Source: Halobacteriovoraceae bacterium (GTDB taxonomy: Bacteria; Bdellovibrionota; Bacteriovoracia; Bacteriovoracales; Bacteriovoracaceae). Taken from it: DNA of 38,594 nt. Positions 1-38,594 of the stretch are shown here, one piece after another. Position 1 is the stretch's first letter. Each line of letters begins with the position of its first letter. Location: positions 302,707 to 341,300 of the forward strand of contig PASP01000010.1 in the NCBI GenBank assembly GCA_002712005.1. Reading direction: 5' to 3'. Both the position numbers and the translations under genes were made by a program. A model generated the notes under the pieces. The model did not search any database, was not told where the DNA came from, and worked only from the letters and a program-made list of their open reading frames with translations.

Positions 1-87
1 GTTGGATTTAATAGAATTCTTGAAAGAGCAGTTCTTCCTAATAAAGATCGCGTGGTTGATGCAATTCGAGAAATGTTAGCCTACTAA
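1..87 (+). CDS. C-terminal end of an unidentified protein (partial)
   Basis: The window opens inside a reading frame that runs 28 codons to a TAA and ends in residues EMLAY. The peptide is amphipathic (VGFNRILERAV...DRVVDAIRE), like the final helix of a globular protein. It is immediately followed by a strong hairpin terminator, which supports it being a real gene end. The fragment is too short to name a family. Confidence 0.55.
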   Translation, partial: VGFNRILERAVLPNKDRVVDAIREMLAY

Positions 88-104
88 TAAAAAGTTCATA
101 TAAG

Positions 105-133
105 AAAGGCTCCTTTAAGGAGCCTTTTTTTTT
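105..133. terminator. Rho-independent terminator, probably bidirectional
   Basis: A perfect 10-bp stem (AAAGGCTCCT at 105-114 with its complement at 118-127) closes on a 3-nt loop and runs into a T9 tract ending at 133. It lies between the plus-strand gene ending at 87 and the minus-strand protease ending at 132, so it can serve both. The A-rich left flank provides U residues for the minus-strand transcript. Confidence 0.9.
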
Positions 134-1010
134 ACTTGAAAACAGCGATTTCTGCCATACTTATGGAGAGATCCTCTTCTGTTATCGTATGGTAACCTTC
201 TCTTTGAGGACCAGAGAGAGCATAATTATAACGAGTTCCCCAGGAGTTTCTGATCACGTAGCGGCATTTCTTCGCTTGGTGATCAAAATATCTACCGACT
301 ATAGATGAAGCATGGTTCGCTTGATATTTCGTAAAGAAATTGTCATCTCGATATTTATCTTTGTAGAGGCCATTGGCGTTATAGGCAATGGCCACCATTT
401 GGTTTTGCGCTAAATACTGATCTAATTTAGAAAAGAGGGCATGGGCCCGACCTTTATGTGGGTTCAGATGTTTTTTGGGCGATCCAAATCTCTTAATGGA
501 GATTTTTGGACGCACGCATTCGACTTGCTCAACATTTTCCGGAGTCGCATATTTATTGAGAAAACCTTCCTCACAAATTCCGTTCTTATAAGTTCTCTTA
601 AGATTATTGTAGGTATAGCCGCCTTCATTAGAACTAAGAAAGCCAGTAATGGATCCAACAAACCCTGTATAATAATCTTTTGCAATCATTCCAATTTCTG
701 GAGCGATTTGAGTTTGATAGTGAAGCAAGTCTCTTGCCGTATAGCTAAAGCACCAGCCGACACTTCCTTGGTGGCGAGGAGGTCCAATTAATTGATCCAG
801 TTTATTCACTTCTTCCTGACCTTTTAACCAGTCCACGGTATTTTCTACTTGGAGATCGCTACATTCATAAGCATCTCTCAATTGTATACGAGGGACTTCG
901 TCGTTTCTATCGGGTCCATTGCGACCAGCTTGGACGCTTTGGGAGCTTAGAGATAGGGCCGAGAGTAATAGAGTTAGGGTCAATAGGGGTTGTTTTCTTA
1001 ATTTTTTCAT
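132..1010 (-). CDS. Secreted papain-like (C1 family) cysteine protease
   Basis: A 292-aa protein from an ATG at 1010. It starts MKKLRKQPLL and has a clear signal peptide ending near SVQA (residue 28). A GTG 26 codons upstream (1088) would bury this signal, so I prefer the ATG. The papain catalytic set is visible: Gln81 of the oxyanion hole and Cys87 in HQGSVGWCFSYTA, His233 in QANHASSIVG, and Asn255 in RNSWGT. No long propeptide is obvious; about 45 residues separate the signal from the catalytic core. It is probably an exported protease acting in the periplasm or outside the cell, which suits a predatory or proteolytic lifestyle. It is transcribed divergently from the adhesin, with 203 bp between them. 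The family call is firm; the substrate is unknown. Confidence 0.88.
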   Translation of the reverse strand: MKKLRKQPLLTLTLLLSALSLSSQSVQAGRNGPDRNDEVPRIQLRDAYECSDLQVENTVDWLKGQEEVNKLDQLIGPPRHQGSVGWCFSYTARDLLHYQTQIAPEIGMIAKDYYTGFVGSITGFLSSNEGGYTYNNLKRTYKNGICEEGFLNKYATPENVEQVECVRPKISIKRFGSPKKHLNPHKGRAHALFSKLDQYLAQNQMVAIAYNANGLYKDKYRDDNFFTKYQANHASSIVGRYFDHQAKKCRYVIRNSWGTRYNYALSGPQREGYHTITEEDLSISMAEIAVFK

Positions 1011-1213
1011 AGAGGGATCATAGGAGAATTTAGAGGTGAGAGATAGGCATAGGGAACAGCTTATAGGCCATGTATAAACTTTGCTCACTTTTATAACCTA
1101 TTGATTTTTGACTCATTTTTGAGGCATGTCGGAAAGTTATTCCGCTATAAAAGATGTTTAACTAGCTGTTATGTCATAGGCTCATTAAGCCGATAAGTTC
1201 TAATGATACCCTT

Positions 1214-2821
1214 ATGTTATCCCTAATTATGATGAGAAAACTTGGACTTATCACATTAATCTTTTTGAGCTCCTGCCTTCTTCCCAATGAGAAAGGTAAG
1301 GTTTCCCTTGATCTTTCTTCAAAAGATCAAGAGGCGAGAGATCGCAATCGCTCAGTACGAGCCAGTGTAGATCAGGTTAAGCTAGTCAACGACGAAATCG
1401 TTATCACAGGATCTGATCTCGATGGTGTAACAAAAGTAAAGGTGACTCAATCGGGAAGTGATTCTCTTTTATCTATTGTTTCAAAAAGTGCAACTAAGCT
1501 CATTCTTAGCTCTTCTTCGAAAGTTGCCCTCGCACTCAATACGCTCATGACTCTAACACTAGAAGACGCTTATGGAGCCGCTGTTATTGAGGTGACCTTT
1601 AATCTTCCAGACTCTTCGGTGAGCACCGCTAAGATTGGGGATGATCAAGTGACAACCGCGAAGATTGCTGATGGGGCGATTACTTCGGTAAAGCTCTCTT
1701 CCATGGGCGCGATTACGGGTCAGCTTTTAAGATGGAATGGATCTTCGTGGGTGGCAGCGGATCTCGATGCTCTCACTTACGCCGGAACATGGGATGCATC
1801 CCTTGGAGGAAATCCCAATCCTTCAGCAGTTGGGGGAGAGTACTATATTGTTTCCAATGATGGGGTTTCTGATCCAGGAGATGGTAACTCTCGTTCGTGG
1901 TCTCAAGGAGACTGGATTGTTTATAACGATGTCACGGCCTCTTGGGATCAAATTAGTAACTCTTCTGATGTTACAAGTTTTAACGGAAGAACGGGCGGTA
2001 TTGTTCCCACCACAGGGGATTATACTTGGGCGCAAATTGATAAGAGTACTTCTTCTATTGGCGATATTGGCGATATTGATCTGAGCACGGCCCCTACAAC
2101 GGGACAGGTTTTAAAGTTTGATGGAACCCGTTGGATTGCTGATACGGATAATGATTCGGGTGTAAGTAATGACTCGGTCACGAGTACTTCGATTGCTGAT
2201 GGCTCCATCGTCGATGCCGACGTGTCAGGAAGTGCAGCGATTGCTTGGAGTAAGATCGATAAAACCGGGGCGACCAATTCTGATGTGGGACTAGGAAATG
2301 TAGATAATATTCAACAGATGCCTCTAAGCTATCTCGATCAAACGGCCACGTTAGGAACGGATGCGAATAAAGTTCCCTCGCAAAATGCAGTGAAGACTTA
2401 TGTGGATAATGCCACTTCAGGAATGGGAAGCGTAACCTCAATTACTGGGGGAGCAGCTCTTAGTGATGGACCCTACACCACAACGGGAACCATCGATGTT
2501 CAAGTAGATGATAGCACGATTGAAGTGGCCTCGGATGCTCTTCAATTAAAGAATGGCGGGATTACCAATGCGAAGATCAATGCCAGTGCCGCAATTGCTT
2601 GGAGTAAGATCGATAAAACAGGCGCGAGTAAAACTGATGTGGGACTGGGTAATGTTGATAATATTCAACAAATGCCTATGAGTTATCTCGATCAAACCGC
2701 AACTTTAGGAACCGATCCCAATAAAGTGCCTTCCCAAAATGCAGTGAAAACTTATGTGGATAACCAAGTGGGTGGGGTAAATCAATCTCAATGGACTACT
2801 ACGGGATCTGATATTTACTAA
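1214..2821 (+). CDS. N-terminal part of tail-fibre-like adhesin lipoprotein (frame broken by TAA)
   Basis: A 535-aa product. A signal peptide with lipobox LSSC (Cys21) predicts a lipoprotein. The true start could be the ATG at 1214, 1229 or 1232; none has a good Shine-Dalgarno. Residues 140-535 are phage-tail-fibre-like modules: short 'IADGAITSVKLSS' and 'IAWSKIDKTGA' units, 'DVGLGNVDN' and 'VPSQNAVKTYVDN'. One 59-residue block occurs twice. The frame stops at TAA (2819-2821) after TTTGSDIY, then continues in the same frame as DTGDVGIG, the usual continuation in such fibres. The protein is therefore the front portion of a roughly 1775-residue adhesin. If translation really ends here, it would be a lipoprotein lacking the fibre repeats and the S74 chaperone. 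The family resembles the mosaic trimeric fibre proteins reported for Bdellovibrio prey recognition. Confidence 0.8.
   Translation: MLSLIMMRKLGLITLIFLSSCLLPNEKGKVSLDLSSKDQEARDRNRSVRASVDQVKLVNDEIVITGSDLDGVTKVKVTQSGSDSLLSIVSKSATKLILSSSSKVALALNTLMTLTLEDAYGAAVIEVTFNLPDSSVSTAKIGDDQVTTAKIADGAITSVKLSSMGAITGQLLRWNGSSWVAADLDALTYAGTWDASLGGNPNPSAVGGEYYIVSNDGVSDPGDGNSRSWSQGDWIVYNDVTASWDQISNSSDVTSFNGRTGGIVPTTGDYTWAQIDKSTSSIGDIGDIDLSTAPTTGQVLKFDGTRWIADTDNDSGVSNDSVTSTSIADGSIVDADVSGSAAIAWSKIDKTGATNSDVGLGNVDNIQQMPLSYLDQTATLGTDANKVPSQNAVKTYVDNATSGMGSVTSITGGAALSDGPYTTTGTIDVQVDDSTIEVASDALQLKNGGITNAKINASAAIAWSKIDKTGASKTDVGLGNVDNIQQMPMSYLDQTATLGTDPNKVPSQNAVKTYVDNQVGGVNQSQWTTTGSDIY
2234..2410 (+). repeat. Direct repeat, copy 1 (177 bp, in-frame)
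   Basis: Encodes AAIAWSKIDKTGA through VKTYVDN. It is near-identical at protein level to a second copy exactly 354 bp downstream, so the adhesin carries an internal module duplication. Confidence 0.85.
2588..2764 (+). repeat. Direct repeat, copy 2 (177 bp, in-frame)
   Basis: Second copy of the module at 2234-2410. At protein level it differs at a handful of positions (for example TNS to SKT, PLSY to PMSY, DANK to DPNK). Its third codon positions have drifted more, so the duplication is not very recent. Confidence 0.85.
2819..2821 (+). other. In-frame TAA interrupting the adhesin
   Basis: The codons read GAT ATT TAC TAA GAT ACA GGT GAC GTG GGA ATT GGA. Upstream and downstream frames are the same and encode one continuous fibre motif (GSDIY-stop-DTGDVGIG). 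Tail-fibre homologues typically have a second Tyr or similar residue here, so one substitution in TAT or TAC would explain the stop. A natural nonsense mutation, readthrough or a sequencing error cannot be told apart from this sequence. Confidence 0.85.
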
Positions 2822-2833
2822 GATACAGGTGAC

Positions 2834-5800
2834 GTGGGAATTGGATTAACGACTACGCTTGCACCTCTTCATGTGAGAGGAATGAGTCGTTTTGAAAATT
2901 CAAGTGGTCAAGAAAAAATGAATATTGGCAGCTCCTATGTGAATATTGGTATTGATTTACGAAACTCTGATGCAGGAACAGGAGTTCTTAGACTAACTGG
3001 TTCAGAAAATAGTTCTTCAGGAATATATGAAACCGCTCGTCTTGAGTATTCAAATAATTCAAATCGTTCAGGACAAACTGTAGATCCTGTTGCAAGTATT
3101 TCAAGTTTTCAAGATGCAACGGCTGGGGTTAATAATGGTGATCTTCGCTTCTCAACAAAGAATGGAACAACCCTTGCTGAGCGAATGATCATAACGGATA
3201 CTGGTCACATTGGTGTGGGGACTGATACACCTGAATCAAATCTCCATGTGATCGGTAGTGATACAATTGGCCTTATGGTGGAGCGAGGATCAGGAGCCTG
3301 GTCGGCGATGGAAATTGTAGCGGGGTCGGATACAGGAAATTCAAGATTATTATTTAATGATCAAACTTCAAAAGGTGATCATAATTCAGGTGCATCAGGA
3401 ATGATCGACTATGAACATTCTGATGATAGTATGAATTTTAGAGTTAATTCGAGTACGGCGATGCGCATACTTTCTGATGGTAAAGTGGGGATAGGAACTT
3501 CAACTCCCTCTACAGAATTAGAAGTTGCGGGCACGATTACAGCATCAGGATTTAATTGTCCTGTTACAAGTTCTTCTACAAGTGTGGCGGCCGGTAGTGC
3601 TGCAAGCCCTTCTTATACTTTTTCCACAGATACGGATACAGGTTTCTATTCGGGAACAGCAGATACGATAGAAGTATCTGTTGGGGGAACGAATATTTTT
3701 GATATGAGTTCGACTTCAATCAGCTCAACGAGTGCTGGTGGGGGAGTCTTGAGAACTGTGGCTTCTACAGCGACGACGCCCACCTTTTCATTTGCAGGTG
3801 ATGAAGATACAGGTTGGTTTTCTCCCGCAGCGGATGAATTAGCCGCAACGACGGGGGCTAGTGAAAGAGTAAGAATTGATTCTTCTGGAAATGTCGGGAT
3901 AGGGACAACTTCTCCAACTGGAAAACTAGATATAGTGGGAGATAGTGTTTATATACGCGATGGAAATGTGACTTTTGACATGGGCTATAGAGGGAACCCT
4001 GAGGGGGGGCCAGATGTTCCAAATTGGATTGAGTCTGAATACGGATCAAATACGTCATGGGACCTTGGATTGGGTGGTACTGACTTTTCAGGTGGCGAGC
4101 CATTTATGATGATACATCGTACTGGAAACGTTGGTATCGGAATAAGCGCACCAAGTGAGAAGTTAGAGGTCATTGGAAATGCTAAGGCTAATTATATTAT
4201 TGCTGATCGGTCTGCCAATTCAGAAGCTAATTTTTTAGAATTTAATATTGGAGCGACTGATCAGTACTTCTTTAGAGGTTATAACGCAGCTAATGCCCTT
4301 ACTTTAGGAACAGCACCAAATGGTTCAGCAGAGATTATTCGTTTTGAAGCAGGTGGAGATGTTGGAATTGGTACAACGAATCCCACGGCCAAACTTGATG
4401 TAAGTGGTACGGTCAAGGCCACAAGTTTTGATGGGCCTATTACAAGTTCTACAGTCACGGCCGGAGTTGGCTCTGCAGCAGCACCTTCCTATACTTTCTC
4501 AGGTGATCCCGATACGGGATGGTATCATCCTTCTGCGAATACTTTAGCCGCTGCTACTAACGGTGCGGAGAGGTTGAGGATTGAGAATGACGGGACCGTT
4601 AATGTGAGCAGTACGGGAAATCCAAGTTTTGGGATTCTCTCTTCTGCTGGCTCTGGAACAGAGGCGACTCTAACAATGCAAGGAGCGCGTACCAGTCATT
4701 CTGCTACTATCGCGAATATCGTATTCAATAATAATGATGGTACAGGTGAAGTCTCTAATCTAGAAGTAGATGGAGATGGTAATTTTGGTTTCATGGGTGG
4801 CAATGTCGGAATTGGTACAGCTTCACCAGCTGATGACTTGGATATTGCTGGAAGTTCTAGTGGATATGTTAGAGCGAGTGGTGGAAATGGAGCTATCTTC
4901 TTAAAGGATAATAGCGCTTCAAATACTTGGTCTTTTAATTCGGCAGCCAATGGGGGAAGTGACTCAAGCCTACATATCGCTGATGATTCAGACATAAGGG
5001 TATCCATTGATTCGTCTGGACAAGTTGGTATTGGTACAGCTTCTCCGGATTATCTCATTGATGCCAATGCCGCATCACCAACGATGAGAATTAGAAGTGA
5101 TTCAAATGATACAGTTGGAGCAACTCTTAAACTTACAGAAGATACAAATGAAAATGGTGCTTATATTCGCTACCAGTCCTCTGGTGACACTCTCGATATT
5201 GGTATGATCCAAGGGGGGACAGAGAACTTAGCCATGTCTGTCAATCGGTCCAACGCATGGATTGGTGTCGGGAAGAGCACTGATCCCCGTGATCGATTTG
5301 ATCTTGAAGGCGGTGCTTTTAGAATTTCAAGAGGGTCTTCTGGTAGTAACTCATTCGTTAATCCTGCAGCGGAAGATTTTAGAATGTTTGTTCAAAATGA
5401 TGCTGACAATGCTAATCCCTATGGTACAGGAGATAATTCGGCGATTATTTTTGAAAACCAAGATCACAATAATCTCGACCCGGATGATGGAATGTACTTT
5501 GTAAATACAGGAAGTGATAATACTCCTGAGGTTGCTCTCTCAATTAAAGGAGGAGGTAATGTTGGTATTGGTACCACAACTCCTAGTCGTGATTTAACTA
5601 TAGGTAATGATACAATAAGGTTCTCTGGGAATAATAATGTTGGGTCCATCGCAGATATATTATTTAAACAAGGTGGAGTTGTAGCTGCTGAAGAGGGACT
5701 TTATTTGAATATAAATGCAGATGGTAGCTCTACTTCGAGAATGTTCTTTTCTTCAGGAGCTGAAACATCAGCAGCTACGGAATTAATGTCAATTGGACCA

Positions 5801-6541
5801 GGAAGAGACTTAAAAGTGGGATCTCCATCAGGCTCTGGTGAAAGTACTGCACAGAGTTCTTCTTCTTCGGCAGGACTTGGATATATTGAAACTCCGTGGG
5901 TCTATGCTCAAGGTATCGAAGCGGCAAGTGAACGAGCTGGCGCTTCTACTGGTATCGCTCTAGGGAATTCTCCCAATCCAGATACCACGACGACTTCTAC
6001 AGATGAGATTTCTCTTTATACAAATGGAGCGAGTCGAATCTTTGTTCAAGGAGGGGGGAATGTGGGAATCGGTACCGTGACTCCAGGAACCAAATTAGAT
6101 GTGAATGGAGGGGTTCGTGGAACAAGTGCCTATGTGAACTCTTCTGACTTACGTTTTAAAAAGAATATAGTGAACCTTTCCCATGATCAGAGTTCTCTTA
6201 AGAAGATTCTTGATCTTAATGGATACTACTTTGATTGGCGACTACAGGAATTTCCTCACAAGGAATTTAGTGAGAAGCGAGATATGGGTGTAATTGCTCA
6301 AGAAGTAAAAAGAGTCTTTCCTGAGGCGGTTGTTGAAGATGAGGAAGGTTATCTTTCTGTAGCCTATGCAAAGCTTGTGGCCCCTCTTATTGAATCAGTA
6401 AAAGAGCTCTTCAAGATGGATCAAAAGCAAAATCGAGAGATTGCTTCCCTTAAAGAAGAAAATGATAAACTTCAAAAAGAGAATCAAGAAATGAAAGGAT
6501 TTCTCTGCCAAAAATATCCAGAAGCGGATTTTTGTCCATAA
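2834..6541 (+). CDS. C-terminal part of adhesin: VGIGT-repeat fibre with S74 chaperone
   Basis: In frame with the preceding gene; the open frame begins at 2822 and the first possible start is a GTG at 2834. It has no signal peptide, so it makes sense only as the remainder of the split adhesin. It carries about ten repeats of the type NVGIGTTSPTxKLDVxG and three 'GDxDTGWYHPSANTLAA' modules, both typical of long trimeric tail fibres. From residue 1104 (SDLRFKKNI) there is a Peptidase_S74 intramolecular chaperone. In that family the Ser of this motif is the autocleavage nucleophile and the nearby Lys assists, both present here. The end is a short coiled coil (residues about 1195-1225). A G7 tract lies at 4013-4019. 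If expressed as one protein it would be a surface-anchored lipoprotein fibre, possibly for prey binding. Family call is strong; target unknown. Confidence 0.85.
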   Translation: MGIGLTTTLAPLHVRGMSRFENSSGQEKMNIGSSYVNIGIDLRNSDAGTGVLRLTGSENSSSGIYETARLEYSNNSNRSGQTVDPVASISSFQDATAGVNNGDLRFSTKNGTTLAERMIITDTGHIGVGTDTPESNLHVIGSDTIGLMVERGSGAWSAMEIVAGSDTGNSRLLFNDQTSKGDHNSGASGMIDYEHSDDSMNFRVNSSTAMRILSDGKVGIGTSTPSTELEVAGTITASGFNCPVTSSSTSVAAGSAASPSYTFSTDTDTGFYSGTADTIEVSVGGTNIFDMSSTSISSTSAGGGVLRTVASTATTPTFSFAGDEDTGWFSPAADELAATTGASERVRIDSSGNVGIGTTSPTGKLDIVGDSVYIRDGNVTFDMGYRGNPEGGPDVPNWIESEYGSNTSWDLGLGGTDFSGGEPFMMIHRTGNVGIGISAPSEKLEVIGNAKANYIIADRSANSEANFLEFNIGATDQYFFRGYNAANALTLGTAPNGSAEIIRFEAGGDVGIGTTNPTAKLDVSGTVKATSFDGPITSSTVTAGVGSAAAPSYTFSGDPDTGWYHPSANTLAAATNGAERLRIENDGTVNVSSTGNPSFGILSSAGSGTEATLTMQGARTSHSATIANIVFNNNDGTGEVSNLEVDGDGNFGFMGGNVGIGTASPADDLDIAGSSSGYVRASGGNGAIFLKDNSASNTWSFNSAANGGSDSSLHIADDSDIRVSIDSSGQVGIGTASPDYLIDANAASPTMRIRSDSNDTVGATLKLTEDTNENGAYIRYQSSGDTLDIGMIQGGTENLAMSVNRSNAWIGVGKSTDPRDRFDLEGGAFRISRGSSGSNSFVNPAAEDFRMFVQNDADNANPYGTGDNSAIIFENQDHNNLDPDDGMYFVNTGSDNTPEVALSIKGGGNVGIGTTTPSRDLTIGNDTIRFSGNNNVGSIADILFKQGGVVAAEEGLYLNINADGSSTSRMFFSSGAETSAATELMSIGPGRDLKVGSPSGSGESTAQSSSSSAGLGYIETPWVYAQGIEAASERAGASTGIALGNSPNPDTTTTSTDEISLYTNGASRIFVQGGGNVGIGTVTPGTKLDVNGGVRGTSAYVNSSDLRFKKNIVNLSHDQSSLKKILDLNGYYFDWRLQEFPHKEFSEKRDMGVIAQEVKRVFPEAVVEDEEGYLSVAYAKLVAPLIESVKELFKMDQKQNREIASLKEENDKLQKENQEMKGFLCQKYPEADFCP

Positions 6542-6542
6542 A

Positions 6543-6570
6543 AAAAGGCCTTTCATCGAAGGCCTTTTAT
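6543..6570. terminator. Bidirectional terminator between adhesin and cyclase
   Basis: A 10-bp perfect stem (AAAAGGCCTT at 6543-6552 paired with 6559-6568) has a 6-nt loop. It starts 1 base after the adhesin stop and lies just past the minus-strand cyclase end at 6577. A-rich and T-rich flanks serve both directions. Confidence 0.88.
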
Positions 6571-6576
6571 TTCTAT

Positions 6577-7311
6577 TTACTTTGAAGTGAGAGTGAAAAC
6601 ACCATCCCAATTTGGTGGGGGAGGAGTTTGTTTATATTCTTCACAGCGCTTGATATAAATCTCTGAGGGATTGGTTTTTACCCCTTTGAGATCGGGAAAA
6701 CGCTGCCATTCCAATTCTAATGTTTCTTTGAAAATTACGATGGCCTCATCAAATCTTTGTTCTTTATAAAGAGAGATCCCTAGCGAGAATTGATCGGATA
6801 ATTTTTTGAGAAATTCTGGAGCTGTTTCTTTTAAACCGAGTAGATCATAGGTGGTTACAGGTACAGATTTTCCAACCACTTTTACGGTATCCACTTCTCT
6901 AAAGAGAAAAGCTTCCTGACTCTGCTCTTGGGCCATGACTTTGGAATCCTCTGATACTTGTGTGAAGATCCCATATTGCTTAGCAGATTCTTCGAGACGG
7001 GCAGCGAGATTAACCGCATCTCCCATCATGGTATAGTTCATTCGCGTATGAGAACCCATATTTCCGGTAACAATCTCTCCACTATTGATCCCAATTCTCA
7101 TGCGCATATTATGTACAATCTCAGGCCATTTATCACCCTCTGACTGCCATTTCATACGTAGCTCCGCGAGCTTTTCTTGCATTTTATGGGCCACGCGACA
7201 AGAGCGAGCACAATGATCTTCGAGAGGCATAGGAGCTCCGAAAAAGGCAATGATCGCATCGCCTTCATACTTATCGAGGGTTCCATTCTCCTCGAGTAAT
7301 ATATTCGTCAT
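6577..7311 (-). CDS. C-terminal part of split CHASE2 adenylate cyclase (class III catalytic domain)
   Basis: A 244-aa open frame from an internal ATG at 7311 (MTNILLEENGTL). It carries most of the class III nucleotide cyclase domain. LDKYEGDAIIAFFGAP holds the adenine-selecting Lys and second metal Asp. MNYTMMGDAVNLAARLE holds the second adenine-contacting Asp plus the transition-state Asn and Arg. The first metal Asp is missing from this piece and lies in the upstream piece (FTDIQGF). The two open frames share the same reading frame, and 17 further in-frame codons (KLSATQLVELLNEY...) precede this ATG. The natural gene is therefore 6577-8892, split by a single TAG. A C-terminal tail of about 75 residues follows the catalytic domain. 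Alone, this fragment should be inactive or need pairing with another chain. Confidence 0.85.
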   Translation of the reverse strand: MTNILLEENGTLDKYEGDAIIAFFGAPMPLEDHCARSCRVAHKMQEKLAELRMKWQSEGDKWPEIVHNMRMRIGINSGEIVTGNMGSHTRMNYTMMGDAVNLAARLEESAKQYGIFTQVSEDSKVMAQEQSQEAFLFREVDTVKVVGKSVPVTTYDLLGLKETAPEFLKKLSDQFSLGISLYKEQRFDEAIVIFKETLELEWQRFPDLKGVKTNPSEIYIKRCEEYKQTPPPPNWDGVFTLTSK

Positions 7312-7362
7312 TTCTGTAAGGTATTCGTTGAGAAGCTCTACTAATTGAGTTGCCGAAAGTTT

Positions 7363-7365
7363 CTA
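7363..7365 (-). other. In-frame TAG splitting the adenylate cyclase
   Basis: On the minus strand the codons read TTC TCC ACT TTC TCC TAG AAA CTT TCG GCA, i.e. FSTFS-stop-KLSATQLVELLNEYL. Class III cyclases usually have Glu in this place (FSxxSExL), so a GAG-to-TAG change explains the break. No frameshift is involved. TAG also ends another gene here (the minus-strand gene with stop at 15320), so it is a normal stop in this genome. Confidence 0.88.
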
Positions 7366-8892
7366 GGAGAAAGTGGAGAAACCTTGGATATCCGTAAAGT
7401 AAGCCGTTCTCACTCCAGAGTCTCCCCCTAGCTTTGGAGGTTCTCCACTTTTATACATCTCATCAATGAGTTCGGGAGATATATAGTTTCCAAATGCATT
7501 CTTTAAGAATTTCTTATCTTTATTCGTGAGATAGAAGTGTAAGAAGGTATTCCAGCTATATGTGGCACCAATACAAAAGAGAACAGAGAAGAGTTTTACC
7601 TCATAACCCATGGGAACAAAGTATTGCTTATCAATGATCAGAACGACAGCTCCTATGAGGACAAGGGCCATGAGGTCAAAAATAGCATTTCCAAAAAATT
7701 GTACGAGAATAATAAGAAGAGTTCCCGCTATCATGAGAATCCAGGTCCACTTAATAGACTCTTCTGTACTCTTATAGGTATGGCCATCGAGAAGTTGATG
7801 AACCATATTCATATGAAAATATACCCCGGCCATCAAAGGATCAACAGGAGTGTGTCTTAAGTCATGGGCACCGAAGGCAGTAGATCCAATGAAGACAATA
7901 TTTCCATCAAAGATTTCTTTCATTCTTGGATCGTCATCTGATGCTGTCATAACATCCCAGAAGCGAAGAGTGGGGAAGTTATTTTCAGCTCCAATCCAAC
8001 GTACTTTGGTTTCTCCTTCTACATTGAGTTCCATATTTCCATTTAAGAGTTTAGCTCTATAGTTATCCAGTCCAGCGAGTTCAACGACAACTTGTTCATT
8101 GGTATGATTTTCATAAGCCGCAAGGGCAATACTATGAAGATAGATAGGAGTGAGCTTCTTATTTCCTTCTTTATCTAATTCTTCAAAATCAAATTGAACA
8201 TTTCCAAGAAGATGATACTTTCTAATGATTCCATCTGTATCTTGTTCAACTTGTAAGTGTCCAAGAGTGGTTGAAGTACTTTGAATTTCAGGAATAGGAA
8301 AGACTTTCTTTTCTACATAGTAGGGAGCAAGACTTAGAAAGCTCTGTTCACCATTTTCATTTTCAATTGGATTAGAGCGAGCATCGACCATTCTATTAAG
8401 TAATGATTCCGGTGGATTTTCAAATGTCTCCGCTGTTGGATAAGAAGAGAGAGAGTAAGGGATGATCACTGAATTTCCGGGAATGGATTGAAAATCTTGA
8501 AGAGCATTAGCAAACTCTTCATCGACATTACTACCCGGACAGGTGAGGGATTCTTCTGAAAAGAAAACATCGTAGGCAACGGTTTTGGCCCCAAACTTCT
8601 TTAGCTTATTCATGAGCTTGCTATAGTTCTCACGTGGGAAAGGCCATTTTCCAATTTTTTTAATAGAGTAGTCATCAATGGCAACGAGGGTCACTCTCTT
8701 GTCTATGTAAGAGGGGTCGAGTCCATTTCTCATTCTAAAGTCGTAGAAACGATTCTCAATCGATTTTGCAAGATTCGATAATTTCGAGACAATATCACTT
8801 CCTCGGTCGCGGGAATTTCCGGAGAGGAGGATAATGAAAGAGGAAAATAAGATGATGGTGAATACACCAAGGTACTTTATTTTACTTAGCAT
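7363..8892 (-). CDS. N-terminal part of split CHASE2 adenylate cyclase (sensor, membrane segments, start of catalytic domain)
   Basis: A 509-aa product. An N-terminal membrane segment (residues 8-25) precedes a CHASE2 extracytoplasmic sensor with its usual signatures: ENRFYDFRMR, LVAIDDYSIKKIGKWPFPR and VAYDVFFSEE. Three closely spaced membrane helices follow (about residues 378-460). Then come a short linker (FGNYISPELIDEMYKSGEP) and the first strand of the cyclase domain with the metal-binding Asp501 in FTDIQGF. Translation stops at TAG right after FSTFS. The intact protein of about 771 residues would make cAMP in response to a periplasmic signal. It starts 22 bp after the TPR-barrel gene and is third in an operon with FecR and TPR-barrel proteins, a combination common in this lineage's relatives. 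Family assignment is firm; activity is doubtful because of the stop. Confidence 0.88.
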   Translation of the reverse strand: MLSKIKYLGVFTIILFSSFIILLSGNSRDRGSDIVSKLSNLAKSIENRFYDFRMRNGLDPSYIDKRVTLVAIDDYSIKKIGKWPFPRENYSKLMNKLKKFGAKTVAYDVFFSEESLTCPGSNVDEEFANALQDFQSIPGNSVIIPYSLSSYPTAETFENPPESLLNRMVDARSNPIENENGEQSFLSLAPYYVEKKVFPIPEIQSTSTTLGHLQVEQDTDGIIRKYHLLGNVQFDFEELDKEGNKKLTPIYLHSIALAAYENHTNEQVVVELAGLDNYRAKLLNGNMELNVEGETKVRWIGAENNFPTLRFWDVMTASDDDPRMKEIFDGNIVFIGSTAFGAHDLRHTPVDPLMAGVYFHMNMVHQLLDGHTYKSTEESIKWTWILMIAGTLLIILVQFFGNAIFDLMALVLIGAVVLIIDKQYFVPMGYEVKLFSVLFCIGATYSWNTFLHFYLTNKDKKFLKNAFGNYISPELIDEMYKSGEPPKLGGDSGVRTAYFTDIQGFSTFS

Positions 8893-8913
8893 GCTCTATC
8901 CTGTTAGGCCTTC

Positions 8914-10563
8914 TTAGTAATTCACACTGAGTTCAAAGCGAATTACATGTTTTCTATAATCAAATTGTTCTTTATTTTTTGAGATATTCCACGTGTGATC
9001 AAAACCTAGATTGGTACTTACATATTTCCCAACCTTTCTTCTTAATTCAATAGAAGGGGTGATTGTCTTTTCTATTCCCCTCGAGTCTTTCTGTTCTTTA
9101 GTATCGAGAAAGGAAGTGGATAGGGATGTGTTCAGGGTAAATTTATTCCAAATATTAGGAGTCAAAAGATCGAAGCGAAGTAGGTAATTGGCCGTTGTAC
9201 TATTGGGATCATTATAGCGATCAATATAGTCATACTGACCGAGAATAAGAAGTAAGCTTCCAAAAGAGAGGGGCTTAATTTGTTCGAAGCTGATGCTCGT
9301 TGTTCTATTGTGAAGAGCAGGATCAAATGATTTATAGTCTTTATATTTGAGTTTTAAAGTTGTAGGGCCAAAACTAAAGAAGCGAAATCTCTCTCCTATA
9401 TATAAGGATGTGGCCCTTGAGAAAAAGATCTTTTCTTTGGCTTTTTCTCGGTCTCGCTCAATATAGGTGTAATTAATATTGAAAAGTGCACTTGCTTCCT
9501 TTCCGAAGAGTTGATGTTCATAAGTATTATCAAGAGAAGCGGTAAGGTTGGTGGTATCATTTTGATAAACAGAAGCTTCATCTCTTTCTGTATGATAGGT
9601 ATTTCTAATACGAAGCTCTGGAGTATGAGTGAAGCGACCAGAGTGAGAGAAGAGATAGCCCATATTTAAATTGGATTCGTGAATGAAGGTATCTTCTTCT
9701 GTTGAAGCTGCAGTGGGAACATCTGTGGCCAGGGTAATATTGCTGTCATATCTCACTTCATGACGAAACCTTGCTCTAAATCTCTTATCGGGTAAGTTCT
9801 TTCCATTTTTCATGAGGTTGGGGTCGAGGTAATACCTTCTTTCAATCTCAGAAATTCTCTTGGTTATCTCTTTTGCGAGTTCAGAACTTGGTAAAGTCTT
9901 ATGTGACTTTTTCAAATGGGGAAGGACATATTTTACGATTAAGCTTCTTGGCCCTTTTCTCTTTTCGGCCATGGCCAATAAGCATTCAGACAATTGAAAA
10001 TGCGCGATTTGCGACATCTTCAAATCGTCTTCTTCTTCGGAAAGGGTGAGAAGAAGAGTGTAGTAGTCCTTGGCCTTTTTATAGTCCTCTAAAATTTGAG
10101 TGATATGGGCCATATAGTAGAGGGATACTTTTTTATTGAATCCTTTGTCATAGCTCTTTGTAAACGAAGCTCTCGCTTTAAAGAGATCGTTATTAGCATA
10201 GTAAGCTTGTCCTAACTCATAGAAGTAATCTTCGATTTTAAATCCAAGCTTTTTGGCCTTTAAAAAAGAAGCAATCGCTTCTTCATAGCGTAGGAGACGA
10301 TTGTATATAATCCCTTTGAGGTATTCTTTATTTCCCATGACGAGGGGATCTTTATCTTTCTGGATTAAAGATAAATTCTCAAGGGCCTTTATATAAGTTC
10401 CCTCTTTATAGCTTTTAAATGCAGAAATGAGAGTCTCTTTATTACTTGAAGCAGCTAAGAGCTCGGGACTATAAAGTAAAGTGGTTGAAGCGCAAAGTGT
10501 AAGAAGACTAAGAAGACTGGAAAGAGAGCCAGGTCTCCATCTATGCTGAATTGTTTCCTTCAA
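8914..10563 (-). CDS. TPR-domain outer-membrane beta-barrel protein
   Basis: A 549-aa protein with a TTG start at 10563, supported by a Shine-Dalgarno (AAAGGA) 6 nt upstream; there is no earlier ATG. A signal peptide covers residues 1 to about 38. Residues 43-200 form TPR-like helical repeats, for example YIKALENLSLIQ, YEEAIASFLKAKKLG, YYELGQAYYANNDLFKA-type units and YKKAKDYYTLLL. From about residue 265 to the end the sequence alternates in short aromatic-flanked strands (FRARFRHEVRYDSN, GYLFSHSGRF, LRFDLLTPN) and ends VIRFELSVNY, typical of an outer-membrane barrel. The architecture resembles periplasmic-TPR plus barrel assembly or export proteins, but no family can be named with certainty. 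It sits between fecR-type and CHASE2-cyclase genes and probably works with them at the envelope. Confidence 0.8.
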   Translation of the reverse strand: MKETIQHRWRPGSLSSLLSLLTLCASTTLLYSPELLAASSNKETLISAFKSYKEGTYIKALENLSLIQKDKDPLVMGNKEYLKGIIYNRLLRYEEAIASFLKAKKLGFKIEDYFYELGQAYYANNDLFKARASFTKSYDKGFNKKVSLYYMAHITQILEDYKKAKDYYTLLLTLSEEEDDLKMSQIAHFQLSECLLAMAEKRKGPRSLIVKYVLPHLKKSHKTLPSSELAKEITKRISEIERRYYLDPNLMKNGKNLPDKRFRARFRHEVRYDSNITLATDVPTAASTEEDTFIHESNLNMGYLFSHSGRFTHTPELRIRNTYHTERDEASVYQNDTTNLTASLDNTYEHQLFGKEASALFNINYTYIERDREKAKEKIFFSRATSLYIGERFRFFSFGPTTLKLKYKDYKSFDPALHNRTTSISFEQIKPLSFGSLLLILGQYDYIDRYNDPNSTTANYLLRFDLLTPNIWNKFTLNTSLSTSFLDTKEQKDSRGIEKTITPSIELRRKVGKYVSTNLGFDHTWNISKNKEQFDYRKHVIRFELSVNY

Positions 10564-10569
10564 GGGTAT

Positions 10570-10575
10570 TCCTTT
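10570..10575 (-). promoter_or_regulatory. Shine-Dalgarno supporting the TTG start at 10563
   Basis: The minus strand reads AAAGGA, then 6 nt, then TTG AAG GAA. Spacing and match are good, and there is no alternative upstream ATG, so this decides the start of the TPR-barrel gene. Confidence 0.65.
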
Positions 10576-10603
10576 ACCGCAAGGTTAAACATACTTTTGT
10601 TAG

Positions 10604-10632
10604 ATTATACTGATATTCTAAGTATAGCTAAA
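10604..10632 (-). promoter_or_regulatory. Possible internal sigma-70 promoter for the TPR-barrel gene
   Basis: On the minus strand a perfect TATAAT (10604-10609) is preceded at 17 bp by TTTAGC (10627-10632), a weak -35. Predicted transcription would begin about 34 nt before the TTG start. The 121-bp gap after the FecR gene is long for an otherwise tight operon, which fits a second promoter here. Confidence 0.35.
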
Positions 10633-10684
10633 CTAAGTATTTATAAAAACAGGAAACAAATTCTTTTTTTATAGAGAAATCCGA

Positions 10685-12058
10685 TTATTTTACTACGGGA
10701 CGAACCGTTACATTCGTACGATTACCTGAACCGTAGACTTGGTTATTGTCCGAATTTTGAAAGTCTTCGATGGTATCTCGATTTTCCTCTGTGATATTAT
10801 TCACTAAGCTTGGGTCCACATCAGAAGAGAAGTCGGGATTTTCGCTAATTTCTGAATTAGGCTGAGAAGCATCCATTACCTTAGGAGCTTCAGGGGCTAC
10901 GCTAGTCGTGCTGGCAATACCTCTTGCAGGTGAATCACTTCCTTGTTGAGGAGAGTCAACTTTAGCCGTGAAAGTTCCATCTGGGTTCAGATTGTAATGA
11001 TCGTTGGTGTAGTTACCTGTAGCGGGATCCACTCGACCTGTATCTGCCGGGGGAATATAAACTCCGGTATTGGGATCAAAAGTAGAATTCGCCGGTGGGG
11101 GAATATATTGAGCTGTTTCAATATCAATAAATCCACCTGCCTTAGGGGCTTGACCATCTGAAATGGATTCGATTTGGGGCGAGTCTGCTGCTATGGTCAC
11201 AGAAGCACTAGGGCCTGCAACTTGAGAAATAGCACTATCTAAAGATTGAGAAGTATTGGCCACTTCTTTAGCATCCATTCCTGGAGGAACGATACTTCTA
11301 TATTTCTTTGCAGGTGCAGCTGTTACTTGGGAAACTTCTGAACTTGGATTAGCTTGATTTGTACCAGCAGATGAAATACCTGGTACTTCATTTTTTTCAA
11401 GAGTTTCTAATTGGACCGGAGAAATTTTTGTAGGTTCGGTTACTCTTTCGCCTCGTGGAGAAGCTCCAGAGAATTGACCCCTTCTCACAATCACGGCCTG
11501 ATCATTAGAAACAATACTTTCTAATTTATTTTGATCAAATTGGGCAAGCTCTCCATTGATCTGACCCATGGCCACGGCACCTTCAAAGGTGACCAGTGAA
11601 GTCGCTTCATTCACTTCATTAAAAGAAACTTGAAAGTCAGTTCCTCTCACTCCCATCGCAGCAGTCTTCGTTTTAATAAAGAGTTTAGACTTATCCGTCT
11701 CTTTATTATCCATATAATTCTTCGTTACTTTAGATCGAATCTTTCCTTTAACCAGAGAAATAATTCCAGCCTTATCCTTGGGAAAGGATTCTATTTTCAT
11801 GGTCGAGTCGGGTCCAACGTTGATACTTGAGCGGTCAATAAACATGAGTTTAGTAAAGCTTCCTTTCTCTGTATGAACTTGGGCTCCCTCTGGTAGCCAT
11901 AGATTTCTCGTTACTTTCTTTGATTCCCCATTGAGTTCATAGACGACCTTACCTTTTACAATAATGGCCCTCGCTGCCTTATCTCCAGCTGCGTGAGCCA
12001 AGGGGAGGATGAAGAGGGTAAAGAGGGTTACAGCGACTCTGAATCCCAGATTATTCAT
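10685..12058 (-). CDS. FecR-domain periplasmic protein
   Basis: A 457-aa protein with an AAGGA Shine-Dalgarno 7 nt before the ATG and a signal peptide ending at AHA (residue 23). Residues 28-170 match the FecR domain: VKGKVVYELNG, LPEGAQVHTEKGSFTKLMFIDRS, LVKGKIRSKV, and the characteristic IKTKTAAMGVRGTDFQVS. The rest is low complexity, rich in Ser, Pro, Gln and Asn, with a small repeat (STFDPNTGVYIPPADTGRVDPATGNY region). There is no membrane helix, so this is not an anti-sigma factor of the FecR type with an inner-membrane anchor but a stand-alone exported FecR protein, perhaps binding peptidoglycan or a polymer. It is first in the operon with the TPR-barrel and CHASE2 cyclase, suggesting an envelope sensing or assembly module. 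Confidence 0.87.
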   Translation of the reverse strand: MNNLGFRVAVTLFTLFILPLAHAAGDKAARAIIVKGKVVYELNGESKKVTRNLWLPEGAQVHTEKGSFTKLMFIDRSSINVGPDSTMKIESFPKDKAGIISLVKGKIRSKVTKNYMDNKETDKSKLFIKTKTAAMGVRGTDFQVSFNEVNEATSLVTFEGAVAMGQINGELAQFDQNKLESIVSNDQAVIVRRGQFSGASPRGERVTEPTKISPVQLETLEKNEVPGISSAGTNQANPSSEVSQVTAAPAKKYRSIVPPGMDAKEVANTSQSLDSAISQVAGPSASVTIAADSPQIESISDGQAPKAGGFIDIETAQYIPPPANSTFDPNTGVYIPPADTGRVDPATGNYTNDHYNLNPDGTFTAKVDSPQQGSDSPARGIASTTSVAPEAPKVMDASQPNSEISENPDFSSDVDPSLVNNITEENRDTIEDFQNSDNNQVYGSGNRTNVTVRPVVK

Positions 12059-12073
12059 GGTTAATCCTTAGAA

Positions 12074-12145
12074 AAGAAAGATTTAAGTTAGATCACTAAC
12101 TTCAGTAACTTATCGACTATTTTATCGCTTAATTAAATCTTTCTT
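12074..12145. repeat. Inverted repeat in the fecR-type promoter region
   Basis: Perfect 12-bp arms (AAGAAAGATTTA at 12074-12085 and its complement at 12134-12145) are separated by 48 bp. Inside lies a smaller inverted repeat GTTAG-ATCA-CTAAC (12087-12100). The element falls within the 175-bp gap upstream of the FecR gene and could be an operator, a leader-RNA structure or chance in AT-rich DNA. The rest of the gap shows no gene. Confidence 0.4.
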
Positions 12146-12233
12146 GTAGGAAATGCTAAGATATTGAAATTATGAGAAAAGAAAAGAGGATGAAAAGACG
12201 ACATATTTTTCAGATGCCTCTAGGAATGGCCAT

Positions 12234-12923
12234 TTAGAAAATAGTCATCCCTAGGCTGACGGTGAAGAAGTGACCACTGAAGTCCTGCTTACTTTCTTCT
12301 TCGGAGAGTATATTGGTCTCAGCAAAGTCACTCTTATCAACAGAGCGAACTTTGTAAGTCTTCATGTAACTATAATTGAGCTCTATAAAAACCTGATGCA
12401 TTTCTTTGTAGGGGAGATCCTCTTCAAATCCAATGGAGAAACTTCCCCCATAGGATTCATAGGTTAGTTTTTGATCAGCATTAAAGAGGGGACCTGTACT
12501 TTCAAATTCATCAAACTTTACAGTTTGTAATGACCACATTGGTCCCGTTGATAAATACATAAACCAGTTTTTTACCGGCTGAACTCCTCTAAACTGATAT
12601 TTTACCGTGGGGCCAAAGCTTACATTTCTCCATTGTCCCTCTCCCGTAATTTCTTCTCCGCGGGAACGGAAGCGAAGATCTTCCATTTCGCCCCAATGGA
12701 TATAGCTAGAAAGATTAAATTCAAAATACTTCGATTTATAGCCAAAGTGAGTATTAAATCCAGTTCCATGGGAAAGATCTTCAGAATCTTCTAGACCCTT
12801 GATCTTTCCATAAGACTGACTAATTCCACCCTTCAAGTGCATATCATAGCGATAGGCATATATGGGTTGAAGAGTAAAAACGAAGATTGAAAGGACAGAG
12901 AGAAGAGAATATTTTTTCATCAT
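12234..12923 (-). CDS. Small outer-membrane beta-barrel protein
   Basis: A 229-aa protein with a signal peptide (MMKKYSLLSVLSIFVFTLQPIYA). It continues as amphipathic strands with aromatic borders (YDMHLKGGISQSYG, FEFNLSSYIHWG, VSFGPTVKYQF, FIELNYSYMKTY) and ends HFFTVSLGMTIF, with a C-terminal Phe. This is consistent with a barrel of about eight strands in the outer membrane. The start overlaps the stop of the upstream DUF3943-like gene by one base (TAATG), with GGAG upstream, so the two are translationally coupled. The second Met (12920) is an alternative start. No specific family is recognised; it may be a partner of its neighbour. Confidence 0.75.
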   Translation of the reverse strand: MMKKYSLLSVLSIFVFTLQPIYAYRYDMHLKGGISQSYGKIKGLEDSEDLSHGTGFNTHFGYKSKYFEFNLSSYIHWGEMEDLRFRSRGEEITGEGQWRNVSFGPTVKYQFRGVQPVKNWFMYLSTGPMWSLQTVKFDEFESTGPLFNADQKLTYESYGGSFSIGFEEDLPYKEMHQVFIELNYSYMKTYKVRSVDKSDFAETNILSEEESKQDFSGHFFTVSLGMTIF

Positions 12924-13789
12924 TAAAACTCCATGGTCATAAGAAGACCATTCATACCTTTGAAGTTGGTTTGAGGAACGATTTGAATCTTTCCTTCATA
13001 GAACCAAAATAAAGTTGAGGGGTTAATGATATGTCCGAGCACTCTTCCAAAACTATTTCCTGTCTGAAGTAAGTAGAGGCTTAGATTCTCAATTCCTACC
13101 CCTAGAATGGCCCCTAAGACCGGTGTTTGATAGAGGTCTTGAACACTGGCAGGCTCAGTGTAAATTTCAACTGTAAATTCAAAGAGGGCAGATGAGATGA
13201 AGGCCATCCCCATGGCATTAATTCGACTATAACCATTGGCACGATAGAAGAGGTAGAGTTGTGAACCGGAGATGGGGTGAACAAACCAATTCCAAAAGGG
13301 CTCATCTTGATCAAATACTAACTTTCCAAAGTTTCTCTTATAATTCTTCCAAGATCCTTTTTCTCTAAAAACTGTAGGTTGACTTAGGGGGTAGACTAAC
13401 CAACTTACACCGTACATGGCACTTATGAGTTTAAGAGATTCGCTAAGACTATGTTTACGATCTATATAAGTGTATTGATATTTCTGTACTCTTTGCCTTT
13501 GATTGATTTGTTCTTGCTGGTCTTCATAGAGTTTTAATTTTTTCTCATTTTCATCAAGCTCTACGGGGACACGGGCCTTCTCTACTGGAGTAGGCTCTTT
13601 TTGCTGAAGATCACTTGGCTGTAGGGCATACGCTGAAGATAGAGTGCTCAATTGGAGCACGGCCATAAATAGTGTAAAGAGTGTAAAGAGAAAGAAAGGC
13701 TTAATTTTTACTCGTTTCGAAAGGTCTCTATTTAGAGACAGAGACTGAGGCACAGGAGAGGGTGCGAGAGAAAAAAGGTAGTGAGGCAT
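12923..13789 (-). CDS. DUF3943-like membrane or exported protein
   Basis: A 288-aa protein. A hydrophobic stretch at about residues 31-55 (FFLFTLFTLFMAVLQLSTLSSAYA) acts as signal peptide or anchor after an unusually long, Ser/Pro-rich leader, so a shorter start is possible. A charged, Gln/Lys-rich segment follows. The rest resembles DUF3943 proteins: NWFVHPISGSQLYLFYRANGYS, a segment FEFTVEIYTEPASVQDLYQTPVLG, and several hydrophobic segments. The function of DUF3943 is not known. It is cotranscribed with the downstream barrel gene from a good sigma-70 promoter at 13828-13855. Family assignment is by motif memory and is moderately confident. Confidence 0.65.
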   Translation of the reverse strand: MPHYLFSLAPSPVPQSLSLNRDLSKRVKIKPFFLFTLFTLFMAVLQLSTLSSAYALQPSDLQQKEPTPVEKARVPVELDENEKKLKLYEDQQEQINQRQRVQKYQYTYIDRKHSLSESLKLISAMYGVSWLVYPLSQPTVFREKGSWKNYKRNFGKLVFDQDEPFWNWFVHPISGSQLYLFYRANGYSRINAMGMAFISSALFEFTVEIYTEPASVQDLYQTPVLGAILGVGIENLSLYLLQTGNSFGRVLGHIINPSTLFWFYEGKIQIVPQTNFKGMNGLLMTMEF

Positions 13790-13827
13790 CTTTTCGACCG
13801 TGTTTATTAATGATAATTTATCTGCCT

Positions 13828-13855
13828 ATTATAAAAGATATCTAGTTCATGTCCA
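13828..13855 (-). promoter_or_regulatory. Sigma-70 promoter of the DUF3943 / barrel pair
   Basis: On the minus strand TGGACA (13850-13855), a 16-bp spacer and a perfect TATAAT (13828-13833). This predicts a 5' leader of about 32 nt before the ATG at 13789. It lies in the short region between this gene and divergent hemF. Confidence 0.7.
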
Positions 13856-13872
13856 TCCCAAAGGGTTAATCA

Positions 13873-14778
13873 ATGAGTAATACAACTTCTTTAGACGCTG
13901 TAAAATCTAGCTTTCATCAATATGTTTATGATCTTCAAGAGGCCATTACCCAAGAGATGCTAGCAATTGACCCTGCGTTAAAAATAACCGAAGACAATTG
14001 GGAAAGAAAAGACTTTGAAGGAAATGATGGAGGTGGAGGACGGACACGTGCCTTTTCTGGAGAAATCTTTGAGAATGCCGGTGTAAATACCTCCTTGGTC
14101 CATGGAAAAGTAGCTCCAGATTTTGCTAAGAAAATTGGCGGAACGACAAATGATATGTGGGCCAGTGGAATTAGCCTGATCCTTCATCCCCACAATCCAA
14201 GAGTTCCCACCGTTCACGCAAACTTTAGAATGATCCAAGCTGGAGATAAGTTTTGGTTTGGAGGTGGTGCAGACCTCACTCCTTTCTATCCCCATACAGA
14301 AGACTTTCAATATTTCCACGGCGTATGGAAGGAAGCTTGTGCTCCTTATGGTACCTATGAACAGTGGAAAAAGAAGTGTGATGAGTACTTCGTTAACTTT
14401 CATCGAGAATCAGAAATGAGAGGAATTGGGGGAATCTTTTTTGATCACTTTAATACGGGTGATACGGAGAAGGATAAGGCCATGGTTTGTGATATCGCTT
14501 CCCATTTTATTAGAAGTTACTTTCCTTTGGTTTTAAAAAGAAAGAATGAGATTTTTACCGATCAAGACGAAGACTTCCAACTTCATAGAAGAGGACGTTA
14601 TGTGGAGTTTAATCTTCTCCACGACCGTGGAACTTCATTTGGTTTGAAGAGTAATGGACGTACGGATAGTATTCTTATTTCTCTACCTGCTCGCTGTAAA
14701 TTTACCTATCGTTATACTCCTGAAAAAGGTTCTCCTCACGAAGAAATGATGAAGTATTATCTTCCTCAAGATTGGTGA
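13873..14778 (+). CDS. hemF: Aerobic coproporphyrinogen III oxidase HemF
   Basis: A 301-aa protein, full family length. It carries out oxygen-dependent oxidative decarboxylation of coproporphyrinogen III to protoporphyrinogen IX in the cytoplasmic haem pathway (EC 1.3.3.3). Recognised by GGGGRTRAFSGEIFENAGVN, ISLILHPHNPRVPTVHANFR, FWFGGGADLTPFYPH, FFDHFNTGD, and YVEFNLLHDRGTSFGLKSNGRTDSILISLP. An AAAGGG Shine-Dalgarno precedes the ATG. It stands alone, divergent from the DUF3943-like gene and followed by a HiPIP gene. Its presence indicates aerobic haem synthesis in this organism. Confidence 0.97.
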   Translation: MSNTTSLDAVKSSFHQYVYDLQEAITQEMLAIDPALKITEDNWERKDFEGNDGGGGRTRAFSGEIFENAGVNTSLVHGKVAPDFAKKIGGTTNDMWASGISLILHPHNPRVPTVHANFRMIQAGDKFWFGGGADLTPFYPHTEDFQYFHGVWKEACAPYGTYEQWKKKCDEYFVNFHRESEMRGIGGIFFDHFNTGDTEKDKAMVCDIASHFIRSYFPLVLKRKNEIFTDQDEDFQLHRRGRYVEFNLLHDRGTSFGLKSNGRTDSILISLPARCKFTYRYTPEKGSPHEEMMKYYLPQDW

Positions 14779-14846
14779 GTCTTTGTCTAATTCAAGAAAG
14801 TAAGAGTTATAATTTTTGTCGAGAGTTTGAATCTGCAAACAAAAGT

Positions 14847-14860
14847 AGTTTTTAAAAACT
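14847..14860. repeat. 14-bp perfect palindrome upstream of the HiPIP gene
   Basis: AGTTTTTAAAAACT reads the same on both strands. It lies 87 bp before the HiPIP start, in the 169-bp gap after hemF. It could be an operator for a dimeric repressor, or chance in AT-rich DNA. No convincing promoter or terminator was found elsewhere in this gap. Confidence 0.3.
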
Positions 14861-14947
14861 TGTTCTACGTCATGTTTTTACTGTGATTTCTCCATTATAT
14901 TAATTCATAAGCTAGTTAACGATTTATTTTAAACGAGGATTAATTTT

Positions 14948-15316
14948 ATGATGGAATCAAAGAATAACCGTAGAAGTTTTCTTAAGATGGCTATTACTGC
15001 AGTAGCATTAGCTCCGGTAATCAAAGTATCAAGTGCTCTTGCTGCGGCCATGCCTAAGTCTCAAAAAATCAAAGATAAAATGATTGGCGAGAAGAAAATT
15101 AAAATGTTGAAGTATGTTCCTAATGCAGCTGAGGCCAAGAAACTTAAAGCGGCAGGAAATAAGAGTTATAAGAAATATAATGAAGGGGATAATTGTGGAA
15201 ATTGTCGCTTCTATACAGCGGACAAGAAAGAGCCTGAATGGGGAAAATGTACTATGGCCGCAAGACAATATGTTTCAGCTTCTGGATGGTGTAAGTCTTA
15301 TAGTAAGAAGAAGTAA
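14948..15316 (+). CDS. Tat-exported high-potential iron-sulfur protein (HiPIP)
   Basis: A 122-aa protein. The N-terminus has a twin-arginine signal (NNRRSFLKMAITAVALAPV), as expected for a cofactor-loaded export substrate. The mature part is small and Lys-rich, with the four Cys spacing of HiPIPs: Cys83 and Cys86 (DNCGNCRFY), Cys101 (WGKCTMAARQ) and Cys115 (SASGWCKSY), which should bind one 4Fe-4S cluster. It is likely a periplasmic electron carrier. Starts at 14948 and 14951 are both possible; GAGGA lies upstream. It ends 3 bp from the convergent stop at 15320 with no visible terminator between them. Confidence 0.9.
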   Translation: MMESKNNRRSFLKMAITAVALAPVIKVSSALAAAMPKSQKIKDKMIGEKKIKMLKYVPNAAEAKKLKAAGNKSYKKYNEGDNCGNCRFYTADKKEPEWGKCTMAARQYVSASGWCKSYSKKK

Positions 15317-15319
15317 TTT

Positions 15320-16636
15320 CTAGATACTCTTTAAGGTCGCAGTAAGAGATGACTTATTTTTTTTAAAGAGACAGTAAAGGGCTTGAGCTTTTAATTTATT
15401 TTCTAAAGGAATAAATTGAGCCCCTTTACTGGATTTGAGTTGTTCCATTGCGGCCTTACAATCACCATTGTGAACGGCGAGAAAGATTTTACTAAAATGA
15501 GCTTTATTTTCCATTTGAATATCTTTCTCTTCAGGTAGGGTCTTGATTGATGTATCAAGATCCTTCATTTCTCTACTTTGAATATCTTGAAATTCTTGCA
15601 TCGGGTGTGGCATTCCTGAGGGGATGAGATCTTGATTAATATCTTTAATAAAGCTTAGAGTAAGAAGCCTTGAATGAGGATTAAAGGTTTCATTATTCCA
15701 GTAGTTAACGACTTCATACATCGATTTATTATAGAAAGACGCTTGTAGATCTTTAGATTTTGTTAAAGGGGAAATCTTCTCTAAGAGATTGTAGCTAATA
15801 TTAATATTATGAGCATCCAAGGAGAGCATACTTTGCGTCAGCTCTATCATTTCCTTTTGACCTGCAAAGTAGAAAAAAGCAAAGAGAAGGGCACCAGCGA
15901 CCACGACATTCTTTATCAGATCCATGATCATCTTAAAAAGAATCCCCATAAAGACTGAGGCGCGATTCTCTTTTAAAATATCAAGTTTATCGAGTTTATC
16001 TAAAAGAGAGAAATTACTCTTTTTGGTAATCGACTCTAATTTATCGACTTTTTCTAAAAGGTCGAGATGTTCTAATTGATTTAGGTATTCTAGATTTTTT
16101 AACGCCGTAAGATTTTCTAAAGACTTCATCTGATCGAGTTTTTCAAGCCCTTTGATTTGGTCCAGATGAGAGAGTTCTTTTAAGTGATCTAACTTTTCTA
16201 GCTTATCGAGATTTTTGATTTCCTCAATCTTTTGAAGTCGATCGAGATGATCGAGTTTCTCTAGCTTTGGGCTTAGAGATTTTATATGTTGATCGAGTCC
16301 ATTTAGGTCTTCATGAAGACTGTCCAGTTTGGAAAGATCTTTTAAATGATCGAGTTTAGGAAGATAGTTTGATATTTCTTCGAGATCTTCTTTGAGATGA
16401 TTTATCTTTTTTAAATAGTTGAGATCTTCTAAGTGATCGAGCTTATTTAGCTTTTCTAATTTATTGAGTTTTTCAATATCAATGCATTTTTCGAGAAGAA
16501 GAAGTTGATCAAGAATACTCTGTACAACTTCTTGTACATCCGTATGGCGTTGGGGTGAGTGGGAAGATTCACCGCTACCGACCATGTCTGAATCAAAATT
16601 ATCTTTCGTTTTTACCAGTTTCACTTTTTCTCTCAA
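15320..16636 (-). CDS. Membrane protein with long three-residue Lxx repeat, last gene of the motAB operon
   Basis: A 438-aa protein; I do not recognise the family. Predicted start is TTG at 16636 with AAAGG about 9 nt upstream; ATG at codon 19 is an alternative. Residues 55-203 place Leu, Ile or Val at almost every third position (LEKLDHLKELSHLDQIKGL style), with occasional one-residue inserts. The intervening residues are mostly Lys, Asp, Glu, His and Asn. One membrane helix follows (about 241-258, KNVVVAGALLFAFFYFAG). A C-terminal region of about 180 residues has no Cys motif except near the end (DCKAA, LYCLF). A cytoplasmic repeat rod and periplasmic C-terminus are plausible. It follows motA, motB and a small membrane protein on the same strand, with 42 bp spacing, so it probably works with the stator complex. 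Ends in TAG. Confidence 0.7.
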   Translation of the reverse strand: MREKVKLVKTKDNFDSDMVGSGESSHSPQRHTDVQEVVQSILDQLLLLEKCIDIEKLNKLEKLNKLDHLEDLNYLKKINHLKEDLEEISNYLPKLDHLKDLSKLDSLHEDLNGLDQHIKSLSPKLEKLDHLDRLQKIEEIKNLDKLEKLDHLKELSHLDQIKGLEKLDQMKSLENLTALKNLEYLNQLEHLDLLEKVDKLESITKKSNFSLLDKLDKLDILKENRASVFMGILFKMIMDLIKNVVVAGALLFAFFYFAGQKEMIELTQSMLSLDAHNINISYNLLEKISPLTKSKDLQASFYNKSMYEVVNYWNNETFNPHSRLLTLSFIKDINQDLIPSGMPHPMQEFQDIQSREMKDLDTSIKTLPEEKDIQMENKAHFSKIFLAVHNGDCKAAMEQLKSSKGAQFIPLENKLKAQALYCLFKKNKSSLTATLKSI

Positions 16637-16678
16637 GAAAGGTTTACCTTTGTCTTATCGGAGGAAAAGAAAAAACTT

Positions 16679-17242
16679 TTAGAGGGCCAATATATTTAAT
16701 TTGTTGAATTTACTAAGATATCGTTTCTCAATGGTTGAGAGGCTTTGTTGGTTGAGATCTTTTTCCAGAAAGGGCTTCATTTCTTCTTTTGTTCGCTTAA
16801 GTTCCTGGCCTAGATGCCATCTAAAATAGGGGAGCATTAGGATTTGGAAAAAGTCGATAGAGTCTCTTCTTATAGCAAAATGGGCCAAAGACTCATAGAA
16901 AATGACCTGATTGATGATAAAGGCGATATGGGCAGATTCAAGATATTGATCTCCTTGGATCTTATCCTGGTTATGATAAGAGTCTAGGAGAGTAGGGACT
17001 TTTATAAGTTCAAGGGGAGTGGCCATCTTGGAAAGAGGGGCAATCTCACTTCTCAAACATTCTTGATAGAGTTCTTTTTTTGGGGATTCAGGACATAGAG
17101 AGGCAACATGAGTAAGGTCTAGTCTTAGCATCTTTCTTTTGAATGGACTGTCTTGAAATGTATAAAAGAGAAAAAGACTGAGACCAGTAAAGAGAGTAAA
17201 ATAGAGAATAAAAAAGAAGGCCTTTTTTATTGGATTAGTCAT
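16679..17242 (-). CDS. Small membrane-anchored protein downstream of motB
   Basis: A 187-aa protein of unknown family. I chose ATG 17242 (MTNPIKKAFFFILYF) because GGAG lies 9 nt upstream and the membrane anchor (residues about 7-27) then sits at the N-terminus; a TTG 7 codons upstream would be less natural. The start overlaps the motB stop by 8 nt (ATGACTAA), indicating translational coupling. The remainder is helical and probably periplasmic, with two Cys (CPES, ECLRSE) and Leu-rich segments. Its place between motB and the Lxx-repeat protein suggests a role as stator accessory, but this rests on context alone. Confidence 0.72.
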   Translation of the reverse strand: MTNPIKKAFFFILYFTLFTGLSLFLFYTFQDSPFKRKMLRLDLTHVASLCPESPKKELYQECLRSEIAPLSKMATPLELIKVPTLLDSYHNQDKIQGDQYLESAHIAFIINQVIFYESLAHFAIRRDSIDFFQILMLPYFRWHLGQELKRTKEEMKPFLEKDLNQQSLSTIEKRYLSKFNKLNILAL

Positions 17243-17942
17243 TGAAATATACTCCAAAACCAAACTTTACTTTCTTCTTATCATCAATAGGCTCGAGAAC
17301 TTTAATTACGACGCGACGGTTTTCTTCGAGGTTTTGATTGACTAAATTTCCTTTTTCATCAACTTCTTCAACTAGTGGTTCTGAGTCACCTTTAGTGGTT
17401 GAAGCAAGACGATTCGGTTCAAAACCATAATATTCAAAGCGGGCCAATACCTTTGCCGAACGGATGGCCGCCAATTCCCAGGCATTATCGGCAACCTGGC
17501 TTTTAGAAGCTTCGAAGGCATCAGAGTGCCCTTCGATGATTACTCTGTAGTTCTTTCTCTTTGTTTTAATAATATCAATAAGAACATCCAGTGAGCTCAA
17601 GGAGTCTGGGGATAGGCGATGGTCTCCTTCTGGAAAGAGGACACTACCTGAAAAGGAGACAACGATTTCTCCATTTCTAACTGAAATTTTAGCTTTCTTC
17701 GTGATTTCTGGATGTTTAGAGACCTCTTCCATCAGTTCTTTCATTTTTAATTCAGAACTTTTGTATTTGTCTTTATTAAAACTCTTTGAAAGTTCGATGG
17801 CCTTCTTATTGAATCCAGCTGGATCATAATTGGCAAAGGCCATCATGAGGATGAAGAAACAAGCAATAAGAGTCATCATATCGGCATAACTAACTAGCCA
17901 ATCGTCTCCGCCACCTTCATCAATATCGGGTTGTTGATCCAT
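17235..17942 (-). CDS. motB: MotB-type stator protein with OmpA-like peptidoglycan-binding domain
   Basis: A 235-aa protein. After a short acidic cytoplasmic tail comes the single membrane helix WLVSYADMMTLIACFFILMMAFA, with Asp21 in the position of the ion-carrying Asp of MotB. A linker and plug-like segment follow. Residues about 100-215 are an OmpA/MotB domain: VLFPEGDHRLSPDSL, VIIEGHSDAFE, WELAAIRSAKVLARFEYYG, ENRRVVIKVL. It should form the peptidoglycan-anchored half of an ion-driven stator with MotA. AGAGG lies upstream of the ATG; the gene follows motA by 25 bp. It is not next to flagellar structural genes in this window, so it may drive a different machine. Confidence 0.94.
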   Translation of the reverse strand: MDQQPDIDEGGGDDWLVSYADMMTLIACFFILMMAFANYDPAGFNKKAIELSKSFNKDKYKSSELKMKELMEEVSKHPEITKKAKISVRNGEIVVSFSGSVLFPEGDHRLSPDSLSSLDVLIDIIKTKRKNYRVIIEGHSDAFEASKSQVADNAWELAAIRSAKVLARFEYYGFEPNRLASTTKGDSEPLVEEVDEKGNLVNQNLEENRRVVIKVLEPIDDKKKVKFGFGVYFND

Positions 17943-17967
17943 AAGAAACCTCTAGTTATTCAATTGA

Positions 17968-18747
17968 TTAAGCATTTTTCCAATCAAGTCTATCTTTAGG
18001 GAGAAGAAAACTATTAAGATCTTCGGCTACAAGAATAGGGTTTGATTTTTCCATAATATGCTTAATGCCTTCTAAAATAATTTCATTTCTAATTTGTGAC
18101 TCTCGAGAGAGGACTTCTAAGTTTTCTCCGATAGGAATAACAAAGAGGTTCGCGATAATAACCCCATAGAGAGTTGTAATGAGGCACACTCCCATGGCCG
18201 GTCCAATCATCTTCATAGCATCTTCTCCACCGAGATTGGCCAGAAGAACGATCATCCCAATTGTGGTTCCCATCATTCCAAATGCTGGAGGGAATTTACC
18301 AAGTGACTTTATTTTTCTTGTATCTTCAAAGCGAAGAACACCCATTTGATTTGCTCTATGGGTAAGAATATCGATAACTTTTTCTTTTTCTAAAATTCCG
18401 TCTGCATAGAGTTGAATCGCCTCTTTTAAGAAGGGGTCATCTGCTTTACCTACTAAAGAGTCTAGAGCTTCACCATTACGAGCAGCCTCACAAATACTCA
18501 TTATATTCTTTATCAGATCACTTTGTTTCTTACTCTTACCTTTAAGAAATTGGGAAAAGAAGATCTTAAAGAGATTTCCAATTTTTGTTAACTGAAAGGC
18601 CACTGATGTAGCAGCAAAGGTTCCTCCAATGACAATAAAGAGGGAAGGGCCATCGAAGAAGAGCATAAGATCTGGGTTGGCCATTCTTAGTCCAGCAACG
18701 AGTACACCAGTAGATAAAAGGAGTCCAATAATGGAGATGATATTCAT
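17968..18747 (-). CDS. motA: MotA-type stator protein
   Basis: A 259-aa protein with four membrane helices: about 1-21, 32-52, 152-172 and 181-204. A cytoplasmic loop of about 100 residues between helices 2 and 3 includes a charged segment (CEAARNGEALDSLVGKADDPF) in the region where MotA contacts FliG. FPPAFGMMGTTIGMIVLLANLGG and IGPAMGVCLITTLYGVIIANL are family signatures; the Pro in the latter is the conserved helix-4 Pro. Length and layout are like PomA-type MotA. A GAGG Shine-Dalgarno precedes the ATG. It is first of a four-gene operon divergent from the lipoprotein operon that ends in the FliF-FliG fusion. Whether it uses H+ or Na+ is not decided here. Confidence 0.95.
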   Translation of the reverse strand: MNIISIIGLLLSTGVLVAGLRMANPDLMLFFDGPSLFIVIGGTFAATSVAFQLTKIGNLFKIFFSQFLKGKSKKQSDLIKNIMSICEAARNGEALDSLVGKADDPFLKEAIQLYADGILEKEKVIDILTHRANQMGVLRFEDTRKIKSLGKFPPAFGMMGTTIGMIVLLANLGGEDAMKMIGPAMGVCLITTLYGVIIANLFVIPIGENLEVLSRESQIRNEIILEGIKHIMEKSNPILVAEDLNSFLLPKDRLDWKNA

Positions 18748-18834
18748 AGGTTACTACCTCGAAATATGTGCAATTACGTATATTAGTTTTGCTCTATAGA
18801 TTAGCTTTAATTTTATCATAATTTAGGGAACTGC

Positions 18835-18864
18835 TTGAAATCATTGCTATTAGGCAAATATGTT
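18835..18864 (+). promoter_or_regulatory. Putative sigma-70 promoter of the lipoprotein operon
   Basis: TTGAAA (18835-18840) is followed at 18 bp by TATGTT (18859-18864). Predicted transcription starts near 18871, giving a leader of about 60 nt to the preferred TTG start at 18932. Lies in the region divergent from motA; no clear promoter was found for motA on the other strand. Confidence 0.5.
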
Positions 18865-18917
18865 CACCTCTCCATAAAAACTAATGAATTTTCGGTTTAA
18901 AGTCGAAGAGAACAAAG

Positions 18918-18923
18918 AGGAGG
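18918..18923 (+). promoter_or_regulatory. Strong Shine-Dalgarno deciding the TTG start at 18932
   Basis: A perfect AGGAGG lies 8 nt before an in-frame TTG. That start gives a 28-residue lipoprotein signal peptide. The ATG at 18884 has no ribosome site and would add 16 acidic residues before the signal. Confidence 0.65.
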
Positions 18924-18931
18924 AATTTTAT

Positions 18932-20872
18932 TTGAACGGACTAAGTTCTGATAAATATTTAAGAAAGTTATCTTTTGCAGCACAGACATTCGTACTGAGC
19001 TGTTTCCTCATTTCTTGTGTGGGAACCATTGAAGATAAGAATCCTGAAATTACAAAAGGGGCGAGTACAGAAACTCTTCCTATTACCTTTGAAGGGGTTT
19101 TTGAAGCGACTGCCATTGCTGATACGAAGATTGACGTTTATTTCTATCCTTCAAATATTGAACCAAAGAATGTCACTTATCTTATTTCCTATGATGGGCT
19201 TCAAAACCCTATCTCTGTTCCGGGTACGACTCTTAAAACCAACCATAAAGGTTTACTAAAATACACAGTAACCGGACTCAATATTAATACCAACTACACT
19301 TTCAGTGTTCAGGCGAAAGATATCTCGGGATCTATCAGCACCAGTGCCGCCGTATACACGGAGAAGACATTTGAAAATATAACGGGTGATTTTGCCGGAA
19401 TTAGTAATGTCAGAAATTTAGCAGGTGAGGATGGAAGAACTTCTTTAAGAGTTGAGTGGCCAGCTGCGAGAATTGAAGGAAATACTTTCTATCCCAATGA
19501 AATTGATCCCAATCAATATGAAATCATTCTTATTGATGCAGAAAATCTAACTCCCAATGCCTTTGATGACGATTTCTTTGGTGAGCCTAATCGTAAGAAA
19601 TTTTATGTGGCTGGTTCCAAAGTGAGTCACCAAATCAATGGTCTTAGTCCAGGAACAAAGTACTATGTACGAGTTCGTACGATCCACCAAGGATTTGTCG
19701 ACTATGGTGCGGATGTCGATTATAAGAAAGAAGAGAATTCAAATTATATTCTTGCTCAAACCCTCTCTGATGATGCTTCTAATGTTGATGTTGATTTAAC
19801 AACATTCAATGTTGATATTCTCTCTCTTAATTCAGCAACCTTGGCATGGGAAGGAGCAGAGGGACCTCTCGTCGAATATCGTGTCTACTATCGCAATATG
19901 GATGATGGTGGTCTTCCTTGGAGTTCTTTTAGAACTTCTCGCAATACAGTTTGTGATGGAGAAGATGGCACCTATCCTGAGTGGCGCTGTAAGAAACTCG
20001 ACTTCACAGAGACTTCAACTAAACTTGCAGATCTTGAGCCTCTTGCGGATTATGAAATGATCACTGTGATTTGTATGACTACAGGTTGTGAATACTCAAA
20101 TTCAATTGAGTATGAAAACCAAAGTCCTTATACGATTTTTCCCGGTATAGCGAATTTCTCTGGGATAAATGAAATCGAACAACCTAAGTACTATTGGTCT
20201 GTGGATGAAGTCTATCTTAAAATTGCTTCTCCTGACTTTTCAAGTGGGGCGATTGATGGGCTTCTTGTGGAAGCGAAAGCTAGAACTGCTGACGATGGTC
20301 CTGTGAATAACACCATTCTAAATCATCCAACAGCCGGTAATCCCTCTAATTTAAATGTTGATAATTTTGACTACACTTCAGATGACACGATTACTGTGAC
20401 GGGTGTGCAAACGGATTCAGATGAACAGTATTGCTTCTCTGTTTTACCGTTTATCTATAATGAAGGAGTCGTGCAAATATCACGGGATGGAGAAGTCACT
20501 CGATGTGTAACTCCTACAGTAGCCCTTCCTGATGAAGAGCAATTTGAAGGATTGAACTTCAGTACGACAATTCCTGACACTTCAACAAATACCATTTCTC
20601 TTAACTGGTCAGCACCAGAGGGGGGAATTTATGACAAGTTTAGAATTTTTATTAGGGACTCTTCCGGTGGAGAAACATTTGAATTCTCTGATGCGGTAAA
20701 CCCTTTAAATACGGATTATGTGATGGTTGAAGTTCCTTATGGAACAACGTCGTATACTTTCTCCTTCTTACCGGATGGAGTTTATACGATTGGGGTTCTT
20801 CCTTACTACAGCAATAATATGGAATATGCCCCTTATAATAGCAATATTTATACATTTGATACGGATGACTAA
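18932..20872 (+). CDS. Fn3-type repeat lipoprotein (first of tandem pair)
   Basis: A 646-aa protein from TTG 18932; the ATG at 18884 would give 662 aa. The signal peptide ends in lipobox LISC with Cys29, followed by VGTIEDKNP. The mature part is almost all beta-rich fibronectin-III-like domains, with repeated LxPxTxYxVxVxTxxxG endings (GLNINTNYTFSVQAKD, GLSPGTKYYVRVRTIHQG, DLEPLADYEMITVICMT, SFLPDGVYTIGVLPYY). No enzymatic motif is seen. It is paralogous to the N-terminal part of the next protein, with which it overlaps by one base (TAATG). It is likely an envelope lipoprotein, outer-membrane or surface, and the first gene of the long operon divergent from motAB. Confidence 0.82.
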   Translation: MNGLSSDKYLRKLSFAAQTFVLSCFLISCVGTIEDKNPEITKGASTETLPITFEGVFEATAIADTKIDVYFYPSNIEPKNVTYLISYDGLQNPISVPGTTLKTNHKGLLKYTVTGLNINTNYTFSVQAKDISGSISTSAAVYTEKTFENITGDFAGISNVRNLAGEDGRTSLRVEWPAARIEGNTFYPNEIDPNQYEIILIDAENLTPNAFDDDFFGEPNRKKFYVAGSKVSHQINGLSPGTKYYVRVRTIHQGFVDYGADVDYKKEENSNYILAQTLSDDASNVDVDLTTFNVDILSLNSATLAWEGAEGPLVEYRVYYRNMDDGGLPWSSFRTSRNTVCDGEDGTYPEWRCKKLDFTETSTKLADLEPLADYEMITVICMTTGCEYSNSIEYENQSPYTIFPGIANFSGINEIEQPKYYWSVDEVYLKIASPDFSSGAIDGLLVEAKARTADDGPVNNTILNHPTAGNPSNLNVDNFDYTSDDTITVTGVQTDSDEQYCFSVLPFIYNEGVVQISRDGEVTRCVTPTVALPDEEQFEGLNFSTTIPDTSTNTISLNWSAPEGGIYDKFRIFIRDSSGGETFEFSDAVNPLNTDYVMVEVPYGTTSYTFSFLPDGVYTIGVLPYYSNNMEYAPYNSNIYTFDTDD

Positions 20873-23800
20873 TGTTTAGAATTGAGAGAGTTTCAACATT
20901 CTTCTTATATGTGATGGGATTGATTTTTCTAACGTCTTTCTCTTCATCTTGTGTGGGAACGATTGAAGATATGAATCCTCCAACCACTAAGTCTGCAACG
21001 ACAGCTGGTGAGCCTGTTCCTTTTTCTGGAATAGTAGAAGCTGTAGCAATTAGTGATTCTAAGGTAACTCTTAGTTTCTTACCTGCAGCTGGAAAGCAGA
21101 CTAATCTTGTGTATCTTATCTATATCAATAATTCGAATACTCCTTTGGAAGTAAAAGGGGGAAGTCTTTCTCCTAATGAGTCTGGTTATTATACTTATAC
21201 GGTTACAAAGCTAAGTGTGAATACGACTTATTCTTTTGCCGTTGGTGTTAGAGATCTAACCACAGGGGTTGAGTCTGATGAAAATAAGGAAATGTTCGCT
21301 ACGACATTTTCTAATTTTACAGCTGACTTTGATGGAATTGGATCTGTTGTTCCCGCAGCTGGTGAGGCCGGGACTGAGGAAGTTATCGTTGAATGGATTC
21401 CGGCCATTACAAAAGGTGCAGGTTCCTTTCCTAAGCCAACAGATCCAATTGCTTACGAAATTCGCTATATGAAAGCTGAAAATGGGAAACCAGGAGATCT
21501 CAAAAATGGAGCTGATCCAGATGTCACTGTGACTATGGTTCCCTCAACGATTTCTTCTTCCTCTCCCGTTTCTACCGAGAGAAAGAGACCTGTAGGGGGG
21601 CTTCAGTCTGGAACCAAATACTATTTTATGGTTCGTTGTATCCATAAGGGTTACGCTCTTTATGGATCGGATCCTAATTATAAAGTGGAGCAAAATCTAA
21701 AGATATTATCGGTTACAACTACGGATGAAGGTGGTCTCTTAGAGTGGGACAATGAATCGGTTAAGGTTGAAGCTCCCGATGGAGAAGCTGGATTAACAAA
21801 GGCCGACGTGTCTTGGGCTAAGGCCAGTGGACCATTTCAATTCTATCGTGTCTTCTTTGTTAAAATTGGAGAAGCCAATGCGCTTGATCCCAATGATGAT
21901 GGAGTCGATGATAAGACTTTAGATGAACTCGCTGATGAAGCTCCTGAATTTGATTCAGCATATCTGCAAAGTATCGTTGATGGTACCACCGCTGAAACAA
22001 GTGGATTTAAAGATGTCGATTCTGAAAATGCTTACTATAGACTAGGGCAGGATTCCTCATTAACAAGTTACGGCTACTATAAAATTACTACCTATGTATG
22101 TACCAATTCAAGTTGTGCAGAAGGTTTTAGAATTCCTGGAAATGAGGTCATTTATCGAGTAACTCCTTCTCTTGCTCATTTTTCAGGACTCTTAGCGATT
22201 AAAAGTCCAGGAGATCTTACTCAGGTCGATAATCCAGGGACAACGGATACGGTTACGGTAACCTTTGATCCTCCAGTTGTTTCTGCTGGTTATGTCAATA
22301 AATTTGAACTCTACTGTTTTGAAAGTCTTGATGATACCAGTCCAACTCTTCTCGAAGAGGGAGTGGCCAATACATCAGGAAAAGATGGTTGTAATGGTTT
22401 AGTAAGAACAACTGCAACACCCACGGGAATTAGTGCCATTGGTGAATTTGGAGAGATTGAAATTCAAGCGGATTTCATTCCTTCTGGAAAAACGGCATCA
22501 ACACGAAAGTACTGCTTCGGTGCGATTCCTGTTATTGAAAGTAGTAACTATATTAGAAGAGATATTGGGAATGCGACAGTAAGATGTAAAATTATCGAAA
22601 TTAAAGTTCCAAGCCTTGATGAATTCACTGGAGTGAATGACTCTTGTATCGCTGGAACTACAACTTTAGATGCTAGTTGGAATGAGCCGTCTAATGGTAT
22701 TTATGAAAATTATGAAGTCTTTTGGAAGGAAGTTGATGGAGCAGGTTTTAAATTCTCTGATGCTATTGCTGGAGATGCAGCTTACTCAAGTGCAGATGGA
22801 ATTCCTTCTTCAACACTAAGTTATCAAATTACAGGACTCACTCCAGGAAAGTCTTATCAATATGGTGTCCTTACTTATATTGAAGATGATGACGGAAATA
22901 AAACCTATTCTGAATTTAATGCAGGAACTAAGAGTTGTGCTCTAAGCTATCCAGAGCCTCGTTTTGGGGAATGGGTTGATATCTTTGCTATTGGTCCTAA
23001 GGAAGATGGTAGGGTGCCCTTAAAAGATTCAACTGGAGAGAGAACTTTTCTCTTTGAAACTATCGATTCACTAGGACAGGCGATTGAAGTTGAAGTGGAT
23101 AGTGATCTCAATCCAACAAGTGATCACAAGAATATGTTTGGGGATAATTCAGTATCAACAGGTACATTTGATGGAGTTTGGGGAAAACCTAATGCCGATG
23201 TAGATCAGTTGGTGCGCCATCGCTATTCAAACTCTGGAATCATTCGCCTTATGTGGAAAGATGTAAGCTTTGATGGAGGTTCAAAATCTCTCAATGATTA
23301 TATTGTTGAATTTGGAGATAATGCTCTCGCTAAGAGAAACCGTCTCTTTGGTTATAAAGTTCTTCGTTCTGAAGATGAAGGAATCACTTGGACGGATCTG
23401 ACTTCTGAAGATTACGATTTTCAAACTTCTACAAATAGTGGACTGATTCATCCTAAAGACTTTACTGAATATGCAAGACCTAATATCTCTCCAGCGCCTG
23501 ATCCCTTTAAAGTTGGAGAGTTTATTGATTATAGTGTGAAGTACTCAGCGAATAATGGAAATACAGAAAGAGCAAGAGTTTACTGGTATAAAATTGTTCC
23601 CGTATTTAATGGAAAAGAGATTCGTTATGAACGAACCGATTCTAATCCTCAACATATTATGAAAGTTGTTCTTCCTCCTCCTAATATGGGATTAGTTCAT
23701 CGCTTAATGGCCAATAGACAGACCTGTATGGAATTAGGAAAGAGCTACTCAACTGAAATAGAGGATTTCTATACTTGTCCTTACAATGGAGTAGGGGCCA

Positions 23801-26196
23801 AGAGTTTAAATACTCCATGGGTTGTAGGAAGTACCGTTTACGATTTTGGCGGTAATATTCTTATGGATCGCTATGAAATGGGTTGTAATTATACTCGAGG
23901 TGATCAAACCAATACGCGAAGTTATTTTCCAGGGGCGAAGTACGAATTTTCTGGATTGAATTCAGAAGGTTCCCAATTTAGAGGATGTGCGATACATGAA
24001 TTTTCTTCTGGCCCCTCAGATAATAATGGAAATTTAAGTAATGCATGGGATTCAGAAAGAGTATATTGGACAGGAGATTGCTTAACTAATAATTACTCTG
24101 AAATTGCTTCTTCAACTTGTAATGATCCAACAAAAGACAACCCTAGAGATTATATAACTCCAGGGATCACTAACGGTTATCCCGTTGGAGATTGTGATGA
24201 TCCCACATCTTTAACAAATACGATTACAAATCCTTATGATTCAAATACGGGGAATTATAAAACTTACTTAGCTCAATCTGAATATTTAGCAGTTAACTTT
24301 AATACGATTGCTAAGAATCGAGAATATGACACCATTATTGCCACTTCCTATCATGGAGCAGGAGGAAATTCTTCCACTCCTTCTAAGCATGTAACAGTGC
24401 CTAGTGATCGTGTATCTCGATGTATGATCAATATTCCTGTGGCTGATAATACCAGCCTCAATGGCGATGGGGAGCCAAGGCTTCAACCACGTTGGATAGG
24501 GGTTAATAATCTTGATCGTCTTACTCATGATGGTGTAGATATTGATCTTTTAGAGATGACAGTTGGTGAAATGGAAGGACTCGTCTCTTCCACCGGAGCA
24601 GCAGGTAATCTCTTTGATACCGGAGCCAATGCTCTACCTAATGCAAGCTATCGCTCTTCTTATAATAATCGATATGATTCTACAACTCCGATGGCAAAAG
24701 TTGTATCTTCTAATAAATCGAAACTTCCTCCCTTAATTGGAATAGCTCAAGAGCAAGCGGAGAAAATCTGTGATGCTTATGAAGTTGAAATTGGTTATGA
24801 AAAAGAAGATAGCTTCACAATTTCGACAGGTACATTTAATAAAAGAGTTATGCGCAGAACTGAAGGGATTGTTGCAACGGCTCCTCCTAAATCATTAGCT
24901 GATACTACGGTTACGGATATTGAAGACGGAAGCTATCAACATACACCGGTAACTTCAGGGTCTTCATTTAGAGCAGGATGTAATACCTATGATCGTAATC
25001 ATGGTAACTTTGGCTCTCTTAACGATAGAGGGGGAGATCCTCTCACTCCTCATATGACAGATACTCGTGGTACTGGAACAAACCGAGTTCCTTTTTATAC
25101 AGGTTCTAGCTTTCATGATCCTTCAGGAGAGAATTACAATACCCAAGCCTGTCAAGGGCGTTACGGGATTCAAGATCTTATGGGTAATGTCTCTGAATAT
25201 TCATCAGAACATATTTTCTGTGACTTCTCTGGAGAGCGCCTCTATCTTGGAAATGGGGGAACGGGCTCCGTTTCTTCTTCGGTTCAACATGGAGGAGGGA
25301 CATCTCTAGATTATAATTCAGGAAATATTTTTCCTTGGATTGATAGTGATCCCACAACGGGAAGATGCTCTATTGCTGAATTTGGAGCAGACCGAAATCC
25401 GGCCAATGCTCCTACTGAGAGTAATGTCATGCTACCTACTTATGATATATTTGGTAATCGTAATACGGATATCCTACTTACTCCTGAATTTAAGGATAAG
25501 ACCTTTATGATGGATTATAGAAATGGGGATGGTTACTTCCTTGATTTTGGTCAAGGTAGAATTGGTGCCCCCTTATCTGTGCGAGATACTTTGGCCATCA
25601 GTGCTTGGGGCTCTGGCGAGACGATTTTTGGTCGCTCTAATAATGGAAGTGACCCTCGTGAAGGGCGCTACTTTAATCCTGTCATTGGAATGGCCCTAAG
25701 TTGCTATGGAGATAGTTGTAACTCAGCTTTGGATAATAAGAATATTACCATTGATCGCTTTGTAAATGATTTTAGTTTAACCCCTGGTGATTTTGATATC
25801 GCCAATTTCCCTATACGCGGATCAGAATTTGTATCAACTGGAATGTCTGAAAAAATAGATAATACAATATATTCCTTGCCTACGAATCTTGACCGGGATC
25901 ATTCATATATAGATACGGTAACTCCTAATGGTTCTGGTGGGGGAACTTTAAATGGTTCTACTATTAATTTAACCACTGATACACCCTTAGTCATTAAACG
26001 CGTTTATTGGGAATTACGTCGTGGGGCATCTAATACTTATGGATTATATTTTCAAAACTTTGGTGGCTCTGAATCAAGTATCGGAGTTGGACGCTATACT
26101 GGATTACTAGGACAAGAAGGTCATCAGAATCAAATGGGAGTTAGAGAAAGTCAAGGCTTTAGATGTGTTGTGAAATTTGACGAGCAGATTTATTAA
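20872..26196 (+). CDS. Giant Fn3 lipoprotein with C-terminal FGE/SUMF1-like domain
   Basis: A 1774-aa protein. The signal peptide ends at a Ser-rich lipobox (SSSC, Cys27), followed by VGTIEDMNP as in the preceding paralogue. Residues about 40-1000 are Fn3-like repeats (KLSVNTTYSFAVGVRD, GLQSGTKYYFMVRCIHKG, GLTPGKSYQYGVLTYI, GYKVLRSEDEGITW). From about residue 1000 the sequence resembles the formylglycine-generating-enzyme/sulfatase-modifying fold: ILMDRYEMGCNYTRG, IGIAQEQAEKICDAY (about 1290), YGIQDLMGNVSEY (about 1432, compare GLYDMxGNVWEW) and a terminal GFRCVV. Oxidase Cys residues of true FGEs are not apparent, so a binding, C-type-lectin-like role is more likely than catalysis. It is coupled to its neighbours (one-base overlap before, 2 bp after). 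Confidence 0.82.
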   Translation: MFRIERVSTFFLYVMGLIFLTSFSSSCVGTIEDMNPPTTKSATTAGEPVPFSGIVEAVAISDSKVTLSFLPAAGKQTNLVYLIYINNSNTPLEVKGGSLSPNESGYYTYTVTKLSVNTTYSFAVGVRDLTTGVESDENKEMFATTFSNFTADFDGIGSVVPAAGEAGTEEVIVEWIPAITKGAGSFPKPTDPIAYEIRYMKAENGKPGDLKNGADPDVTVTMVPSTISSSSPVSTERKRPVGGLQSGTKYYFMVRCIHKGYALYGSDPNYKVEQNLKILSVTTTDEGGLLEWDNESVKVEAPDGEAGLTKADVSWAKASGPFQFYRVFFVKIGEANALDPNDDGVDDKTLDELADEAPEFDSAYLQSIVDGTTAETSGFKDVDSENAYYRLGQDSSLTSYGYYKITTYVCTNSSCAEGFRIPGNEVIYRVTPSLAHFSGLLAIKSPGDLTQVDNPGTTDTVTVTFDPPVVSAGYVNKFELYCFESLDDTSPTLLEEGVANTSGKDGCNGLVRTTATPTGISAIGEFGEIEIQADFIPSGKTASTRKYCFGAIPVIESSNYIRRDIGNATVRCKIIEIKVPSLDEFTGVNDSCIAGTTTLDASWNEPSNGIYENYEVFWKEVDGAGFKFSDAIAGDAAYSSADGIPSSTLSYQITGLTPGKSYQYGVLTYIEDDDGNKTYSEFNAGTKSCALSYPEPRFGEWVDIFAIGPKEDGRVPLKDSTGERTFLFETIDSLGQAIEVEVDSDLNPTSDHKNMFGDNSVSTGTFDGVWGKPNADVDQLVRHRYSNSGIIRLMWKDVSFDGGSKSLNDYIVEFGDNALAKRNRLFGYKVLRSEDEGITWTDLTSEDYDFQTSTNSGLIHPKDFTEYARPNISPAPDPFKVGEFIDYSVKYSANNGNTERARVYWYKIVPVFNGKEIRYERTDSNPQHIMKVVLPPPNMGLVHRLMANRQTCMELGKSYSTEIEDFYTCPYNGVGAKSLNTPWVVGSTVYDFGGNILMDRYEMGCNYTRGDQTNTRSYFPGAKYEFSGLNSEGSQFRGCAIHEFSSGPSDNNGNLSNAWDSERVYWTGDCLTNNYSEIASSTCNDPTKDNPRDYITPGITNGYPVGDCDDPTSLTNTITNPYDSNTGNYKTYLAQSEYLAVNFNTIAKNREYDTIIATSYHGAGGNSSTPSKHVTVPSDRVSRCMINIPVADNTSLNGDGEPRLQPRWIGVNNLDRLTHDGVDIDLLEMTVGEMEGLVSSTGAAGNLFDTGANALPNASYRSSYNNRYDSTTPMAKVVSSNKSKLPPLIGIAQEQAEKICDAYEVEIGYEKEDSFTISTGTFNKRVMRRTEGIVATAPPKSLADTTVTDIEDGSYQHTPVTSGSSFRAGCNTYDRNHGNFGSLNDRGGDPLTPHMTDTRGTGTNRVPFYTGSSFHDPSGENYNTQACQGRYGIQDLMGNVSEYSSEHIFCDFSGERLYLGNGGTGSVSSSVQHGGGTSLDYNSGNIFPWIDSDPTTGRCSIAEFGADRNPANAPTESNVMLPTYDIFGNRNTDILLTPEFKDKTFMMDYRNGDGYFLDFGQGRIGAPLSVRDTLAISAWGSGETIFGRSNNGSDPREGRYFNPVIGMALSCYGDSCNSALDNKNITIDRFVNDFSLTPGDFDIANFPIRGSEFVSTGMSEKIDNTIYSLPTNLDRDHSYIDTVTPNGSGGGTLNGSTINLTTDTPLVIKRVYWELRRGASNTYGLYFQNFGGSESSIGVGRYTGLLGQEGHQNQMGVRESQGFRCVVKFDEQIY

Positions 26197-26198
26197 TT

Positions 26199-29100
26199 AT
26201 GATGAAAAAAATAATCATGAAAAATCTATTTACGCTCTCTTTTAAGAAATGGATTCATTTCTTAGGAATGGCCACGTTGACAGTTTTGAGTGCTTGTAAC
26301 CCTATGGGAGATAATAAGGTTGAAGTTTTGACTCAAGGGGCACTTGATCCTGTTGAATTCTATGTGGAAGGGGGAAGTGAACATGGGGAATTTCTCGTTG
26401 GTGCTGATGCTTCCTACTTTAATCTTCATGTAACTAATAATAATGCTTTTCGAATCACGAAGATGAACTTAGATGTGGACCCTTTCAGTAGTGCGGCCAT
26501 GAAGTTTGCAACGAATAGTGATGGTAAATCAATCAGCCCTGGAGCTGGTGGGACTTGTGGTACGACTCTCGCTTCTGGTAAGAGTTGTATTTATAGAGTG
26601 GAGTATTCACCGACCTTTTCTGGTGAACTCACTCAAAAATTCAAATTCACTTATAGCAATCTGATTAATGTGGAAGAGGAAGAGGCCGAGATAAATCTCT
26701 TAGCTGGTGAAGCAGCTAATTTAGGATTTGTTAGTGAAATTATTAATTACGATTATGGCTATATGGAGAGAACAGAGCCTGAAAAGATCACAAAGAAACT
26801 TACCGTGATCAATAATGGGGGACTTACCGCTCGCAATATGAAATTTGGAGTTCTCTACTCTCATAATTCTGATGCCTTTACGATTAAGGAGAATACTTGC
26901 ACAACCGAGCTTCCTGCTGGTGAGACCTGTAGTTTCATTGTTGATTATATCCCCATGAATTATGGTCCCGGTGCTCCAGATGGTGATGAAGAACAGACTT
27001 ATACTTGTAATCCACGCTTTGATTATATTCGTGATCCCGAAGGGGGAAAGGGGGCTTTAACGGCCTACTTTACCGCCCTTTCCACTACGATTGAGGGGAG
27101 AATTCTCTCAAGTGGGATAACTCAATTAGAGTTTACTGAATTAACGGTAGGAAATAGAGAAACGAAGGCCGTAAAAATTCAAAACTATGGTTATAAAGAG
27201 GCCATCGTTCACAATGTCGAAGTCTATGATGCTGCCGATAATAAGGTCGCGACTTGTATAAAAGTTGGGAGTATGGCGGAATTGGTTTGTCAGGATCCTA
27301 ATACGGTTTCTTCTGCCGGAAGCCAACTTCCCTTATCCACCCTTCCTTTGCGTATCAGTGATACTACAGGATGCATAAATGAATTTGATTCTCTCGATTA
27401 TACTTTTGATGCTGGTGTCCTGAGTGATCCCTCTCTTTTTCAATTAGCGGGAAAGACAAATACAAAAGTAGGAGATAGTTGTTTTCTTGATATCACGTTC
27501 TGGCCAAGTGTTACCCATACAACAAATGGAAATATAAACGACTACAAGCTACGTTTTAAATTTGATAGTACATGGAAGAACGAAAAGGTTATCTATGGTG
27601 ATGATAATACCTATGATAGCCAGTTCTTATTAACAGATGCCTCATGGTTGTCAGCAGCTCAAATGCAGGTTGATGAATATCGTTATGGGTCAAAAGATGA
27701 TTATGTAAGAGAAACGGGGACAGCGAGTAATGTCTATCTCTATGATCTCGGTCGTATTGCCCTCATTTCTAACTCAGCCTATAAGCAAGCGACAAAGATT
27801 ACTTTTAAAAATGTCGGTTATACAGATGCAGAAGTTCTTTCTGTTACCGATGGAAAGACTACCCCCAATGTATTAACGGAAAGCACAGTAGATTTAAATG
27901 ACTACTACCTAAGTACCGGACATGTGGGGTGCGGGATTGTATCGGCTATTGGTGGGGATTGTAATATTCGATTTAATCTTGCTCCAATGGCCTCAAGTCT
28001 TTCGGGGACAGCGGCAGAGAATGAAGAAAATGGAAATATGTTTGATGTTACTGATCCCTATCCTGATCAGTACAAGAAATTCATCTTAACCTATAAAGAT
28101 GGGACAACTTATAATGATGATGGCAGCCTAAGAGCAGATCGAGTGGTTGAAGTTTGGGCGCGAGCTCTTCTTGTGAGAAAGGGCTTCTTAGTTTTTTCAA
28201 GCACGGATCCGGATCAGGGAACAAAGGAGAGTGCCTATGGTGATTCTGTTGCCTTTCATCATGTGATTTTAAAAAATGCGGGAACTGGTGGAATTCCAGT
28301 TATAGAAAAAATTGATCAATATTCACTGTCGGGTACAAGTGCTAAGAGTGGAAATAGCCCTTATCCCTACGAAATTGTAGATCGTCCTGGTACGGGTGGG
28401 GAAGCAGGAGCTGATAAAGATTGCTATGAACTCTTAGTGGATGAAGCAACTCCGGTTACCCCGGTTACTGCTGGTACTAATGCTTCCTCCATTTTGGATG
28501 CGGGTGAGACCTGTTCCCTCACGGTTAAAATGAGACTTAGAGGCAATGATGTCGTATACAATAATTGGTATTCTCTCTATGCAGCTTACGATGATTGGCA
28601 GCGCTTTTTTGATTCAGATTATCAAGGTATGCATGAATTATGGGAAGAAAATTATTACAATGCTGGAAATCAAAGAGTTTCTTTTCGCTACTATGATGGG
28701 GATGGGATTTCGGATATGGCCAATGGCTATACTCCAGATGAAGAGGGCTATGGTAACTACTACGATATTTCAGGTGGTCTTGATGGACTCTATAATCTGA
28801 AATTTGTGGCAAGAACTCCGGCTAAATTATATCCTGAGTCTCCACTACCAAGTTATTCTTCAAGCATTTGTCGCGATGTTATGATGCTACCTGGATACAC
28901 CGTTCCTTCTCATGAATGGGGAAATCCTTTATCTCCGGCCACTGTTCCTGAAGTATGTCGTGACTATAGTGAAGGGAAGTCTGATTCTCCTGTTACAGAG
29001 AGAAAGGCCATCGAAAACCATGTGAAATCAAATTATTCAGGATATGATTATATTTTCCATGCAGGATATTTCCCTGCTGGAGGAACCTATGATCTATCTT

Positions 29101-31193
29101 TTATCTTGTCTGAAGATGGCCCTGCGACTCAGGCCATTCATAATTACTCTGGAGACACAGTAGTTATTGAGTGGATCAATCCTTGGGGCAATCCTCTCGC
29201 GAATTTTTCACCTAGAACTCTTAAATTTGAATTTAAACCCACTTTGGCGGGCTCCTATTCTACAGATCTCGTGGTTACTTATAATAATGGTGAAAGAATT
29301 TTAGATGATGAAGCGACTTTTGCTTATTCAAACCAAAATGTGACCTTTAGAATTCGTATCATTGCGGAAGCGATTAATGCTGGTATGGATAATATTGCCA
29401 TGGATGTTCAAGATTATACGGTAACTTATGACTCTGGTACGGAAACGTTAGATGATACGACTACGAAGGGTACTCCCTATAATGTGAATCTACACTATCG
29501 CTCCTCTGATATGGCCGGTAATGGAGTCAACTTCTATGGAATCCGTGAATCAGTGGTCTATGATAAGAAAGTTCTGACTTTTACAAATAATGGTGCCAAT
29601 ACACTTTCAAACTTTCAATTTAATTTTAAGCAGGGGATTAACTCTGGTAGTTTCGGAGCCCCAGCGGGAAGGGGAATGTCCATTGATCAAAATAATTGTA
29701 TGGATATCACCTTAAATCCTACTGACTCTTGTGATGTTACGATTCACTTTCTCGCAAGTAAGGATGAAGCGGCAACCTCTACCGTATATGGTACCGTTGT
29801 CTATAATATGGGGGGGATTCAGTATGGAATGAAGAATTTTGAAATGATCTTCAATGCTGCTGACCCTGCGATTTTAGAGACAGCCCCAAAAATTGCCACA
29901 AAAATTATTAAAGATGAAAATAATCTCAATATAAAATCGATTCCTTTGGCCCTAGGACTCTACGCTGACTCTGGACATCCGGTGGTGAATAGTTTTCCAA
30001 CCGATCGTTTTTCTAAGAATAATGTGAATATTAAGAATATTTCAGCTGAGAAAGCGAGTTTTCTTGCTCAGTGGGAAGCAGTGAATGGAGCGACTCCACT
30101 TCCTGGGGGATCATGGATCGAAATCTATAATACCGGTGGGGTTGTGGTTGAGGCCAACCGCGCTTGCTTCTTTGGAGACGATGAAGGAGATGCGGGAGTA
30201 CCAGATGAAGAGAAGGGCTTTAATGATTCTTCAAGTAATGCTTGTCGTATGAACTTTCATATCGATTTGGATGATACGTATTTTGGAGAAACTCTAGATA
30301 CTTCTAAAACCTATTTTAAATTGCTCTTCTATAATAATAAGCGCTCTTCAACCAGTGAAATGCTCTTTCACTTTACGGGCTTTATTGAGCCTAATCCTTC
30401 CAATATGTCCAACACAGATATTGCTAATGTAGATACCGATTCCGATGGAAATCTCTATTTTGAGTGGGATAGTGCCGTTGCCGGAAACTCCTCTTGGGGA
30501 TCGATTATTGGATATAATGTTTATGCGGCCACTACTCAGGTGAGTTTAAATGATATCTTTAAAGCATCAAGCCCAGAGTTTACGACGAATGAGTATATTA
30601 CACTTAATGGACTTGTTCCTGGGCGCTACTATTATTTAAAAGTCGTTGCTGTTAGACAGAGTCCATCTGGTAAACAATATATTTCTGATATTGATTCTCC
30701 GATAAAGTCTGTGATTATTCCACCTGAAGGGTATGTATATAATTACGATCAAAAAATTCTCTTTTCAAAGAATTATTCGAGTGAAGGTGGTCCAGATCTA
30801 AAAGATGAAGGGGCAGGGGTTTGTGCTAGTGATATTGTTACCCTTTCCCAAAATGGGTCTATTAAGAACAAGCCCATGAAGCTCATTGATACCGATATTT
30901 GGAATCTGATTGAATCTGATCCAAGTTATAGCGATTATAGTATTGATACCACTCCTCACTGGATGAGTGATAATCCCGTAGATATCTCCTTTATCTTTCC
31001 TGACTTTTCTTGTTCAGAAACTTCTGGCGATGATGGGGGATCCAACTTCTACACTAAAGATTGCTCGGATTGTTCGTGTAATACCCTCTCTATTGTTAAG
31101 GGTGGAGATGGACAGTTCTTACCTCCGGGCTCTACGATATATGTAGATGGTGGTGCTATGTCTGCGTTCTTTAGATGTTATATTGATCAATAA
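26199..31193 (+). CDS. HYDIN / choice-of-anchor-D-like giant lipoprotein
   Basis: A 1664-aa protein; ATGs at 26199 and 26202 are both possible, only 2 bp after the previous stop. The lipobox is LSAC with Cys33. The mature protein repeats Ig-like units with a paired-Cys signature of choice-of-anchor-D / ASPM-SPD-2-HYDIN domains: CGTTLASGKSCIYRVEYSP, CTTELPAGETCSFIVDYIP, CGIVSAIGGDCNIRFNLAP and LDAGETCSLTVKM among others. An Fn3-like domain lies near 1470-1560 (IIGYNVYAATTQ, GLVPGRYYYLKVVAV). A Cys-rich C-terminal region follows (FSCSETSGDD, DCSDCSCNTL). No catalytic motif is seen. It is probably an extended structural lipoprotein; such domains are used in other bacteria for large envelope assemblies. 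Confidence 0.8.
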   Translation: MMKKIIMKNLFTLSFKKWIHFLGMATLTVLSACNPMGDNKVEVLTQGALDPVEFYVEGGSEHGEFLVGADASYFNLHVTNNNAFRITKMNLDVDPFSSAAMKFATNSDGKSISPGAGGTCGTTLASGKSCIYRVEYSPTFSGELTQKFKFTYSNLINVEEEEAEINLLAGEAANLGFVSEIINYDYGYMERTEPEKITKKLTVINNGGLTARNMKFGVLYSHNSDAFTIKENTCTTELPAGETCSFIVDYIPMNYGPGAPDGDEEQTYTCNPRFDYIRDPEGGKGALTAYFTALSTTIEGRILSSGITQLEFTELTVGNRETKAVKIQNYGYKEAIVHNVEVYDAADNKVATCIKVGSMAELVCQDPNTVSSAGSQLPLSTLPLRISDTTGCINEFDSLDYTFDAGVLSDPSLFQLAGKTNTKVGDSCFLDITFWPSVTHTTNGNINDYKLRFKFDSTWKNEKVIYGDDNTYDSQFLLTDASWLSAAQMQVDEYRYGSKDDYVRETGTASNVYLYDLGRIALISNSAYKQATKITFKNVGYTDAEVLSVTDGKTTPNVLTESTVDLNDYYLSTGHVGCGIVSAIGGDCNIRFNLAPMASSLSGTAAENEENGNMFDVTDPYPDQYKKFILTYKDGTTYNDDGSLRADRVVEVWARALLVRKGFLVFSSTDPDQGTKESAYGDSVAFHHVILKNAGTGGIPVIEKIDQYSLSGTSAKSGNSPYPYEIVDRPGTGGEAGADKDCYELLVDEATPVTPVTAGTNASSILDAGETCSLTVKMRLRGNDVVYNNWYSLYAAYDDWQRFFDSDYQGMHELWEENYYNAGNQRVSFRYYDGDGISDMANGYTPDEEGYGNYYDISGGLDGLYNLKFVARTPAKLYPESPLPSYSSSICRDVMMLPGYTVPSHEWGNPLSPATVPEVCRDYSEGKSDSPVTERKAIENHVKSNYSGYDYIFHAGYFPAGGTYDLSFILSEDGPATQAIHNYSGDTVVIEWINPWGNPLANFSPRTLKFEFKPTLAGSYSTDLVVTYNNGERILDDEATFAYSNQNVTFRIRIIAEAINAGMDNIAMDVQDYTVTYDSGTETLDDTTTKGTPYNVNLHYRSSDMAGNGVNFYGIRESVVYDKKVLTFTNNGANTLSNFQFNFKQGINSGSFGAPAGRGMSIDQNNCMDITLNPTDSCDVTIHFLASKDEAATSTVYGTVVYNMGGIQYGMKNFEMIFNAADPAILETAPKIATKIIKDENNLNIKSIPLALGLYADSGHPVVNSFPTDRFSKNNVNIKNISAEKASFLAQWEAVNGATPLPGGSWIEIYNTGGVVVEANRACFFGDDEGDAGVPDEEKGFNDSSSNACRMNFHIDLDDTYFGETLDTSKTYFKLLFYNNKRSSTSEMLFHFTGFIEPNPSNMSNTDIANVDTDSDGNLYFEWDSAVAGNSSWGSIIGYNVYAATTQVSLNDIFKASSPEFTTNEYITLNGLVPGRYYYLKVVAVRQSPSGKQYISDIDSPIKSVIIPPEGYVYNYDQKILFSKNYSSEGGPDLKDEGAGVCASDIVTLSQNGSIKNKPMKLIDTDIWNLIESDPSYSDYSIDTTPHWMSDNPVDISFIFPDFSCSETSGDDGGSNFYTKDCSDCSCNTLSIVKGGDGQFLPPGSTIYVDGGAMSAFFRCYIDQ

Positions 31194-31258
31194 GGTCATT
31201 TTCTAAGGGAAAAACTTCCCCCCACTCATTTTTGAAGTCCTATAGATATAATAAGTCT

Positions 31259-32689
31259 ATGTTTTTAGGAAAGAAGAGACTTATTCTTTGCTCAATTTTC
31301 TTGAGTACTCTTTTATTAACTCCCAACAAAGGGAGTTGTTACGCTCAATCAGATGATTCCTCGACTTCTTCAGAGGCCGAACCCAAGAAAATAATTCGCT
31401 ATAATATAGGAGTGAAGTCAAGCTACTCGAGTTCATTAACAGAGACAGAGAAGAACTATATCAAGAAGAATGTTTTTGAAGTTCTTATGCAAACCAATCG
31501 CTTTAATATAATTCTTGGTCATCAATACAAGAAAACAAAGAGGGATAATCTCTTTAGTTTAACCATCCAAATCACGGATGCCCCGGCCATTAGTGGAGAA
31601 CGGGATAATGATCTGAATGTAAAACTCATCCTTAAAGATGAAGTGGAAGACTTTCTCATTAACTTCAAACAAGAAAAACGGGTTTTAAGAAATAAATTGC
31701 AAATAACTCTTCGTTCTATGCTCTATGGGATTTTCTATGGAAAAAACTATGATGAGAAAAGAGATGAGTTAATCGTGAATGAAATACTGCCCCTAAAAAA
31801 AAAAGAAGAGAATAAGAAACCAAAATCTCCTAAGAAGAATCCTGAAAAAGCAGAAGATCCTGTATTAGAAGAAACAGTTCCTGAAGTCCTTCCAGAACCT
31901 GAGCCTAAACCTGAAAAGGAAAAGAAAGAGCCCAAGAAGGAAGAGCCTGAAGTTAAAAAAGAAGAGAAGAAAAAAGATAAAGTCGAAATTTCTGATTTCG
32001 ATTCCCCTAATTTAGATCTTGAAAAAGAAATTCCTCCTAAGCCCAAGAAAGTAGAACTCTCTGATAAATGGACTAATCAATTTAGGATGTATGTGGGAAA
32101 TGTTGACGAGGAAATTATTTCAGATTCTGTCGTCCAAATTGGAACGACGACATCAAGGATTGTTCTTGGAGCAGATGGCCATATGGGAGTAGAAGGAAGA
32201 AATCACTTCTATACCTTTGGAGGTGAAGTCGGCTTAGTAAAAGGGGACCACGAATTTGGTTTTGGACCCAAGTATGATTTCTATGGGGGATATAATATTG
32301 CCCCTTTAGGTAATTTCTTTTCAATAGGTCCCTCTGTAAGTTTGAGTAATCTAAATTATGCTGCCGTTTTTACGGAGGGAGCTGGAGAGAAGAGATTTTC
32401 CGGAAGTGGACTCTGGGGAGGGGTCAAGAGTGAGATCTTTATTGATTTTAGTCTATTCACCCTCCTTTTGGACTTTAGATACCAGAGAGTTCTTGTCGGG
32501 TCTATAACAAGTAATGCAGGTGATGATGTGGAAGCCTCTGGTTCCAAAGTCATTATGTCGGCCACTGTAACCTTTTGGGAGGGCTGGGGACTAGGCTTAA
32601 GAAATGAATCTATCGAAATGACCACCCTAACTGATTCAAATCTCGTTGTTCGAGATGATTCCTTTGGCCTCTTTCTAACCTATCAATAA
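31259..32689 (+). CDS. Exported protein with Pro/Glu/Lys linker and predicted outer-membrane barrel
   Basis: A 476-aa protein from ATG 31259 (MFLGKKRLILCSIFL...); a TTG at 31232 would lengthen it by 9. Neither has a good ribosome site. A signal peptide is followed by a globular domain (residues about 30-180) with the pattern LTETEKNYIKKNVFEVLMQTNRFNIILG, reminiscent of TolB/CsgG-type N-terminal folds but not assigned. Then comes a linker of about 85 residues dominated by Lys, Glu and Pro, long enough to cross part of the periplasm. The end is about 200 residues of amphipathic strands (FRMYVGNVDEEII, HFYTFGGEVGLVKG, FFSIGPSVSLSNLNY, FSLFTLLLDFRYQ) ending GLFLTYQ. An A10 tract sits just before the linker. 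It may link the outer membrane to periplasmic parts of the operon's machine. Confidence 0.75.
   Translation: MFLGKKRLILCSIFLSTLLLTPNKGSCYAQSDDSSTSSEAEPKKIIRYNIGVKSSYSSSLTETEKNYIKKNVFEVLMQTNRFNIILGHQYKKTKRDNLFSLTIQITDAPAISGERDNDLNVKLILKDEVEDFLINFKQEKRVLRNKLQITLRSMLYGIFYGKNYDEKRDELIVNEILPLKKKEENKKPKSPKKNPEKAEDPVLEETVPEVLPEPEPKPEKEKKEPKKEEPEVKKEEKKKDKVEISDFDSPNLDLEKEIPPKPKKVELSDKWTNQFRMYVGNVDEEIISDSVVQIGTTTSRIVLGADGHMGVEGRNHFYTFGGEVGLVKGDHEFGFGPKYDFYGGYNIAPLGNFFSIGPSVSLSNLNYAAVFTEGAGEKRFSGSGLWGGVKSEIFIDFSLFTLLLDFRYQRVLVGSITSNAGDDVEASGSKVIMSATVTFWEGWGLGLRNESIEMTTLTDSNLVVRDDSFGLFLTYQ
31795..31804 (+). repeat. A10 homopolymer inside a coding region
   Basis: The codons read CTA AAA AAA AAA GAA. Loss of one A would terminate the protein within about 25 codons, before the linker and barrel. 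Such tracts can cause transcriptional slippage or phase variation. Confidence 0.9.
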
Positions 32690-32836
32690 AGTAAGAGAAA
32701 GAATTGTGGTCCATAAATACTGCTTAGGAAAATCTTTACCCGGTGCAGTCAAAATAAATAAAGTGTATTCTATTTGTAAGGTGTAATCACCCTTTCCAGG
32801 AAGGATAGGGGATCGTTTCGTTAAAAACAGGATGTT

Positions 32837-33424
32837 ATGGAGTTATTAGATAAATTTAACTTTGCTCTAGAAGCGCTCGATACAAAGAAAGATAGTGCTC
32901 TCATGCAAGAAGAGATTATCTTTTCCTCAATCTCAAATAGAAGAGGTTTTAGCATTTCTCAGGAAGAATTTCAAAACTTAGGGGATGCGCTAGAGAACCA
33001 TTTTCATCATATCTTAGCCCCTATGTCTAAGAGAATCGATTTCTCTATGGCAAACTACTTTTCTACTGAAGTTCAATATAAGGAAACCTATGCTCTTGCT
33101 CTTAAGAATTTAAAGCAAGTTCTAAGTTACTTAATGGCGAGTTTTGTTTCTCAGGTAGAGACACAGATTACTTTGAGTTCAGATCAAATTGAATTGAAAT
33201 TTAAAAACTTATGTTTAAGAAAGAGGGAAGATCAACGCTCTCTACTTTTAAAAATTAAAAATAATCGCTTTTATAACGCCAAAATTGAAGAATTTAATTT
33301 TGGTAGTCGTAAGTTCTATGAAGTGACTTTAATAGGAAGTTGGAGCCTTCAGAAGAAGAAATTGCATAAATCTTACCGCTCTCAGGATGGAGCAAGGAAA
33401 GGTCAATGGGAAAACAGATTGTAG
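32837..33424 (+). CDS. Small cytoplasmic protein of unknown family
   Basis: A 195-aa protein with no signal peptide or membrane helix. An AGGA motif precedes the ATG. The N-terminal half is helical (LLDKFNFALEALD, FQNLGDALENHFHHILAP, KETYALALKNLKQVLSYLM). The second half has beta-like segments (DQIELKFKNLCLRKRE, SLLLKIKNNRFYNAKIEEF, YEVTLIGSWSL). No family recognised. Its end overlaps the next gene by 19 nt, implying translational coupling. The 147-bp gap before it contains small inverted repeats (GGTG-TAAT-CACC at 32780-32791 and a CCTTTCC/GGAAGG pair) but no convincing promoter; it may start a second transcription unit. Confidence 0.75.
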   Translation: MELLDKFNFALEALDTKKDSALMQEEIIFSSISNRRGFSISQEEFQNLGDALENHFHHILAPMSKRIDFSMANYFSTEVQYKETYALALKNLKQVLSYLMASFVSQVETQITLSSDQIELKFKNLCLRKREDQRSLLLKIKNNRFYNAKIEEFNFGSRKFYEVTLIGSWSLQKKKLHKSYRSQDGARKGQWENRL

Positions 33425-34977
33425 TATTTATTTTTCTTTTTATCGCTATGACATCGATTTCATTCCATGCCGATGCTAATGATTCTCTATTCCCTAATGG
33501 ACAATGGACATGGGAGAATATTCAAAATGATGTATCTAAACTTTCAAGAACTTCGTTCTATGAAAAATATAGAGCCGAGTTAGATAAGGCCGGTTTAGTT
33601 GTTTCGGACACTCAACAAAATGAAGAATTTCGTATTTTAAGAGCGGAAGAAATTAGAGATTCTTTGGCAAGAGTTGAAAAAGCGTTTTATGAAAAAGGCT
33701 ATTCTCAATGGAAAGAGGTATCTCAAATTGAAAAAGAATTTAATGAACTCTATGAAAGCTCTGTAGGAGCATATTCTATTCTTAAAAAAAGAGTTTATGA
33801 TTTAAATCTTGCAACTTACAAAGACAAGAATATTTCTTCTTCTGTAAAAGAGAAGGTCAATGGTGAATTAAGTGATTTATCGAGAAGGATTGATCATCAC
33901 CACAAAGCAAAATCAACACTTCCTTCACAAGCAGAAATGGTAGCAGCGCTAGGAAGTCTTTATAATCAACGCGTGGGAGCAGTTAAAACTTCTTCTTCTA
34001 GCTTTGCCCTTTCTTCTTCCCAAATCTATGGTTTATCTGCAGCGGTTGGTATTGTGATCCTATGTGGATTCTTTGCGATGATGAGAAAGAGAAAGAAAGC
34101 TCTTGAGTTAAGAAGAAGGGAAGAGGAGCAAGCGCGTGTCATTCCTGGGGCAGGATTACAAAGAACTGGGGTGATCACGATAAATGGGCGTGGAACTATT
34201 GAAACCATGAATCTTAAGGCCAGTTCTCTCTTTAACGGTGATATTAAGTGTGGAGATCAGTGGGATGATTATTTCCAAAAGAACTTCTACCGAGGTAAGA
34301 AACATCTTGGAGTAAAGGGCTTCTATCGTTATGGCCAAAATTCCAAGGTTGTATTCTATCTCAATGGACATATGGATAAAGTCTCTCAGATGAGAACCAT
34401 TGAAGTCGGACAAATGCCTTTGAAGGATTTTGATCAGGCATTAAATTTAATGGAGCGTTCATCAATTCGAGTCGACACTATGGAACTCTTTGATGGTGTT
34501 TTTTCAGAACTTATCAATTTGGGGCAAATTGATCTTTCATTAGATGTTTTTAATCTTATTCACTTTGGTAAAGGCTCTGATTTTCTTTATTTAAGTGAAT
34601 TTGAGGGTAAAAAGTATATTGGCCATGTCATAAAAGTGATTGACGCTTTTACGCGATTTAAAAACCAAGGTGAGTTATCTCGAATTGACATTGATCGGGA
34701 GGGGGGAGAGCTTCTTATTAAAGCTTCTGTTCATCATTGTTCACTCTCTGAAGATGACTTAAAAGAAAGAGTTATTTTCGAAAATAATACAGAAAAATTA
34801 AATGATATTTTATCTTCAGTGCAAAAGCTCTCTCAAAGTTATGAGAGTAGTCTCTTTGTCAAAAACCTTACTATTAATGGGGAAAGGAAAGTTGAGTTAA
34901 AGTTCAAAGTACAAGACAACTCAAATTTTCAATCTCTCCATCGAGTAAAAACTGTGGGAAATTATGCAAATGCTTAA
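33406..34977 (+). CDS. Single-pass inner-membrane protein with periplasmic coiled coil and PAS-like cytoplasmic part
   Basis: A 523-aa protein. A signal peptide (residues 1-24, ending HADA) precedes a periplasmic region of about 180 residues, mostly helical and coiled-coil-like (EEFRILRAEEIRDSLARVEKAFYEKG). A membrane helix at about 207-226 (IYGLSAAVGIVILCGFFAMM) is followed by a basic stop-transfer run. The cytoplasmic part starts with a PAS-like segment (GVITINGRGTIETMNLKASSLFNG, residues about 253-340), then about 180 residues with no clear kinase, GGDEF or cyclase motif. The AGGAAAGG Shine-Dalgarno is good. The next gene starts 14 nt before its stop. It may transmit an intracellular state to the periplasmic machine. 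The PAS call is by eye. Confidence 0.72.
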   Translation: MGKQIVVFIFLFIAMTSISFHADANDSLFPNGQWTWENIQNDVSKLSRTSFYEKYRAELDKAGLVVSDTQQNEEFRILRAEEIRDSLARVEKAFYEKGYSQWKEVSQIEKEFNELYESSVGAYSILKKRVYDLNLATYKDKNISSSVKEKVNGELSDLSRRIDHHHKAKSTLPSQAEMVAALGSLYNQRVGAVKTSSSSFALSSSQIYGLSAAVGIVILCGFFAMMRKRKKALELRRREEEQARVIPGAGLQRTGVITINGRGTIETMNLKASSLFNGDIKCGDQWDDYFQKNFYRGKKHLGVKGFYRYGQNSKVVFYLNGHMDKVSQMRTIEVGQMPLKDFDQALNLMERSSIRVDTMELFDGVFSELINLGQIDLSLDVFNLIHFGKGSDFLYLSEFEGKKYIGHVIKVIDAFTRFKNQGELSRIDIDREGGELLIKASVHHCSLSEDDLKERVIFENNTEKLNDILSSVQKLSQSYESSLFVKNLTINGERKVELKFKVQDNSNFQSLHRVKTVGNYANA

Positions 34978-35593
34978 AGGTCTTATAGCACTGGCCATAT
35001 GCACATTTAGTATTGGATCTTGGGCGAGAGCAGACTTTCATAGTGTGCTTTCTTACAATTTTGGAATGAGTAATTTTTCTGTTACTGAAAATGAAGCGGC
35101 CATTGAGCAGACGGACGATAGTGTAGCATCAGGAACTGAAGAGAGCGCGGAGTCCTCAAGTGTCTCGAGTATGGCCTTTCAACTCTCATGGGAATTTGGG
35201 CACGATGGTTCTATGGCCTACTTCTTAGATGCACAAGCTCCTTTAATGGGGGGAAGTGGTGCTGCTGTTTATAATACAAAAATAGGTTTTAATATGTATC
35301 TCAATGATCTGGGAAGCAAGTTCTCCATGAATCAATCAGGTACAACTGTCGTGATTATTCCCACTTTAAAATATTATTGGGGAGCTTCAGTAGGGGGAGG
35401 CTATGTTGTCTATCTTACTGAATCTCAAAAGAAAGGTGATATCTACTTTGGTTTAGGCCTTCACGGTGGAATGGTTTATTCCATTGGTGATACTTGGGGC
35501 ATCAAAGCCGAAGCCGGTATTACTAGAGCGACAGGAATTGAAACATCCGGAATGAAGATGGATGTGATGTTAGGAGCAACGTACTACTTATGA
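34964..35593 (+). CDS. Small outer-membrane beta-barrel protein
   Basis: A 209-aa protein (ATG 34964; a second ATG at 34970 is possible). A signal peptide ends near SWARA. Amphipathic strands with Gly and aromatic residues follow (FHSVLSYNFGMSNFSV, SSMAFQLSWEFGH, TKIGFNMYLNDLG, IYFGLGLHGGMVYSIG, MKMDVMLGATYYL), fitting a barrel of about eight strands. A Ser/Glu-rich insert (residues about 42-66) is probably an extracellular loop. It is embedded between coupled genes: 14 nt overlap before, 4 nt (ATGA) after. Likely the outer-membrane part of the complex encoded here; no family named. Confidence 0.75.
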   Translation: MQMLKGLIALAICTFSIGSWARADFHSVLSYNFGMSNFSVTENEAAIEQTDDSVASGTEESAESSSVSSMAFQLSWEFGHDGSMAYFLDAQAPLMGGSGAAVYNTKIGFNMYLNDLGSKFSMNQSGTTVVIIPTLKYYWGASVGGGYVVYLTESQKKGDIYFGLGLHGGMVYSIGDTWGIKAEAGITRATGIETSGMKMDVMLGATYYL

Positions 35594-36201
35594 AACGATT
35601 ACTCTTTTGTTTAAGTTTTATCCTTTCTCTTAGCGTAAATGCTGGGAAAGTCACTATTGACTCAAGTCCGGCAGACTGTGAAATTACAGTCATCAATCCC
35701 GAAAATGGAATGAAGACGGTTTTAGGGAAAACACCTTATGACACCGATATGGCGCAGTTGAAGTCAAATGTTGGAGATAACGGAGTGGTTCAGCTTGATA
35801 TACAAAAGGCTGGGTTTCAGAAATATCATATGGCCCTTCCTATTGTGGGAAGCTCTGATATTAAGGTTTTTGCCAATCTAGAAGTGGAGAATGATGTCAA
35901 ATTAACTCAGGATATTGATCTACTTATGGCCGATCTCTTTGATGTTCTAAGAATGGTGAGAGTTCAAGATTTTAATAATGGTATGAAGAAGTTAGAACTT
36001 CTCGAGCAGAAGTTTCCTCATTATTCCATCATCTATGAAATGAAGGGGATGATTTCTTATTTAAGAAAGAATTTTAAAGAAGCTTTAAACTTTTATCGTA
36101 AATCTTTTGGTTTAAATCCTAAGAATAGAGAAGCTTACAGAATGAAAGTTTATCTAGAAAAGAAATTTAATGTAAATCCTAACTCAGGAAGTGAGGGGTA
36201 A
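35590..36201 (+). CDS. PEGA-like plus TPR periplasmic protein
   Basis: A 203-aa protein. A signal peptide (residues 1-18) is followed by a PEGA-like domain: GKVTIDSSPADCEITVIN, LGKTPYDTDM, VQLDIQKAGFQKYHMALP. Residues about 120-195 contain TPR-like helices (FNNGMKKLELLEQKFPHYS, FKEALNFYRKSFGLNPKNREAYRM). Both domain types mediate protein or surface contacts. Its start overlaps the previous stop by 4 nt, and its stop shares one base with the start of the FliF-FliG fusion (TAATG), indicating tightly linked production. Probably a periplasmic adaptor. Confidence 0.75.
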   Translation: MKRLLFCLSFILSLSVNAGKVTIDSSPADCEITVINPENGMKTVLGKTPYDTDMAQLKSNVGDNGVVQLDIQKAGFQKYHMALPIVGSSDIKVFANLEVENDVKLTQDIDLLMADLFDVLRMVRVQDFNNGMKKLELLEQKFPHYSIIYEMKGMISYLRKNFKEALNFYRKSFGLNPKNREAYRMKVYLEKKFNVNPNSGSEG

Positions 36202-38453
36202 TGAATAAGTTAAGTAAGAGAACTCTTTTTCGTAAATTAACAGCAAGTTTTGTACTGTTCTTTATGTTTGAAGCCCTAGCTTCTGATATCAATCAACCGC
36301 TTCCTTCTTTATCATGGCAAAAAACTCAGCTCGAGGGTTTGATCATTGGAAAAGTAGAGAAAACACTTGATCGAATTTTAAAAAAGAATGAATACACTAT
36401 AGATGTTTCTCTAGAAGTAAGTGAGCCTGAAGGTCCTGAATGGAATAAGAGTGATGATCCCATGAAGAAAGGGGGAGAAAATAGTCGCTCAACGGCAAGC
36501 GCCCCAGAAGGTGAGAAAGGTAGTAAAGACGATCCCGCTGCGAAAGAAGGGGAAGAGGCCGGTAAGGATGAAAATAAAGAAGATAAGGATAATAAAGATA
36601 AGAAGAGAGATCCCGCATCTCTAAGCCCAAATAAAATCCGCTTTGATGATCAAGACTTACCCGAAACTCCGGAAGACTTTGTAGTCTTTAATAAGTTTGG
36701 TCTTGAAGCTCCATTAGTTGATGACTTCAATGATCTTCAACCCGATGGAAAGATCGTTCTTGCTATGTCAAATGGTGGAGGAGCCGGTCGAGATCCTGCT
36801 TCGTTAGAATTGGAAAATAATTTAGAAGAAGTAGAAGAAGAAAGGGATACACTCAAGTCAGAATTAGAAATTGCTAAGGCCCAAGCTGAAAAGGCGAAGC
36901 AAGCCGCTAAGAATATGAGAAGTCCAACTTCTACAGTTGAAAAAATCTGGAAATACAATCAGGCAATCGATATCTATAAGAATCTCGCCAAAGTGGATAT
37001 TCTTGTAAGAATCAGCCAAGGATTATCGGAAGAACAACGTCAAACAGCGGAAAGATTTGTGAAGGCGATTAATTTTAACTTAGGGGAAGTGAAGCCTAAA
37101 GTTAAGGTTGAATTTGTTAAACTAGGTAAAGACTTTGAGAAAAAGAATAATCCATGGGGAGACATCCTCAAAGTGATCTCTGTTTTTGGTCAATACGCGA
37201 CTCTTTTTGGAATCGTAATTGGAGTGATCCTCTTTGGAATCATGGCCAAAGGACTCATCGCTAAATATCATGAACTTAATTCAGGTACTTCTAGCCAAGG
37301 TGCTTTTACCATGGAAAACGGTGCATCTGATGAAGATGATAAGAGCGACTCGGGTAGTGGACTCGGCTCCATGCCTGGTAGTGGGCTTGATGGAGAAGCG
37401 AATCTCAATATCAATGGTGTTGAGCGTTTTAAGAACTTCATAGGACATTCTAAAGAAGACGCAATTCTACTCGTTAAGAAATGGTTAAAAGAAAAAGATA
37501 AAAATCAAATGGCCGCTCTTAAAGCTTTAGTTCAACAAATGGATAATGATGCTTTAAAGCCCATATTGATGACTCTTTCTGAATCTGAAAAGAATGAATG
37601 GCGTGAACTCTTAGAAGAAGGTCTCACTTCAGAAGAATTGGCAAGGGCCAACAGCTTCATTGGTAATCAGATTATTCAAAATATTATGGTTCCAAGCTTT
37701 ATAAAAGACCCCAATGTCTATTCGAAAATTGTTCAAGTTAAGCCCAATCAGTTTAAAAATATTGTTGAAAAAGACTTCAATACCGCATGTATGCTCTTGA
37801 GTCTCATGTCTCCAGATTTTGTAAACTCAGTATTTGCTTATTTTGACGAAGAACTGCAACAAAAACTCATTCAAGGTTCACTAAGTGTAACACCCGATCA
37901 CTTTGAAAAAGGTCAGGCCAGAATTGCAAAGGCCCTAAGCTTTATAGACGATAATCCAAAAGTACGTCCATTCCTTGATGGATTAGCAAAAATGATCCCA
38001 TCAGCGGGAAGAGACGTAGAAAGACTTCTTTATACAAATTTTATTAAAGAAGCCCCTGAATCTCGTGCAGACTTCATCTTAAGAGAATACTTCCCAGGCT
38101 TTCTCTTAAATGAACTCCCTGAAGAATTGATTAAGGCCGTATTCAATGCTTATCCTATGTCCAAGAGAGTTAAACTTCTTAAATCTCTTCCTGAGGATAC
38201 AGCAGACTACTACCTAGATATCTTCGCTCCCGCTGGAACTAAGGCCAATGACCTTATTCAAATCGAGTTTGAAACCATTGAAAGAGATGACACTCTTATC
38301 AAAGAGATTGAGGCTAATCGAGATGAATACTGGCGTGACTTCGTTAAGTTTCTACGAACTCGTTTAAAGGCGGAAAAACAATTTGCATCTCAGGTTGATG
38401 AAGTGGTTGCGATTTGGAGAGAAGATACTACTACCGAATCTAGAGCCGCTTAA
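36201..38453 (+). CDS. Natural FliF(C-terminal)-FliG-like fusion protein
   Basis: A 750-aa protein. A signal peptide covers residues 1-28. Residues 43-75 (LEGLIIGKVEKTLDRILKKNEYTIDVSLEV) resemble the FliF segment preceding its RBM3 region. An acidic/basic low-complexity linker (80-140) and a coiled coil (200-240) follow. KYNQAIDIYKNLAKVDILVRI through PKVKVEFVKL (251-308) looks like FliF RBM3. A membrane helix spans about 328-352. The cytoplasmic side has ERFKNFIGHSKEDAILLVKKWLKE (FliF tail-like), FliG N-like helices (435-495), a FliG middle-like region (505-560) and a FliG C-like end: LNELPEELIKAVFNAYPMSKRVKLLKSL. The N-terminal RBM1/2 of FliF are absent. It would put a FliG-type rotor surface directly on a membrane ring. 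Similarity was judged by eye. The gene ends the operon, divergent from motAB. Confidence 0.78.
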   Translation: MNKLSKRTLFRKLTASFVLFFMFEALASDINQPLPSLSWQKTQLEGLIIGKVEKTLDRILKKNEYTIDVSLEVSEPEGPEWNKSDDPMKKGGENSRSTASAPEGEKGSKDDPAAKEGEEAGKDENKEDKDNKDKKRDPASLSPNKIRFDDQDLPETPEDFVVFNKFGLEAPLVDDFNDLQPDGKIVLAMSNGGGAGRDPASLELENNLEEVEEERDTLKSELEIAKAQAEKAKQAAKNMRSPTSTVEKIWKYNQAIDIYKNLAKVDILVRISQGLSEEQRQTAERFVKAINFNLGEVKPKVKVEFVKLGKDFEKKNNPWGDILKVISVFGQYATLFGIVIGVILFGIMAKGLIAKYHELNSGTSSQGAFTMENGASDEDDKSDSGSGLGSMPGSGLDGEANLNINGVERFKNFIGHSKEDAILLVKKWLKEKDKNQMAALKALVQQMDNDALKPILMTLSESEKNEWRELLEEGLTSEELARANSFIGNQIIQNIMVPSFIKDPNVYSKIVQVKPNQFKNIVEKDFNTACMLLSLMSPDFVNSVFAYFDEELQQKLIQGSLSVTPDHFEKGQARIAKALSFIDDNPKVRPFLDGLAKMIPSAGRDVERLLYTNFIKEAPESRADFILREYFPGFLLNELPEELIKAVFNAYPMSKRVKLLKSLPEDTADYYLDIFAPAGTKANDLIQIEFETIERDDTLIKEIEANRDEYWRDFVKFLRTRLKAEKQFASQVDEVVAIWREDTTTESRAA

Positions 38454-38473
38454 ACTGACCCCTTTAAGTGGAG

Positions 38474-38594
38474 TTATCGGTGATTAAAGAGCCTTGGCTT
38501 TTTAATCCCATCGATTATCTGATTGTGATAAATCGCGTAGATGGCCAAAAAATCTAACAGTCGATCTACGCGCTTTGTTGTGCACCAAGTCCTT
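38474..38594 (-). CDS. C-terminal end of an unidentified convergent protein (partial)
   Basis: The minus strand holds a 39-codon open frame running into the window edge and ending at TAA (38474-38476): WCTTKRVDRLLDFLAIYAIY, then HNQIIDGIKKPRLFNHR. The amphipathic, aromatic pattern looks like a real protein end and faintly like the end of some transposases or integrases, but I cannot name it. Another minus-strand frame is also open here (DLVHNKARRSTVRF...NRWD), so the frame is not certain. It converges on the FliF-FliG gene with 20 bp between stops. Confidence 0.35.
   Translation of the reverse strand, partial: RTWCTTKRVDRLLDFLAIYAIYHNQIIDGIKKPRLFNHR

Follow-up and report, generated by a model that had tools for sequence, protein, structure and literature searches.

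The window, a stretch of 38,594 nucleotides from a Halobacteriovoraceae bacterium (contig PASP01000010.1), carries a gene cluster that, taken as a whole, probably encodes an ion-driven rotary motor situated in the cell envelope and separate from the flagellum, perhaps with an adhesin-moving output. That a stator–rotor machine distinct from the flagellum is encoded was considered highly probable; movement of adhesins as its output was rated slightly below an even chance. The gene set, its linkage, the architecture of the rotor protein, a separate clade of stators and independence from the flagellum were supported by the data.

Gene Content of the Locus

As the preliminary description had proposed, two divergent operons share one short intergenic region (Table 1). 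Every gene was found in the ORF list as a long, tightly packed reading frame, including all four genes of the minus-strand operon (MotA, MotB, a small membrane protein and the Lxx-repeat protein). The plus-strand operon spans positions 18884–38453, and as the window ends with the contig, this operon may continue further. Promoter-like matches within the 136-bp intergenic region occurred at chance level only.

Several details of the proposed parts required correction. Of the three proteins named giant lipoproteins, the first is not giant, and a clear lipobox was present in the first and third, not in the second. Two barrels had been predicted: the 209-aa protein proved to be an 8-stranded outer-membrane barrel, and the 485-aa protein is a barrel by prediction only. 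The inner-membrane protein described as PAS-like bears only a weak similarity to PAS (Pfam E 0.0087).

Table 1. Features of the two divergent operons in the window.
Feature	Position	Strand	Basis and remarks
Lxx-repeat protein, one transmembrane stretch	15320–16636	−	ORF; few relatives (G016C4, G103, G123); accessory
Small membrane protein; overlaps motB end	16679–17263	−	ORF; relatives in G016C4, G018, G109; accessory
MotB stator subunit (plug and OmpA-like peptidoglycan-binding domain)	17235–17942	−	Pfam; channel Asp21 invariant across alignment
MotA stator subunit, module clade	17968–18747	−	Pfam; NCBIfam PomA-like 1.6e-42; residues; tree
Intergenic region, 136 bp, between divergent operons	18748–18883		Coordinates
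FN3 lipoprotein, 662 aa	18884–20872	+	Pfam fn3 7e-22; lipobox LISC
Giant FN3 surface protein, 1774 aa	20872–26196	+	Pfam fn3 7e-20; homologs adjoin many modules
Giant Ig-like (HYDIN/ASH-type) lipoprotein, 1664 aa	26199–31193	+	Pfam HYDIN-like Ig 4e-9; lipobox LSAC
Secreted protein, 485 aa, barrel only possible	31232–32689	+	ORF; has relatives; accessory
Protein of 195 aa, function unknown	32837–33424	+	ORF; no Pfam/NCBIfam family
Inner-membrane protein, 523 aa, weakly PAS-like	33406–34977	+	Pfam 0.0087; has relatives; accessory
8-stranded outer-membrane beta-barrel, 209 aa	34964–35593	+	AlphaFold, structural matches, alignment; core
Periplasmic PEGA-TPR protein	35590–36201	+	Domain support; adjoins rotor gene in 62/65 loci; core
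FliF(RBM3)-TM-FliG fusion rotor protein, 750 aa	36201–38453	+	Profile search, AlphaFold, structural alignment, residues; core

The Fused Rotor Protein

The last gene encodes a new kind of rotor protein; an unpublished description is not excluded, as preprints lay outside the search. It begins with a signal peptide, followed by RBM3, the S-ring domain of FliF, then by a transmembrane helix and finally by a FliG-like domain that is complete. AlphaFold modelling with structural alignment, together with a profile match to FliG (2.8e-7), upheld the earlier designation as a FliF-FliG fusion. In the structural alignment of the model, residues 34–309 resembled FliF RBM3 (Z 10.2, rmsd 3.4 Å over 98 residues) and residues 434–745 resembled FliG, with all 101 residues of the FliG C-terminal domain 1qc7 aligned (Z 10.2, rmsd 3.1). 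The RBM3 domain also matched OsmC-like and MamM folds, less strongly than FliF (Z 7–9), and these matches were judged to reflect shared topology. In the profile search, which uses sequence only, similarity to FliF was weak (0.26–0.56). Pfam and NCBIfam scans alone did not recognize the fusion of the window as FliF or FliG, the sole Pfam view being MgtE_N, at the cut-off.

The protein did not pass as a full-length FliF: RBM1 and RBM2 were absent, and only the RBM3-like domain and one transmembrane helix follow the signal peptide. Among 58 fusion members, an acidic residue occupied the position of E. coli FliG D289 in 57 and a basic residue that of R281 in 46. The charges of the FliG-type torque interface are kept. 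The FliM-binding EHPQ motif was not conserved, the columns aligned with it being variable in the same 58 members.

Barrel, PEGA-TPR and Surface Proteins

The 209-aa barrel was modelled with a pLDDT of 88.8, and its structural matches to NspA, OmpW and OmpA reached Z values of 15–17. PEGA was detected in 8 of 19 orthologs of the putative PEGA-TPR adaptor and TPR in 15 of 19, in agreement with its first assignment. MotA, MotB, the PEGA-TPR protein, the fusion and the 8-stranded barrel constitute the core of the module, and large surface proteins of FN3, Ig and VWA type are its variable partners. The lipoproteins and the 485-aa, PAS-like, small membrane and Lxx-repeat proteins are variable accessories, not universal components. 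The surface proteins were seen to vary from lineage to lineage, a point against the motor reading.

An unlikely explanation is a Tol/Ton-like energy transducer, in which MotAB and the fusion would not produce movement but would power the process by which the large surface lipoproteins are transported, secreted or assembled. In its favour, genes next to the motor encode large exported proteins and an outer-membrane barrel, and other motors of the 5:2 type energize transport or secretion, type IX secretion by GldLM being an example (PMC13104615). Against it, the conserved interface charges of a FliG-type torque ring point to sustained rotation, and the cluster yielded no secretion family. The pore of an 8-stranded barrel is, moreover, too narrow for protein passage.

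Stators and Genomes without a Flagellum

Both stator assignments were real, with Pfam matches of MotA to MotA_ExbB (3.4e-16) and of MotB to MotB_plug (3.5e-13) and OmpA (6.6e-10). In NCBIfam, MotA matched PomA, MotP and MotA models, and TolQ only at 0.076. Arginine at the position of E. coli MotA R90 was found in 51 of 56 module MotA proteins, and P173 and P222 in all 56; the MotA of the window keeps all three. E98 of E. coli MotA is generally not conserved in module stators, so R90 alone was used.

In the tree, module-linked stators grouped in a separate clade (support 94/99), and the flagellar stators encoded by those genomes fell outside it. Flagellate relatives averaged 3.0 MotB genes per genome where the fusion was present (27 genomes) and 1.46 where it was absent (41 genomes), and 26 of the 27 carried at least one MotB above the number of fusions; no correction for relatedness was applied to either comparison.

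FlhA, FliP and FliMN_C were absent from four near-complete genomes of two families (G103, G104, G269, G271). Flagellin and FliG_C were likewise absent from G103 and G104, the flagellin search having covered these two and not the others. The module stator was retained in all four genomes and the fused rotor in three, with two modules in G103. The contig of G104 stops inside the PEGA-TPR gene, before the start of the rotor gene, which for this reason was not seen. Stators assorting only with the flagellum, which would have refuted the proposal, were not what was found, given the separate clade and its persistence without export and switch genes. A further candidate, G081, lacks FlhA and FliP, yet flagellins and FliG are present, and it was excluded from the evidence. 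The genome of the window itself encodes the FlhA/FliP export gate elsewhere.

These results bear on the reading in which MotAB and the fusion are auxiliary or alternative flagellar parts, MotAB supplying the flagellum with additional stators and the fusion with an additional rotor or ring. Most carriers have a flagellum, FlhA being present in 319 of 369 genomes, and every MotAB pair of Bdellovibrio bacteriovorus HD100 has so far been treated as a flagellar stator. This reading was nonetheless held to be improbable in view of the separate clade, the modules or stators kept in genomes without FlhA, FliP and FliMN_C (and, in G103 and G104, without flagellin and FliG) and the unconserved FliM-binding motif, and of a cluster that contains an outer-membrane barrel and surface proteins but no further flagellar genes.

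Linkage across Bdellovibrionota

Linkage was counted at 65 fusion-gene loci of Bdellovibrionota. The PEGA-TPR gene lay within 200 bp of the fusion gene at 62 of them, and MotA within 18 kb at 51 and within 3 kb at 38. The two gene sets are linked as a unit across the phylum, with varying gene order, and the lack of linkage that would have contradicted the proposal was not encountered. No MotAB was present near the fusion locus within the 5–9 kb viewed in G199, G231 and G356, and in G269 and G271 MotAB was about 25 kb distant. A MotA 8 kb from the fusion in G021 was not counted, because it is a flagellar-type stator in the tree. Differing module types were observed to adjoin identical housekeeping genes in G005 and G000.

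A conserved neighbourhood without a joint machine, maintained by shared regulation or transfer, would suit the patchy distribution of the module, its several lineage-specific accessory genes and the loci in variable sites (G005, G000), but it is very improbable, as the fusion, PEGA-TPR and MotAB stay together in many families despite reordering and extra MotB genes track the fusion.

The profile scan of contigs was performed with a narrowed alignment, the full 18-sequence alignment being too diverse. It yielded 13 named loci, all from Bdellovibrionota or from relatives labelled Deltaproteobacteria or Oligoflexia, one of them a cultured Bacteriovorax isolate. The patterns of the narrowed alignment are family-specific, so the scan is no test of other phyla.

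In HD100, a homologous cluster surrounds MotAB2, the pair Bd3020–3021. Its fusion-type protein, of 577 aa and encoded at about 2,913,420–2,915,153, matched FliG_C (4.6e-10) and FliG_M (1.4e-7) above the Pfam cut-offs, and a VWA protein adjoins the gene. MotAB2 has been counted as a flagellar stator until now. The title of Morehouse 2011 (cited in PMC11323537) assigns a part in flagellar motility to each of the three MotAB pairs of HD100; going by that title, module stators may also affect swimming. Agl-Glt homologs of Bdellovibrio have been proposed as its gliding machine (PMC3169522), which likewise weighs against the motor proposed here.

Proposed Mechanism

In the rotary motor favoured here, MotA5-MotB2 stators, which MotB would fix to the peptidoglycan, would drive a ring of fused FliF-FliG, the RBM3 domain forming an S-ring-like periplasmic collar and the FliG domain a cytoplasmic torque ring. 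As the ring lacks the export-gate regions of FliF and the FliM-binding motif, neither export nor direction switching in the flagellar way is expected. The PEGA-TPR protein may transmit rotation over the periplasm to the small outer-membrane barrel, and rotation would most likely reach the giant FN3/Ig/VWA-type surface proteins, which could grip a surface or prey. The likeliest output would be movement of surface adhesins, leading to gliding or prey handling. Assembly into one machine, rotation, the PEGA-TPR protein as coupler and adhesin movement are inferred, and no experiment shows assembly or rotation; gliding or prey attachment as the purpose is equally an inference and has not been shown.

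Which motor drives gliding or prey handling in the Bdellovibrio phylum is an acknowledged open question, for which the gene set offers a candidate that can be tested, and the MotAB2 cluster of HD100 makes this question approachable by few gene deletions. It is suggested only tentatively that a FliF-FliG ring motor moves adhesins throughout Bdellovibrionota, is this unidentified motor and includes HD100 MotAB2; nature would then have put the flagellar rotor–stator pair to a second use.

Comparison with Known Systems

Zorya ZorAB likewise has a non-flagellar MotAB-like stator. However, the MotB of the window scored 20.8 bits against ZorB1, where the NCBIfam cut-off is 400, and the genes linked with the module stator encode a rotor ring and are not defence genes.

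The plan shared with the Agl-Glt gliding machine of Myxococcus comprises an ion-driven motor, a periplasmic TPR protein, an outer-membrane barrel and VWA/adhesin-like surface proteins (PMC13104615, PMC3169522). In contrast, the module stator is of the MotAB class and did not meet the test for an AglRQS-type (TolQR-like) stator, AglRQS being generic ion transporters (PMC12505986), and a FliF-FliG rotor ring is present, none being known for Agl-Glt. No Glt family was named by Pfam and NCBIfam scans of the cluster, made without a dedicated Glt profile.

With GldLM and type IX gliding (PMC13104615), a 5:2 motor and a diderm envelope are shared, as movement of surface adhesins would be. GldLM is described as resembling MotAB without being homologous to it, and no FliG-type rotor has been described for it. 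NCBIfam and Pfam scans gave no family match to GldK-N components among the window proteins.

The flagellar motor shares the MotA/MotB stator type with its ion-channel residues, the FliF RBM3 fold and the middle and C-terminal FliG domains with torque charges. The rotor of the module, in contrast, is a single fused protein without RBM1 and RBM2 and without a conserved FliM motif; its cluster lacks export gate, rod, hook and filament, is retained in flagellum-less genomes and includes genes for an outer-membrane barrel and for surface proteins. A 2025 phylogeny named this stator clade "flagellar ion transporters" (PMC12505986), and a FliG torque ring with flagellar-type stators has so far been regarded as exclusive to flagella. 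If the present interpretation is true, the dedicated FliF-FliG rotor and the stators specific to it in flagellum-less genomes would constitute a distinct machine that uses the same motor, which bears on the evolution of the flagellum.

Divergent Operons and Their Products

Two divergent operons were present in the window as the preliminary description had it, with a gap of 136 bp between them; the contig ends where the window does. By Pfam and NCBIfam, MotA was PomA/MotP-like, MotB contained the plug and the OmpA domain, the 662-aa and 1774-aa products carried FN3 domains, and the 1664-aa product carried Ig domains of the HYDIN/ASH type. The 203-aa protein became clear as PEGA-TPR only when orthologs were compared (PEGA in 8 and TPR in 15 of 19). 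The outer-membrane barrel, modeled by AlphaFold with a pLDDT of 88.8, resembled the NspA, OmpW and OmpA folds (Z 15–17).

Two upstream genes (535 aa and 1235 aa) have relatives about 4–10 kb upstream of the module in another genome, G020, and are possibly further module partners. In both the window's genome (G000) and G005, the module is preceded by housekeeping genes for a FecR-like protein, two small proteins and coproporphyrinogen oxidase, a block that may be an integration or exchange site; the module that follows is of the window type in G000 and of another subtype in G005.

Coordinates of module-related features (G, genome; C, contig; L, viewed locus)
Feature	Location	Content
Upstream gene pair	window 1214-6541	535-aa and 1235-aa proteins
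Window-type module after housekeeping block, G000	window 10685-38453
Other module subtype after the same block, G005	L228 2894-16299
Second, divergent module, G000	C16, about 139,200-147,200 (L165)	PEGA-TPR, MotA, MotB, 569-aa, 202-aa and 1227-aa proteins
FliG_C-only protein, G000	C4:54370-54690
HD100 module-type cluster	2,913,420-2,928,899 (L243)	middle MotAB pair (MotAB2), at 2.92 Mb
VWA-type (MIDAS-like) proteins flanking Bdellovibrionaceae modules	L206 5953-7311; L208 14215-15588; L243 12917-14326

Rotor and Stator Proteins

Single-sequence family scans of the 750-aa fusion protein returned MgtE_N alone, at the cut-off. A profile of 18 fusion orthologs matched FliG structures (E 2.8e-7), and its match to FliF was weak (E 0.26–0.56), yet correctly placed. 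In structural alignments of the AlphaFold model, residues 34–309 corresponded to the FliF RBM3/collar (6scn, 6sd1; Z 10.2, rmsd 3.4–3.5 Å over 98 residues) and residues 434–745 to FliG, with 101 of 101 residues of the FliG C-terminal domain 1qc7 aligned (Z 10.2, rmsd 3.1). The model thus settles the architecture of the protein: an S-ring domain is joined by a single membrane helix to FliG, and both RBM1 and RBM2 are missing.

Torque residues were mapped by profile alignment of the fusion to eight canonical FliGs of relatives and E. coli FliG. K681 and E689 aligned with R281 and D289, respectively, which in E. coli contact MotA R90 and E98 (PMC12505986). Across 58 fusion members, the D289 position was acidic in 57 and the R281 position basic in 46, while the columns corresponding to the FliM-binding motif EHPQ varied. 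Small proteins (~140–150 aa) consisting of a FliG_C-like domain alone were observed in G000, with similar ones in G016, G018, G081 and G123; all five genomes also possess canonical FliG.

Among 56 module MotA proteins, R90 was present in 51 and both channel prolines in all, and E98 was not generally conserved; the alignment of module MotB retained the channel Asp. The position aligned to E. coli E150 was Arg in 55 of the 56, versus Glu, Asp or Gln in other stators, and is thus a simple diagnostic residue of module stators. When 75 MotA proteins were placed in a tree, those of the module grouped together (59 rows, support 94/99), and flagellar stators from these same genomes fell outside that group. 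The sole exception, a module-labelled MotA of G021, was flagellar-type by the tree and merely happened to lie 8 kb from the fusion; it was left out of the linkage count.

Linkage and Distribution

The fusion was detected in 18 of 59 relatives in the first survey. Across the phylum, the 18-member profile found it in 92 of 369 genomes. A 38-member profile lists 157, with matches below 1e-20 in roughly 98 genomes; its weaker matches include canonical FliG.

The expectation that both gene sets occur together across genomes was borne out despite changes of order: of the 65 loci examined, 62 had PEGA-TPR no more than 200 bp from the fusion, and 51 showed MotA at a distance of up to 18 kb, which in 38 of them was 3 kb or less. 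The 14 remaining loci were mostly truncated, either by a contig end or by the limited stretch viewed. MotAB was ~10 kb distant in G123 and ~25 kb in G269 and G271; within the flanks viewed, none was found near the fusion in G199, G231 and G356. The barrel was near the fusion in most loci (within 1 kb in 38 of 65 by the window-family profile), and in divergent loci an ORF of 190–226 aa occupied its slot. Since gene order differed widely between loci, the association is not accounted for by inheritance of a single fixed operon.

In the second module of G000, the 1227-aa protein is of NHL/PKD type, and the 569-aa protein is RBM3/FliG-like and shows a weak relationship to the fusion.

Module Versus Flagellum

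FlhA was found in 319 of the 369 genomes. The module shows INDEPENDENCE from the flagellum: its stators are kept in four near-complete FlhA-less genomes, G103 (94% complete, carrying two modules), G104 (99%), G269 (97%) and G271 (99%). Searches for FliP and FliMN_C found neither in any of the four, and no flagellin or canonical FliG_C was found in G103 and G104. The fusion gene of G104 was not seen because the contig ends inside PEGA-TPR. In G101, a flagellum-less sister of these genomes, neither MotB nor the fusion was found.

Among flagellate members of the family with a completeness of 90% or more, MotB genes averaged 3.0 per genome with the fusion (n = 27) versus 1.46 without it (n = 41), and exceeded the fusion count by at least one in 26 of 27 fusion-bearing genomes. 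These values were taken by hand without correction for relatedness, and a third module subtype is the source of some of the extra MotB in fusion-negative genomes. Given the separate MotA group and the FlhA-less carriers, the module stators do not sort only with the flagellum, the case named beforehand as refuting an envelope motor.

The MotAB2 Cluster and Possible Function

A module-type cluster was also located in a genome which we take to be B. bacteriovorus HD100. This genome has three MotAB pairs, at positions fitting MotAB1, 2 and 3; their assignment to Bd numbers is inferred from order and spacing. MotAB2 is neighbored by PEGA-TPR, two barrel-type proteins, a VWA protein, a >1450-aa protein and a 577-aa signal-peptide FliG paralog. 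The latter exceeded the Pfam cut-offs for FliG_C (4.6e-10), FliG_M and FliG_N and matched PDB FliG at 6e-12, and its subfamily (two Bdellovibrio relatives) aligned to the fusion family over most of its length (hhalign 99.2%, 9.5e-20). MotAB2 (Bd3021/Bd3020) has so far been counted among flagellar stators; the tree placed MotA2 inside the module stators and MotA1 outside. No published description of this cluster was found in the literature.

Sequence and structure support the encoding of a stator, a rotor ring protein, a periplasmic TPR protein, an outer-membrane barrel and large FN3/Ig/VWA-type exported proteins. We are highly confident that this stator and rotor gene system is real, conserved and non-flagellar. 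By inference, the stators would turn the fusion ring, PEGA-TPR would link this ring with the barrel and with the surface proteins, and the output may be adhesin movement; a ring without an export region and without FliM binding should be pure drive. That the system serves gliding or the handling of prey is plausible but unproven, and is proposed only tentatively. A MIDAS adhesin is important in Bdellovibrio prey invasion (PMC11003981). The motor of Bdellovibrio gliding is unidentified (PMC13104615), and the other candidate gliding machine in Bdellovibrio is formed by Agl-Glt homologs (PMC3169522).
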